Source: Norana najaformis
Lineage: Eukaryota; Annelida; Clitellata; Crassiclitellata; Hormogastridae
Length of the DNA stretch: 64,000 nucleotides
Reading direction: 5' to 3'
Assembly (NCBI GenBank): GCA_964023275.1
Contig: OZ029923.1
Span: 7,223,729-7,287,728, forward strand
Every line of letters begins with the position of its first letter. Within the stretch, counting starts at the first letter, position 1. Shown piece after piece: positions 1-64,000 of this stretch. Below the pieces are notes generated by a model, which searched no databases, was not told where the DNA came from, and worked only from the letters and a program-made list of their open reading frames with translations. The translations under genes were made by a program, and so were the position numbers.

Positions 1-977
1 ATCGATTGCAGAGGTTTGGCCGTTTTCTGTCTGTAATATAACATTGTTTAAAGCGCAAAGTTCGTATTGGTTTAAATCTTGACGAGATAAGCTAATCTTC
101 ATAATTAGGTCACAGGTTAGCGCTTTTGGACTGGACTAAACAGTTACTTTTATTTATGCACAAATATGCAGACAACGCAACCAAAAATACACAAAAACAC
201 AAAAGAAAAATTACAGGTAACCATAAGAAACTATAAGTATCTCTACACTGGAGGATGTAAGTTCTGTGTTTATGAATCTACTCTATTTGCATGCAGTCTA
301 ATAGTGTACATGTTATTTCTGACAGACAGACAGTCTATTAACTAAAAAATTACACTAATTGCTTCAACCATTCAAAAACGCTAGCATCTCAGAGGGCATA
401 TTCCATGAAATTAACACAACTTTTAAAATGCAGCATATTAGCATATCATATGAAAATATGCAAATATTTCTGAATTTATTCTTAGCCACATCTGATTGAC
501 TTTGTCCACTAATAAGGGTTTGCAGTTGTTTGCTTCGACTGCATTTACTTTCACAGCTCGCATTTCATTAAAGCGTTATGATAATCTTATCTCCAGATTT
601 TTTTAAAATTAGCCAGTATGCTTTCATCGTTTCTCAGTCTCGTCAGCTTTACCAGCTTTAATGAACCTAAAAATGAGGCTTTCCTTACTTTTAAATACGA
701 GCGTTTTCTTGTTTTATAGTCTAGATGTATCGTCTTTCCTCATTCTCGATGCATTGCGGTCCATGAACTCTGAACATTGTGTCATCTGTCAACTCTGAAT
801 GAGAATCCGTTGATTTTGGGTCCGCGTGTGTTAATTAACTGATCTAGTTTCTGTACTTAATGACATTTAACATAGCTTGGAGTAGAAGATCGCGTGATTG
901 AAGACGATGATAGTCGAATGCTGGTTATTGCCAGTTTTAACACCTGATCCTACACTTCAGACAGCATAACATGAACT

Positions 978-1290
978 GTTATAACCACAGCTTCACCAAA
1001 AACCGCAAATGCCTCAATAGACACTTTATCATACACCGCGAACAGCACACCCTACACCACAAAAATCACAAACGTCACCTTCGAAACTTTGTCATAGCAC
1101 TTTGACAGCACAACATCCACCATATCCCCATCTTCAACGTAAACCACGACCGTTACCTTCAGAAACTTCAGCATCCATCATGGGCAGCACACCACTGTCC
1201 ACACATCGAACTTCAATGCAAATCATCTCCGTTACTTCAGAAACCTTATCATTCATGTTGAGATGTAAACGTTGACAGAAGCATGCTACG
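978..1290. repeat. Degenerate 79-bp tandem repeat, about four units
   Basis: Related segments of the form gt(c/t)accttcagaaactt followed by tcat(c/t)cacc recur near 989, 1,073, 1,152 and 1,231, a period of about 79 bases. The same pattern appears in the paralogous flank at 29,040-29,325, so it predates the duplication of the unit. It could be an old minisatellite or a decayed repeat-coding exon. No long ORF supports coding here. Confidence 0.5.
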
Positions 1291-3336
1291 CCCAACATTG
1301 TGAGGGGTGATTAAAATATCCGACAACATAAAGGGATTCTTGATGATCGATTAACTGAAGAGCTCGTTTACATAGATTGTCTTCTTTAATCAAGTCAGTG
1401 GAATTTTGTTTGTAAAGGGCGTTTCAACGGAATTTCTTTCAACTGGCCTTTTCCTTTCAAAGCACACGTCGGCTACTACGTCGGTCATTAGTTCGAAATT
1501 ACACTATGCCAATAGTAACTTCTTGGGGCAATCTCAAAACCCTAACTGTAGTTTTAAAAAAATGCACTACCTTAAGATCGATTTATTTATATTCTCGTGG
1601 TAACTTAATTTGATGCCAAGTGATACAGTGTATGACTATCAACTCATTGGGCCGATTGGTTTGAACGCTTGCTTTTTAGTGTACGGTGTACAGTTTGAGT
1701 TTTCTGTGAGGACTTTGAGCAAGACACTTACGTGCATTTGCTTGGCGTCATAGATTTTGTTTCTTTGTCAGTAGATTATGGCGCTTAATAAATACAGAAT
1801 TAAAAAAAGAGTATGATGACTCCTGTAAAGTGTTTTTGGAATAGTTAAGTTCTGAATAAGTTATCATGCAGGCGCTATAAAATTTAAACCGTTGTGATAT
1901 ACAATTTTATGACAATCTTACGATTTTAAAATACAGCGATTTCAAGACTGTTCTAAATAACAGCACAAAATTGATAAAATATTCCACTATGATAGACTAA
2001 ATTTGTTTTGTGACAGTTCAGTTGAAACAATTTTATGTCATTCTTATCACATGTGTACAAAATAATAAGTCAAGACAGTTACTTCGATTGCCAAATTTAA
2101 TCTCAATATTCATTATCTATATATTTGTACAAATAATTAATTCCTTGCGCTCGAAATATCTGGTCATCAAGAAATAAATGCAGGAGAAATTTATGGTTCC
2201 TTACGTTCTGATAGATATTGGTGTTGAAACTGTCAAAAGCAGAATATATTTCCTACAGGAGCTGTACCGATTTGCATGATATGGCCATCTCACGGTCGAA
2301 GTAGCTGCCGTTGGAAACTGACATAACTTCAAAAGAATTGCGAATTGATGTCCTAGACACAAACAGTTTGTCGTGTTTTATTTGTGCCATTAACACACTC
2401 TTAGTGGAAATGCCTAACCTCATTTCTGATATCAGAAAGTTTCTACATGGCTCATATCAAATACCGTACTTTAATCACTTTGTTTCGATGTCGCAACTGA
2501 TATGAATTGCCTAACGGACCATGTCAGCAAACACAATTCACAGTGAACAGCCAAAGACTCAAGTTATGATTCACTTTAAAATGGTCTTTATAATATACTT
2601 GAGAACAAAGAAACTTAATAAGACATGGGCGTTGTATGATGTTAACGCCTTTAGAAGATTGCTCTTGTGAGCCTAACTAATCGTTTTCTGTACGCGGAAT
2701 ACATCAAGCAGACGTTCTTATTTAAAGTTCTTTTACTCAGAATTCAGCCCATTGGATTGTTGTTGTTATTTTACCTTGTAGTTGTTTGATGGTGGAATCT
2801 CAAGCTTTGGTCTTCTGATTAAGTACTAAACCAAATAAAACAGTCATATTATTCATTTTTTCGCAGCATTTAATGAAAAAGCCTATTCTTTTCTTGGCCA
2901 AAAGAAAGATTTTGTTTTTAACATTGTAATTGTGTTTTCATAATATATCTATGTATTCAATTAACACTTTCTATGTCCTCCGAAGTATTTCTAGAATGCG
3001 CCAACGCAAGCCTATATAATGTTAGAGATCACTAAGATTCATGTCAACAGAAAGTTTCTCTGTCTTTACGGAATGCATTACTAAAATTGAGAGGAAGAAT
3101 TATCACGAGCGGGTTCTCGCACACTCATAGAACCCAACCTAACCCAGCCAGCGTTACATTTGGCACATTGTTCAGAGTTGCTGTTATCGATTGAGAAATA
3201 ATATACTTGAGAACAAAGAAACTTAAGGAAAGGTATATATATACAGTGTTGCGGGGTGGCACGCGGGGGCGGATAGGCTAAATTGCCGCCTGCAAGTGCC
3301 AACTGCAACATACCTTAGAATAAGAGTGTCCCATTT

Positions 3337-3770
3337 CGGGGGGAACTCCAGGCTGTAAATAGGCGCGAGTGTGAGTTGATTTCAGTTCACTGCGTTGTTT
3401 GGGGATAGTGCCAGTCCGAAGTCTGGATAAAGGAGGAGGGCGACGGCAACGGCCTTAGATGCCATAAGCTGTCGTTAAACTGAGGAACTACTATGATTTC
3501 AGTCCGTCTTCTGATTTTGACCCTGCTGGTGGTTCTGCTGTGCCGAGAGGCCGGACTCAGGAGATGTTCTTTGAGGTCGTTGTAACGTGGACATTTTTGA
3601 ACTTGATTGTCTCCCGCCGTGGATGACCTGTTCCTGTATAATTGACGCTGTGATTTGTTGAATTTCTGATGCTCGTTGGACCGTTGTGGTCGTTTTTCTG
3701 TGTACACGTGAGTCTGATTTCGCTTGTAAATATATGCCATTTTAACTACTGTGGGTGTTTATTAACATAT
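3337..3770 (+). mobile_element. Possible 5' fragment of a non-LTR retrotransposon
   Basis: The segment near 3,405-3,460 contains gtgccagtcc, then ggataaaggaggaggg. I recall this phrase from 5' parts of endonuclease/reverse-transcriptase LINEs in many animal genomes. A related phrase (gtgccagtcccaagcc, then gataaagtggaagaag) occurs at 56,086-56,120. No endonuclease ORF can be read after it, so this is at most a short decayed piece. The 117-residue minus-strand ORF across it is judged a shadow. Confidence 0.3.
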
Positions 3771-4314
3771 CTAGACACACGCGCAACAATATTTACTTAG
3801 TTGTCTATGCTTAATATAGCGTCTTTAAGAAAAAATCTCACCAGTGAGCAAAAAGTGCTCCGATAACTAGAAAAATAACCAATGGCGGGCTTTCGCACAC
3901 AAGCGTAGCCCAATCAACATATTCTCCATATCGTACCTCCTTTTTGGTGTCAACTGTAGATAGGCGTGGAACGAAACCGGCGTAGTCGTCGTCCTCTTTC
4001 GATAGGTCGTCGTCGTTAGGATCAGGAAAGTAAAGACTTCGGTTGTAATAAGATGACTCTGATTGCTGAAATTACATAAATCAGCATTCGTCATGCTATA
4101 TAATGTAAACTTAGTTTGTCGTGGTCATCGTAATCTTAACTGTTACTGAACATTTGTATAACACCATTAAGAACCTCTAACAAGTGTTAAATGCATTGTT
4201 ATCGCTCAGACATCCAGTCTAGTGTAATCCAATTTAATGACTTCTATAGCGCCGTTGTAATAAGGCACAAAGCATCAAATTCATTGTAGAGTCAAGTGAC
4301 GAATGCTGATTTAT

Positions 4315-4470
4315 ATGCATACATGCATACATCATGCACAAGTACATACAGAGTCATACACAAATACATATATACATGCATGCTAACATACATACATATA
4401 TGCAGTATCATACAAAAATACATAAATGCATAAAAATGCATAGGTCTACATGCATACATATATAAAAAAT
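4315..4470. repeat. CATA-type tetranucleotide microsatellite
   Basis: Interrupted runs of catacata and its variants fill this stretch. Similar ATAC/GTAT tracts lie at 6,340-6,470, 14,380-14,490, 29,965-30,065 and 31,300-31,400. They explain several short ORFs rich in Tyr, Ile and His. Confidence 0.8.
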
Positions 4471-4730
4471 CTATTGAAAAGGCTAGTGACTGTATTACTA
4501 TCTTTTCATCAAGCGGAAAGAAAGAAAAATGTCAGTGGGAAGACTGTTCCATACAGAAGGCCCACCACATGAAAAGCCCCAACGTAAACATTTAGGTGTG
4601 AAGCAGTGGGTAACAGTGAATTTAGTGACTGACGCCAGGCTGGATTAAAGAAAGTAACGAATAGCACACGGATGTTATTGGACTACATCATCCATTGAAA
4701 CTCGTACAAGATGTATGTATGTATGTATAG

Positions 4731-4915
4731 GCATGGAAGCCTGTTGGTCTGAGCGCTCGGCTTGTAACGCGGAGAGCACGGGTTCGAGCATCCCCTAAGA
4801 TGGTGACTGTGTAGGGACTTTGAGTAAATCCTTCGCTTACAGTTGTTCCACGCCATCGACTGATGCATTAGACAGTGGCGCTTAATAAATGCAGAAATAA
4901 TAATAATAATAAATA
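4731..4915 (+). mobile_element. tRNA-derived SINE
   Basis: The element opens with a tRNA-like head. An A-box-like tggtctgagcg is followed about 37 bases later by a B-box-like ggttcgagcat, the usual spacing of an internal RNA polymerase III promoter. A unique body follows, then a 3' tail, catcgactgatgcattag followed by tggcgcttaataaatgc. The element ends in an aataataat tract typical of a SINE 3' end. The tail resembles the 3' end of the LINE at 9,616-10,690, which suggests the SINE borrows that LINE's machinery for mobility. The tail link is an inference from eye alignment. Confidence 0.7.
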
Positions 4916-5727
4916 ACGTATATGTAACACCAGCCATTGAAGCTCGTGAAGATGTATGCAAGTATGTACGTATGGTTGCATGTATGTATATATATATCAT
5001 GTAATGTAATTCAATGTTCTTATGTATGCATGCTTGTCGGTATGTATGTAACTCGCTATATATATAGCGCCTTTGAGTCTGACAATGTGAGGGAAAAGAA
5101 TGAAGTTTCGTATTTGTCATTTTTTCAGAGAGCGTGAAATAATAAGAATGAGGAAAGAACGTTTTGAGTAATCTTGAAGAGAACTTGAAATCGGTGGTTG
5201 ATCCTTTGCTTTCTGAACTGTCTCTTGACGCGGATTAGGACTTTCTCTCCAATGGATTATGCCTTCGAAATGCGATTTTTGTTTAGAAATGACCACCAAT
5301 TAGTGCCACGTACATTAAAATAACGGCGCATATGAAGTTTTTAGATTGCATCAGGTTGGATTAAAATATCACATTACAAGTTGTTGTCGATTTATGAATA
5401 TGTCATACTAAGGTCAAACAATGAAATAGCCTCGACAGTACTTGAACACCTAGCAACTGCATGAAATAAGTCTGGCCCTAGCAGTGGGTTTGATTTTTGG
5501 CGGATACACAAACACAATAGTATCAAACGAACAGCTGGGCGATGTTTCATAACGGGCTTTTTCACAAATTGAGCAAGTCGAGAGCCATTACTGTTAATAA
5601 CAGTGTTGCTAAGCGATACTTCAGGGCTAATAAATCAGAGAGCAGTCTGTATGTTTTTGCTATTGTTGCCACTATGAATGATGACGCCTATATCAATATT
5701 ACGCGATTGGTCGAGTTTAGTATTCCT

Positions 5728-6044
5728 CCTCATCATCATCATGATCCATGGGCCGAGAGCCCGTTGGTGTCCACTGCATGCACTGTCACTTGTCTCCACA
5801 GTTCCAGATCTTGTGCTGTTCTTATCAAGGCGTGCAAGTCTTGCTTACACCAATCCCTTATATCATCTGTCCACTCCCTGTTAGGTCTTCCTCGTCTCCC
5901 ATTTCCGTCCATAATTCCCATCATCACGCTTTTTATTTTTCTACTGTCATCCATCCTGCATATATGTCCAAACAAGCGTAATTTCCTTCTCATTATTACT
6001 TGTATTAGATCTTCTTTTATGCTCAGTCTTCTTCGGACCTCCAT
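5728..6044 (-). mobile_element. LINE 3' end (reverse transcriptase C-terminal tail)
   Basis: A minus-strand reading frame of 101 residues contains GHICRMDDSRKIKSVMMG, then RRGRPNREWTDDIRDWC. This is the characteristic C-terminal segment of endonuclease/reverse-transcriptase proteins of animal non-LTR retrotransposons. The frame ends at HGS just before a short (atg)n run, as expected for a LINE 3' terminus. Only the C-terminus remains, so this is a 5'-truncated copy. It sits in the downstream flank of gene A. The overlapping plus-strand 181-residue ORF is its antisense shadow. Confidence 0.75.
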
Positions 6045-6339
6045 ATTTGTTACCTTCGTTAATATTCCTACTATAAGGAAATGGTAATTAAACTATTGCT
6101 TTAATAGGCCTATAATACGGACATGGCGAAGTTATGGTGAATTTATGCGTGGGAACACGGTTTATGTTGAAAGCGCACTCCAGTTTCATTGTCAGTTATT
6201 CTTGTAGTATATTAAGCCTTATAAACCTATAGTAAAGAACAGAACTTTATTTAAAATCCTAACTGCATAGCATTAACAAATGATCGGCAACGCTTTTGAA
6301 ATGTTCTTAAAAGGCGTCATATCAATTATTTTGATATAC

Positions 6340-6470
6340 ACACATGTATATGTATGTATATATCATGCAAAAGTAAATACAGTTATACATGCATGCGTCA
6401 TTCGTAGCCTACATACATACATATACATATACATACATACACAAATATATATATACACATACAAACAAAT
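6340..6470. repeat. CATA/TATA microsatellite
   Basis: Interrupted tacatacata and tatata runs. The paralogous flank has a matching tract at 31,300-31,400. Confidence 0.75.
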
Positions 6471-6637
6471 CATACATATTAGATATACAGATGTCAATTG
6501 GATCATTTCCTCTCTTCCTTCCCAAACACTTCTAGCTTACAGAGTAACTTTAGAACAGTGTATACGAGAATCACTTAGCAAGGTTATGTATTATTGCGAT
6601 TGACGAGCAAGTGACTATTCGTGTGATCGATTCTCAC

Positions 6638-7034
6638 CTGTGGCTGAGTGTCTGTATGCGGCTGATGGGAGCTTGAACTTGATTCCAGGGCCTCAACTGC
6701 GGCGGCAGCAACGACAACAGAGGATACCGGTGGATTATCATAGTCGGCCTTCATCTCTTCCTGTGCATGAACGTCTTTCACTGTTACCTCAACGTTATCC
6801 TTCGGAGGGTCGACGACAATTACAGGATGCTGATCAGCATGCACAGCTGCTGCAGCAACTGAAGTTGATTCGGTTTCAACGACCTTGGCGAAGGTTGACA
6901 GTTCCACCGCTTGTCCAGCATCCCCAGCTGGACCGTGTTCACCAAGTTCGATATCATGAAGTACGATTTCTTTGTCTGCATCCTTTACCTTCGGCTCTTT
7001 ATATGGTTCTGGACGTTGTTTTTGTTCTTCCAGC
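6638..7034 (-). CDS. Mucin gene A: cytoplasmic-tail exon
   Basis: This 397-nt exon encodes the intracellular tail of a transmembrane mucin-like protein. Its acceptor is a pyrimidine-rich stretch ending tttatccag and its donor is CCACAG|GTGAGA. It completes a Leu codon from the previous exon and ends in phase 0. The 132 residues are acidic, with the block DKEIVLHDIELGEHGPAGDA followed by QAVEL, shared almost word for word with gene B (31,602-31,887); the core AVEL also appears in gene D. A 37-residue insertion relative to B carries YDNP, a possible SH2-type docking site (inference). The conserved donor in all three paralogues means a further 3' exon exists that I could not find. Confidence 0.85.
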
Positions 7035-7262
7035 CTGGATAAATACACGAATTACACATAGACATTGTAATAGATCACACCAGCGTCTTGTTAATTTCCT
7101 AATTATGTAATTCAGCTTAAGTTATAATAAAAAGAATTAAATTAACTTTCTTAAATTGCAGCATTATATAACGGTCAAAACTTGGATTAGTGCGTTAGTA
7201 CATTTTGCTTGCGATAATACGTCGCATTCCTGTCAGCCGCAGTAGCGGCGGTACCTTGAAAT

Positions 7263-7560
7263 GTGATTACCACTCACACCTATCAATACTTCCCTAAGTC
7301 GTCTGCTTGTCTTACTCTTGACGTTCCTGTAGCAAATACTGCTCTTAGTGACAAGGTTTTTGCTGTTGCTGGTCAAGGCTCTGGAATACACTTCCACAAT
7401 CTCTTTGCACTGTTTGGGCCCTTAGTGTCTTTTCATTCTCGACTTCAGGAGGTTTTTGTTGCAGCCTGCTTATCCTTTCTGTCTTATCGGACAGACCCTT
7501 GGAAATGACCGGATTGCGAATCTCTTTTACAATGCAATTGACTTATGCCTAGTGCATTCT
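7263..7560 (+). mobile_element. L2/CR1-type LINE 3' fragment (antisense, intronic)
   Basis: The plus-strand frame reads DKVFAVAG, then HSRLQEVFVAACLSF. This is a decayed version of the DKRAFSVAGPKFW...SFRSRLK ending of L2/CR1-like reverse transcriptases, which is also seen better preserved at 10,441-10,545. The copy lies in the intron between the tail and transmembrane exons of gene A, opposite in orientation to the gene. Confidence 0.6.
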
Positions 7561-8160
7561 TAGAATGACATCCTAAAAGGTATAATATGACAATAGTTTA
7601 AGTAAATTATAGAGAACACTTTTGTACATTACAAACTACTACATGATGAAAGGTCTTAATTTTATAGGAAGATTAAAAATATTATTCTACTGAATAAATT
7701 TGCTCTTTATTTTCACAATATCTTACGAGACCTTTTGTAAAGCGGAATATGCCATTTTTGTGCCTGCTTGCTTTTGTTTTCTGACCCCTGTGACCCATGC
7801 AAGCCTACGATTCCTCGCTCATGCAGCTGATGGACATATGGCGTGTTAACATATGCATTATTTACATTCTTTTAAAAATATTAGCGGTAACGGTGTGTGA
7901 TAGCTCAAATACGTGTTAAGCTATTGCTTACATATTCAAGGAAAACAGTAAATTGCTAGGTTTTCAGATTTTAAAATCTGCATCATATCTAGCAACGCTA
8001 ACTAGACAACTTAAGAGAAGGATTTTCAATGCTTCAATGTCTCCATCAGTGAAATAAAATGTTTGTAGCAAACAATAGATTCTTTCTTCAAATGTAAGTA
8101 TACAGACCTATTGATGACATCATAACGACAACAGTATTAATTACAGAAATAATGACATAC

Positions 8161-8322
8161 AAGTGATCGAATTCTTTGTCTTTCTTATTGAGCTTGCACC
8201 CAACAATGACAAGGGCGATGATTAGGCCGAGAAGAATAGCCGAACCAACTCCAGCCGATACTCCGATTATGATATTCTCATCCACGCAACTGTCTCCCAC
8301 AGGAAGATAGTTGTCTTTGCAA
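8161..8322 (-). CDS. Mucin gene A: EGF end plus transmembrane exon
   Basis: This 162-nt exon runs from acceptor ttgtttag to donor ACTT|GTATGT. It begins with the last part of an EGF-like module (CKDNYLPVGDSC). After VDEN follows a hydrophobic stretch of about 23 residues (IIIGVSAGVGSAILLGLIIA, then LVIV), a single membrane-spanning helix. A basic stop-transfer KLNKKDK comes next, so the N-terminus is outside the cell. Gene B has an exon of identical length (32,273-32,434) and gene D a slightly shorter one (62,034-62,189). Both ends are in phase 2 in all three. The Gly-rich helix could support packing of helices. Confidence 0.9.
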
Positions 8323-8933
8323 CTAAACAAACGAAACCAATTCATTGTCTCCTTGAATATTTATTATTATTGTTATTGTTGTTGATGCTGTTGTTGCTCT
8401 TGTGTGGTCATAATCACTTTATTACGGTTAAAGTCGCCTAGCCTAGCTTGGGTCGTTCTGGTAGACGGCAGAGTCCATCGTTCTCTGCTGAAGACAATAT
8501 GCGCCATCTGAGAAAGAAATTTGCCTGTTGGCCGAAATAGGGCTCAGCTAAACAAACATACTTGGTAACGCAATGTGTCGCTTGGTCTTGTTGGAAATGG
8601 TGACTGACGCCGAGCTGTCCTCACTCTCAAAAATAGTATCGAGATTTTAATAATAACGCCTTTCAGTATCTCACAAAACGCTGCATAGGCTAAGCTAAAT
8701 GGCCGTTATCAAAACGTTCACCAGTAAGCAAACAGTGGCTTGATAAGTAGAAAAGTCGCCGTTGGAGTCTCACGGTCAAACGCAATACCCAACCGATGGA
8801 TTCTCACTAAGAGTTCGCAAATGACACCATGTTCAGCATCTTCTGGACAGTGCTGCGTCGATGATGTGGAAGGACGACGGTCGATGATGTTATATTATGG
8901 TATCAGCTGTAAACAAACTTCAGATCTACTTAC

Positions 8934-9099
8934 GTGCATCCAGCCGTATTGTCACCTGTAACAGTACAGATTTCATTTTCCGAGCAATCATTGTGGCAGG
9001 CGACAGGGTCACCAAACTGTTCATCCTTGACACAGGGATTGCAGATCGGGCAGACATACTGTCCAATCGTTATGCACGGATCATTCGTGAATGTCGAAA
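8934..9099 (-). CDS. Mucin gene A: cysteine-rich EGF-like exon
   Basis: This 166-nt exon lies between acceptor ggtttatag and donor GCAC|GTAAGT. It encodes about 55 residues: NDPCITIGQYVCPICNPC, then ACHNDCSENEIC, then a spacer to GC. Joined to the next exon it gives the C-x-C and G-x-x-C end of an EGF-like fold (GCTCKDNYLPVGDSC). Exon position, length and cysteines are conserved in B (33,979-34,150), C (46,799-46,970) and D (62,781-62,943). An EGF-like module next to the membrane is usual in MUC3/12/17-type mucins, where it sits beside the SEA domain. The short plus-strand ORFs here are antisense shadows. Confidence 0.88.
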
Positions 9100-9373
9100 C
9101 TATAAACCACAGAAAGTGACCAAAATAAAATACAGTGTTTTTATGTATTAAGACGGTGCACTCGGTACAAGCCCGTTACTTTGGCGTCGCAAATACTGCA
9201 AGAATCCATAAATTTTAATCTAGTTAAAACCATCACCATTCACGAGGATTGACATTATTGCAAACCGTTGAAAACCAGTATGTTCTTCTGGTAACAATGT
9301 CATCAAATACACCACAAGAACCTCAGTGCCATACGAACCAGGAATGCTGTGTTCATGGCACAAGGCCGATCAG

Positions 9374-9401
9374 ATATATATATATATATATATATATATA
9401 T
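9374..9401. repeat. (TA)n microsatellite
   Basis: An uninterrupted run of about 14 TA units in an intron of gene A. A similar run lies at 13,019-13,044. Confidence 0.9.
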
Positions 9402-9615
9402 GACTGTCTCTGTCCTAGGTTTCGAACTAACATACTAGCGTAACTTGCTATGTATTGACGATGACTTAATAATTAGGTCTAATATGCCAAAATAAATTGC
9501 AGTAATAAATTACGCCTACCATAAAAAGAAATGTTCAGTCGTTATTGAGCGAAACAGTCATCTTAGTCCACGCACTCAAGCATTATATATAAATGGTAAT
9601 TATTCGTTTAGTGCT

Positions 9616-10690
9616 TTGCGGACATTTGGTGTTCCACAGAGTTCCGCGCTTGGCTCTCTTTTGTTTTCACTAAACACTACACCATACGGTACATTACTAG
9701 ACAATCATTCATTAGGATATCACTTCTATGCTGATGATACTCAAATGTACATCTCTTTTGACAGTTTGTCTAGTCATTCATCTGTGCAGGTGTTTTCCAC
9801 TGCATTTGAAGAGGTGCAGTCTTGGATGGCGGCCAATAAACTCCACCTTAACTCATCAGAAACTGAATTTATGCTCCTGGGCACTCCACGGCAGCTTAAG
9901 AAGTGTGTATGGCTTAAATCTTTAAAATTGGGTGATTCACTCGTGGAGTTGGTTGATGCTGCTGGTAACTTGGGCGTTCTGTTTGATTCTACTATGCCTC
10001 TCACCAACTATATGAATGGAATTTGTAAGTCATCGTTTATGAGTATTCGTGACATACACAGAATTCGGCAATATATCCCTAAGGCTTCAAGGATATCTCT
10101 AGCAAACGCATTGATCTCCAGCCGCCTTGAATATAGTAACTCGCTTCTTACCGGTATAACAAAGTCAAACATGCAGAAACTTCAAAGAATAAGAACCCTT
10201 TGGCTAGAGCCAAAACTGTTATATCAAAAACATGCGCATATAACCTCTGCACTTAAATCCTTGCTTTAGCTACCTACTCAGCAAAGAATTTCTTTTAAAT
10301 TGAGGCTTATTGTTAACAAAACATTGAACACTGAACGCGCACAATACATAATATAAGTTCTCATTTCTCAAACTCATCATTATTCAAACAGATCGTCTGA
10401 GTGTCTTTTTCTTGTTGTGCCAGAAACTAGAACTGTTCTTGACAAGCGAGCTTTTTCGGTTGCTGGGCCGAAATTTTGGACTTCTCTTCCTGCATCAGTG
10501 CGTTATGCCCAGTTTCTTATGTCGTTTCGTTCTCGATTTAAGACTTAGCTTTTTCAGTTGGCTTTTCCGCCACAGGCTGCCTCTCCGTCTTAGTGGACTG
10601 ATCTTCTGGATTTTGACCTAAATGCGGCTTAAATTCTATGCGCCATCGGTTGATGCCTTGCGCATTAGAACTGGCGCTCGAGAAGTTTCT
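9616..10690 (+). mobile_element. L2/CR1-type LINE, 5'-truncated (antisense, intronic)
   Basis: The plus-strand frame of 217 residues (9,616-10,269) shows reverse transcriptase palm and thumb features. GVPQSSALG is the altered GVPQGS motif, followed by GYHFYADDTQMY with the catalytic Asp pair, then NKLHLN and NLGVLFDS. After a stop, the C-terminal segment continues in another frame at 10,441-10,545 (DKRAFSVAGPKFW, then SFRSRFK). The 3' end near 10,640-10,690 (catcggttgatgcc, then ggcgct) resembles the tail of the SINE at 4,731-4,915. The element is dead: it lacks its endonuclease half and has at least two frame breaks. It lies antisense in the intron between two extracellular exons of gene A. 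Confidence 0.85.
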
Positions 10691-10785
10691 ACTTCTTAAT
10701 TAATAATTATCAGATAATGTGGAGTATAGGGTTGTAATTCATGTTAATTGTGAAGAGAATTTATAGAGAATAAAAATAAACTCAC

Positions 10786-10967
10786 TTTGGGAAATGGACG
10801 AATTAGTCATTGCTGCAAGACTGTCATTCAATGCATGAGTGCCGTTGAAGTCTGTAGTTGCAAGGAGTTGTACGGTGTCATTGCCTATATAGTTTATTAC
10901 TGCTTCACTGTTCGTTAGAATTTGTTGGTTGTCAAAGGATGTGTTATATGTTGCAAATGTAAAGTTG
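10786..10967 (-). CDS. Mucin gene A: extracellular exon (NFTFA), SEA-like candidate
   Basis: This 182-nt exon lies between a conserved pyrimidine tract ending actttag and donor CAAA|GTGAGT. It encodes 60 residues starting (S)NFTFATYNTSF, then ILTNSEAVINYI, and ending AAMTNSSISQ, with several N-glycosylation sequons. B (34,917-35,098) and C (47,737-47,918) have exons of identical length and phase that begin NFTFASSNTEF. The pattern of a beta-like strand, a polar gap and a helix before the cysteine module would suit the second half of a SEA domain. I see no classical GSVVV cleavage motif, so this is a guess. The exon that should precede it, ending in phase 2, was not found. Confidence 0.8.
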
Positions 10968-13447
10968 CTAAAGTTTGAAATAAAAGCAAAGACATTTAGA
11001 CATTTAGCAGTACAAAAGCATAAATCGACAGGTGCAATAGGTATATCACTATAGAGTTTTCATTATGATAGGGCCACACTAATCGTAATCGTAAATCGCA
11101 AATTACGCATTTCTACACTGCCCAGTAGGCCAAAGCATTGAAAATAAAATCGATAAGGTAGCTTGAGTCAGGTTCAGGTTCAAGTAAAAGGCTACGGTGG
11201 ATGGTGTCGGGAGTTATAGCGAAGAAGTTAGAAGATCAGAACAGGAAGAGTTTTGGAAAGAAGTAGGTAAGCGATTCATAAATTCGTTTAAAGATGATTG
11301 CACATACTTGCATGAAACGATTTCGGACATTCGATGCATTTTAGTTTCACGATCTTAACAGTATCTGTGCTATCATGAACTCAGCGGGGCTGGTACGGAC
11401 ATTTATCTCAAATTAGCAATTGGAAAGATGTTGAATAATTCTTGGACGTATTAGTTCAGAATCCTAACTCTCGCGTAGTCAAATAAACGCATTTAAAGGC
11501 TGTCTACAGAAATGAACATTCATTACCACGAGTCATGTTAAAAAATAGCAGAAATGTTAACGAATTCTAGCTGATCAACTATTGTAAAGTGTTGTTAAGT
11601 CGATCATCTACATAAATATTCTTACATTAATGTTCACATTATATATAGGCCTAAATTTACAGTCGTGACCTGTATCCAAATGCGCCCACCAAGCAAGCCA
11701 TTTATCACTTTTTGCCTGACTAGCGGCGACTTTCTCTGCGATGATGGAAAATAGAATAATGTTAGGTTTAGTTTTATCTGTGCAATTTGCTTTGATAACT
11801 CAGCAGGCTAGAGAATGTACGCGAACAGTCAGCACACTTACAACAAAGCCCGTAAGTTGGTTTTAAGAGATGGTGTAAAATGTTTTGCGAAATATCATTC
11901 TGATAGAAAGAGTCGTGATATTCTGTAGCGTGCTGTTCTGTCGCTGAAAAAGATCTTTTAGCTTCTTATTGTACTCACTCGGTACTTGTATCCAACTCAG
12001 TAATTTGTTCCAAATAGGTCAAGGATCGCACTCGCCGTTGTGTTTTCTCACTCCCTTGCCTGCCGATTATAAAACAGTGTGTTTTAAATATAAGCTAGTA
12101 ATTCTGATGGATTTCGAGTGCTTGTGTGGACTGTTGAAACTACTTTTCATCAAAGCTATTAATGGCATTTAAAGAGAAATGAAACTGAAATGAACACCTT
12201 GCGTCATGGCTAAAATTTAACATTAAAATTTACATCAACGTTTCCTTTAAAAATGAAATATCAATAATTTAAGATATATGCTATATGACGTTTAATGGCA
12301 TCAACGTCATATTTTGCCGAAACATAACATAATATAATTATTTATTAGTCATAAGTGGTTTTCATTTCTTCGCTCGAATTCGAGACAAAGGTCTAAGGTT
12401 TTTAAATTTGATGTTGAAATCGATTTTTTGCATAAACATAATCTCAGTTAGTTTAGTGAATAGTAAATATAGAGCAGTGCTGCTTGCATACGCAATACGA
12501 GATTTTAGGTTTTTGAGGATATTACATGTTTGAATATGATAACTGTGTGAATGAATAACATAGGTTGGCTGAGGAGGAGACAGTCTTTACAGGTTCCATC
12601 AATGCGCTATATTAATGTTCTAATACATAGCTAGCTCTATATGTTTAAGCACTGACAGATATTGTATAACAAATCATGTCTATCCAGGACGTCATGACGC
12701 TGGAAGAGTACAAACGTATAACATAATGTGTCACAAGAGGTAGACTAGGGTAGAGGCCGGCCCACTTTTCGTACTTGATGTGGTAGCATTATAAAATTGA
12801 TGGTGCTGGAGATTGATGTAATACATGGCTAAGAGTCTGCAGTCGATTTTTAGCGTCCGTTATAGCCACTGTGCACAATGCAAGGCGGATTCTTTGATAA
12901 TAATAGAGTAAAATTTTGGGTCTAAAAACTTAACTAGTTTACAAAGTTCAACATTTTAATACTATAGAATAGGTAACTGCTTCCGTGTTTGATTCAGCCA
13001 TAGATCTAGAAATAAAGATATGTATATATATATATATATATATACAAAATTGTATTTTCGAAATAATGGGATTTAGCATGTTGGTTTATTTCATTCTAAA
13101 CAGGTGTACAAATGTAAAGAACATTGTTCTGCGTCAAGATTTTCATGAATAGGTTACAGACACGTACCGAAATGATGTGACCACTACACTGTTGTTTTTG
13201 TATCCAGGACATTTCTCGAACGCTTTGTTGATCTTCAAAGACAAGTGTGTGCAACAGAAGAAATATTAAAATATGTAATAACGAAATGTAGACTTAAGTT
13301 TTTTTTAAAGACGGCAATGATACAAAAATCCAACTAGAGACAATGTTGAGAATCACGATCATGATACTGTAAGCATTAGGTGTGCGATTTTTATTTTTAA
13401 ATTATTTCAAGTTTATTTAAATTGGTTGCTAATTTCAAGCATATTGT
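10968..13447. other. Large intron region of gene A, weak exon candidate only
   Basis: No well-supported exon was found. One candidate, minus strand about 11,741-11,676, follows a good acceptor (ttttccatcatcgcag). It reads KVAASQAKSDKWLAWWAHLD before a GT, but no paralogue supports it. Otherwise the stretch is AT-rich, with a (TA)n run at 13,019-13,044. Confidence 0.4.
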
Positions 13448-13568
13448 TTACTGACGTGCGTCTTTTATTTCTTTAAATTCACGGCTTTTAAATACATAAA
13501 TGACCACCAGAAATGCAAAAAATAACACGGCAGAAGTTGTGGGGACCAACACTTTTAGACGGGTATGC
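13448..13568 (-). CDS. Candidate alternative terminal exon with a membrane helix
   Basis: After an acceptor-like taaattag, the minus strand reads HTRLKVLVPTTSAVL, then FFAFLVVIYVF, then KSREFKEIKDARQ and a stop. This is the form of a membrane helix followed by a short charged cytoplasmic tail. It lies just downstream of the exon at 13,667-13,794 in gene order. If used, it would give a short-tailed membrane form lacking the EGF-like module. The splice phase (2) does not match the preceding exon's phase 0, and no paralogous copy was seen. It may be coincidence. Confidence 0.3.
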
Positions 13569-13666
13569 CTAATTTAGTAATTATTATTTTAGCACACTTA
13601 TTCGGTAACATCACTGCTAATAGGCCAGTGAGTTAATTCTACAATTTAACAAGCAATGTTCCTAAC

Positions 13667-13794
13667 CTCTTTCTGTACAGTGATTTTAAATGAAATACAT
13701 TCACTGCCACTTTGGCAGTTTTCGTCTGTAAAGTCTTCAGACCAACTTTTGTCGAATCCAATGTCGAAAGTCATATTGAATAGAGGAGCTGCAC
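13667..13794 (-). CDS. Mucin gene A: extracellular exon, possible SEA start
   Basis: This 128-nt exon lies between acceptor attgttatag and donor AAAGAG|GTTAGG. It completes a Gly codon (phase 1 in) and ends in phase 0. The 42 residues read AAPLFNMTFDIGFDKSW, then SEDFTDENCQSGSEC, then ISFKITVQKE. The order of a beta-strand, an N-linked site, a Trp-containing turn and a second strand or helix resembles the beginning of SEA domains in membrane mucins. That assignment is by eye only. The phase fits the linker exon at 14,823-14,906 exactly. No equivalent was seen in B or C. The plus-strand ORF here is a shadow. Confidence 0.6.
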
Positions 13795-14379
13795 CTATAA
13801 CAATATTTATGACAAGAGTTTTAAATTATTACGAAGTTATACTGTTCCTTCAGAAAGCAGTCAGTCATATGCGCTGATGGATACTTTATCTCGAATGAAC
13901 TTTGAATTTTCAAGATTCTGCTGAGGTATGTGTACTTTGTAATAAAATGCAAACTGACTTATGGCTTGGTAAAATCATTGGATTCTACAAAAAGCATTAA
14001 ATTGTTGACTTTAAAGTGATATCGTAATAACTGAACTAGCTCAAGGAAAATAAATTTGCATCTGTGTCGTCATTTCGGGAGTGCCTCTGATGATGTGCAG
14101 TTTTGCTTTTGACATGTAAACACGTCTTTCTCACTCCCGCACATACTTTTTCCATTTTATTACGTTAATACACGATTTTTCTCGAATGCTCACAGGATTT
14201 ACATGTCAGTGTTTGCGCTCCATAGTTATTTACTAGGTTTGTCTTGGATTTTGTACTGTAATCGGACATATTCTAACACTGACCGTCATTTTTAATCGGT
14301 CCACTTGAATATCAGTATACCGATTCTCGTTTAAATAATATCGAGCTAACCATGCATGCCATCCCCGACCCAGACATAC

Positions 14380-14490
14380 ATACAATCACACAAAGTACAT
14401 ACATATATACATAAATACAGCATACATACATAAATGCATGCATACATACAAGCATACATACATACATTACATGCGTACGTACACAATAAA
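14380..14490. repeat. CATA-type microsatellite
   Basis: Interrupted catacataca runs in an intron of gene A. They account for the Tyr/Cys-rich minus-strand ORF here. Confidence 0.8.
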
Positions 14491-14822
14491 AATAGGTGTG
14501 TTCTGCTCGTTTTCAATATATCTTGAAAAACTATGCTGTGCAATAAGTCAACATAGTCATTAGCTGACCCGCTAAAAATGTAGTAATGCAACAACTGGAA
14601 CTATATGACTTGCAGGCGGATTTCAAGATCAACAGATGCAACTTTGCCACGTTAAACTACCTCAAGGAAACTTTGCCATACTGAACTAGCATGTCGCTTT
14701 TCTATAGGATGCTTTTGCTACAAAAATAATCTCGTACTATTCAACTCTTAATAGCATCCTATGCAAACCATGCTTCAAACTACATTCACTCTTTTCATTA
14801 GCATAAAATGATGCATAGTTAC

Positions 14823-14906
14823 CAAAATTTGGCTTCTGATAGTCTGGTGGAAGCGTTGTAGTAAGAATCGTCGTAATTGAAGAAGTTATCTGATCTGTTG
14901 TTTCGC
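14823..14906 (-). CDS. Mucin gene A: Thr-rich linker exon
   Basis: This 84-nt exon lies between a clear acceptor (ttttttgtcag) and donor TTTTG|GTAACT. It is phase 1 at both ends, so it can be skipped or added without changing the frame. With the Gly codon completed from the mucin exon it reads GETTDQITSSITTILTTT, then LPPDYQKPNF. This is a Thr/Ser-rich stretch suited to O-glycosylation, connecting the repeat array to the folded membrane-proximal part. Phase agreement with the array exon's donor at 16,957 and with the next exon at 13,794 supports the model. Confidence 0.65.
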
Positions 14907-15727
14907 CTGACAAAAAATGCGCATTATGTATAACAGTATAAATTCGACTCAGCATGCAGATTTTCATTAAGTAGCACATATATATGTATAAATATAACAA
15001 ATAACCACAGTAAGGGTCCGCATTTCCTAAAATTATTTCTTAAACAGACATAAACGGATTTTTGGAGAGTTATCTCCTGAGTTATCTATCTGCTGAAGAG
15101 TTATCGTAAACGAAGGGTACGATTTATGGAACCAAAAAGTGAGGAACCCGTCGCCAGCTGAGGCACAAGCAGTTGAACGACAGATCGAAGTGAAAGGCAA
15201 ATATTGGGTGCCACATGCCGAGCCAGATGTTTACAAAGAAAATCGAGTGGGAAAGGCAAAATTCAGTTCAACTAGCCTAATGGCTGGTTGAACCCCCCAG
15301 AAACTTTCCGATTTTCCAATATGGTGGAAATTTTTATAATTGTACTCAGGCTCCCAGTTAGCATGCAATCATAACCCTCTCCAGCGAGGTCGGATTGTCC
15401 CTTCTGGAGCCAGACATTCAATCACGCCCATTGGAATATGCAATGCTGAAGGAAAGAGTAATAAAACAATAAAGAAGTAATAAAAGAATGTTTTAACTAA
15501 AATGTCAGCAAAATCAAAAATAAAAATTGATATTGTTGCCATTTTGAATACAATTAAGTCGCCATTGTCCAATGCATAAAAAATCATCAGAAAATGACAC
15601 TGATAAGAAATAACGAACAGAACAGCAACGCACAATTAATTATAGTTTTATATGATAAGATGAGAAGTTTATGGCTAAATAATGATAATATTAATGACAA
15701 TGATACCAGTAATAGTAATGACAGTAC

Positions 15728-15788
15728 CTGAGCAAGTATAAGACATTGCAGCCAACATTGCAACAGCAAGACTAAGCCATATAAAAAA
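15728..15788 (-). CDS. Candidate signal-peptide-like exon of gene A
   Basis: After acceptor-like ttactttag the minus strand reads FFIWLSLAVAMLAAMSY, then TCS, and meets a donor-like TCAG|GTACTG in phase 1. This phase would join correctly to the linker exon at 14,906. The text looks like the hydrophobic part of a signal peptide without a good start codon. Its last bases (TGCAATGTC..GCTCAGGTA) resemble the short exon end of copies B and C (at 35,515 and 48,335). It may be the start of an array-free isoform or of the ancestral gene. Confidence 0.35.
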
Positions 15789-16956
15789 CTAAAGTAATAA
15801 ACCTAGAATATACTTAAATGTAATCTTTGGAAACTGCTGGCACTTTAGCTAGTGTGTGCATTCACGAACTGTCTTGTAAATTGTTGTTTAAGCCCAAAAA
15901 ATTGTGGCCTTTCAGGTAAAAAGTGTTGGCAATGCTGAATGTGTTTTGTTAATTCCAATTATAATTGGACATTTATATAACGCAGTTATAAGAAGAACCA
16001 ATCGCAGGCGCTTTCTAGGCTAGAATATATTTGAACCTGCTGGTCACATTAGTTTGTGCTATTGCCTTGCATATGCTATTTAAATTAAGTATGTGCCAGA
16101 TATACGGCATTATACCACACGATCCATAAAGTGAAAATGACGGAGTAAATTAGAAAGAAGGAAAAGTCACCGCCTCTGACCATAGTATTTATGGATATCA
16201 AAGGTTCCTTTTTCAGACACAGGAACTAGCATTTGTACAGTATTTAATTTCCTATGTCTAATGCTAAAAAATTCAAGATAAATTTCACAGTGGGCAGAGT
16301 AAGCCATATTAAAACTACATGATTAAACTACTTCAGACTTAAGTAAAACGGTAATTATACTTTCTTCACTGTGGAAAACTTTAAACCACACTATTATACC
16401 ATATAACATGTTTAGAAATTCCAGCAATCAAGAAACTATAATTAGCGTGTCTGAAGATAACTTAACTGTCATTTTCTCATCTCAACACCCGCAGAGAAAT
16501 TTATAACCTCTTAAAAGAATATAAAAAATTTCGCGATTAGACTACATAAGCTTAAAAGGCGTTTTATTCAGTGTTTTTACACATAAATGCATCGTTAACG
16601 GCAAAACATGTGGCCTACTAGCGTGTTCCAACCACCATGACTTCCTGGTGCGGTTAATGATAGAAAGAGAATATATATTAAGAGACTTTAAGAATACGTA
16701 AATCGTAATGTCGACATAATTACATTGACCCGTGCATAGCCAGAAAGACGTCAACACCAATACCTAGCAAACACTAAGGCCAAGCAGATGACAATTAACA
16801 AGGCCTGGAAAGTACATGCGTCTCATTCTTGTTGTTTCACGTGAAACTTGAATTATATCAATGTTTAAACTCGTTCTAAGAAGATTCTTAAAACTAATAA
16901 AATAATAATTAACATACTGGCTGTAGAAGTAGTGGTTAAGAAATGGGTACATTCAC

Positions 16957-19900
16957 CTGGTGAAAGCGTCTTCATACTACTTGATTCCTTGATTGTAGTA
17001 TAATAAGGCGTTGAAGTGACAGAAAGCGATGGTGCATCGGTCCCAGTTGCAGTTGCCGTTGGTTGTGCAACGGCTGAAGTGACAGAAAGCGATGGCGCAT
17101 CGGTCCCAGTTGCAGTTCCCGTAGGTTGTGCAACGTCTGAAGTGACAGAAAGCGATGGTGCATCGGTCGCAGTTACAGTTGCCGTAGGTTGTGCAACGTC
17201 TGAAGTGACAGAAATCGATGGTGCATCGGTCCCAGTTGCAGTTGCCGTTGGTTGTGCAACGGCTGTAGTGACAGATTGGGATGGTGCATCGATCGCCGTT
17301 GTAGTTGCCGTTGGTTGTGCAACGGCTGAAGTGACAGAAAGCGATGGTGCATCGGTCGCAGTTGTAGTTGCCGTTGGTTGTGCAAGGGCTGAAGTGACAG
17401 AAATCGATGGTGCATCGGTCCCAGTTGCAGTTGCCGTTGGTTGTGCAACGGCTGTAGTGACAGATTGGGATAGTGCATCGATCGCCGTTGTAGTTGCCGT
17501 AGGTTGTGCAACGGCTGAAGTGACAGAAAGCGATGGTGCATCGGTCGCAGTTTTAGTTGCCGTTGGTTGTGCAACGGCTGAAGTGACAGAAATCGATGGT
17601 GCATCGGTCGCAGTTGCAGTTGCCGTTGGTTGTGCAACGGCTGAAGTGACAGAAAGCGATGTTGCATCGGTCGCAGTCGCAGTTGCCGTTGGTTGTGCAA
17701 CGGCTGAAGTGACAGAAATCGATGGTGCATCGGTCGCAGTTGTTATTGCCGATGGCTGTGCAACGGCTGAAGTGACAGAAAACGATGGTGCATCGGTCCC
17801 TGTTGCAGTTCCCGTTGGTTGTGCAACGGCTAAAGTGACAGAAATCGATGGTGCATCAGTTGCAGTTGCCGTAGGTTGTGCAACGGCTGAAGTGACAGAA
17901 ATCGAAGGTGCATCGGTCGCAGATGCAGTTCCCGTTGGTTGTGCAACGGCTGAAGTGACAGAAGCCATGGTGCATCAGTTGCAGTTGCCGTTGGTTGTGC
18001 AACGGCTGAAGTGACAGAAATCGATGTTGCATCGGTCCCTGTTGCAGTTCCCGTGGGTTGTGCAACGGCTGAAGTGGCAGAAATCGATGGTGCATCGGTC
18101 GCAGTTGCAGTTGCCGTTGGTTGTGCAACGTCTGAAGTGACAGAAATCGATAGTGCATCGGTCGCAGTTGCAGTTGCCGTTGGTTGTGCAACGGCTGAAG
18201 TGACAGAAAGCGATGGCGCATCGGTCGTAGTCGCAGTTGCCGTAGGTTGTGCAACGGCTGAAGTAACAGAAATCGATGGTGCATCGGTCGCAGTCGCAGT
18301 TGCCGTAGGTTGTGCAACGGCTGAAGTGACAGAAAGCGATGGTGCATCGGTCGCTGTTGCCGTTGGTTGTGCAACGGCTGAAGTGGCAGAAGGCGATGGT
18401 GCATCGGTCGCAGTTGCAGTTGCCGTTGATTGTGCAACGTCTGAAGTGACAGAAGGCGATGGTGCATCGGTCGCAGTTGCAGTTGCCGTTGGTTGTGCAA
18501 CGGCTGAAGTGAGAGAAATCGATGGTGCATCGGTCGCAGTTGCAGTTGCCGTTGGTTGTGCAACGGCTGAAGTGACAGAAAGCGATGGTGCATCGGTCGC
18601 AGTTGCAGTTCCCGTTGGTTGTGCAACGGCTGTAGTGACAGAAATCGATGGTGTATCGGTCCCAGTTGCAGTTGCCGTTGGTTGTGCAACGGCTGAAGTG
18701 ACAGAAATCGATGGTGCATCGGTCCCAGTTACAGTCGCCGTTGGTTGTGCAACGTCTGAAGTGACAGAAATCGATGATGTATCGGTCCCAGTTGCAGTTG
18801 CCGTAGGTTGTGCAACGGCTGAAGTGACAGAAAGCAATGGTGCTTCAGTTGCAGTTGCCGTTGGTTGTGCAACGGCTGAAGTGACAGAAAGCGATGGTGC
18901 ATCGGTCGCAGTTGCAGTTGCCGTTGGTTGTGCAACGGCTGAAGTGACAGAAATCGATGGTGTATCGGTCCCAGTTGCAGTTGCCGTAGGTTGTGCAACG
19001 GCTGAAGTGACAGAAATCGATGGTGCATCGGTCCCAGTTGCAGTCGCCGTTGGTTGTGCAACGTCTGAAGTGACAGAAATCGATGATGTATCGGTCCCAG
19101 TTGCAGTTGCCGTAGGTTGTGCAACGGCTGAAGTGACAGAAAGCAATGGTGCATCAGTTGCAGTTGCCGTTGGTTGTGCAACGGCTGAAGTGACAGAAAT
19201 CGATGGTGCATCGGTCCCTGTTGCAGTTCCCGTAGGTTGTGCAACGGCTGAAGTTGCAGAAGGCGATGGTGCATCGGTCGCAGTTGCAGTTCCCGTGGGT
19301 TGTGCAACGGCTGAAGTGGCAGAAATCGATGGTGCATCGGTCGCAGTTGCAGTTGCCGTTGGTTGTGCAACGTCTGAAGTGACAGAAATCGATAGTGCAT
19401 CGGTCGCAGTTGCAGTTGCCGTTGGTTGTGCAACGGCTGAAGTGACAGAAAGCGATGGCGCATCGGTCGTAGTCGCAGTTGCCGTAGGTTGTGCAACGGC
19501 TGAAGTAACAGAAATCGATGGTGCATCGGTCGTAGTCGCAGTTGCCGTTGGTTGTGCGACGGCTGAAGTGACAGAAAGCGATGGTGCATCGGTCGCTGTT
19601 GCCGTTGGTTGTGCAACGGCTGAAGTGACAGAAATCGATAGTGCATCGGTCCCTGTTGCAGTTCCCGTAGGTTGTGCAACGGCTGAAGTGGCAGAAAGCG
19701 ATGGTGCATCGGTCGCAGTTGCAGTTGCCGTTGGTTGTGCAACGTCTGAAGTGAGAGAAAGCCATGGTGCATCGGTCGCAGTTGCAGTTGCCGTTGGTTG
19801 TGCAACGGCTGAAGTGACAGAAATCGATGGTGCATCGGTCGCAGTTGCAGTTGCCGTTGGTTGTGCAACGGCTGAAGTAACAGAAAGCGATGGTGCATCG

Positions 19901-21999
19901 GTCCCAGTTGCAGTTCCCGTTGGTTGTGCAACGGCTGTAGTGACAGAAATCGATGGTGTATCGGTCCCAGTTGCAGTTGCCGTAGGTTGTGCAACGGCTG
20001 AAGTGACAGAAATCGATGGTGCATCGGTCCCTGTTCCAGTTGCCGTAGGTTGTGCAACGGCTGAAGTGACAGAAAGCAATGGTGCATCAGTTGCAGTTGC
20101 CGTTGGTTGTGCAACGGCTGAAGTGACAGAAATCGATGGTGCATCGGTCCCTGTTGCAATTCCCGTAGGTTGTGCAACGGCTGAAGTGGCAGAAGGCGAT
20201 GGTGCATCGGTCCCAGTTGCAGTTGCCGTTGGTTGTGCAACGGCTGAAGTGACAGAAATCGATGGTGCATCGGTCCCAGTTGCAGTTCCCGTTGGTTGTG
20301 CAACGGCTGAAGTAACAGAAAGCGATGGTGCATCGGTCCCAGTTGCAGTTCCCGTTGGTTGTGCAACGGCTGAAGTGACAGAAAGCAATGGTGCATCAGT
20401 TGCAGTTGCCGTTGGTTGTGCAACGGCTGAAGTGACAGAAATCGATGGTGCATCGGTCCCAGTTGCAGTTGCCGTAGGTTGTGCAACGGCTGAAGTAACA
20501 GAAAGCGATGGTGCATCGGTCGCAGTCGCAGTTGCCGTTGGTTGTGCGACGGCTGAAGTGACAGAAAGCGATGGTGCATCGGTCGCTGTTGCCGTAGGTT
20601 GTGCAACGGCTGAAGTGACAGAAATCGATGGTGTATCGGTCCCAGTTGCAGTTCCCGTTGGTTGTGCAACGGCTGAAGTGGCAGAAGGCGATGGTGCATC
20701 GGTCGCAGTTGCAGTTGCCGTAGATTGTGCAACGGCTGAAGTGACAGAAATCGATGGTGCATCGGTCCCTGTTGCAGTTCCCGTCGGTTGTGCAACGGCT
20801 GAAGTGGCAGAAGGCGATGGTGCATCGGTCCCAGTTGCAGTTGCCGTTGGTTGTGCAACGGCTGAAGTGACAGAAATCGATGGAGCATCGGTCCCAGTTG
20901 CAGTTCCCGTTGGTTGTGCAACGGCTGAAGTAACAGAAAGCGATGGTGCATCGGTCCCAGTTGCAGTTCCCGTTGGTTGTGCAACGGCTGTAGTGACAGA
21001 AATCGATGATGTATCGGTCCCAGTTGCAGTTGCCGTGGGTTGTGCAACGGCTGAAGTGACAGAAAGCGATGATGCATCGGTCCCAGTTGCAGTTGCCGTA
21101 GGTTGTGCAACGGCTGAAGTGACAGAAAGCGATGGTGCATCGGTCGCAATCGCAGTTGCCGTTGGTTGTGCAACGGCTGAAGTGAGAGAAAACGATGGTG
21201 CATCGGCCGCAGTTGTAGTTGCCGTAGGTTGTGCAACGGCTGAAGTGACAGAAATCGATGGCGCATTAGTTGCAGTTGCCGTTGGTTGTGCAACGGCTGT
21301 AGTGAGAGAAAGCGATGGTGCATCGGTCGCAGTTGCAGTTGCCGTTGGTTGTGCAACGGCTGAAGTGACAGAAATCGATGGTGCATCGGTCCCAGTTGCA
21401 GTTGCCGTTGGTTGTGCAACGGCTGTAGTGAGAGAAAGCCATGGTGCATCGGTCGCAGTTGCAGTTGCCGTTGGTTGTGCAACGGTTGAAGTGACAGAAA
21501 GCAATGGTGCATCGGTCGCAGTTGTAGTTGTCGTAGGTTGTGCAACGGCTGAAGTGACAGAAGGCGATGGTGCATCGATCGCAGTTGCAGTTGCCGTTGG
21601 TTGTGCAACGGCTGAAGTGACAGAAATCGATGGTGCATCGGTCCCAGTTGCAGTTGCCGTAGGTTGTGCAACGGCTGAAGTGACAGAAAGCGATGGTGCA
21701 TCGGTCGCAATCGCAGTTGCCGTAAGTTGTGCAACGGCTGAAGTGAGAGAAAACGATGTTGCATCGGCCGCAGTTGTAGTTGCCGTTGGTTGTGCAACGG
21801 CTGAAGTGACAGAAATCGATGGTGCATAAGTTGCAGTTGCCGTTGGTTGTGCAACGGCTGTAGTGAGAGAAAGCGATGGTGCATCGGTCGCAGTTGCAGT
21901 TGCCGTAGATTGTGCAACGGATGTCTCGACGGTTGATGACATTGCATAAGTTATTGTCATATAAAGCAGAGGTAATCGGAAAAATTGATGCATTTGCAT
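16957..21999 (-). CDS. Mucin gene A: signal peptide and giant PTS-repeat exon
   Basis: The start codon at 21,999 opens with MQMHQFFRLPLLYMT, then ITYAMSS, a short basic head and hydrophobic core that look like a secretion signal. About 80 repeats follow: TSAVAQP plus TATAT(A/G)TDAPS(L/I)SV, 21 residues, or 19 where one TA pair is absent. The composition (mostly Thr, Ser, Ala, Pro; no Cys) is that of a heavily O-glycosylated mucin domain. The exon leaves the array as STPYYTTIKESSSMKTLSP and ends at donor CCAG|GTGAAT in phase 1. Near 17,966 a three-T run of the coding strand is two T, breaking the frame. This may be an assembly error, since the same variant elsewhere has three. If the intron were retained, the frame would end in a hydrophobic LIIILLVL segment. 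This strand and frame is preferred because only it has a signal, a sensible composition and a phased donor. Confidence 0.75.
17000..21925. repeat. Tandem array 1: 63-bp units with 57-bp variants, about 80 copies
   Basis: Near-identical units of 63 bases, with a minority of 57 lacking one 6-base step, are arranged head to tail. Differences cluster at a few codons: the Leu/Ile/Pro position of DAPSxSV, the Ala/Gly position of TAT(A/G)TD, and Ala to Asp before VAQP. Blocks are copied within the array. For example, 18,076-18,360 closely matches 19,321-19,600, and 18,740-18,850 matches 19,020-19,150. All units are multiples of three, so several frames on both strands stay open for kilobases. The 1,272-residue plus-strand ORF and the LHNQRQLQL-type minus ORFs are by-products. 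Confidence 0.95.
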
Positions 22000-24029
22000 T
22001 GTATCTGGCTACGTTTGTAGATAGTGATATGTTTATATGCTGTATGGTTTCTTCTGCTGTTTTGAACTTTTATTGTCTGAAAAACACAAGAAATATATGT
22101 CAGTTGTCAAGACATTCTCTCTGCATAAGTTAAGGCTGGACTGAAAAACATGCGACACCTACCTATGCAGGTAGCCTAATTTTGCAATGCATAAACATTA
22201 ATGTGACCTTTGAATGTGGTTTGCAGGTACGTTAATCTAACGTTTGCGTGAAACATTTGTACCTTGATTTTACCAACATTACATTTTGGAACATAATTTG
22301 TTACACTAAAGATGAATACGCCAATTTTTCATATTTATTATCTTTGCACTGCCAGTGTAAGAACTGAGAATGGACATTAAGACTCAGTGGCTATTTCTTT
22401 AATTTTAAATTCACTTAATTTTGTGCTAGTGCTTTGTGATTTCGACGAATGTTGAGATATTAGTGTAAAAGCTTTATCAAGATGAAATAGATATATGCAT
22501 CATGTTTTTATATATTGGTGAAATTCTTGAAGCACCTAATACAAATTTAAACTTTGCCAACTTCAAACAGACAGAAAAGAACATTCGCCTGTATAACGCT
22601 CTGAAGCAAATCAAATGAGTTCTGGTGTGCATTTGTCCATACAATGTTCTCAGGTACATTCTTACACGTCAAATCAGGTAGATCTTTAACGATCTGTGCA
22701 ATATTCAGGATTAGACGGCCTTTAATAACAAAAAACTAAGCATTTGTTTAAATTCTTGCATCTTAGTTTCAAGCCCTTCGAAATTATCTAAATTCTCTAT
22801 TCACTCTGGATCCATCTTTCACTTTTGCAAAACCGACCATATGCCCAAAAATCACTTAAATTTTAACAAACACAGTTTTCTTCAAATTCGTCATAATATT
22901 ATGCAATGGCATTTGATTCAAAAATTAATCTATATGTTGCAAATGAACGTTTCAATCACCGAAATGAACAGCAATGTCATCAACATATGGCACAGTGAAA
23001 TCTTTCACCGTGCTACAGAGAAGATCGAAGTATTCTCATTTGATTGATTTGGGAGAAAATGGCAAGCGTAATGTACTTGCGAGCGAGATGAGAAAATATG
23101 CCACTCAATCTTACCTACGAACAAGTCACCTCTAATGAGAACTAAAATTTTGTACAAATGTTTTAAGAACGTTAAGAAAACATGCATAGCTTAACCGTTG
23201 TTTACTAATGCTTTCACCACGTTATCGGGACACGCACAGTGAAACGCAAACCATTATTCCGCGTTCCGAAGTAGAACAAACCGGTAAAATCGTTTACTTG
23301 CTGCCTTGGTATGTATCTAGATATTACATATAGTGCCTTTTATGTATCTCACAGAAACGCTACCTACTCTAGTATAAGTGGTGTTAAAGTGAATTAAGAA
23401 CAAAAATCCTCGACCCAGCCTTGAAGACGTTCTTCTTAGCAAAAAGTGCTTCATACACATGAAGCTAAATCCTGGGAAGCCTTGAGTCGTCTTGTAGCTA
23501 AGGTCACATTCTAGCAATGACTTTGTCTATCGTACAGTTTTGCTTAACTGATTACTCTTTCTCCACCTTTTTCGTGGCCTATAGTTGTGATTCAGGAATA
23601 AGATTTTACCTTACCTGAGAGTGTAAAGAATGCATGTCAGAATTACTGCGTGAGACTATTGTTTCTACTAGCGAACATCAGCGAAGACTACTCGTTCAAG
23701 ATAAAATTTCCCCCTCACGTAAATTTGCATAACTTCCTTGTGACATAAGAGTACTAGTATTAGTACTACTAGTACTACTACTACCACTACTACTACCACT
23801 TCTACTACCACTAATAATAATAATAGTAGTAGTAGTAGTAGCAGCAGCAGAAGTGGTAATAGTACGTGTCTAGAAAACCACGGGGACAAAGCAACATGCA
23901 GAAGGAATTGTGGTAAACTTTGCAGCTTTTACTTTGGTTCTGATCTCAGCAGGAATATCATCAACCTCATCATCTCCAGGTCTATAGGAGTCGGTTGCAG
24001 TGTTAGTGTCTGCCCGTTCCAAGGAATTA
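21926..24029. repeat. 5' flank of gene A, duplicated at 44,076-46,180
   Basis: From the end of the array to aaggaatta at 24,029 the sequence matches 44,076-46,180 in the same orientation. It differs by scattered substitutions and small indels, roughly 2% by eye. The similarity then stops abruptly. The block lies upstream of the mucin start codon, so it should contain the promoter and any 5' non-coding exon. I could not pick out either with confidence. The short ORFs here look spurious. Confidence 0.9.
23750..23870. repeat. TAC/TAG trinucleotide tract with hairpin symmetry
   Basis: A run of tactactac passes into taataat and then tagtagtag and cagcagcag. The two arms are roughly complementary and could fold back. 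The copy at 45,895-46,012 differs in repeat number. It explains the poly-Leu/Val minus-strand ORF. Confidence 0.85.
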
Positions 24030-26375
24030 TCATCACTTCAGAATCCGTTACGTAAGACTGCTCAGAAAAACAGTGACAACAACCGATGTTTGCATATTAA
24101 AATACTGTAACATTTAACTAAGATACGAGTTAAAAGTGTGCCATAATGTCTTATTACCTGAAAAATTCAGTAAATTTTACAGGTAAACATATTGAAATTA
24201 CCTGAATTTGCAATGCTTCAAACCACTGCTGTGTTGACTTGCAAACTGTTAAATTTTAGGTGTCCAACTAAAAATTTATTGAAAGGGATGCTCATGGACT
24301 ATCAGTGGTCACTTATCTCTAAGTGGGGCGTATGCTTCTTTCATTGACAGTAGATTAGGCCCAATTAATGCATCAGTCATCTCCTAATCAACCAAAGCAG
24401 TAGACCTAGGCCTAAGTTTTCTCATATGTGTCAGAAAATCATACCACCAATTGTAACACCGTAAAACTGCAAATGGATAACTGCAATAATTCTGCGTATT
24501 GTCCCCCACAATTTTTATTTGGTGAATGGTTGATTGGTTGTATGTCCAATATGGCATTAGGAATGTATGCAACCAAGAAAGAAAATCAATTTATCAGCCG
24601 CTTATAACAGATATCGAAGGTCAAGACCTATAGGCAACGAGAAACCTGCAGAACAAGCCCACATATATTGTCATGCATGAAGATTGCAATTTTAAATATG
24701 GTATATATATATGTGTGTATGTGTGTGTGTGTGTGTGTGTGTGAGTGCATGTAGCCCTGTACGGCCTGCGATGTATGCCTATATGCTATGGCAAATCGCA
24801 CGTGCAATTGGGCGTGTTCACCTGTGCTTTGTCCCCATTCACTTTGTAATACGGAAGTATAGGTAAGACATACACGGAAAGACCTGTGTCATACGGTCGT
24901 AAATGAGTTTCCTGGGTATAATTAGTTGTTGTGCTTACACATGCCTTCAACGTAATTGTTCTTGATATGCGAATTTTACTAATCCTCATTTGCAAACAAT
25001 TTAAATCTGGGCATTCATTCTTAATTTTCGTCTGGACTCGTTTATGCTTATATAGCCCTTCTCAGTGTCTTTTTGCGGATGATATGAAGATTTATTTGAC
25101 TTATGGATTTTATGTCCTGAGCTACTGACACTTTTATTGTATTTTTGAGTCGTATATGTAGTTGTACAGCATTCAATAACAGTCTAGCCTAATTCATTCT
25201 TCCATACTGAACTATTTAACTATGAGGCTAGTAAATGGGGCAGTGTGAACGAAAAAGGCAGCGTGAGTTAATGGCTTGGTGGACTTGAAAGGAGATAAAG
25301 GATGATGCAGTCTTGACCATCTGAATATGCCTAGCAAGCATTTGATCAAAGAAGTTGATCAAGTGAACTAAAACTAAGTTAGATAAATTGACTAAATTGT
25401 AAAAAACAACAAGAGAAATTTATGGCACTTCAACAGTTCCATGTGGTGAGAATCTCAACAATGCAATCTAATCGGTAAAGCTAAATAACATACAAAATTA
25501 TCTTCAGATAGCGTACACACGTTTCAAGTATTTGATATCTTTACGGATTTTTATACATTGTCTCTCTTAAGATAAATTTCCATTAATACAAACCTACATC
25601 CTTAATGCATGCTTTGCTTAATAATTTCTACATAACATAGCTTGGTATAGATTTCATTAAACCATTTTGAGCTCCTCTTAATGAGTTCGGAACTTGAATC
25701 ACGGCCAGTGAATAGTGTGAAATTAATAATTTCGCGGTGTATAATTCACAGGTTTAAAAAACTATTGCAGAACGAAATTAACTGTTCTCTCCACATATGT
25801 CGGACTTCAACACTGTATTGGATCTACTTAATGGTGGTTTGCCGTTTTATCCTTACTACCTGTCGCGGTGGCCAAGATGAATGTTGCTGACGCATCTCAT
25901 TCGTTTTGATAGATTAAGTAGTCACCTATGTGCTCTAATTCTCGTTTGTTCAACCGTCTACTGTGGTTTAGTCTGCGTTACTAAGTTGTTTATTTAGTCA
26001 ACTTCAGATTTGAGCGTTTTGGGGCGGTGTTTGAACAACTATCACCCATTTGGATCCAAATGGCTCCAATGAGCAGTTTTCTTAAATTAGCGCGAAGTAA
26101 ATGGCCGACTATACATTACATTGCAATCTGCACCAATGGGATTTCCCCATGTTGAATTGTTGTCGTCGTGTTGCATTTCAACTGAAAGATCCTCCAGTGC
26201 CTAGTCATCGCTTTCAAGAATCCTTCAAGAAGACGTTAAATTAGTGTGTCATTAATACCCTAATCTTTCTGTGATGTGACCAAAGTGACAGTATCTTAAG
26301 TAGCTGTGACAATACATTAATTATGATTAAGCTATCCCTTAATAGTACGCCTCTTATCAAAGGACGCATCTGAGT
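24030..26375. other. Spacer between the A and B units
   Basis: No gene was recognised. The stretch holds a (TG)n microsatellite at about 24,714-24,742 and otherwise AT-rich unique sequence. The similarity that defines the downstream flank of gene B starts at about 26,376. Confidence 0.5.
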
Positions 26376-29039
26376 CAATTGAAGAGGCTTGGCTGTTTTC
26401 TGCCTATTATTGTATATCATTGTTTAAAGCTCGAAGTTCGCACTGTTCTAAGTCTTGGCGAGATAAGCTAATCTTTATAATTAGGTGAAAAGTGAGCGCT
26501 TTTGGACTGGCAAAAAAGTTACTTAAAACCCTTGTTATGTGTTGCTTTGCAGAAGTTACGTCCAGTGCACAAATTATTTCTGAAAATCAGATAATGTACT
26601 CGTAATCATTAACGTAATTTCGAGATTTCTATAGCGCCCAACGAAAGTCACGTCACGGGGACCAGCTTATTCATAGGCGCTCAGTCAAAACCACATGTGT
26701 ACAAGTGAACATGTATACATGCATGCGTGCATGCAACCATGTGAGTCTAAACATGTCTAGGTATTTACTATGTCCACACCTCTTAAACCGGCCTAGCTGA
26801 AGTCAGCCGATACGTATGTGTTCAAAAGACTGCTTCAGGAAACCGGCACCGCCTTTGCTAAAGTTGTGATGACGTCAACTATTTCTTAAAATTGGAATGA
26901 GCGGCTACACTCAATCACATATGCGACCACTTCGTGACTTCCTGGTTTACCTAAAGGCTCAACTGAAGGTTAGCCGTCCTGCCTATGTGACAACAATTAT
27001 AATCGTTATTGTCCATACTAAAAATTCCATGCAATATCAAACATGATCGAGAATATGAAGCCAGAAACACTTCAGTGGGTGTCTGCCAATTGACTCGGCT
27101 ACTTATTAAGTGTGTACAGAATGACGCTTATCCTTCGTCATACAAAAACAATTCTTTGAATACAGGCACGTAACATTGTTATGTTGTGTGTTATTTGAAT
27201 TTATTATATGGATTTAAAATTTCAATAAGGTGAGATAGCTATTAATGCTGAAGGTATTTGGTATAAGTAGGCCTGCGGCTGTTTTGATATAATTTTGATC
27301 ACTAGACCCATTCCCATTTTGGAAAATGACATATATTTTTACGACTATAACTTTGATCTTGGGGTTTATGCAAGCTTTAACAATAAAAGAAGTATCTATG
27401 AGATTAAAACACTGACTGAGCCGTCCTACTGAAGACTGTGAATTGTACACACTGATCAATAATGTTGTTTACACATGTACACAACATTAATTTTGATTGT
27501 ATATTATTGTAGTAATATTTGGCGTCTCTTACAAAACTCTCAACAGCGGTCACTTCACTCATCTGGCAATGCTTTATCTGAATTTATAGTTTCTGTTGCG
27601 GTATTGTCATAATGCACATGGCAGCAATCAACGGGCCACCTACATCTACAAGTAAATCAAGCTAGTTACAGAATGTCATTCCAATCAGCCAGAGCGACAC
27701 CCCAGCGAAGATTAAAACTTATAAGTAAATTTATTCGGTTCCAGAATTTGAGTCACAGGTAGAGAGACAGCATAAGGAGAATAAGCTTTTGAGTGGTCCT
27801 CAAATGACCTATGTAAGCGTTCAGAACATACACATATAAAGGCAAACAGGTAAGTATGAAGTCGGGATCGGATAGACAACGGAAGACTTGGCAGATAGGG
27901 TAGATTGCGGATGTGCATTCCAAAACTTAAGTCGGCCTCAAAAGTTTCTTTTAATCGCTAGTGAAGAAATGCAACATATTCAAGATAATCTTTGATCGTA
28001 TATTTATTACTATTATAAGAATATGCAAATATAATTTTGAACTTATTCTTAGCCACATCTAACTGACTTTGTCCATAATATAAAGGTCTGCAGTTGTTTG
28101 CTTCGACTGCATTTACTTTCATAGCTTGCACTTCATTAAGCCTAATATAACCTTATCTCTTCAGATTTCAGATTATGCGCATTTCACAGGCCGTGCAAAG
28201 CATGATTTGCCCGCCCCTTTAGTGAGTTGTACAAAGCACAGGGCACGATAATCACATCAGCCATGAAAATAAGCGCCTGTGAGCACACAAGCATTTAGTT
28301 GCATTCACTGCTTCTAAGGGTAATTAAGGCTATAGCTGTAATGACTCAAAACAGAATCCCTACTTTGAGGAGCTCATAGTCTAAATGTTACTTCTGTTAC
28401 ATTAGACTTTGCATGTGAGGCTACAGCTATAATAAACCTAAACATGAGCTTTTCCTTTATAGTCTAAATGTATCATCGTTCCTTAATCTCGTCGCAATGC
28501 GGTCCAGGGACACTGATCATGGTGTCATCTGTCAACTCTGAATGAGAATCCGTTGCTTTGGGTCCAAATCTGTGCGGGAATCTTGCACTGGTGAACTTTC
28601 TAGTTATCTGGGCTAACTTATGAACTTTCTGTAGTTAATGACATATAGCATAATTTAGGCTAGGGTAGACAGCGTTCTGATTACTTTCTCTTGAAGCGGC
28701 GATATATAAAGTTTTAATTACTAGTAAAACTTGAATTACATCCTATTAGCCCAGACACGAAGTTTTGTTATGGCAGATTCTATATGATACAGTTTCTGCA
28801 AAGGCGAAGGTTGAGAACCTGGAGAAATGGTTTCAGGTGTGACTAGTTTGTTGTAATAGATCGCGTGATAGAAGATGAAGTTTGATAGCCTGCAGGATTG
28901 GTTTCGGTTTTGACTGAGGAGAAAGCCTGGAGCAATTTTTTCGGTTACCATTGGGGAACTAGGCGTAAAAGATTGAAGACGATGTGTATCGAATGTTGGA
29001 TAATGCTAGCTTTGACACTTGTCATACACTTCGAACAGC

Positions 29040-29325
29040 ATAGCATGAACCACAATGACTACAATTTTACCGAGAACCACCATGCCTCTATACATACTTT
29101 ATCATACATCGCGTACATAACCTCAAACAAAAAATCACTACAACCAGATTCGAAACTTTGTCACACCACAACATCCACCATGTCTCCATCTTCAACACAA
29201 ACCACGACTGTTACCTTCAGAAACGTCACCATCCACCATGGACAGAACGACACTCTCCAGATCTCCAATGTTAACCCAAATTACGACCATTATTTCAGAA
29301 ACTTCATCAGTCATGTTGGGAAACA
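29040..29325. repeat. Degenerate 79-bp tandem repeat, paralogue of 978-1,290
   Basis: Segments such as acgactgttaccttcagaaa and acgaccattatttcagaaac recur at about 79-base spacing, matching the repeat in the downstream flank of gene A. Confidence 0.5.
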
Positions 29326-29964
29326 GAGACTGGCCGAAGTTTGCTACGCCCAACATCGTGAGGGGCGGTTAAAATATCCGAAACGTATACGGATACGTGA
29401 GGATCGATGAACTCAAGATCTATTTTACAAAAAACTTCTCTTCGTAGTCAAGTCAGCAGAGTTTTGTTTGTAAAGGGCACGTCGTCGGTGTTTTCTTCAA
29501 ATGGCCTGTTTCCCTTCAAACTACACGTCGGCTACTACGTCGCTCATTAGTTCGAAATTTGACGCACTATGCTTAAACCCATAGTAACTTGTTAGGGCAT
29601 TCTCAATCCCCGAACGGTAGTTCTTAAGTTCATCACAAAAGCGCTAGCCTAAACTAAGTTCAAGATCACGAAGACCCAAAACTTCATCAGTAAGCAAAGA
29701 GTGCTCCGATAACTACAAAAACCTTCAATGGGCCTCCGCACACAAGTGGAGCCCAACCAATATATTCTCCGTATCATACCTCCTTCGTGGTATCAACTGC
29801 AGATAGACGTGGAACGAAACCGGCGTAGCTTTCGTCCTCTTTCGAAAGATCTTCTTGGTTGGGTGGAGGACCAAGCTAGATGAAGACAGTAACGCACAGC
29901 ACACGGACGTAATTTGGTTACACGAGCCATTGAAGCTCGTACAAAATGAAATATACATGAAGGT

Positions 29965-30065
29965 ATGTTGTATGTATGTATGTATGTATGTAACATCAGG
30001 CAATGAAACTCGTACAAAATGTATGTACGTATGTATGTATGCATGCATATAGTTATGTATGCATG
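29965..30065. repeat. GTAT microsatellite
   Basis: Runs of gtatgtatgtat at two places separated by about 40 bases. They account for the Tyr-rich ORFs on both strands. Confidence 0.85.
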
Positions 30066-31601
30066 TATCATGCTATTTATATAGCGCCTTTTAGAGTCTC
30101 ACAAAGACAAGTAAAAGACGTAATATTTTGTAATGTGAGGGAAAAGAAGGAAGTTTCCTATTTGTAAAGTTCTCAACTAGTGTGATAAAATAGGCCCACG
30201 CAAAGAACGTCTTGGGTAACCTTGCAGATGGCCTGAAATCTGTGATTATGCCTCTCCTTCTGAACTGTCTACTGACCATTCTTCTTTTCCTAAGATTTTA
30301 CTGAATACGTTGAATTAAAGAATTGTCTGACATATATTTTACAACAATAACTTGACTTGATTATCCCCGTTGCTTGTCTTGCGATCTCAAGGATTTTATG
30401 GATTTCGAATGATTCTGGGCAATGGATTCTGTCTTTGGAATAAATTTTTTGCTTTGAAATCGCCATCGATTGATGCCTTTTGCATTACAATAAGGGCGCT
30501 ACTAAAGTTTCCAGATTACATTACACTAGATTGATATATCGCATTATAAGCAGTTGGTGATATTTTGAATATGACATTAATAAACTGGACAATGAAATGG
30601 CCGATAGAGTGCTTGAACTCTGCCTTGCAACCTCGTGAAATAAGTCTGGTCCTGGCTGTGGGTTGGATCATTGGGCAGAAAAGCAAATAGGACAGCAGAA
30701 AACAAAGAAATGGCCTATTATCGCCTATACGTTACTTGAACTCCACCTAGCAACTGCATGAAGTAAGTCTGGTCCTGACAATAGCTTCGATAATTGGGCG
30801 GAAACCATACAGGACGGCATCGCATCAAACGAATAACTGGGCGATGTCACATAATGGGTTTGTTTTCTAGAATTGAGTGGCAGTCGAGAGCTTAGAGTGT
30901 TAATAAAAGTGCTGCTAGGCGATACTTCAGTACTATTAAAAATCACTGATGTTTTAAGAGTTTTATGCTGTTACTGTTGCCACTACGACTGATGACGCCT
31001 AGCAATATTAGGCTATTGGTCGAGTACCTTGTACCTACAATAATGTAGTGGTCGTTGAACTATTGGTTTAACAGGCCTATAATATTTACACGGCACAGCT
31101 ATGGTGAATTTATTCGTGGGAACATAGTTTATGTTGCAAAAGCATCCCAGTTTCATTGCCAGTTATTCGTAGGATATTGAACTTTATGAACCGAAGCACG
31201 ATAGTAAAGAACATAACATTATTTTAAATCGTAACTATATGATATTACCAAAGGTTCTGCAGTGCTTTTGAAAGGTACTTATAAGGCGCTATATTAAGTA
31301 TCTGGAAACATATACACATATATACATACATAACGCATACGTAAATATAATCATACATACATACACACATACGTAGCCTACATAGGTACATACTGTTCAT
31401 ATGCTGTACATGCAAACAACATTCAAATAAACTAGGTATTTGTGATATATAGGTTGCAGCTGGCTCCTTCCATGAGTTCCTTCCCAATCCCTTTTAGCTT
31501 ATACAGTAACTTTGGCACAGTGCATACGGGCATCACTTAGCCAGCTCATTTATTAAAGCGATTGACTTGAGCACGTGATTATTCGCGCGATCGATTCTCA
31601 C

Positions 31602-31887
31602 CTGTGGCTGAGTGCCTGCTAGCGGCTGATGAGAGCTTGAACTTGGTTCCAGTAGCTCAAACTCTGCGGCAGCAACGACGACAGAAGATGCTGCTGCAGC
31701 TGCTTCTGCAACTGGAATTGATGCAGTTTCGATAACATCGGCGGAGGTCGACAGTTCCATCGCTTGTTCGGCATCACCAGCTGGACCGTGTTCACCAAGT
31801 TCGATGTCCTGAAGTTCGATTTCTTTGTCTATATCTTCCTCCTTCGACACTTCATCTGGTGCTGCACGATGTTCTTGTGTTTCCAGC
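31602..31887 (-). CDS. Mucin gene B: cytoplasmic-tail exon
   Basis: This 286-nt exon runs from acceptor ccttatacag to donor CCACAG|GTGAGA, with the same phases as gene A. It encodes 95 residues starting LETQEHRAAPDEVSKEED, then DKEIELQDIELGEHGPAGDA and EQAMELSTSADV, ending in a Ser-rich SSSSHQPLAGTQPQ. Compared with A it lacks the 37-residue insertion that contains YDNP. The strong conservation of the acidic block, with drift elsewhere, suggests a cytoplasmic binding function. The partner is unknown. Confidence 0.85.
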
Positions 31888-32272
31888 CTGTATAAGGACA
31901 TGAATTACACAGACATTGTAATGGATCACGCAAATATATAATAGTTCAAAATTGGATGATGATTATTATTCTTAAGTGTGAATTGCAATGTTTTCCGTTA
32001 TGTGGCTGCCTACTTCCAAATTAGCAAAGAGAACACGGTGTCTAAAGAAAATCATTTTTATTTTAATAAAAATGAAAAATAGCAACCATTAAATAGCTTA
32101 AAACATTAAAAACTAAATGAAAAACAATGCTTGGAAACGATTAATTTCGACATTGTTAAAGGAAATAATGATATCGTCCTCAGCCTGAAAATTAAAATTA
32201 TGGTTGTTGTTGTTGCTAACAGTGATAAGGACAGGAACAGTTAGTAACGTGTAATGTTGCTTCATGGCGTAC

Positions 32273-32434
32273 AAGTGATCTTTATCTTTGTCTTTTTTGT
32301 CGCGTTTGCATCCAACTATGATAAGGGCGATGATAAGACTGAGAAGAAGAGCCGAACCAACTCCTGCCGAAACTCCGATTATGATATTCTCATCTACGCA
32401 ACTACCAGCCACTGGAAGATAGTTACCTCTGCAC
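32273..32434 (-). CDS. Mucin gene B: EGF end plus transmembrane exon
   Basis: This 162-nt exon is identical in length and phase to that of gene A. It reads CRGNYLPVAGSCVDEN, a helix of about 23 residues (IIIGVSAGVGSALLLSLIIA, then LIIV), then the basic GCKRDKKDKDKDH. The acceptor is gtttgtttag. The donor is GTACGC, weaker than the GTATGT of genes A and D. If it were not used, the frame would continue AMKQHYTLL and onward to a stop, giving a different short tail. About four residues in five match gene A. Confidence 0.85.
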
Positions 32435-33978
32435 CTAAACAAACGAAAGCAGGGCATTGCATCTTAGAGCTTCAGAATTGTTGTTGTGAGAGTCATCATT
32501 ATATAAAACTGCCAATTTTGGCATCGGCCATGCATCAAGCCTTGCTGAGATACACGCTGCGACGGAAAATAGGCAGAGAAAGACCAAAAAGTCATGACAT
32601 ATGGTTACTAAGCAAGTTATTCCAGTATGATGAAGCTTCTGTTCTGTGCCGAGGAAGTTCGGAAGGCTGGACATCTATGTCACGTTGCGCAACAGATCGA
32701 AGGTATCTGCAGCCAGGTATAGATTACAGCGATTACACATAACTCTTTAAGATAAGATCTTCATCAGTACGTTTTGCACAGGTTACCAGTGCAGTTCCTG
32801 CAGATCCTCGAGACTGACAGTGGATGTCATGCCTAAACCTAAGAATTTCGCCGATCAGCTGAACCGCATCATTTAATATAAATAGATTTTAGTTTGTTAA
32901 TAGGGAAGAGTCGCGCCTGCATAGATAGCATTGATGGTCATGAAAATGTATGCAGATGGTTAAATCGCGTTCGATATACATTCTTCGCGTCCCCTGAGAA
33001 GATCAGTTAACAGACCAACGCTAAAATCCAGGTCAACCACAGGCACAGCGTTTAACAGACACCAGAGAAGCGATGGTTGTAGAGTAGACAAAACGATCTC
33101 TGGCATCTGCGCACGGCTACCAAGCCAGATGAACTGGGTTTTTTTTCAGAGATTAGTCTGAGACTGTTGGGGTGTCTAAAAATCGGAATCCGACCACGTC
33201 CACGTTCATTTACATAGCACACCAATTTAGACGATGGTTGCTCACATGAATTGCAAAGTAGAAAACGACAATAATAATACTGTAAAAGGAAACAAAGAAA
33301 GGAAAATAGGAATTGTAATGTATCCTAGTTATGACAGTATATGTAAAAGCATCGTACGTAGCAAGCTGCTACAGTGGGCAGTTTGACGACGTCCGAGCGC
33401 GAAGCATTTCGGTAGTCTGAAGCATTTTCTCCGCTAAGGAGACTGCCTTGTCCGCTTGGCCGTGGACAAATGCCACAGTGTGGTTAAGAACCGCAATCCA
33501 CGAAGAAGAAAGGACCAAGCTTAGACCTACGGTATATAGGACCTAAAGCAGCAAAGGACCTAAGATAGAACCCTGTGGAGGATCAAGTGGAACCAAGGAC
33601 CAGTCAGACAGTGTGGAACTAAATATTACTGCCTGGTTAAAGTATTGGCATCATTAATTGCAAAACGGATACGCCTTTGTTTCAAAAACATTTTAATCCT
33701 AAATTTTGACGAGAGTTCTGGTTCTTCATGAATAGAAATAAAAATACATAGGCAATAAGCATATGTAAATGATTAGGCCTATATGTGACAGCGCACATTA
33801 TTACAGGCCTATATATAAAAGTAGTTGTAGGTCTATGGTTCCACAGAAACATAACTGTAATTTGGGTAACGTAAGGTGATATCTGAGCATCACACAAAAG
33901 CTACGTCAGGGAGACCAGCTTAACTACTGACGCTATAGCAAAACTATTGCGCAAATAAGCTGCTTAGAAACAACTTAC

Positions 33979-34150
33979 ATGCACCCAGTTGTTTTTACGT
34001 CTATGACAGTACAGATCTGATACTCGTCTGTGCAGCTGGCATAGCAGGCGATGTCGTTCGGATTTTGTTTCGCATATGTGACACAGAAATAGCATGGCGA
34101 ACAAATATGTTGTCCAATCGTTGGGCATGGATCATTAGCGTAGTTTGTAA
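33979..34150 (-). CDS. Mucin gene B: cysteine-rich EGF-like exon
   Basis: This 172-nt exon lies between acceptor gttacttccag and donor GCAT|GTAAGT. It encodes TNYANDPCPTIGQHICSPC, then YFCVTYAKQNPNDI, then ACYASCTDEYQIC, ending KTTGC. The cysteine pattern and splice phases equal those of gene A. With the next exon it completes the EGF-like fold beside the membrane. Confidence 0.88.
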
Positions 34151-34916
34151 CTGGAAGTAACAACCGTTGTTCACTCAATTTAGGACAACAATTGTTTGCT
34201 TTCGCTCCTAAATATTGAAAGCACGTAGACCTAAAGTAAAATTCAACACAAAAGGAAATTTTATGAAATTACCCTTATTTATTTAATAGGAGTGAAATAT
34301 ACAAGTGACTTGACTGGAAAGTGTGTAGTTTTAGTGTAACATAACAGCAAAGTTGCGATCTCATCAATTTGTAGTATAACCATATATGTGCGACAGTTTC
34401 AGAGAGAGGTTAATCAAAGGACATTATGGCTCGGCCATTAAGGAGGATAAATTCAGTAGATCTGAACTGATCAGTTTGCAAATTTTTCGGTAACTGAATT
34501 AGAGAAAAAGGCGATACGCCTAACAATTAATGATGAAAATACTACAGGTGTGATCAATCTAATTATCTTGTACGTATGCATGAGCTTAGTCACAGATGTG
34601 GATGATGATTTTGGTGCGCATTTTGCTTATACACCCTAAACACCCTACAGAGCGAAGACAAAAAATGACTAATGCTATTCAAATAGAAGATTTGTCGGTG
34701 TTAGTCAAAATTAGGAAAATTTTCAATATTAAAAATTTTTCCCGCTACCCTAAAAATATAATGCGCTTTGTACATGTGAATTTATATTGCAAGACACCCC
34801 TGTTATTAAAAGATATATTGAGACTTATTAATCTAACACGTTGTCAAAGAATACAGGAAATATTACTGTAATGTTGTAAATGTAACGAATTCGGTAGATA
34901 CAGAAATAAAACTCAC

Positions 34917-35098
34917 TTTCAGATCTTGCTGATTTAGTCATATTGTCAACACTCTCTTCCAAAATCACATAGCCCATGAAATCTGTATCTTTAAGGTATG
35001 AAGCAGCTGTCGTGTTTATATGGTTTGTAATAGCTTCAGTCCTTCCTATAACCTCTTTGCTCGCAAATTCGGTGTTGGATGAAGCAAAAGTAAAGTTA
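34917..35098 (-). CDS. Mucin gene B: extracellular exon (NFTFA), SEA-like candidate
   Basis: This 182-nt exon lies between acceptor acatttag and donor GAAA|GTGAGT. It encodes (S)NFTFASSNTEFASKEV, then IGRTEAITNHINTTAAS, then YLKDTDFMGYVILEE and ending MTKSARSE. It has the same length and phase as gene A. Only the first strand and the general helix pattern are conserved in sequence, so this module evolves faster than the transmembrane exon. Confidence 0.8.
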
Positions 35099-35514
35099 CT
35101 AAATGTTGAAATAAACACGGACATCTAATATAACTCAATCTTACTACAACGAGACAGATAGTTCGTGCGAGATCAATCAATTACAGAGCCTTTTATTTAC
35201 GTTTGATTAATTTCTTTGAATTTAATTTAGAGGCGGCTGAACATACTCCACTTATCAGAAAATGTATAGAAAATACAGCCTTATCTTACACTTCTATGTC
35301 TTAACTTGTAAACCATAACAATAGCCTAAAACCTGCATATGTAAAATGTAGCTATGCGCTCTCCTTTGCGCGAAATCAAGCTCTTTACAGAAATGAGCGT
35401 TTATGCCAGGAGCCTTATTCAGAAATAGGATCAAGTGCCGACTAATATCAACCAGTCAGCTATATAAATCTCCGTATTTAAATTTCAAAATAGGCCGATA
35501 TTTCTAATTCTTAC

Positions 35515-38500
35515 CTGAAGCTAATGACATTGTAAACTTAGTAAGTGACAGAAATCGATGGTGTATCGGTCCCAGTTGCAGTTGCCGTTGGTTGTGCAAC
35601 GTCTGAAGTAACAGAAAGCGATGGTGCATCGGTCGCAGTCGCAGTTGCCGTAGGTTGTGCAACGGCTGAAGTGACAGAAAGCAATGGTGCATCAGTTGCA
35701 GTTGCCGTTGGTTGCGCAACGGCTGAAGTGACAGAAATCGATGATGCATCGGTCCCTGTTGCAGTTCCCGTTGGTTGCGCAACGGCTGAAGAGGCAGAAG
35801 GCGATGGTGCATCGGTCGCAGTTGCAGTTGCCGTTGGTTGTGCAACGGCTGAAGCAACAGAAAGCGATGGTGCATCGGTCGCAGTCGCAGTTGCCGTTGG
35901 TTGTGCGACGGCTGAAGTAACAGAAAGCGATGGTGAATCGGTCGCAGTCGCAGTTGCCGTTGGTTGTGCAACGGCTGAAGTGACAGAAATCGATGATGCA
36001 TCGGTCCCTGTTGCAGTTCCCGTAGGTTGCGCAACGGCTGAAGAGGCAGAATGCGATGGTGCATCGGTCGCAGTCGCAGTTGCCGTTGGTTGTGCAACGG
36101 CTGAAGTGACAGAAAACGATGGCGCATCGGTCGCAGATGCAGTTGCCGTAGGTTGTGCAACGCCTGAAGTGACAGAAAGCGATGGTGCATCGGTCGCAGT
36201 CGCAGTTGCCGTTGGTTGTGCAACGGCTGAAGTGACAGAAAACGATGGTGCATCGGTCGCAGTTGCAGTTGACGTTGGTTGTGCAACGGCTGAAGTAACA
36301 GAAAGCGATGGTGCATCGGTCGCAGTCGCAGTTGCCGTTGGTTGTGCAACGGCTGAAGTGACAGAAAACGATGGTGCATCGGTCGCAGTTGCAGTTGACG
36401 TTGGTTGTGCAACGGCTGAAGTAACAGAAAGCGATGGTGCATCGGTCGCAGTTGCAGTTGCCGTTTGTTGTGCAACGGCTGAAGTGACAGAAATCGATGG
36501 TGCATCGGTCGCAGATGCAGTTGCCGTTGGTTGTGCAACGGCTGAAGTAACAGAAAGCGATAGTGCATCGGTCGCAGTTGCAGTTGACGTTGGTTGTGCA
36601 ACGGCTGAAGTGACAGAAAGCGATGGTGCATCGGTCGCAGTTGTAGTTGCCGTTGGTTGTGCAACGGCTGAAGTAACAGAAAGCGATAGTGCATCGGTCG
36701 CAGTTGCAGTTGACGTTGGTTGTGCAACGGCTGAAGTGACAGAAAGCGATGGTGCATCGGTCGCAGTTGTAGTTGCCGTTGGTTGTGCAACGGCTGAAGT
36801 AACAGAAAGCGATGGTGCATCGGTCGCAGTCGCAGTTGCCGTTGGTTGTGCAACGGCTGAAGTGACAGAAAACGATGGTGCATCGGTCGCAGTTGCAGTT
36901 GACGTTGGTTGTGCAACGGCTGAAGTAACAGAAAGCGATGGTGCATCGGTCCCAGATGCAGTTGCCGTTGGTTGTGCAAAGGCTGAAGTGAAAGAAATCG
37001 ATGGTGCATCGGTCCCAGTTGCAGTTGCCGTTGGTTGTGCAACGGCTGAAGTAACAGAAATCGATGGTGCATCAGTTGCAGTTGCAGTTGACGTTGGTTG
37101 TGCAACGGCTGAAGTGACAGAAAGCGATGGTGCATCGGTCGCAGTTGTAGTTGCCGTTGGTTGTGCAACGGCTGAAGTGAGAGAAAACGATGGTGCATCG
37201 GTCGCAGTTGCAGTTGCCGTTGGTTGTGCAACGGCTGAAGTAACAGAAAGCGATGGTGCATCGGTCGCAGTCGCAGTTGCCGTTGGTTCTGCAACGGCTG
37301 AAGTGACAGAAATCGATGGTGCATCGGTCGCAGTTGTAGTTGCCGTTGGTTGTGCAACGGCTGAAGTAACAGAAATCGATGGCTCATCGGTCGCAGTCGC
37401 AGTTGCCGTTGGTTGTGCAACGGCTGAAGTGACAGAAATCGATGGTGCATCGGTCCCTGTTGCAGTACCCGTAGGTTGTGCAACGGCTGAAGTAACAGAA
37501 AGCGATGGCGCATCGGTCGCAGTCGCAGTTGCCGTGTGTTGTGCAACGGCTGAAGTAACAGAAAGCGATGGGGCATCGGTCCCACTTGCAGTTGCCGTTG
37601 GTTGTGAAACCGCTGCAGTGACAGAAATCGATGGCGTATTGGTCCCAGTTGCAGTTGCCGTAGGTTGTGCAACGGCTGAAGTGACAGAAAGCGATGGTGC
37701 ATCGGTCGCAGATGCAGTTGCCGTTGGTTGTGAAACGGCTGAAGTGACAGAAATCGATGATGCATTGGTCCCTGTTGCAGTTCCCGTAGGTTGTGCAACG
37801 GCTGAAGTGGCAGAAGGCGATGGTGCATCAGTTGCAGTTGCCGTTTGTTGTGCAACGGCTGAAGTGACAGAAATCGATGGTGCATCGGTCCCAGTTGCAG
37901 TTGCCGTAGGTTGTGCAACGGCTGAAGTAACAGAAAGCGATGGTGCATCGGTCGCAGTTGCAGTTGACGTTGGTTGTGCAACGGCTGAAGTGACAGAAAG
38001 CGATGGTGCATCGGTCGCAGTTGTAGTTGCCGTTGGTTGTGCAACGGCTGAAGTAACAGAAAGCGATGGTGCATCGGTCGCAGTCGCAGTTGCCGTTGGT
38101 TGTGCAACGGCTGAAGTGACAGAAAACGATGGTGCATCGGTCGCAGTTGCAGTTGACGTTGGTTGTGCAACGGCTGAAGTGACAGAAAGCGATGGTGCAT
38201 CGGTCGAAGTCGCAGTTGCCGTTGGTTGTGCAACGGCTGAAGTGACAGAAAGCGATGGTGCATCGGTCGCAAATGTAGTTGCATTTGGTTGTGCAACGGC
38301 TGAAGTGACAGAAAGCGATGGTGCATCGGTCGAAGTCGCAGTTGCCGTTGGTTGTGCAACGGCTGAAGTGACAGAAAGCGATGGTGCATCGGTCGCAAAT
38401 GTAGTTGCATTTGGTTGTGCAACGGCTGAAGTGACAGAAAGCGATGGTGCATCGGTCGCAGTTGTAGTTGCCGTTGGTTGTGCAACGGCTGAAGTAACAG

Positions 38501-41500
38501 AAATCGATGGCTCATCGGTCGCAGATGCAGTTGCCGTTGGTTGTGCAACGGCTGAAGTGACAGAAATCGATGATGCATTGGTCCCTGTTGCAGTTCCCGT
38601 AGGTTGTGCAACGGCTGAAGTAACAGAAGGCGATGGTGCATCGGTCCCAGTTGCAGTTGCCGTTGGTTGTGCAACGGCTGAAGTGACAGAAATCGATGAT
38701 GCATTGGTCCCTGTTGCAGTTCCCGTAGGTTGTGCAACGGCTGAAGTAACAGAAATCGATGGCTCATCGGTCGCAGATGCAGTTGCCGTTGGTTGTGCAA
38801 CGGCTGAAGTGACAGAAATCGATGGCTCATCGGTCCCAGTTGCAGTTGCCGTTGGTTGTGCAACGGCTGAAGTGACAGAAAGCGATGGCGCATCGGTCGC
38901 AGTCGCAGTTGCCGTTGGTTGTGCACCGGCTGAAGTAACAGAAAGCGATGGTGCATCGGTCCCAGTTGCAGTTGCCGTTGGTTGTGCAACGGCTGAAGTG
39001 ACAGAAATCGATGGTGTATCGGTCCCAGTTGCAGTTGCCGTTAGTTGTGCAACGGCTGAAGTGACAGAAAGCGATGGTGCATCAGTTGCAGTTGCAGTTG
39101 ACGTTGGTTGTGCAACGGCTGAAGTGACAGAAATCGATGATGCATTGGTCCCTGTTGCAGTTCCCGTAGGTTGTGCAACGGCTGAAGTAACAGAAATCGA
39201 TGGCTCATCGGTCGCAGATGCAGTTGCCGTTGGTTGTGCAACGGCTGAAGTGACAGAAATCGATGGCTCATCGGTCCCAGTTGCAGTTGCCGTTGGTTGT
39301 GCAACGGCTGAAGTGACAGAAAGCGATGGTGCATCGGTCGCAGTTGTAGTTGCCGTTGGTTGTGCAACGGCTGAAGTAACAGAAAGCGATGGTGCATCGG
39401 TCGCAGTCGCAGTTGCCGTTGGTTGTGCAACGGCTGAAGTGACAGAAAACGATGGTGCATCGGTCGCAGTTGCAGTTGACGTTGGTTGTGCAACGGCTGA
39501 AGTAACAGAAAGCGATGGTGCATCGGTCGAAGTCGCAGTTGCCGTTGGTTGTGCAACGGCTGAAGTGACAGAAAGCGATGGTGCATCGGTCGCAAATGTA
39601 GTTGCATTTGGTTGTGCAACGGCTGAAGTGACAGAAAGCGATGGTGCATCGGTCGAAGTCGCAGTTGCCGTTGGTTGTGCAACGGCTGAAGTGACAGAAA
39701 GCGATGGTGCATCGGTCGCAAATGTAGTTGCATTTGGTTGTGCAACGGCTGAAGTGACAGAAAGCGATGGTGCATCGGTCGCAGTTGTAGTTGCCGTTGG
39801 TTGTGCAACGGCTGAAGTAACAGAAATCGATGGCTCATCGGTCGCGGATGCAGTTGCCGTTGGTTGTGCAACGGCTGAAGTGACAGAAATCGATGATGCA
39901 TTGGTCCCTGTTGCAGTTCCCGTAGGTTGTGCAACGGCTGAAGTAACAGAAGGCGATGGTGCATCGGTCCCTGTTGCAGTTCCCGTTGGTTGTGCAACGG
40001 CTGAAGTAACAGAAATCGATGGCTCATCGGTCGCAGATGCAGTTGCCGTTGGTTGTGCAACGGCTGAAGTGACAGAAATCGATGGCTCATCGGTCCCAGT
40101 TGCAGTTGCCGTTGGTTGTGCAACGGCTGAAGTGACAGAAATCGATGATGCATTGGTCCCTGTTGCAGTTCCCGTAGGTTGTGCAACGGCTGAAGTAACA
40201 GAAATCGATGGCTCATCGGTCGCAGATGCAGTTGCCGTTGGTTGTGCAACGGCTGAAGTGACAGAAATCGATGGCTCATCGGTCCCAGTTGCAGTTGCCG
40301 TTGGTTGTGCAACGGCTGAAGTGACAGAAAGCGATGGCGCATCGGTCGCAGTCGCAGTTGCCGTTGGTTGTGCACCGGCTGAAGTAACAGAAAGCGATGG
40401 TGCATCGGTCCCAGTTGCAGTTGCCGTTGGTTGTGCAACGGCTGAAGTGACAGAAATCGATGGTGTATCGGTCCCTGTTGCAGTTGCCGTTGGTTGTGCA
40501 ACGGCTGAAGTGACAGAAAGCGATGGTGCATCAGTTGCAGTTGCAGTTGACGTTGGTTGTGCAACGGCTGAAGTGACAGAAAGCGATGGTGCATCAGTCG
40601 CAGTTGTAGTTGCCGTTGGTTGTGCAACGGCTGAAGTGAGAGAAAGCGATGGCGCATCGGTCGCAGTCGCAGTTGCCGTTGGTTGTGCACCGGCTGAAGT
40701 GTCAGAAATCGATGATGCATCGGTCGCAGTTGCAGTTGCCGTTGGTTGTGCAACGGCTGAAGTGACAGAAATCTATGGTGCATCGGTCCCTGTTGCAGTA
40801 CCCGTAGGTTGTGCAACGGCTGAAGTAACAGAAAGCGATGGTGCATCGGTCGAAGTCGCAGTTGCCGTTGGTTGTGCAACGGCTGAAGTGACAGAAAGCG
40901 AGGTGCATCGGTCCCAGTTGCAGTTGCCGTTGGTTGTGAAACGGCTGTAGTGACAGAAATCGATGGTGGATCGGTCCCAGTTGCAGTTGCCGTTGGTTGT
41001 GCAACGGCTGAAGTAACAGAAAGCGATGGTGCATCAGTTGCAGTTGCCTTTGGTCGTGCAACGGCTGAAGTGACAGAAATCGATGGTGTATCGGTCCCAG
41101 TTGCAGTTGCCGTAGGTTGTGCAACGGCTGAAGCGGGAGAAAGCGATGGTGCATCGGTCGCAGTCGCAGTTGCCGTTCCTTGTGCAACGGCTGAAGTAAC
41201 AGAAAGCGATGGCGCATCGGTCGCAGTCGCAGTTGCCGTTGGTTCTGCAACGGCTGAAGTGAAAGAAATCGATGGTGCATCGGCCGCAGATGCAGTTGCG
41301 GTTGGTTGTGCAACGCCTGAAGTGACAGAAATCGATGATGCATTGGTCCCTGTTGCAGTTCCCGTAGGTTGTGCAACGGCTGAAGTGGCAGAAGGCGATG
41401 GTGCATCGGTCGCTGTTGCCGTTGCCGTTGGTTGCGCAACGGCTGAAGTGACAGAAAGCGATGGTGCGTCAGTTGCAGTTGCCGTTGGTTGTGCAACGGC

Positions 41501-44155
41501 TGAAGTGACAGAAATCGATGGTGGATCGGACCGAGTTGCAGTTGCCGTAGGTTGTGCAACGCCTGAAGTAACAGAAGGCGATGGTGCATCGGTCGCAGTT
41601 GCAGTTCCCGTAGGTTGTGCAACGGCTGAAGTGACAGATATCGATGATGAATCGGTCCCAGTTGCAGTTGCCGTAGGTTGTGCAACGGCTGAAGTGACAG
41701 AATGCGATGGTGCATCGGTCCCTGTTGCAGTTGCCGTTGGTTGTGCAACGGCTGTAGTCACAGAAATCGATGGTGTATCGGTCGCAGTTGCAGTTGCCGT
41801 TGGTTGTGCAACGGCTGAAGTGACAGAAATCGATGGTGTATCGGTCCCTGTTGCAGTTCCCGTAGGTTGTGCAACGGCTGAAGTAACAGAAAGCGATGGC
41901 GCATCGGTCGGAGTTGTAGTTGCCGTTGGTTGTGCAACGGCTGAAGTGACAGAAAGCGATGGTGCATCGGTCGCAGTTGTAGTTGCCGTTGGTTGTGCAA
42001 CGGCTGAAGTGAGAGAAAACGATGGTGCATCGGTCGCAGTTGCAGTTGACGTTGGTTGTGCAACGGCTGAAGTGACAGAAATCGATGGTGCATCGGTCCC
42101 AGTTGCAGTTGCCGTTGGTTGTGCAACGGATGAAGTAACAGAAAGCGATGGTGCATCGGTCGCAGTCGCAGTTGCCGTTGGTTCTGCAACGGCTGAAGTG
42201 ACAGAAATCGATGGTGCATCGGTCACAGTTGCAGTTGACGTTGGTTGTGCAACGGCTGAAGTGACAGAAATCGATGGTGCATCGGTCGCAGTTGTAGTTG
42301 CCGTTGGTTGTGCAACGGCTGAAGTAACAGAAATCGATGGCTCATCGGTCGCAGTCGCAGTTGCCGTTGGTTGTGCAACGGCTGAAGTGACAGAAATCGA
42401 TGGTGCATCGGTCCCTGGTGCAGTACACGTAGGTTGTGCAACGGCTGAAGTGACAGAAATCGATGGTGCATCGGTCCCTGTTGCAGTACCCGTAGGTTGT
42501 GCAACGGCTGAAGTAACAGAAAGCGATGGCGCATCGGTCGCAGTCGCAGTTGCCGTTTGTTGTGCAACGGCTGAAGTAACAGAAAGCGATGGGGCATCGG
42601 TCCCACTTGCAGTTGCCGTTGGTTGTGAAACCGCTGCAGTGACAGAAATCGATGGCGTATTGGTCCCAGTTGCAGTTGCCGTTGGTTGTGCAACGGCTGA
42701 AGTGACAGAAAGCGATGGTGCATCGGTCGCAGATGCAGTTGCCGTTGGTTGTGAAACGGCTGAAGTGACAGAAATCGATGATGCATTGGTCCCTGTTGCA
42801 GTTCCCGTAGGTTGTGCAACGGCTGAAGTGGCAGAAGGCGATGGTGCATCAGTTGCAGTTGCCGTTTGTTGTGCAACGGCTGAAGTGACAGAAATCGATG
42901 GTGCATCGGTCCCAGTTGCAGTTGCCGTAGGTTGTGCAACGGCTGAAGTAACAGAAAGCGATGGTGCATCGGTCGCAGTTGCAGTTGACGTTGGTTGTGC
43001 AACGGCTGAAGTGACAGAAAGCGATGGTGCATCGGTCGCAGTTGTAGTTGCCGTTGGTTGTGCAACGGCTGAAGTAACAGAAAGCGATGGTGCATCGGTC
43101 GCAGTCGCAGTTGCCGTTGGTTGTGCAACGGCTGAAGTGACAGAAAACGATGGTGCATCGGTCGCAGTTGCAGTTGACGTTGGTTGTGCAACCGCTGAAG
43201 TAACAGAAAGCGATGGTGCATCGGTCGAAGTCGCAGTTGCCGTTGGTTGTGCAACGGCTGAAGTGACAGAAAGCGATGGTGCATCGGTCGCAAATGTAGT
43301 TGCATTTGGTTGTGCAACGGCTGAAGTGACAGAAAGCGATGGTGCATCGGTCGAAGTCGCAGTTGCCGTTGGTTGTGCAACGGCTGAAGTGACAGAAAGC
43401 GATGGTGCATCGGTCGCAAATGTAGTTGCATTTGGTTGTGCAACGGCTGAAGTGACAGAAAGCGATGGTGCATCGGTCGCAGTTGTAGTTGCCGTTGGTT
43501 GTGCAACGGCTGAAGTAACAGAAATCGATGGCTCATCGGTCGCAGATGCAGTTGCCGTTGGTTGTGCAACGGCTGAAGTGACAGAAATCGATGATGCATT
43601 GGTCCCTGTTGCAGTTCCCGTAGGTTGTGCAACGGCTGAAGTAACAGAAGGCGATGGTGCATCGGTCGCAGTTGCAGTTGCCGTTGGTTGTGCAACGGCT
43701 GAAGTGACAGAAATCGATGATGCATTGGTCCCTGTTGCAGTTCCCGTAGGTTGTGCAACGGCTGAAGTAACAGAAATCGATGGTGCATCGGTCGCAGATG
43801 CAGTTGCCGTTGGTTGTGCAACGGCTGAAGTGACAGAAAGCGATGGCTCATCGGTCCCAGTTGCAGTTGCCGTTGGTTGTGCAACGGCTGAAGTGACAGA
43901 AAGCGATGGCGCATCGGTCGCAGTCGCAGTTGCCGTTGGTTGTGCAACGGCTGAAGTGACAGAAATCGATGGTGTATCGGTCCCAGTTGCAGTTGCCGTA
44001 GGTTGTGCAACGGCTGAAGTAACAGAAATCGATGGTGTATCGGTCCCTGTTGTAGTTGCGTTAGGTTGTGCAAGGGTTGTCTCGACAGTTGATGACATTG
44101 CATAAGTTATTGTCATATAAAGCAGAGGTAATCGGAAAAATTGATGCATTTGCAT
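35515..44155 (-). CDS. Mucin gene B: signal peptide and giant PTS-repeat exon, frame disrupted
   Basis: The start codon at 44,155 gives the same signal-like opening as gene A, then STVETTLAQP and the 21-residue Thr/Ser/Ala/Pro repeats. It is read openly for about 1,080 residues. Near 40,902 one base is absent (gcgaggtgc where other units have gcgatggtgc). The frame then passes into an LHNQRQLQL-type reading and stops near 39,041. In the original mucin frame the remaining array looked open by eye down to about 35,541. There it meets a stop directly after the last unit, in the phrase GTCACTTACTAA, before the TCAG|GTAAGA donor at 35,515. An intact version would be near 2,870 residues. As assembled, gene B's array does not splice in frame into the downstream exons, so it is either recently broken or affected by assembly error. 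Confidence 0.6.
35545..44085. repeat. Tandem array 2: 63-bp units, about 135 copies, with higher-order blocks
   Basis: These are the same units as array 1, with fewer 57-bp variants. Multi-unit blocks are copied. A block around 38,000-38,540 recurs at about 39,320-39,860 with an offset of 1,323 bases, exactly 21 units. A block of about 1.2 kb at 37,430-38,640 recurs at 42,450-43,660 with only a few differences. The unusual units that read ANVVAF in the plus-strand frame occur in pairs in three places (near 38,280, 39,600 and 43,300). This is the signature of unequal exchange. The 1,801- and 1,051-residue plus-strand ORFs are by-products. Confidence 0.95.
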
Positions 44156-46180
44156 TGTATCTGGCTACGTTTGTAGATAGTGATATGTTTGTAAGCTGTA
44201 TGGTTTCTTCTGCTGTTTTGAACTTTTATTGTCTGAAAAACACAAAAAATATATGTTAGTTGTCAAGACATTCTCTCTGCATAAGTTAAGGCTGGGCTGA
44301 AAAACATGCGACACCTACCTATGCATGTAGCCTAATTTTGCAATGCATAAACATTAATGTGACCTTTGAATGTGGTTTGCAGGTACGTTAATCTAACGTT
44401 TGCGTGAAACATTTGTACCTTGATTTACCAACATTGCATTTTGGAACATAATTTGTTACACTAAAGATGAATACGCCAATTTTTCATATTTATTATCTTT
44501 GCACTGCCAGTGTAAGAAGTAAGAATGGACAATAAGACTCAGTGGCTATTTCTTTAATTTTAAATTCACTTAATTTTGTGCTAGTGCTTTGTGATTTCGA
44601 CGAATGTTGAGATATTAGTGTAAAAGCTTTATCAAGATGAAATAGATATATGCATCATGTTTTTATATATTGGTGAAATTCTTGAAGCACCTAATACAAA
44701 TTTAAAAGTTGCCAACTTCAAACAGACAGAAAAGAACATTCGCCTGTATAACGCTCTGAAGCAAATCAAATGAGTTCTGGTGTGCATTTGTCCATACAGT
44801 GTTCTCAGGTACATTCTTACACGTCAAATCAGGTAGATCTCTAACGATCTGTGCAAAATTCAGGATTAGACGGCCTTTAATAACAAAAAACTAAGCATTT
44901 GTTTAAATTCTTGCATCTTAGTTTCAAGCCCTTCGAAATTATCTAAATTCTCTATTCACTCTGGATCCATCTTTCACTTTTGCAAAACCGATCATATGCC
45001 CAAAAATCACTTAACTTTTAACAAACAGTTTTCTTCAAATTCGTCATAGCAATAGCATTTGATTCAAAAATTAATCTATATGTTGCAAATGAACGTTTCA
45101 ATCACCGAAATGAACAGCAATGTCATCAACATATGGCACAGTGAAATCTTTCACTGTGCTACAGAGAAGATCGAAGTATTCTCATCTGATTGATTTGGGA
45201 GAAAATGGCAAGCGTAATGTACTTGCGAGCGAGATGAGAAAATATGCCACTCAATCCTACCTACGAACAAGTCACCTCTAACGAGAACTAAAATTTAGTA
45301 CAAATGTTTTAGGAACGTTAAGAAAACATGCATAACTTAACCGTTGCTTACTAATGCTTTCACCACGTTATCGGGACACGCACAGTGAAACGCAAACCAT
45401 TATTCCGCGTTCCGAAGTAGAACAAACCGGTAAAATCGTTTACTTGCTGCCTTGGTATGTATCTAGATATTACATATAGTGCCTTTTATGTATCTCACAG
45501 AAACGCTACCTACTCTAGTCTAAGTGGTGTTTAAGTGAATTAAGAAGAAAAATCCTCGACCCAACCTTGAAGACGTTCTTCTTAGCAAAAAGTGCTTCAT
45601 ACACATGAAGCTGAATCCTGGGAAGCCTTGAGTCATCTTGTAGCTAAGGTTACATTCTAGCAATGACTTTGTCTATTGTACAGTTTTGCTTAACTGATTA
45701 CTCTTTCTCCACCTTTTTCGTGGCCTATAGTTGTGTTTCATAAATAAGATTTTACCTTACCTGAGAGTGTAAAGAATGTATGTCAGAATTACTGCGTGAG
45801 ACTATTGTTTCTACTAGCGAACATCAGCGAAGACTACTCGTTCAAGATAAAATTTCTCCCTCACGTAAGTTTGCATAACTTCCTTGTGACATAAGAGTAC
45901 TAGTATTAGTACTACTAGTACTACTACTACCACTACTACTACCACTTCTACTATCAGTAATAATAATAATAATAATAGTAGTAGCAGCAGCAGCAGCAGA
46001 AGTGGTAATAGTACAAGTGTCTAGAAAACCACGGGGGCAAAGCAACATGCAGAAAGAATTGCGGTAAACTTTGCAGCTTTTACTTTGGTTCTGATCTCAG
46101 CAGGAATATCATCAACCTCATCATCTCCAGGTCTATAGGAGTCGGTTACAGTGTTGGTGTCTGCCCGTTCCAAGGAATTA
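44076..46180. repeat. 5' flank of array 2, duplicate of 21,926-24,029
   Basis: Same orientation and extent as the flank of array 1. It ends abruptly at caaggaatta (46,180), where the 24,029 copy also loses similarity. No coding exon was recognised in it. It presumably carries the promoter of gene B. Confidence 0.9.
45895..46012. repeat. TAC/TAG trinucleotide tract
   Basis: Copy of the tract at 23,750-23,870, with a longer aat run and different repeat counts. Confidence 0.85.
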
Positions 46181-46270
46181 CACTGGCCAACACATAATTT
46201 GTTGCCTCAAATGTTAGAACTGTTTCTGGGTATATTTGACCTGCTGATTCCAGAAAAGGCACCAGTTTTC
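46181..46270. other. 90-bp junction sequence between two duplicated blocks
   Basis: Bases here match neither 24,030 onward nor 33,361-33,450. They sit exactly between the end of the array-type 5' flank and the start of copy C. They may be leftover sequence from the original locus or filler from the rearrangement. Confidence 0.6.
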
Positions 46271-46798
46271 TCCGCTTGGCCGTGGACAAATGCCACAGTG
46301 TGGTTAAGAACCGCAATCCACGAAGAAGAAAGGACCAAGCTTAGACCTACGGTATATAGGACCTAAAGCAGCAAAGGACCTAAGATAGAACCCTGTGGAG
46401 GATCAAGTGGAACCAAGGACCAGTCAGACAGTGTGGAACTAAATATTACTGCCTGGTTAAAGTATTGGCATCATTAATTGCAAAACGGATACGCCTTTGT
46501 TTCAAAAACATTTTAATCCTAAATTTTGACGAGAGTTCTGGTTCTTCATGAATAGAAATAAAAATACATAGGCAATAAGCATATGTAAATGATTAGGCCT
46601 ATATGTGACAGCGCACATTATTACAGGCCTATATATAAAAGTAGTTGTAGGTCTATGGTTCCACAGAAACATAACTGTAATTTGGGTAACGTAAGGTGAT
46701 ATCTGAGCATCACACAAAAGCTACGTCAGGGAGACCAGCTTAACTACTGACGCTATAGCAAAACTATTGCGCAAATAAGCTGCTTAGAAACAACTTAC

Positions 46799-46970
46799 AT
46801 GCACCCAGTTGTTTTTACGTCTATGACAGTACAGATCTGATACTCGTCTGTGCAGCTGGCATAGCAGGCGATGTCGTTCGGATTTTGTTTCGCATATGTG
46901 ACACAGAAATAGCATGGCGAACAAATATGTTGTCCAATCGTTGGGCATGGATCATTAGCGTAGTTTGTAA
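46799..46970 (-). pseudogene. Copy C: EGF-like exon of a partial gene
   Basis: Identical by eye to the EGF-like exon of gene B, with intact splice sites and frame. No transmembrane or tail exon follows in gene order. The next sequence downstream is the 5' flank of gene B at 46,180. A transcript from C would have to skip across the B start and array to reach B's membrane exons, or else make no membrane protein. I call it a partial gene copy. Confidence 0.6.
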
Positions 46971-47736
46971 CTGGAAGTAACAACCGTTGTTCACTCAATT
47001 TAGGACAACAATTGTTTGCTTTCGCTCCTAAATATTGAAAGCACGTAGACCTAAAGTAAAATTCAACACAAAAGGAAATTTTATGAAATTACCCTTATTT
47101 ATTTAATAGGAGTGAAATATACAAGTGACTTGACTGGAAAGTGTGTAGTTTTAGTGTAACATAACAGCAAAGTTGCGATCTCATCAATTTGTAGTATAAC
47201 CATATATGTGCGACAGTTTCAGAGAGAGGTTAATCAAAGGACATTATGGCTCGGCCATTAAGGAGGATAAATTCAGTAGATCTGAACTGATCAGTTTGCA
47301 AATTTTTCGGTAACTGAATTAGAGAAAAAGGCGATACGCCTAACAATTAATGATGAAAGATACTACAGGTGTGATCAATCTAATTATCTTGTACGTATGC
47401 ATGGGCTTAGTCACAGATGTGGATGATGATTTTGGTGCGCATTTTGCTTATACACCCTAAACACCCTACAGAGCGAAGACAAAAATGACTAATGCTATTC
47501 AAATAGAAGATTTGTCGGTGTTAGTCAAAATTAGGAAAATTTTCAATATTAAAAATTTTTCCCGCTACCCTAAAAATATAATGCGCTTTGTACATGTGAA
47601 TTTATATTGCAAGACACCCCTGTTATTAAAAGATATATTGAGACTTATTAATCTAACACGTTGTCAAAGAATACAGGAAAAATTATTGTAATGTTGTAAA
47701 TGTAACGAATTCGGTAGATACAGAAATAAAACTCAC

Positions 47737-47918
47737 TTTCAGATCTTGCTGATTTAGTCATATTGTCAACACTCTCTTCCAAAATCACATAGCCCATGAA
47801 ATCTGTATCTTTAAGGTATGAAGCAGCTGTCGTGTTTATATGGTTTGTAATAGCTTCAGTCCTTCCTATAACCTCTTTGCTCGCAAATTCGGTGTTGGAT
47901 GAAGCAAAAGTAAAGTTA
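47737..47918 (-). pseudogene. Copy C: NFTFA extracellular exon of a partial gene
   Basis: Identical by eye to the exon of gene B at 34,917-35,098, including its acceptor and its GTGAGT donor. The frame is open. See the EGF-like exon of copy C for the context. Confidence 0.6.
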
Positions 47919-48334
47919 CTAAATGTTGAAATAAACACGGACATCTAATATAACTCAATCTTACTACAACGAGACAGATAGTTCGTGCGAGATCAATCAA
48001 TTACAGAGCCTTTTATTTACGTTTGATTAATTTCTTTGAATTTAATTTAGAGGCGGCTGAACATACTCCACTTATCAGAAAATGTATAGAAAATACAGCC
48101 TTATCTTACACTTCTATGTCTTAACTTGTAAACCATAACAATAGCCTAAAACCTGCATATGTAAAATGTAGCTATGCGCTTTCCTTTGCGCGAAATCAAG
48201 CTCTTTACAGAAATGAGCGTTTATGCCTGGAGGCTTATTCAGAAATAGGATCAAGTGCCGACTAATATCAACCAGTCAGCTTTATAAATCTCCGTATTTA
48301 AATTTCAAAATAGGCCGATATTTCTAATTCTTAC

Positions 48335-48350
48335 CTGAAGCTAATGACAT
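48335..48350 (-). other. Short first-exon candidate of the array-free gene
   Basis: An ATG at 48,350 reads MSLAS and meets donor TCAG|GTAAGA in phase 1, the same donor used after the array in B. Upstream the frame is closed by a stop within about 30 bases, so a full signal peptide is not visible. It resembles the end of the exon candidate at 15,728-15,788 in gene A. It may show how the gene looked before the array was joined to it. Confidence 0.3.
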
Positions 48351-48365
48351 TGCAAACTTAGTAAC

Positions 48366-50548
48366 GCCCAAACCAAATCAAACATTGATTGACATAATCT
48401 GTCAATCAAGACACTTTCTTGTTTGTACATGGTGTTGGTTTAACGCTTTCAAAGCCTACACAAAATTCTCTTGATAGCTGAGAAACAATGTAAGTAAATA
48501 TTCAGCAAACATACTCACAGAAAACTTGACAATCCATTCCTTTTATTATACTTACTCGTAATATGCGTTCAAAGTAGGTTTCAAAAAGAACAAGGATTGC
48601 ACTGGTTGTCCTGATATCTCGCTGCCTTGTCTGTGTAATACAAAAAACTAGAGATTGTGAAATGTATTAAATTTTTCGGTCGATTACTGTTTGAAATCAA
48701 TAAAATCAGTCTTCTTAGTGATTTTTGTAAAAGACTTTGTTACAATGCAGAATTGTATTACTTTGCTGTGATTATGAAATCGATATGTCTATGCTGCAAC
48801 AAACAGTTGTTCTTGTTGTGTTTGCCAATTTTGCATCTGATCATAACTTAGCTAATAAATTCAAAATTCAGATATTTGAAGATATGCTAGGCGGTGTTAT
48901 ATTACTAGGCCTAAAGGTATAATAGTTTTATAGGTCTAATAGATTTAAGCTAAATAAAATTATTCCGAGCATGTCCTCCGTAAAGAAGTGACATTGACAT
49001 GTGTTTACATTTATAGTCTAGTCACTTATACAGTATATATTATCGATAGATAGTTCGTCTGTAAACCAGGGCAATCCGTGACAGTCACCATGCCACTATA
49101 ATCTGCTGTAAGATAACAAATTGGATTCATTGCTCAAAAGCAAACGCCTAACGTATAAGCTCAGAAGCCAAACTTTTCTCGTATTACGTTTTTTGCCTTC
49201 TTTTCAAACTTGAGCAAAGCAATAGTTAAGCAAATGAAATTATTAAGAAAAAGGATTTTTCACATCTGATCATTTTATAACTTTTGTCATTTAGGTACAC
49301 ATTAAAACAACACCAGCAATATCAGTTACATATTTGTAATAAGAATACTAAACTTTTAAGCATAATAGTTCCACTGTATTAGACCCAGTTGTAGAAACCA
49401 TGCCAAATGTCTTAAACTGCACAAAACCAGCACAATTTTGCCCCCAAATTAGGCTCCAAAAATGTATGGTCAAATCTGACTTAGAAAAGATAACTATCAC
49501 TTGGTCCAATCTGTCCACATTTACCTAAAATCGTGAAGATATTAGTATGTAGCTTTTGTAACAGTGAAGCAAATACATTAACAACGAACAAGGAACTTAG
49601 TTACTTGTATAAGCACTTCCGTGCCTAAAGCACAAGTTTTCCTGGATTCAAAATATTTCAAATTAACCTGAGCGGAAATGCCAAAAACTTGGATCAAATT
49701 TGTCAGCGTATCTCCACAAAGCCTTGATCAGAATCTGAATAATTCTTTAAAATGAGTTAGATTTTATCTCCTGCTTTATATGGTGCCAAAACCAGAGAAC
49801 TCAGAGGTTTGAATCCCAGGCTAGAACTGTCTGTACATGGAGACCTTGAATGGCTTGGCGCTCATTCAAACGGGGAGTAGTGATAATTCATTTTTGAAAT
49901 GAGCAGGCTCGAGGCTATACGGTAGCTACAGGAACGTTTACATTTACTCACAAAACTTAGGTCAAGTTAAAGCACGAAATTAATGTTCGTCTCTTTAAAG
50001 CAATCTTGAACAACCCAAATCATGGCTTACAACAGCTACTCCCGCCAGTTAAAACCCTATATTAATACCTACGGTTCCATGCCCATGACCGTATTATTCC
50101 TCTCGGTGATAGTTTAATGCGTAAATCTTTTATTAGTAGGATGTTGTATGCCTGATAAGTTTTTTGTGTTCTTTAATACTTATACACCGATGCGCCATTA
50201 GCTATTAGTTAATAAAAAATATACTTACTTGCGTGCATGGCGACGTAAGCTTTTAAGTCTGGCTTGTACAACGGCTTCACAACGGTGACACCACATATAC
50301 TATATAAACAGACATATGCGAAGCTCTCCCGGGAATGTGTAGTTAGGTCAGAAAGCGCCACCTGGCGGTCAAGGGGTTAGAAAATCTGCGATATATAAAC
50401 AAGATTCTTCCATATAACAAGTAATCTTAGGTAGGAATTTAATACTTAGAAAAAATCAGTAATTTTCTAAGTTGGGACCAACACCAATTAAATGAAATTG
50501 TTTGTGAGTAGTAAGCGTCCAGTATATGCTACCACAATATGAAAGATT
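48366..50548. other. Unique intergenic stretch
   Basis: No gene was recognised. A B-box-like ggtttgaatcc near 49,808 hints at a decayed tRNA-derived SINE, without other support. The short ORFs at 48,657-48,922 look like chance. Confidence 0.4.
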
Positions 50549-51050
50549 CTACCATGCATGAAAAACAATCCTCAACAAAATTTTATACAGTCCGTGATTC
50601 ACGAGTTTCTTAGCTTTGCGGTTGACCTTAAGTTTACGAGTCTGATCAAGCTGCTGCAGTTCACGATTTCGGATGCAAATGATATGGTGAATACGGATGC
50701 AAAGCAACAAGTTCTGCAGGCATTCTCGTTGCTGTTTCTGGTGCTTTTCACAAACTACATCTACAGGTAACTTTCAACATCAACACCAGCCAAGACATTC
50801 TTTCAAGTTCTGCTTCACATTTCGTCCATGTTTCAATGTTCATCTGCACCACCTTCTCTATGTTTGCGGCAAGTTCGTAAAGTTCACACGAAGGTGCCAA
50901 CAGTCCATGCTTGGTCCAGTCAAACATTTTATGTTTTATAAATGCAAGACGTGGTTCACCCGAAGTACACACTTCACCACGAGATCGTGCAACTGAAGTT
51001 TCATAGGCAATGGAACAGCGATGGCAGTCAAGTTGCTTATAACATTTCAT
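50549..51050 (-). mobile_element. P-element/THAP9-like transposase C-terminal remnant
   Basis: The minus-strand frame from 51,050 reads YKQLDCHRCSIA, then PRLAFIKHKMFDW, then KHGLLAPSCELYELAANIEK. This recalls the C-terminal part of P-element-type transposases, where a CxxC is followed by a GGL-x-x-PS motif and a Glu-Lys helix. After a short shift of frame near 50,780 the text continues DVVCEKHQKQQRECLQ, then RELQQLDQTRKLK, a basic coiled-coil-like tail ending at HAW and a stop. The THAP exon at 51,886-52,011 on the same strand could be its N-terminus, because P-type transposases begin with a THAP domain. The catalytic middle part is missing, so it is dead or internally deleted. I saw no terminal inverted repeats. 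Confidence 0.45.
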
Positions 51051-51885
51051 TAATGCAATAATTTATTATTTAGCCAACAAACTTTCAAGGCATGACAGTC
51101 TAGCTGTTTGTTCACTTGACTGTCAGAGGTTGGAAGATAAGTCCCTGCCAAACAGAAAGAAAAGTCAACATTCCTGTCTCATCAGCAAAATCTAACAAAT
51201 TCACTTAGGTAGTGAAAATACTGGGATTAATCACGCAGTTGATAGGCCTACACTCAGTGGACCTTGGTATGTTCTCATTAATTTCATGTAGTCACATCAG
51301 AATTGTCATCTCTGTGTATATCTTAATGCTCAATTTGCAAAGAATTGGTTGTACATTTGCATCTATACTATCTGGAGCCTATTGTTAAAAGTGATGCTAA
51401 ATGCAGTCGTCTTCAGTCACAGGACTCGGCACCATATGAATCTTCATCAAACTAAGATCACTTTACTCTTTACAGATATGTGGGGAAAACACCCCAACGT
51501 GTCTACTAGTGCTGAGCTAACCCTGTAAATGACCCTGGGGAACCGGTGATTTAAGAAATTGGGACAAGATTAGACGAAATTAGGAAAAGGAGACGATGGA
51601 ACCTCCATAAAGTTGGTTTGCCATTCCAATGTCTACACAAAATCTTATGCTTCCTATCCCTACACAAAACCTCAAGTTGGTTAAGCTACCTGATATGTAA
51701 TATGCTAAACTCTGAGAAAACAGCATTTCACCATATTTGGGCCATTTGGGCCACATTACGCAACAGATGATGCCTATCAAATCAATTTGACGGAGGGATG
51801 GGACGTGTCGGGGTGGCTACGCTAACCGCCTAGCTATCGCTCAGTGACAAGTAAAATGAAGCCATTCGATCAGTGATTCTCTCAC

Positions 51886-52011
51886 TTTGAGTGAAAAATA
51901 CCTCTGTGCATCCTTTGGAAATCCGAGAAAGCTCAACTTCTTCTTTCCTTTCACGTTACAGTATGTATTATTACAGTAAACAATGGCGCAACCCTCGTGA
52001 TTTGACGCCAT
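51886..52011 (-). CDS. THAP zinc-finger domain, first exon
   Basis: From the ATG at 52,011 the frame reads MASNHEGCAIVYCNN, then KKKLSFLGFPKDAQR, and meets a donor-like CAAA|GTGAGA. CxxxxC near the start followed by the (S/L)F-x-x-FPKD phrase is the N-terminal half of a C2CH THAP DNA-binding domain. The second half (Trp, then C-x2-H) must lie in a later exon, which I did not find. An alternative donor AGAG|GTATTT lies 16 bases upstream. It could be a host THAP gene or the N-terminus of the P-like element whose C-terminus lies at 50,549-51,050. Confidence 0.65.
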
Positions 52012-52186
52012 CCCTATCGTAGTCTTTCTAACCCCGTCACCGCAAGGTGCGGCCCTGTGCCCATTGATTACACGATTTTGCACGGCAAGTGGGCGGAGCT
52101 TCGTATCTGTCTACATATAAGAATCTGTGATATAAGAATCTGTGGTGACACCTCTTACAGCTCCGTGTTTACTCTAGACCACAACT
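52012..52186. promoter_or_regulatory. Putative bidirectional promoter between THAP and zinc-finger genes
   Basis: Only 175 bases separate the minus-strand THAP start codon from the plus-strand start codon at 52,187. The stretch is richer in GC and CpG than its surroundings (for example cgcaaggtgcggccc and gtgggcggagcttcg). It includes gggcgg, a GC-box-like site, and no clear TATA box. Both start codons are followed by the same bases, giving MAS. Inference from layout. Confidence 0.45.
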
Positions 52187-52203
52187 ATGGCGTCACTAGC
52201 CAG
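52187..52203 (+). CDS. C2H2 zinc-finger gene: short first coding exon (candidate)
   Basis: ATG at 52,187 reads MASLA plus two bases, then a strong donor CCAG|GTGAGA. The partial codon AG plus the T that opens the exon at 53,498 makes Ser, continuing in frame into QVRIHTGEKPYKCQLC. The phase match to the finger exon across a 1.29-kb intron supports the join. Further internal exons cannot be excluded. Confidence 0.45.
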
Positions 52204-53497
52204 GTGAGACGTTACAACAACAAGCGGTATTCATTCAAATCTACAGCTACCAATCTTATAAAATTTATCGTTCGACAATCAGTTTTAACATTGGTCTGTC
52301 GACTGGATTTGTCTTTCATTATAATGTCGTATTAATTGTCCGTAGAAAGTTTCACAGAACGTGGGTTGGTCCCAGGACTAGCTTTTTCACTATCCGTCAT
52401 CAATACTGAAAAGTGTGCTCCCAAAATTTCTTCCCTGTTTCAAATATTTCAACACATTCTGTATCCATAAGATCTCTCAATTAATTGTTTTGCGCCTGCA
52501 ATATGTTTTGAAATTTTTATGTAGCATGAGTTTTTCTGAAACGTCCGTATCAGACTGCAACTCCATTCGGGTCTTGCTGAACGTTTAAACGTTCTTCATT
52601 TTAAATTCTTCATTTGAACGCGTTTTGACGCTTCTTTATAGACACCAAATCACCATTATTAATCCAGTCGCAATTATCCTTTAAGTTTGAAAATATAGTC
52701 GGTCTTTTTGCCAATTAATTGTGCTTATCATGGTGCCAGGCCATTATGTTATTGGTGTTGTTTAATTTAATCAACTGATTAATAATATTTAAACAACCAC
52801 ACAAGCAGTGGCGGCTCAGGAATGCTTGCGTGGGGGGCGAGAGAATTTTCTGGCAGTCAACCATGCACGGGCATGGCCTGAGGGTGCCGACATATGGCCA
52901 AGAGAGGCGCGGTGGAGGAGGGGCGAACTGCCATCCCATGTCTATAGCTAAATCCACCAAACCATTGTTTTGAAAAGGAATTTCACTACGTTTTTTACAA
53001 ATTTCCATAATCCTACAGGAATAGGTTCAGTGCAAAGGTGCACTGTCACACAGATTTGATCTATTTGGTCTGGAGTACCGCAACGACTGAAAGCTAAAAA
53101 TTATTTCCGGGCCTTTATACAAACTCCTCTGAAGTGGAATCCTGAGATCAAAGGATCCTTCAGCTGAGGTGTGAACACAACCACAAATATCCAAGAAAAG
53201 GACACTATTTTGAACCTATCAACCTGCATTGGTACCGATACTCTTAACCCACCGTTAAGGATGGAGGACTGAGTGGATGTCAGATGGCATGTATTATATT
53301 TTGCTTGGGTTTAAATAATAGTTTCTTTTAAGACATAACGTGTGACTGTTGAAAGGTAACATGCAAATACACACAAATTAACGTCTCTACTGAATGCTTT
53401 TGAATGGTTTTTTAGCATAATGTAAACAAGTGTGCCATTTTTGCCATTGTAAAGATCTTCCAGATTCGTGAGATATGTTTCATTTGATTGTTTGCAG
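52204..53497 (+). other. Intron of the zinc-finger gene
   Basis: GT..AG intron in the proposed model, ending in tttgattgtttgcag. No exon or transposon was recognised inside. Confidence 0.4.
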
Positions 53498-55055
53498 TCA
53501 GGTTAGAATACATACTGGAGAAAAACCATACAAATGCCAGTTATGCTCGAAAGCATTCTCAAGCATTTCCGTTTTCAAGACTCACATTAGAATCCATCCT
53601 AGGCAGAAATCATACCAATGCCTCTTATGCCAAAAAGCATTCGCACACCTTTCTTCTTTAAGGAATCACGTCAGAACCCATGCTGAAGAAAAGCCTTACC
53701 AATGCCAAGTATGTGAAAAAAGGTTTTGCATAACTTCCAGTCTTAAAAAGCATCTAAGAATCCATGCTGAAGAAAAGCCTTACCAATGCCAAGTATGTGA
53801 AAAAAGGTTTTGCATAACTTCCAGTCTTCAAAAACATCTAAGAATCCATACTGGAGAAAAACCTTACAAATGCCAGTTTTGCCAGAAATCGTTTGCACAA
53901 GATTCTCACCTTCGGGTTCATAAGAGAATTCATACTGGAGAGAAACCCTTTGAATGCCAAGAATGTCGAAAAAGATTTGCTGATTCTTCCAATTTAAAGC
54001 ATCATGCTAGAAGCCATAATAAAGACAAACCCTATCTGTGCATGTTATGTGAGAAATCATTTTCGCTTTCTGGTGGTTTGATATCTCACATGAGACTACA
54101 TCATGGACAGAAACCATTCCAATGCCAGTTATGCCAGAAAGTGTTCTCACACCTTTCGACGTTAAAGAATCATATCAGAACCCATACTGGAGAGAAGCCT
54201 TACCAATGCCAGGTGTGTCAAAAAACGTTTCGCATAACTTCCAGTCTTCAAAAGCATCTTAAAATCCATACTGGAAAAAAACCTTACAAATGCCAGTTTT
54301 GTCCGAAATCGTTTACACAACATTCTGATCTGTGGGTTCACAAGAGAATTCATACTGGAGAGAAACCATTTGAATGCCAAGAATGTCGAAAAAGATTTTC
54401 TCAGTCTTCCAGTCTAAAGCGACATATTAGAATCCATACTGGAGAAAAACCGTACGAATGCCAGTTTTGCCAAAAGTCATTTACAACGAATTCTGCTCTG
54501 GGGGTTCACAAGAGAACCCATACGGGAGAGAAACCATTTCAGTGCCAACAATGTCAAAAAAGATATTCTAATTCTTCCAGTCTAAAATGTCACATTAGAA
54601 GCCATACTGGAGATAAACCCTATCTGTGCCTTTTATGCCAGAAATCCTTTTCGCGCTCTGGTGATTTGACATCACACATGAGACTCCATACTGGACAGAA
54701 ACCCTACAAATGCCGGTTTTGCTCAAAAACGTTCGCGCACCTTTCGACTTCAAAGAATCACTTAAGAACCCACACTGGAGAGAAGTCTTACCAATGCCAG
54801 TTATGTGAAAAAAGATTTTCCCAGTCTTCCAGTCTACAGAGACATCAAAGAATTCACACGGGAGATAATCCTTATCTATGCCAGTTTTGTCAGAAATCAT
54901 TTTTAGAACCTAATGCTTTGAAGATGCATACGACACTCCATGCTATTGAGAAACCATACCAGTGCCAGCTGTGCTCGAAAGCATTCGCACACCTTTATAA
55001 GTTAACAAAACACATTAGAATCCATACTGGAGAGAAGCTTCCACAGAGCAATTAA
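53498..55055 (+). CDS. Poly-C2H2 zinc-finger protein, 18 fingers
   Basis: The exon follows acceptor tgtttgcag and runs open for 518 codons to a stop. It encodes 18 consecutive C2H2 fingers of the C-x2-C-x12-H-x3-H type, joined by TGEKP-like linkers. This is the form of a sequence-specific nuclear DNA-binding protein. No KRAB, SCAN, ZAD or BTB domain is visible. The fingers form a higher-order repeat of about six or seven. Fingers 2, 8 and 15 share AHLS/SHLS and NH(V/I/L)RTH, fingers 7 and 14 share KSFS and SG, and fingers 3, 4 and 9 share ITSSL. Fingers 3 and 4 are almost identical, a very recent duplication. Finger 7 has an extra His (RLHHGQKP). All metal ligands look intact, so the gene is probably functional. 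Its target is unknown. Confidence 0.9.
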
Positions 55056-57339
55056 CTCGTAATTAAACCCTTCAAAAGGCGGCAACCGGCTTCCGAAGAT
55101 GAGGAATTCAGGCAATGAGTAGCAAAGACAGCAGCCAATAAAGGCCATCATGTTATCATTTCATGCGGAATCAGAGATAGAATCCTGACTCGTATTTCTT
55201 CAGGTCAGATACGCTTAAACAGATATCTTCGACGGCATTGAGATTGTATTCGATCCGGGCGTAACTGGGGCAAAGGTCCTTGTTTAAAAAATGAGGAGCC
55301 TGTGATTTCTTGGGATACAGTGGGCGCGGACATATTTAGGGACAGCGGGCAAGTGAATCTGATTACTGTCGATTGATTAGGCCTATCTGTCCGAATACTT
55401 CGACCACCGACCTGCAAAGCCAGTCGGCGATTCCCCATATGCCTTCCGGCATTCGCTATTCGCTGTGGCATACAGATAGCAGCCGAGTTAATGAGTTCGC
55501 AGACTGGTGGAAATTTCAAGGCACCACCTCCCCTCAGGGATATTTCCGAAGCAAGGACAAAGTTGGTGGCCATGAGGACCGCTAATCCAAACGTTTGATG
55601 TACCCCGATCATCATACGGTCATAAAGACTTGGCGGCATGATCAGCCTGTGAAGCTTATGTCGAAAGACTGTTTTCACTGTGTGGAGACTTCTTCAGGAA
55701 AACGGAATCGTGCCTTAAATACACTTGAAATGAGAATATTCTTAAAATTAAATTGAAGCTATTTTCAAAGTGATTAAAATTGTTAAGAAAATCAAGCATC
55801 TATAAAAAACTCTGACTGTAATAACTAACACTGAAATGCTTTAGTTTTTAATAGCTAAAACTAAATCTAAAACTAAATCTCGAGAAATAACGATAACTAA
55901 TTATAACTAATATTCACGATGTCAAAGTAAACAATAACTATAACTTATTTAACTAAAACTAAAATGGATAACTAAAACTTCACTATACAGGCGGTTACAC
56001 GTCGCATTACTTGACTTCACGGCCGGTCAGCTTCGTTGCAACAGCATCGAGTGACCAGCTAATTCGCCACTGCCGTGTTCGGCTGGTGCCAGTCCCAAGC
56101 CAAGATAAAGTGGAAGAAGCCAAATTCCACCACGAATTCAACTATAGTAACAGTTGACATATTAACCATCTTGTAATCTTTTAGGGTTTTCCCTTCATTA
56201 TATTTCAAGATGTCGCCTATAAGAAATAGGGAAAATTTTTAAAGCATTGTATCCTATTTTTAAAAAAATAGAAGAAATCATTAACAAGTAAATGATGCTA
56301 AAACACTGATATATTAGTGTTTAGGTGAAAACCGTATGTTTCTATCACAGGTAGTAAAAAAGTTACAGTTTTTAAAGGTGTTGGTCTCGTCGCGGCTACT
56401 TTTGAGAAATCGCGAGTCATCGTTTAACATATCTATGACCCGACGTAAGTCGCTGTGCCTAGGTGTCGTGAATGTTTGTGATAATAGTAAATTGGAGCGT
56501 ATTCATACGCCTCCGAGTCTGTCATCAATGAAATCTTGATATAAAACTGGCTAAGCAAGATATTTATTCGACTTTTTTCCTCTAGGTAGATATGATCCCT
56601 CAGGATTTTAAGGCCTACATGACTTGTTCATCTTCACAGTAATCAATATATGACTTCAACTTAGGGCACCTAGGGACATGTTTAATTAAGTTTTTGTTGC
56701 AGGGCAGCATAATAAAATTGAAATAAAAATACTTAGGTTGCAGAATCTGCATAAAGACTTATAGTTTGATAGCTAAGACAACAAGAAATATAAATATGCG
56801 TGGAACTCTTTTGAACCAGTTTATTCCTACTTGACCTCTAATCGCGTTTCTGGAACATTTACTTTACCAACTTTGTGAGGGTTTACTTGCGGCGTAAGCT
56901 CAAATATCTTCATGTATTTTGGTTGCCCATGTCCGAATCTACGTTTTTAGTTAGTCCTCGTTCTTCTGCGGGTGTTGTTCAGTATAAGACAATTTTCAGA
57001 CATAATATCGCCAGCATCATAGGTTACGATGACCCATCGGTGTGTTGAGGGATATCCGTATACCGAGGGCAGGCGGTGATTCTAACTATGACCTCCTAAC
57101 GCTTCAACTGGCTCTCGACTTTCCTCATCTTCAACACAAAACGGTTTTAGCTGTCAACCTTGGACTGGATCTGTTGGCTGAATTCTGCATTCATGCGAGT
57201 CCCGCCTGTGGTGACTTCTAGTTACCTTAGGGTCAGTTGCTTACAGAGGAACTCATTAATGCCATCAAAGCACGATTCGAGATCGCATACAGCAGTGATC
57301 ATAACTGTCTATATTAAACATGTCGTACAGTATATGACT
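55056..57339. other. Intergenic stretch after the zinc-finger gene
   Basis: No host gene was recognised. Around 55,205-55,678 both strands are open for 70 to 157 codons. Neither translation is familiar, and the GC-rich patch may be a decayed transposon. A phrase at 56,086-56,120 (gtgccagtcccaagcc, then gataaagtggaagaag) resembles the possible LINE 5' fragment at 3,405-3,460. Confidence 0.4.
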
Positions 57340-58684
57340 GGGTCAGTAATATGAAGTTGGAAACACTTTAAGAATATCTACCACTTGACTGGACGGCTTC
57401 CTATTTAATCTGTTCAATTATTTAATCTGTTCAATTATCGGTGAACTATGCCAGCTACTGCTGACCTACCCCACGCATTGCTGCCCTTGATGACCACTCA
57501 AAAACTAAAATATTTGAATGTACGCACAGAGTATTGTTTATGAAACAGCAACTATAGTCGTGTGTTTTTGAATCGGTCCTAAAGATTTAAAACTTAAGTT
57601 GAATCAGACACAAGCTGAAGAGGTTTAGGATAACTTTGACCTGTAGCTCTTTTAATGTAATTTTGATAATTTTACCGTCTCCATATTGAAAAAAAGTAAA
57701 ACATATTATTGTCAACTACAAATTTGATAACAGGAGCTATTCTGGCTTTCTAATTGAACAAAAGTTCAATGAAACCAAAACATTAACATTTCCTAGTGAA
57801 GATAGTAGGCCTATGCATTTTTGCTATTACTCTTCCCTTTTATAGCTAATGAAAAACATTCAAAGAGAATCTTTTATAATTATTACTGTTGTGCTGCTCA
57901 TAAAAATAACGCAAACCTAATTCTAATTGTGACTTATGTTTTATGCATTAGGGCCCTACACGAACTTTAATCTCTTCTGGGGTATAGATCTACTGAAACT
58001 AAGGAAAAGCCTCCTTTATAGTCTAAAGATAACTCAAATTGCATTAGACCTCGCATGGCATTAGTTAATATTGGCAGGCTCTACGTAGCACAATTTCTGC
58101 AGATCACGTGAATAAAACTGTTACAATGTCATCATATAATAGCCAGATATAAAGTCGATACAATTTAGTAAAATTAGTAAACTTAAAAATTGGTATATAT
58201 ACTCTGCTATTTCATAGGTTTCTTCTTTGGGTCGTAGCAGAACCTGAATATTAGTCTAAATTTCCTAAATTGTAAACGTCATCTTGACATCAACCGTTTG
58301 CTTTCAGTCGTTGAAAAGACTTCAGAAGTATGCATCAGTTCGGCTCGGCTCCTAAAATGCATATAACCATTTCGAAGATTACAGTTCTACTTGTAATAAT
58401 CTCTTAAGATCATAATTATCCATGAATGAAAGATCAAGCTCACAAGTAGCTAAATCTGTTTTCCAAGCAGGTTTTAAGCCCAAAAAATACAACATATACC
58501 CAGCATGAAGACCAAATTTGCCAAGATACGTGGTTTTTTGTCATCATTCCATACTTGTTGGGAACCTGTTGAATGGGTTTTGCGTGCGTGCGCGAGCTTG
58601 CTACTGGTGACTTCTAGTCATCTGAGCAATGTTTACTAATGGATGAATGTTCCCCTTCTTAATGACATTTAACATCGTTAACGC

Positions 58685-58755
58685 AGAGAGCGCCTCTGAT
58701 GAGTTTATCTTGAAGAGACGCTATATAAATTTAAAATTACAAATTAAAATTCAAA
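58685..58755 (+). repeat. Dispersed hairpin-tailed repeat
   Basis: The phrase gcgcctctgatgagttt, then cttgaagagacgctatata, ends in an AT-rich aaattacaaatt tail. The inverted form lies at 61,467-61,545, and a weaker copy lies near 28,672. The two arms (gcgcctc and gagacgc) can pair. It is likely the 3' end of a SINE or LINE family. Confidence 0.5.
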
Positions 58756-59689
58756 ACGAAAACTATCAAGCTCTTATGTCAATGAAACAAAAGACAAGCT
58801 AATTTTCAAATGAATAACCTTAAAGTTGCTATTTTAAAAAAAATTGATAGTTTTACATTTAATAGCTCAGTGTACGATGAGGTGAACACATACAACAGGG
58901 CATCATATATTTATTTAGAAATAAGCATTGATTATAGATTAGCATGTTTACTGAAAATATAGATTTGTATGTTTACCGTGAGAGTACTCGGTGATGGCAG
59001 CTGCACCTTTGGTCTTCTTATGAAATACTAAAGAACAAAAACCTACAGTTTAACTCAAATCGCGAACTTCATAACGAAGTTCATTGTTCCAGAACTCTGA
59101 TGAATATTATTAAAGGTAGCGTATAGTACAACGTAAGCAAGCAATCGATTATCATATGACGCTTAGGATACAACGTAATGCATTTTCTTTAGTAAGGCCT
59201 GCATGAGTATATTGAATTGCTGTGACTATGTGACTTAAGGATTATGGGGGGTATAAATATATGTCTATGGACACACGTAGGCTACACATACGCACACGCT
59301 CATATATTTGCCTATATATGCATGTGTATATACGCAACTACTCAAGTTCTCTAACCGATTCATATACAGCACTACACCTGGACTCCGGAACAAATGTGAA
59401 TTCCACAAATTCTTAATTCCTCGACCCCTCCCTTATTTCACCCACCATAATCCGCCTCAAGCTCTCTATCATTTTCCAGCCTTTCCATTCAAAACTAATG
59501 CCCCGCCTTTTCAAGAAATCTTACCCTGATCCATCCAATTCACCACCTCCCCAATACTCTCAACAAAAAAGAACAACCCACTGCAACAGCTCCTTTGTCT
59601 TCTTCTTCTCTCTGTCTGGTCTTCTGGCAACCAGATTTTGTTCTTCACTTGGTATCTCTGGACAACCCTTCTGATTCTCTCTGGCTCCC

Positions 59690-59760
59690 TGCCTCTCTGT
59701 CTCTGTCTCTCTATCTATCTATCTCTCTTTCTCTCTAATCTTCTTGCAACCTGATTTTTT
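59690..59760. repeat. (TC)n-rich low-complexity tract
   Basis: Runs of tctctgtctctctatctatct. The neighbouring phrase cttctggcaaccagatttt is duplicated just after the tract as cttcttgcaacctgatttt. Confidence 0.75.
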
Positions 59761-60159
59761 TCTTCACATGCTCCTCTGACTTGAAGCAACACTCGTGAAT
59801 TAGCTGGTGCCCTGCGCTTAGCTTTAATGTGACGCTTTATAAATTTTCTAATTTATCATTACGATTACGATGCATGTGTCCAGACACATAAATACGTGTT
59901 ATAACTATGAAATTATGACGTTAAGCGTAAGTCAATTCGCAATTTTGGAGACCAGAAATGTATCCAGCTGTCGGAGGGTTGTGTTCGTGTTTGTGCCTCA
60001 GCCGAAAGAACTTTCGACACCTCTTCTGAGAAGTTTGTATAGAGAACAAGTGTCCCATTTTTGCCGTTCTGCTTTAGCTTAATGAGCATAATATTATATG
60101 CTATTAATATTATTAATATTACTTTTATTATGATAGCATGATATCGCTTGTTACATTGA

Positions 60160-60240
60160 CTAATGTCCTGCAGGGTGAGGCGCATTCGTTATGCGCTTGA
60201 TTGCGAGTTCGACCCCGCTGAGCATACTCTGAGAAATGAC
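60160..60240 (+). mobile_element. Possible tRNA-derived SINE head
   Basis: A B-box-like gagttcgacccc lies about 38 bases after an A-box-like gggtgaggcgc. A phrase like the shared SINE/LINE tail (ttgattgatgccttgtgcg) appears only at 60,718, so the element is either long or broken. Confidence 0.3.
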
Positions 60241-61198
60241 CCTTGATAAGCTGTTCAAGCACAATCGTCTGGGTCACCAAAGCAGTTCCTTTTGGTACCA
60301 GTGTAAGTTGGAAATAAACGGCAAGGCTTGAGATGTACTTTGAATTCATCGACTGCACGCTGAGAGGCTTAAGAGCAGGAAATGAGCACTTCCCCTCCAT
60401 ACCACTATTGGATCTTCACTTTTTACTTGCTGCATTATTAATTATGACTAGAAGAGGTACATCGGTGTTTAGGTACCTCTGTCCCAGCATCAATCTTGTC
60501 CAAGCTTGGAACGAAACTGATGAAGACTTGAGACTTGGTTATCTCTTCTGGGAGATCCTCATCCTTGAGCTCATTGCAGTAGGAAATTGGATAGCACTGA
60601 TACGGGGATACGTGCTGAAACGATATCAAAGAACATGTTTTTCGTTTTAAGCTATACACAAGAACACGCGATATCTGTTGTTATAGCTCGACTTCAATTT
60701 AACTAGAAGCAACTATTGATTGATGCCTTGTGCGTTATGATAAGGTATCTCTGGAAGTCATTTGGTTAGATGGATGGATTAGATATGACTGAAAGCAATG
60801 CCGGATATGTTTAAGTGGAGAGGAAAACTTATTCTGGTTTTGATTGCACATTGGGTATCATTTATTGGACACTAACAATCACCGGGTATCGTCCTAAGAA
60901 GACCATCGTTCTCGTGCGATCTATGGTTACAGACAAAGATTTTTGTAATCATTTTTTTACTTTTATCATAGACCGCATCATTATCATCGTCTTTGTCGTC
61001 GACTTCATCAACATTATATTCGTAATTTTACCCGAGGTAGGCCTATATATGTATGGTCTTTCAAAATTATTGACATTATCATCACTATCGTTATCCTCGT
61101 ATTTTTAAAGGAAGTATAATAATATGATCGCTTATGAGTATATCAATGACATTGTTATTGAACAAATGAAGACAATGTTGCCAGACTGCTATTTTTAC

Positions 61199-61466
61199 CT
61201 GTGATTGACTTGATGATTGATCGGACCTCAAACTTCTGTCGGCATCAAAAGATGCCACACTCGAGGCCCTTTCCGCCATTCCTGCCGAGACTCCGTTGCT
61301 ATCAGCTTTCACCAATCTACCCTCGTTCATAGAAACATCATTGCTCGGAGTGAAGGTTTCCAGTTCCACGGCATTTCCTTCACCGTTCCTCGATGGTCTG
61401 TCTTCAACAGCTTCGACATCAGTATGAACGAAGATCGTTTCATAAGGCGCCGTGGGTGCGTCTGAC
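61199..61466 (-). CDS. Mucin gene D: cytoplasmic-tail exon
   Basis: This 268-nt exon runs from acceptor acacgatcag to donor TCACAG|GTAAAA, with phases as in A and B. It encodes 89 residues starting SDAPTAPYETIFVHTD, then EDRPSRNGEGNAVELETF and ending RSLRSDQSSSQSQ. It keeps the A(V/M)EL core, a Ser-rich end and the splice points, but little else of the A and B tails. PYETIF is a possible tyrosine phosphorylation site (inference). This is the most diverged tail in the window. Confidence 0.8.
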
Positions 61467-61545
61467 CTGATCGTGTAATTGTAATTGTAACTGTAATCAC
61501 ATAATTATTTGGCGCCTCTTCAAGACAGACTCATCAGAGGCGCTT
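61467..61545 (-). repeat. Dispersed repeat abutting the acceptor of gene D's tail exon
   Basis: On the gene strand the repeat reads gcgcctctgatgagtctg, then cttgaagaggcgcc, and ends in an attacaattac tail. The tail runs directly into the acceptor cgatcag. It is the same family as 58,685-58,755. The insertion seems to form part of the polypyrimidine/branch region of this intron. Confidence 0.5.
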
Positions 61546-62033
61546 TAGACCTGATAACAAAAGGTCATAATCAAACCCAATGATGCTTTGCAGTTTTTTA
61601 CAGAATAGATAATGAAAGACCAAGGAGCTACTGGCGGAGGTTACAAAGCAAACATATATCAGTATTAATCACGAAAATATGGATTAGCTTATGCGTTTCG
61701 ATTATCCTACTGCAAAGATAAGTTGAGCTATTTAATGTCTGGTAAATCCTTTACGCACAAATCTCTAGATTATATTTCCCACTTTGATATAAACTGCATA
61801 TGCTAGAAGTAGAGGAAGACTTTGCTGCCATATGTGGCATATTACAATTGCATCAAGACTATTAAAATGCCATTCCAAATGCACAACTTTAAAAATTGAA
61901 AAACTTTTGATGACAATAGACATGATCACGATAATTTATAGAAACTGATAACCAAGCATGACTGAGCTTTCATGACAACAGAGTCAAACGAATTAGTACT
62001 TGATATTAAATAATTAAATTAAAGTTGACATAC

Positions 62034-62189
62034 GTTATCTGGTATTTCTTTTTGTCGAGCTGACAGCAAAGGATGATAACAGCGATGACTAAACCAAGCA
62101 GGACGGCTGCAACGACCCCAACCGATACACCGATTATAACATTCTCATCCACACAGCCGTCGCCAACCGGTAGATAGTTGTCTTTGCAG
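62034..62189 (-). CDS. Mucin gene D: EGF end plus transmembrane exon
   Basis: This 156-nt exon runs from acceptor gttggtcag to donor ATAAC|GTATGT. It reads CKDNYLPVGDGCVDEN, then a helix of about 23 residues (VIIGVSVGVVAAVLLGLVIA, then VII), then the basic QLDKKKYQI. The length is two codons less than in A and B, with the same phases. Strong similarity to gene A in the EGF end and in the helix marks it as a true paralogue. Confidence 0.88.
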
Positions 62190-62780
62190 CTGACCAACAA
62201 GAAACGTATATTTAAAATTTGCGCATGAACGCCAACCAATCACAAACAAGGTAACAACCAGATAACGTATGAAAACTACGTGACAGAAAATTCGCCCCAG
62301 TGCGCGTTCGATGCGTGATAGCCAGATGCCTCCAGGAATAACAAGTACGTTATCAGTGCGTGCACAAACAAATCGATAATCCAATGACGTCACAGAAATT
62401 TCCGATACAACCGCGTGATTTTTCAACATTAGAAAAAATTACGTTTACATAATGGTTGTGTGTTTGTATCCGAATACTTATGTGCCGCCTTTCAAGTACC
62501 TCACAAAAGCGCTGGAACATGGCTACCTAAATATTCGTCATAAATTCGGTTCCAAATGTTTCTTTGCATTAACAGGAACCTATACAAATATACAGGAGCC
62601 GGTCTTCTAAGTCTTGGAGCAACTCTTCCTGAAACAACGCTTGTTAACAGCAACGAAACTACATGCAAAAATAGGCAAGATTTCAGGAATCATTGATTGA
62701 TTTATTGTTAGAATTTTCCAGCACCGCTATCTAAGACACGGAAAAGCGACACATGAAATGTAAGAGCGAGGTATACTTAC

Positions 62781-62943
62781 GTGCATCCGGTCGTGTTATG
62801 TGCGGTAACAGTACAGATTTTATAAGTATCCTTGCAAGTTGCGAGACAAGTGATATTCGTGGCTGTCGGGCTGTAGCACGGATAGCAGATGGAACAGATA
62901 TATGTTCCAATCATTTGGCACGGATTAGCTGTTAATTTCTGAG
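62781..62943 (-). CDS. Mucin gene D: cysteine-rich EGF-like exon
   Basis: This 163-nt exon lies between acceptor gatctttcag and donor GCAC|GTAAGT. It reads QKLTANPCQMIGTYICSIC, then YPCYSPTATNITC, then LATCKDTYKICTV and ending NTTGC. The eight cysteines align with genes A and B. The upstream exons (NFTFA module and any array) lie beyond the right edge of the window. Confidence 0.88.
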
Positions 62944-63214
62944 CTGAAAGATCATCAGTGATATTTATTGTACAGTTTACAATCAAGTACTTAATGTAAC
63001 TTATCACAGTTGTACTGTTCTCCCCGAACACAGTCGCTTATGTTTTCGCTGGAGACAACAGGAACTGTTAACTACAACTAACAACACAGATTGAAGACAA
63101 CGCTGTCAGTATGCACAACCTTCTCTATAAGTGGCGGATTATTTCAGACCCGTATAAGACTTACGCCCCTAAACTTGACAGATTAACATGATGCAAGCTA
63201 TCAATCTAACTCTG

Positions 63215-63875
63215 CTCTGCTGTGCTCTGCTCTGCTCTGCTCTGCTTTCCTCTCCTCTTGTCTTCTCTTCACCTCTTCTCTGCTCTGCTCTCCTCTCCTC
63301 TCATTACCTCTCCTCCCCTCCTCCTCTCTTCCTCCCTTCTTTTCCTCCTCTCCTCTTCTCCTCTTCTCTCCTCTCCTCTCCTCTCCACTTCTCTCCTCTC
63401 CACTCTTCTCCTCTCCACTCCTCTCCCCTCTTCTCTCCTTTCCTCTCCTTTCCTGTTCTGTCCTCTCCTCTCCGCTCCTGTCCTGTCCTCTCCTGTCCTC
63501 TCTTTTCCTCCTCTCCTCTTCTCTCCTTCTCTCCTCTCCTTTCATCACCTCTCCTATCCTCTTCTCCTCTCCTCTCCTCTTCTCTTCTCCTTTCCTCTGC
63601 TTTCCTCTGCTCTCCTCTGCTCTCCTCTCCTTCTCTTTTTCGTCTCCTTCTCTCCTCCTCTCCTTCTCTTCTCCTCTCCTTCTCTTCTCCTCTCCTCTCC
63701 TCTCCCCTCCTCTCCTCTTCTCCTCTCCTCCTCTCCTCCTCTCCTCCTCTCCTCTCCTTTCATCACCTTTCCTCTCCTCTTCTCGACTCCTCTCCTCTTC
63801 TCCTCTTCTCTGCTCTCCTCTGCTCTCCTCTGCTCTCCTCTGCTCTCCTCTGCTCTCCTCTCAACTCATCTCTAA
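63215..63875. repeat. Polypyrimidine (CTCTC/TCCTC) satellite, about 660 bp
   Basis: Almost pure C and T on the plus strand, built of variable ctctcctctc, ctgctctgct and ctcctcttct steps. It lies in an intron of gene D. The 231- and 217-residue Leu/Ser ORFs on the plus strand and the Glu/Arg ORFs on the minus strand are produced by composition alone. Such mirror-symmetric purine/pyrimidine tracts can adopt triple-helix forms (established knowledge). Confidence 0.95.
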
Positions 63876-64000
63876 GTGTCTAGATACACAAATGCGTACA
63901 TTGTTCTTCCACGTTGAACTGCATTGGAAACGCTGTTGAAATATAGTTTAGCGGTTATTCGTTTGAGTAATTTTATTTCCAGCTAAGAAATGCCGGTCTT

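Follow-up and report, generated by a model that had tools for sequence, protein, structure and literature searches.

The window analysed here, a 64-kb stretch of DNA, carries on its minus strand several gene bodies in which Thr/Ser/Pro-rich repeats are followed by a set of short, shared exons. This raises the question whether the genes form a family of membrane mucins, and whether they can be grouped with the human MUC3/12/17 genes by descent or by architecture. We think it fairly likely that they represent a tandem, lineage-specific family of invertebrate type I transmembrane mucins.

Organization of the locus

Three loci were found on the minus strand (A, 3.9-22.1 kb; B, 29.8-44.2 kb; C, from 61.2 kb to beyond the window end), all on one strand within 64 kb, with a partial copy, B', at 46.27-48.36 kb. 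A preliminary description had proposed three gene bodies and one partial copy with common exon lengths and splice phases, and this was confirmed by splice sites and tblastn: AG acceptors and GT donors flank the minus-strand exons where they had been placed, exon lengths match among A, B, C, and B', and splice phases agree among all copies that have a given exon. The 182-nt exon has the same length in A, B, and B' (that of C would fall outside the 64-kb window), the Cys-rich exon measures 166, 172, 172, and 163 nt in A, B, B', and C, and the transmembrane (TM) exon 162, 162, and 156 nt in A, B, and C. The gene bodies had been located correctly, but only A is readable from start codon to tail and C ends at the window edge; the 182-nt, Cys-rich, TM, and tail exons (the last listed as cytoplasmic exon 1 in Table 1) were likewise upheld, but three juxtamembrane exons of A had been omitted.

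A C2H2 zinc-finger reading frame lies on the opposite strand between B' and C. The G+C content is 54% in the arrays vs 38% elsewhere in the window. The CpG content suggests an invertebrate genome, the ratio outside the arrays (0.81) not being vertebrate-like. Rfam gave no match and ARAGORN no tRNA in the window, the single NCBIfam match (E 0.48) was taken as chance, and none of 33 pattern matches to viral contigs was confirmed.

Table 1. Features of the mucin-like loci (window coordinates; a slash marks the exon-intron boundary).
Feature	Position	Strand	Remarks
A repeat exon	16957..22076	-	acceptor TTTTTCAG before 22076; first ATG 21999; ends phase 1
A 63-nt array	17012-21920	-	79 units; one 1-nt frame break near 17964
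A exon e0	14823..14906	-	Thr/Ser/Pro stalk GETTDQITSSITTILTTTLPPDYQKPNFG; phase 1-1; A only
A exon e1	13667..13794	-	membrane-proximal domain; phase 1-0; A only
A exon e2	13168..13232	-	membrane-proximal domain, ..PGYKNNSVVVTSFR; phase 0-2; A only
A 182-nt exon	10786..10967	-	phase 2-1
A Cys-rich exon	8934..9099	-	EGF/TIL-like; phase 1-2
A TM exon	8161..8322	-	last two Cys of module and transmembrane helix; phase 2-2
A cytoplasmic exon 1	6638..7034	-	donor CAG/GTGAGA
A cytoplasmic exon 2, probable	3937..4065	-	acidic, ..LSKEDDDYAGFVPRLSTVDTKKE; 3' end inferred
B repeat exon	35543..44232	-	acceptor before 44232; ATG 44155
B array	35543-44073	-	136 units; one 1-nt frame break near 40902; one stop at 40775
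B 182-nt exon	34917..35098	-	length and phase as in A
B Cys-rich exon	33979..34150	-	phase as in A
B TM exon	32273..32434	-	weak donor GTACGC
B cytoplasmic exon 1	31602..31887	-	donor CAG/GTGAGA
B cytoplasmic exon 2, probable	29780..29875	-	limits inferred from alignment
B' partial copy	46268..48352	-	direct duplicate, 99.5% identical to 33448-35532
B' Cys-rich exon	46799-46970	-	
B' 182-nt exon	47737-47918	-	
C cytoplasmic exon 1	61199..61466	-	donor CAG/GTAAAA
C TM exon	62034..62189	-	phase as in A/B
C Cys-rich exon	62781..62943	-	remainder of C past window end

Structure of gene A

Locus A can be read as one gene, running from the repeat exon through e0, e1, e2, the 182-nt, Cys-rich, and TM exons to two tail exons; from e0 to the tail all of them join in phase. 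The repeat exon (∼5.1 kb) holds the start codon and all 79 of the 21-residue Thr/Ser/Pro-rich repeats. It has a strong acceptor, its first ATG is in the repeat frame, and its strong donor (CACCAG/GTGAAT) is in phase with e0. Translation from that ATG gives MQMHQFFRLPLLYMTITYAMSS, with a best 11-residue hydropathy of 1.39, which is weak for a signal peptide. Two other readings were rejected. One makes the array a gene of its own that closes at 16868 (in MLIIILLVLRIFLERV and a stop), but a strong donor precedes that end and a phase-matched exon follows. The other takes the frame KFKTAEETIQH.. as the opening of the repeat exon; this frame differs from that of the repeats and begins behind a stop just past the acceptor.

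Eight N-glycosylation sequons lie in the 245 residues that follow the repeat exon, and the modelled tail of A has 189 residues and a net charge of -21. The tail exon is followed by a donor in all three copies and is thus probably not the last exon; the stop that closed it in the preliminary description was accordingly rejected as the protein end. A second tail exon was not found in the A-C search. A PDB search with gene A returned four matches (E 0.64-1.6), taken as chance.

Cys-rich module, helix, and kinship of the copies

The ten cysteines of the module are invariant in A, B, and C, as are G75, G79, and A83 of the helix, which form a G-x3-G-x3-A motif. Each of the three copies has a single TM helix (hydropathy 2.6, 2.6, and 3.2) followed by basic residues and a tail. 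The module, earlier called EGF-like, resembles both EGF and TIL domains below the Pfam cut-offs: A matched EGF_3 (E=0.00099, 19.7 bits vs cut-off 28.5), C matched TIL (0.0069) better than EGF_3 (0.66), and the only match of B was to TIL (0.1). The EGF likeness thus stays below threshold, and TIL is the better match for B and C.

Comparison of the exons indicates that the copies are true relatives of one another. In tblastn searches of the 64-kb window, with composition correction and masking off, likeness beyond chance was found between the TM exons (A-B E 3e-26, A-C E 7e-22), the Cys-rich exons (A-B E 8e-12, A-C E 1e-10), and the 182-nt exons (A-B E 5e-11). With blastn at E<=1e-6 a match between A and B was found for the TM exon and for none of the introns between it and the repeats; nor did the Cys-rich and 182-nt exons match at this threshold, their likeness being confined to the protein level. 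In the compared exons outside the repeats dN is below dS (Nei-Gojobori): 0.11/0.53 (A-B) and 0.19/1.91 (A-C) for the TM exon, and 0.41/1.68 (A-B) and 0.49/0.80 (A-C) for the Cys-rich exon. Constraint on the 182-nt exon is weak (dN 0.55, dS 0.76).

State of gene B

Gene B is less complete than A. Its array runs straight into intron sequence that precedes the 182-nt exon (∼35535-35543); there is no donor like that of A there, and the repeat frame hits a stop. Exons e0-e2 were not found in B: the e1/e2 search there, in which only GTA/GTG donors were allowed (unlike A's own e1 donor), gave no candidate. Over 47.9-53.4 kb and the last kilobase of the window the best scores of this search stayed below the best of 10 simple shuffles; in a control, A's e2 scored 112 vs 6 for the next candidate. 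The family might be decaying, with A as the only working gene and B and B' as pseudogene pieces derived from recombination, a view to which we give somewhat less than an even chance. Besides the missing e1/e2 and the array joined to intron sequence, the weak TM donor, the stop, and the frame break of B would fit it, as would B', where tblastn in the 64-kb window detected neither a TM nor a tail exon. Against this, the exons of B show dN below dS in comparison with A and have lost none of the ten cysteines or the splice phases, and the array of B is longer than that of A with equally few frame breaks.

Membrane-proximal domain

The possible SEA domain of the preliminary description was sought and not detected. 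Four queries with all or part of the domain (A, B, and two cuts of A) gave no match to PF01390 at E up to 10, in a search where HMMER filters discard most matches above ∼0.1. When A and B were aligned with five SEA sequences by hhalign, the probability was 0.2% (score 11.2) and 41 of 100 column shuffles scored as high, while known SEA sequences run against MUC16 as controls reached 45% (MUC1) and 90% (a transmembrane protease). No Gly-Ser occurs at the turn where autocleavage would be expected, which reads S-F-R-N-F-T-F in A, a placement made by eye and meaningful only if the domain is SEA. A fold prediction for the 182-nt exon alone was uninformative (pTM 0.32); it showed one long helix in place of the strand-first half that a SEA domain would have.

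Together, e1, e2, and the 182-nt exon could still encode a divergent, non-cleaving SEA domain, and true SEA-type membrane mucins of the MUC3/12/17 design would then occur outside vertebrates. We regard this as tentative, and the failed shuffle test has weakened it slightly. In its favour, the domain sits directly outside the Cys-rich module and the TM, its hydrophobic spacing and the stretch F-E-K-C-P-G-Y-K-N-N-S-V-V-V-T-S-F-R-N resemble by eye the first half of the SEA consensus, and its sequons and cysteines suit a folded ectodomain.

The B/B' duplication

Near identity of B' to part of B, in a region of long arrays that are difficult to assemble, suggests that the B/B' arrangement could be an assembly artefact or a copy from another haplotype and not a real rearrangement. 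The 96.9% identity of A and B over 2.1 kb upstream of the repeats, compared with 66-89% in the 13 matched pieces of the 3' parts and beyond, points the same way. We consider such an origin unlikely. Array and duplicate share no more than about two bases where they adjoin at 35.5 kb, and ∼88 bp at 46180-46268 match nothing else in the window, so that there is no long shared repeat at either junction. Moreover, of the full-length unit types of the A and B arrays (63 and 76), just two occur in both.

Proposed translation of the repeat arrays

The predicted frame of the 63-nt unit is of mucin type. In A it contains T 24.6%, A 24.2%, S 14.0%, and P 9.2%, and S+T+P amount to 48% in A and 49% in B, giving a long Pro/Thr/Ser repeat region as in transmembrane mucins. 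Stops are few: none in 1,629 codons of A (null mean 8.1, minimum 1) and one in 2,840 codons of B (null mean 14.8, minimum 5). Other frames are stop-poor too, with 3 and 1 stops in A vs null minima of 5 and 4, three stops in one other frame of B vs a minimum of 10, and none in one plus-strand frame of both arrays. When variant types were counted once, 0 of 4 possible stop-making types were seen in A (P=0.28) and 1 of 4 in B (P=0.56). Each array has one frame-breaking indel, B a stop as well, and in the assembly the frame of neither runs through unbroken. The remaining indels, 6 nt each (11 in A and 5 in B), are of about two kinds, fall within a six-base microrepeat, and seem to be slippage events that were copied. 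Array variation shows no third-position excess. The stop deficit and the in-frame indels, non-significant once copied variants are counted once, were withdrawn as proof of coding, and the mucin family interpretation is held less firmly as a result. The repeats are probably translated, to judge from their in-phase joining and composition.

Another reading, in which the arrays are minisatellites that are not translated and the conserved genes make short EGF-like transmembrane proteins with no mucin part, would agree with these statistics and with a frame break in both arrays. It is improbable given that the A array is preceded by a strong acceptor with an ATG in frame and followed by a donor whose phase fits the exons reaching the TM, that the frame is rich in Thr/Ser/Pro, and that each array has one frame break and no more. 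An origin of the shared exons from a mobile element with a minisatellite, which the large blocks of recent duplication and a reverse-transcriptase remnant close by might suggest, was rejected as very improbable in view of the multi-exon structure, conserved phases, constrained protein, and lack of any element domain in the exons. The concern that the exons derive from a transposon was examined within the 64 kb, where three TM exons occur; when the exons of A, B, and C were joined and compared with Pfam, no transposon family matched.

Comparison with known membrane mucins

The human genes MUC3A, MUC3B, MUC12, and MUC17 are described as a cluster of neighbouring membrane mucin genes at 7q22 and, like the present genes, have a single large repeat exon, then several small juxtamembrane exons, one TM, and a tail, with close paralogues differing strongly in repeat number (PMC9578598). 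The MUC3 unit is given as 17 residues (PMC9578598); that of the present family has 21 and is Thr/Ala/Ser-rich. Unlike the human group, the present family has no detected SEA, and its ten-cysteine module has sub-threshold EGF/TIL scores. MUC13 and HEG resemble it in architecture, with PTS, EGF (putative in the present family), and TM (PMC1552070). As described there, HEG combines PTS and EGF with no SEA identifiable by its authors, a further likeness to the present genes, and the PTS of chicken MUC13 is spread over many exons, unlike the single repeat exon of A (PMC1552070). A sea anemone mucin1-like protein is, by its description, also an invertebrate, membrane-anchored, PTS-bearing protein; it differs in a recognised SEA between PTS and TM, and that account describes no Cys-rich module (PMC9080433). 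Among the matches listed in the literature, no title other than that of the sea anemone paper dealt with such an invertebrate family. Transmembrane mucins are reportedly mentioned in a snail mucus paper (PMC10475054).

The parallel with MUC3/12/17 drawn earlier thus stands for the architecture; an "ancient version" of these mucins, a claim of homology, is not supported so far, with SEA undetected and EGF below threshold. On our best reading the family would work like MUC3/12/17, the likeness being one of architecture.

Proposed function and significance

The encoded protein is probably a membrane-anchored, mucin-like molecule that shields the cell surface. In the proposed scheme the repeats would be translated from the first ATG of the repeat exon, which would start a weak signal peptide, and the repeat regions (79 units, ∼1,650 residues, in A; 136 units, ∼2,850, in B) would be densely O-glycosylated and bristle off the membrane. 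The membrane-proximal domain and the Cys-rich module may form a disulfide-held base, the small-residue motif may allow pairing of the helix, and the tail could link to the cytoskeleton or to signalling. Glycocalyx height would vary with repeat number. Turnover of the arrays is fast, and constraint is maintained on the module, the helix, and the splice phases.

It seems doubtful that invertebrates independently evolved or inherited a tandem SEA-type membrane mucin cluster with a non-cleaving SEA. If they did, the SEA-EGF-TM base of MUC3/12/17 would be no vertebrate invention, and its mechanical role would have no need of autoproteolysis. The cluster, with its matching phases and ten-cysteine base, offers a handle on common descent vs convergence through the membrane-proximal domain, and presents, in apparently another lineage, the fast array turnover beside a constrained base that has been described for human mucins.

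Exon series of the mucin-like genes

We examined splice sites and protein similarity in the three minus-strand mucin-like loci, genes A, B and C. The minus-strand exon series with common order and phases, as proposed in the preliminary description, was confirmed by both and extended by extra exons. Every copy that has a given exon keeps its splice phases: the 182-nt exon is 2-1, the Cys-rich exon 1-2 and the transmembrane (TM) exon 2-2, and the tail starts in phase 2. The protein likeness among the A, B and C exons is far above chance. Three further exons of gene A (e0, e1 and e2) connect the repeats to the 182-nt exon with compatible phases throughout; the repeat frame begins at the first ATG of the repeat exon, whose donor matches the phase of e0. 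The first tail exon is terminated by a donor in all three copies. Another tail exon probably follows in A (3937-4065), where the reading frame continues beyond the proposed donor, and in B (about 29780-29875), where the frame hits a stop at the proposed donor.

Exons of genes A, B and C
Gene	Exon	Position	Strand	Evidence
A	repeat exon	16957-22076	-	first ATG 21999; donor CACCAG/GTGAAT
A	e0	14823-14906	-	phases join end to end
A	e1	13667-13794	-	phases join end to end
A	e2	13168-13232	-	phases join end to end
A	182-nt	10786-10967	-	acceptor and donor sites
A	Cys-rich, 166 nt	8934-9099	-	acceptor and donor sites
A	TM, 162 nt	8161-8322	-	acceptor and donor sites
A	tail	from 7034	-	splice sites
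B	182-nt	34917-35098	-	splice sites
B	Cys-rich, 172 nt	33979-34150	-	splice sites
B	TM, 162 nt	32273-32434	-	splice sites; donor GTACGC, weak
B	tail	from 31887	-	splice sites
C	Cys-rich, 163 nt	62781-62943	-	splice sites
C	TM, 156 nt	62034-62189	-	splice sites
C	tail	from 61466	-	splice sites

Outside the repeats, dN/dS (Nei-Gojobori; high values are rough) was 0.11/0.53 (A-B), 0.19/1.91 (A-C) and 0.26/2.58 (B-C) for the TM exon, 0.41/1.68, 0.49/0.80 and 0.46/not finite for the Cys-rich exon, and 0.23/0.33, 0.78/1.59 and 0.89/1.40 for the tail, computed with some bases beyond the donor. The 182-nt exon gave 0.55/0.76 (A-B). The gene A intron between the 182-nt and Cys-rich exons holds a plus-strand reverse-transcriptase fragment (9496-10266; RVT_1, E 1.8e-6, 28.2 bits vs cut-off 29.6), and a CTCTC-type low-complexity tract of ~650 bp (63210-63862) lies directly upstream of the last visible exon of gene C.

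Membrane-proximal domains

Ten cysteines of the Cys-rich module are invariant in all three genes, and G-x3-G-x3-A is invariant in the TM helix. The module had been read as EGF-like; Pfam search gave EGF_3 for A and TIL for B and C, all below threshold. The SEA domain suggested earlier was not recovered: the membrane-proximal sequences had no SEA match in Pfam, and A+B, compared as a profile with a set of five SEA sequences, did no better (0.2%, score 11.2) than column shuffles, 41 of 100 of which scored as high; as control, pairs of known SEA sequences yielded 45% and 90%. The reference set is small and the query consists of two rows, one partial, so this domain may yet be a distant SEA homologue. 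Folded by itself, the 182-nt exon gave a single helix (pTM 0.32, mean pLDDT 69), an uninformative prediction.

Coding status of the repeat arrays

Aligned to the 63-nt unit, the arrays contain 79 (A) and 136 (B) units. In the repeat frame, array A shows 0 stops over 1,629 codons and array B 1 over 2,840, against means of 8.1 and 14.8 (minima 1 and 5) over 500 redistributions of the same substitutions. We rejected this deficit as proof of coding because other frames are also stop-poor and the deficit vanishes when variant types are counted once. In A, the remaining minus-strand frames contain 3 stops (null mean 12.1, minimum 5) and 1 stop (null mean 11.4, minimum 4); in B they contain 3 (null mean 23.6, minimum 10) and 19 (null mean 20.7, minimum 10). 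One plus-strand frame is stop-free in both arrays. Of the 4 possible stop-making variant types in each array, 0 were seen in A (P=0.28) and 1 was seen in B (P=0.56). The array units showed no third-position excess of variation. The 6-nt indels (11 events in A, 5 in B, of about two kinds) are probably slippage events copied afterwards, since they are located in a six-base microrepeat. Each array has a 1-nt deletion (near 17964 in A and near 40902 in B), and a compensating +1/-1 indel pair at the edge of array B may be an alignment effect. The case for coding repeats rests on the in-phase splice chain from array to TM exon, the presence of a start codon, a repeat-frame composition with S+T+P at 48% in A and 49% in B, and the single frame break per array.

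Possible rearrangement at gene B

In a 2.1-kb stretch on the upstream side of the repeats, genes A and B are 96.9% identical, against 66-89% in 13 matched pieces in the 3' parts and beyond; the arrays have 2 full-length unit types in common, out of 63 (A) and 76 (B). The B array abuts, near 35.54 kb, intron sequence of the type found in the partial copy B', and searches for e1 and e2 in B and around B' found none. A 2.1-kb block (33448-35532) is repeated directly at 46268-48352 with 99.5% identity. One possible reading of gene B is a recent chimera, with an A-like gene's 5' half placed in an older paralogue and 2.1 kb duplicated at the flank; another is an artefact of assembly.

The direct duplicate, itself due to a recent rearrangement or to faulty assembly, flanks a 10.7-kb block of array plus 5' flank, and within array B (35543-44073) a higher-order duplication is seen, 16 of 54 unit pairs being identical at an 80-unit lag. 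Downstream of A and B, 896-1557 and 28971-29627 are 75% alike, and 449-600 and 28014-28168 are 85% alike. This likeness extends far past the known exons, and the blocks may be 3' UTR, regulatory DNA or additional exons. Upstream of B', a weak THAP-domain match (51844-52110, minus strand; E 0.025) is below cut-off. A plus-strand stop-to-stop frame of 527 residues (53472-55052), opposite to the mucin genes, carries 17-19 tandem C2H2 zinc-finger matches. CpG observed/expected is 0.91 in the whole window and 0.81 when the arrays are left out; vertebrate genomes are near 0.2-0.3, which makes an invertebrate source likely.

Predicted product and relation to known mucins

The likeliest gene product, we infer, is a membrane-anchored bristle, predicted to be O-glycosylated, on a disulfide-held base, which would be a component of the glycocalyx. 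The proposed product would work like those of the MUC3/12/17 group, and the human cluster also has one large repeat exon, with 15,873 bp in MUC3A and 39,267 bp in MUC3B, close paralogues of very unequal length, according to PMC9578598. Of the MUC3/12/17-type reading, the parallel in mucin-like architecture holds; the genes are not placed in that group because no SEA domain was found. HEG and MUC13, as described in PMC1552070, are as close a parallel in architecture. We concluded that the A, B and C loci are a new family, of a kind already known.
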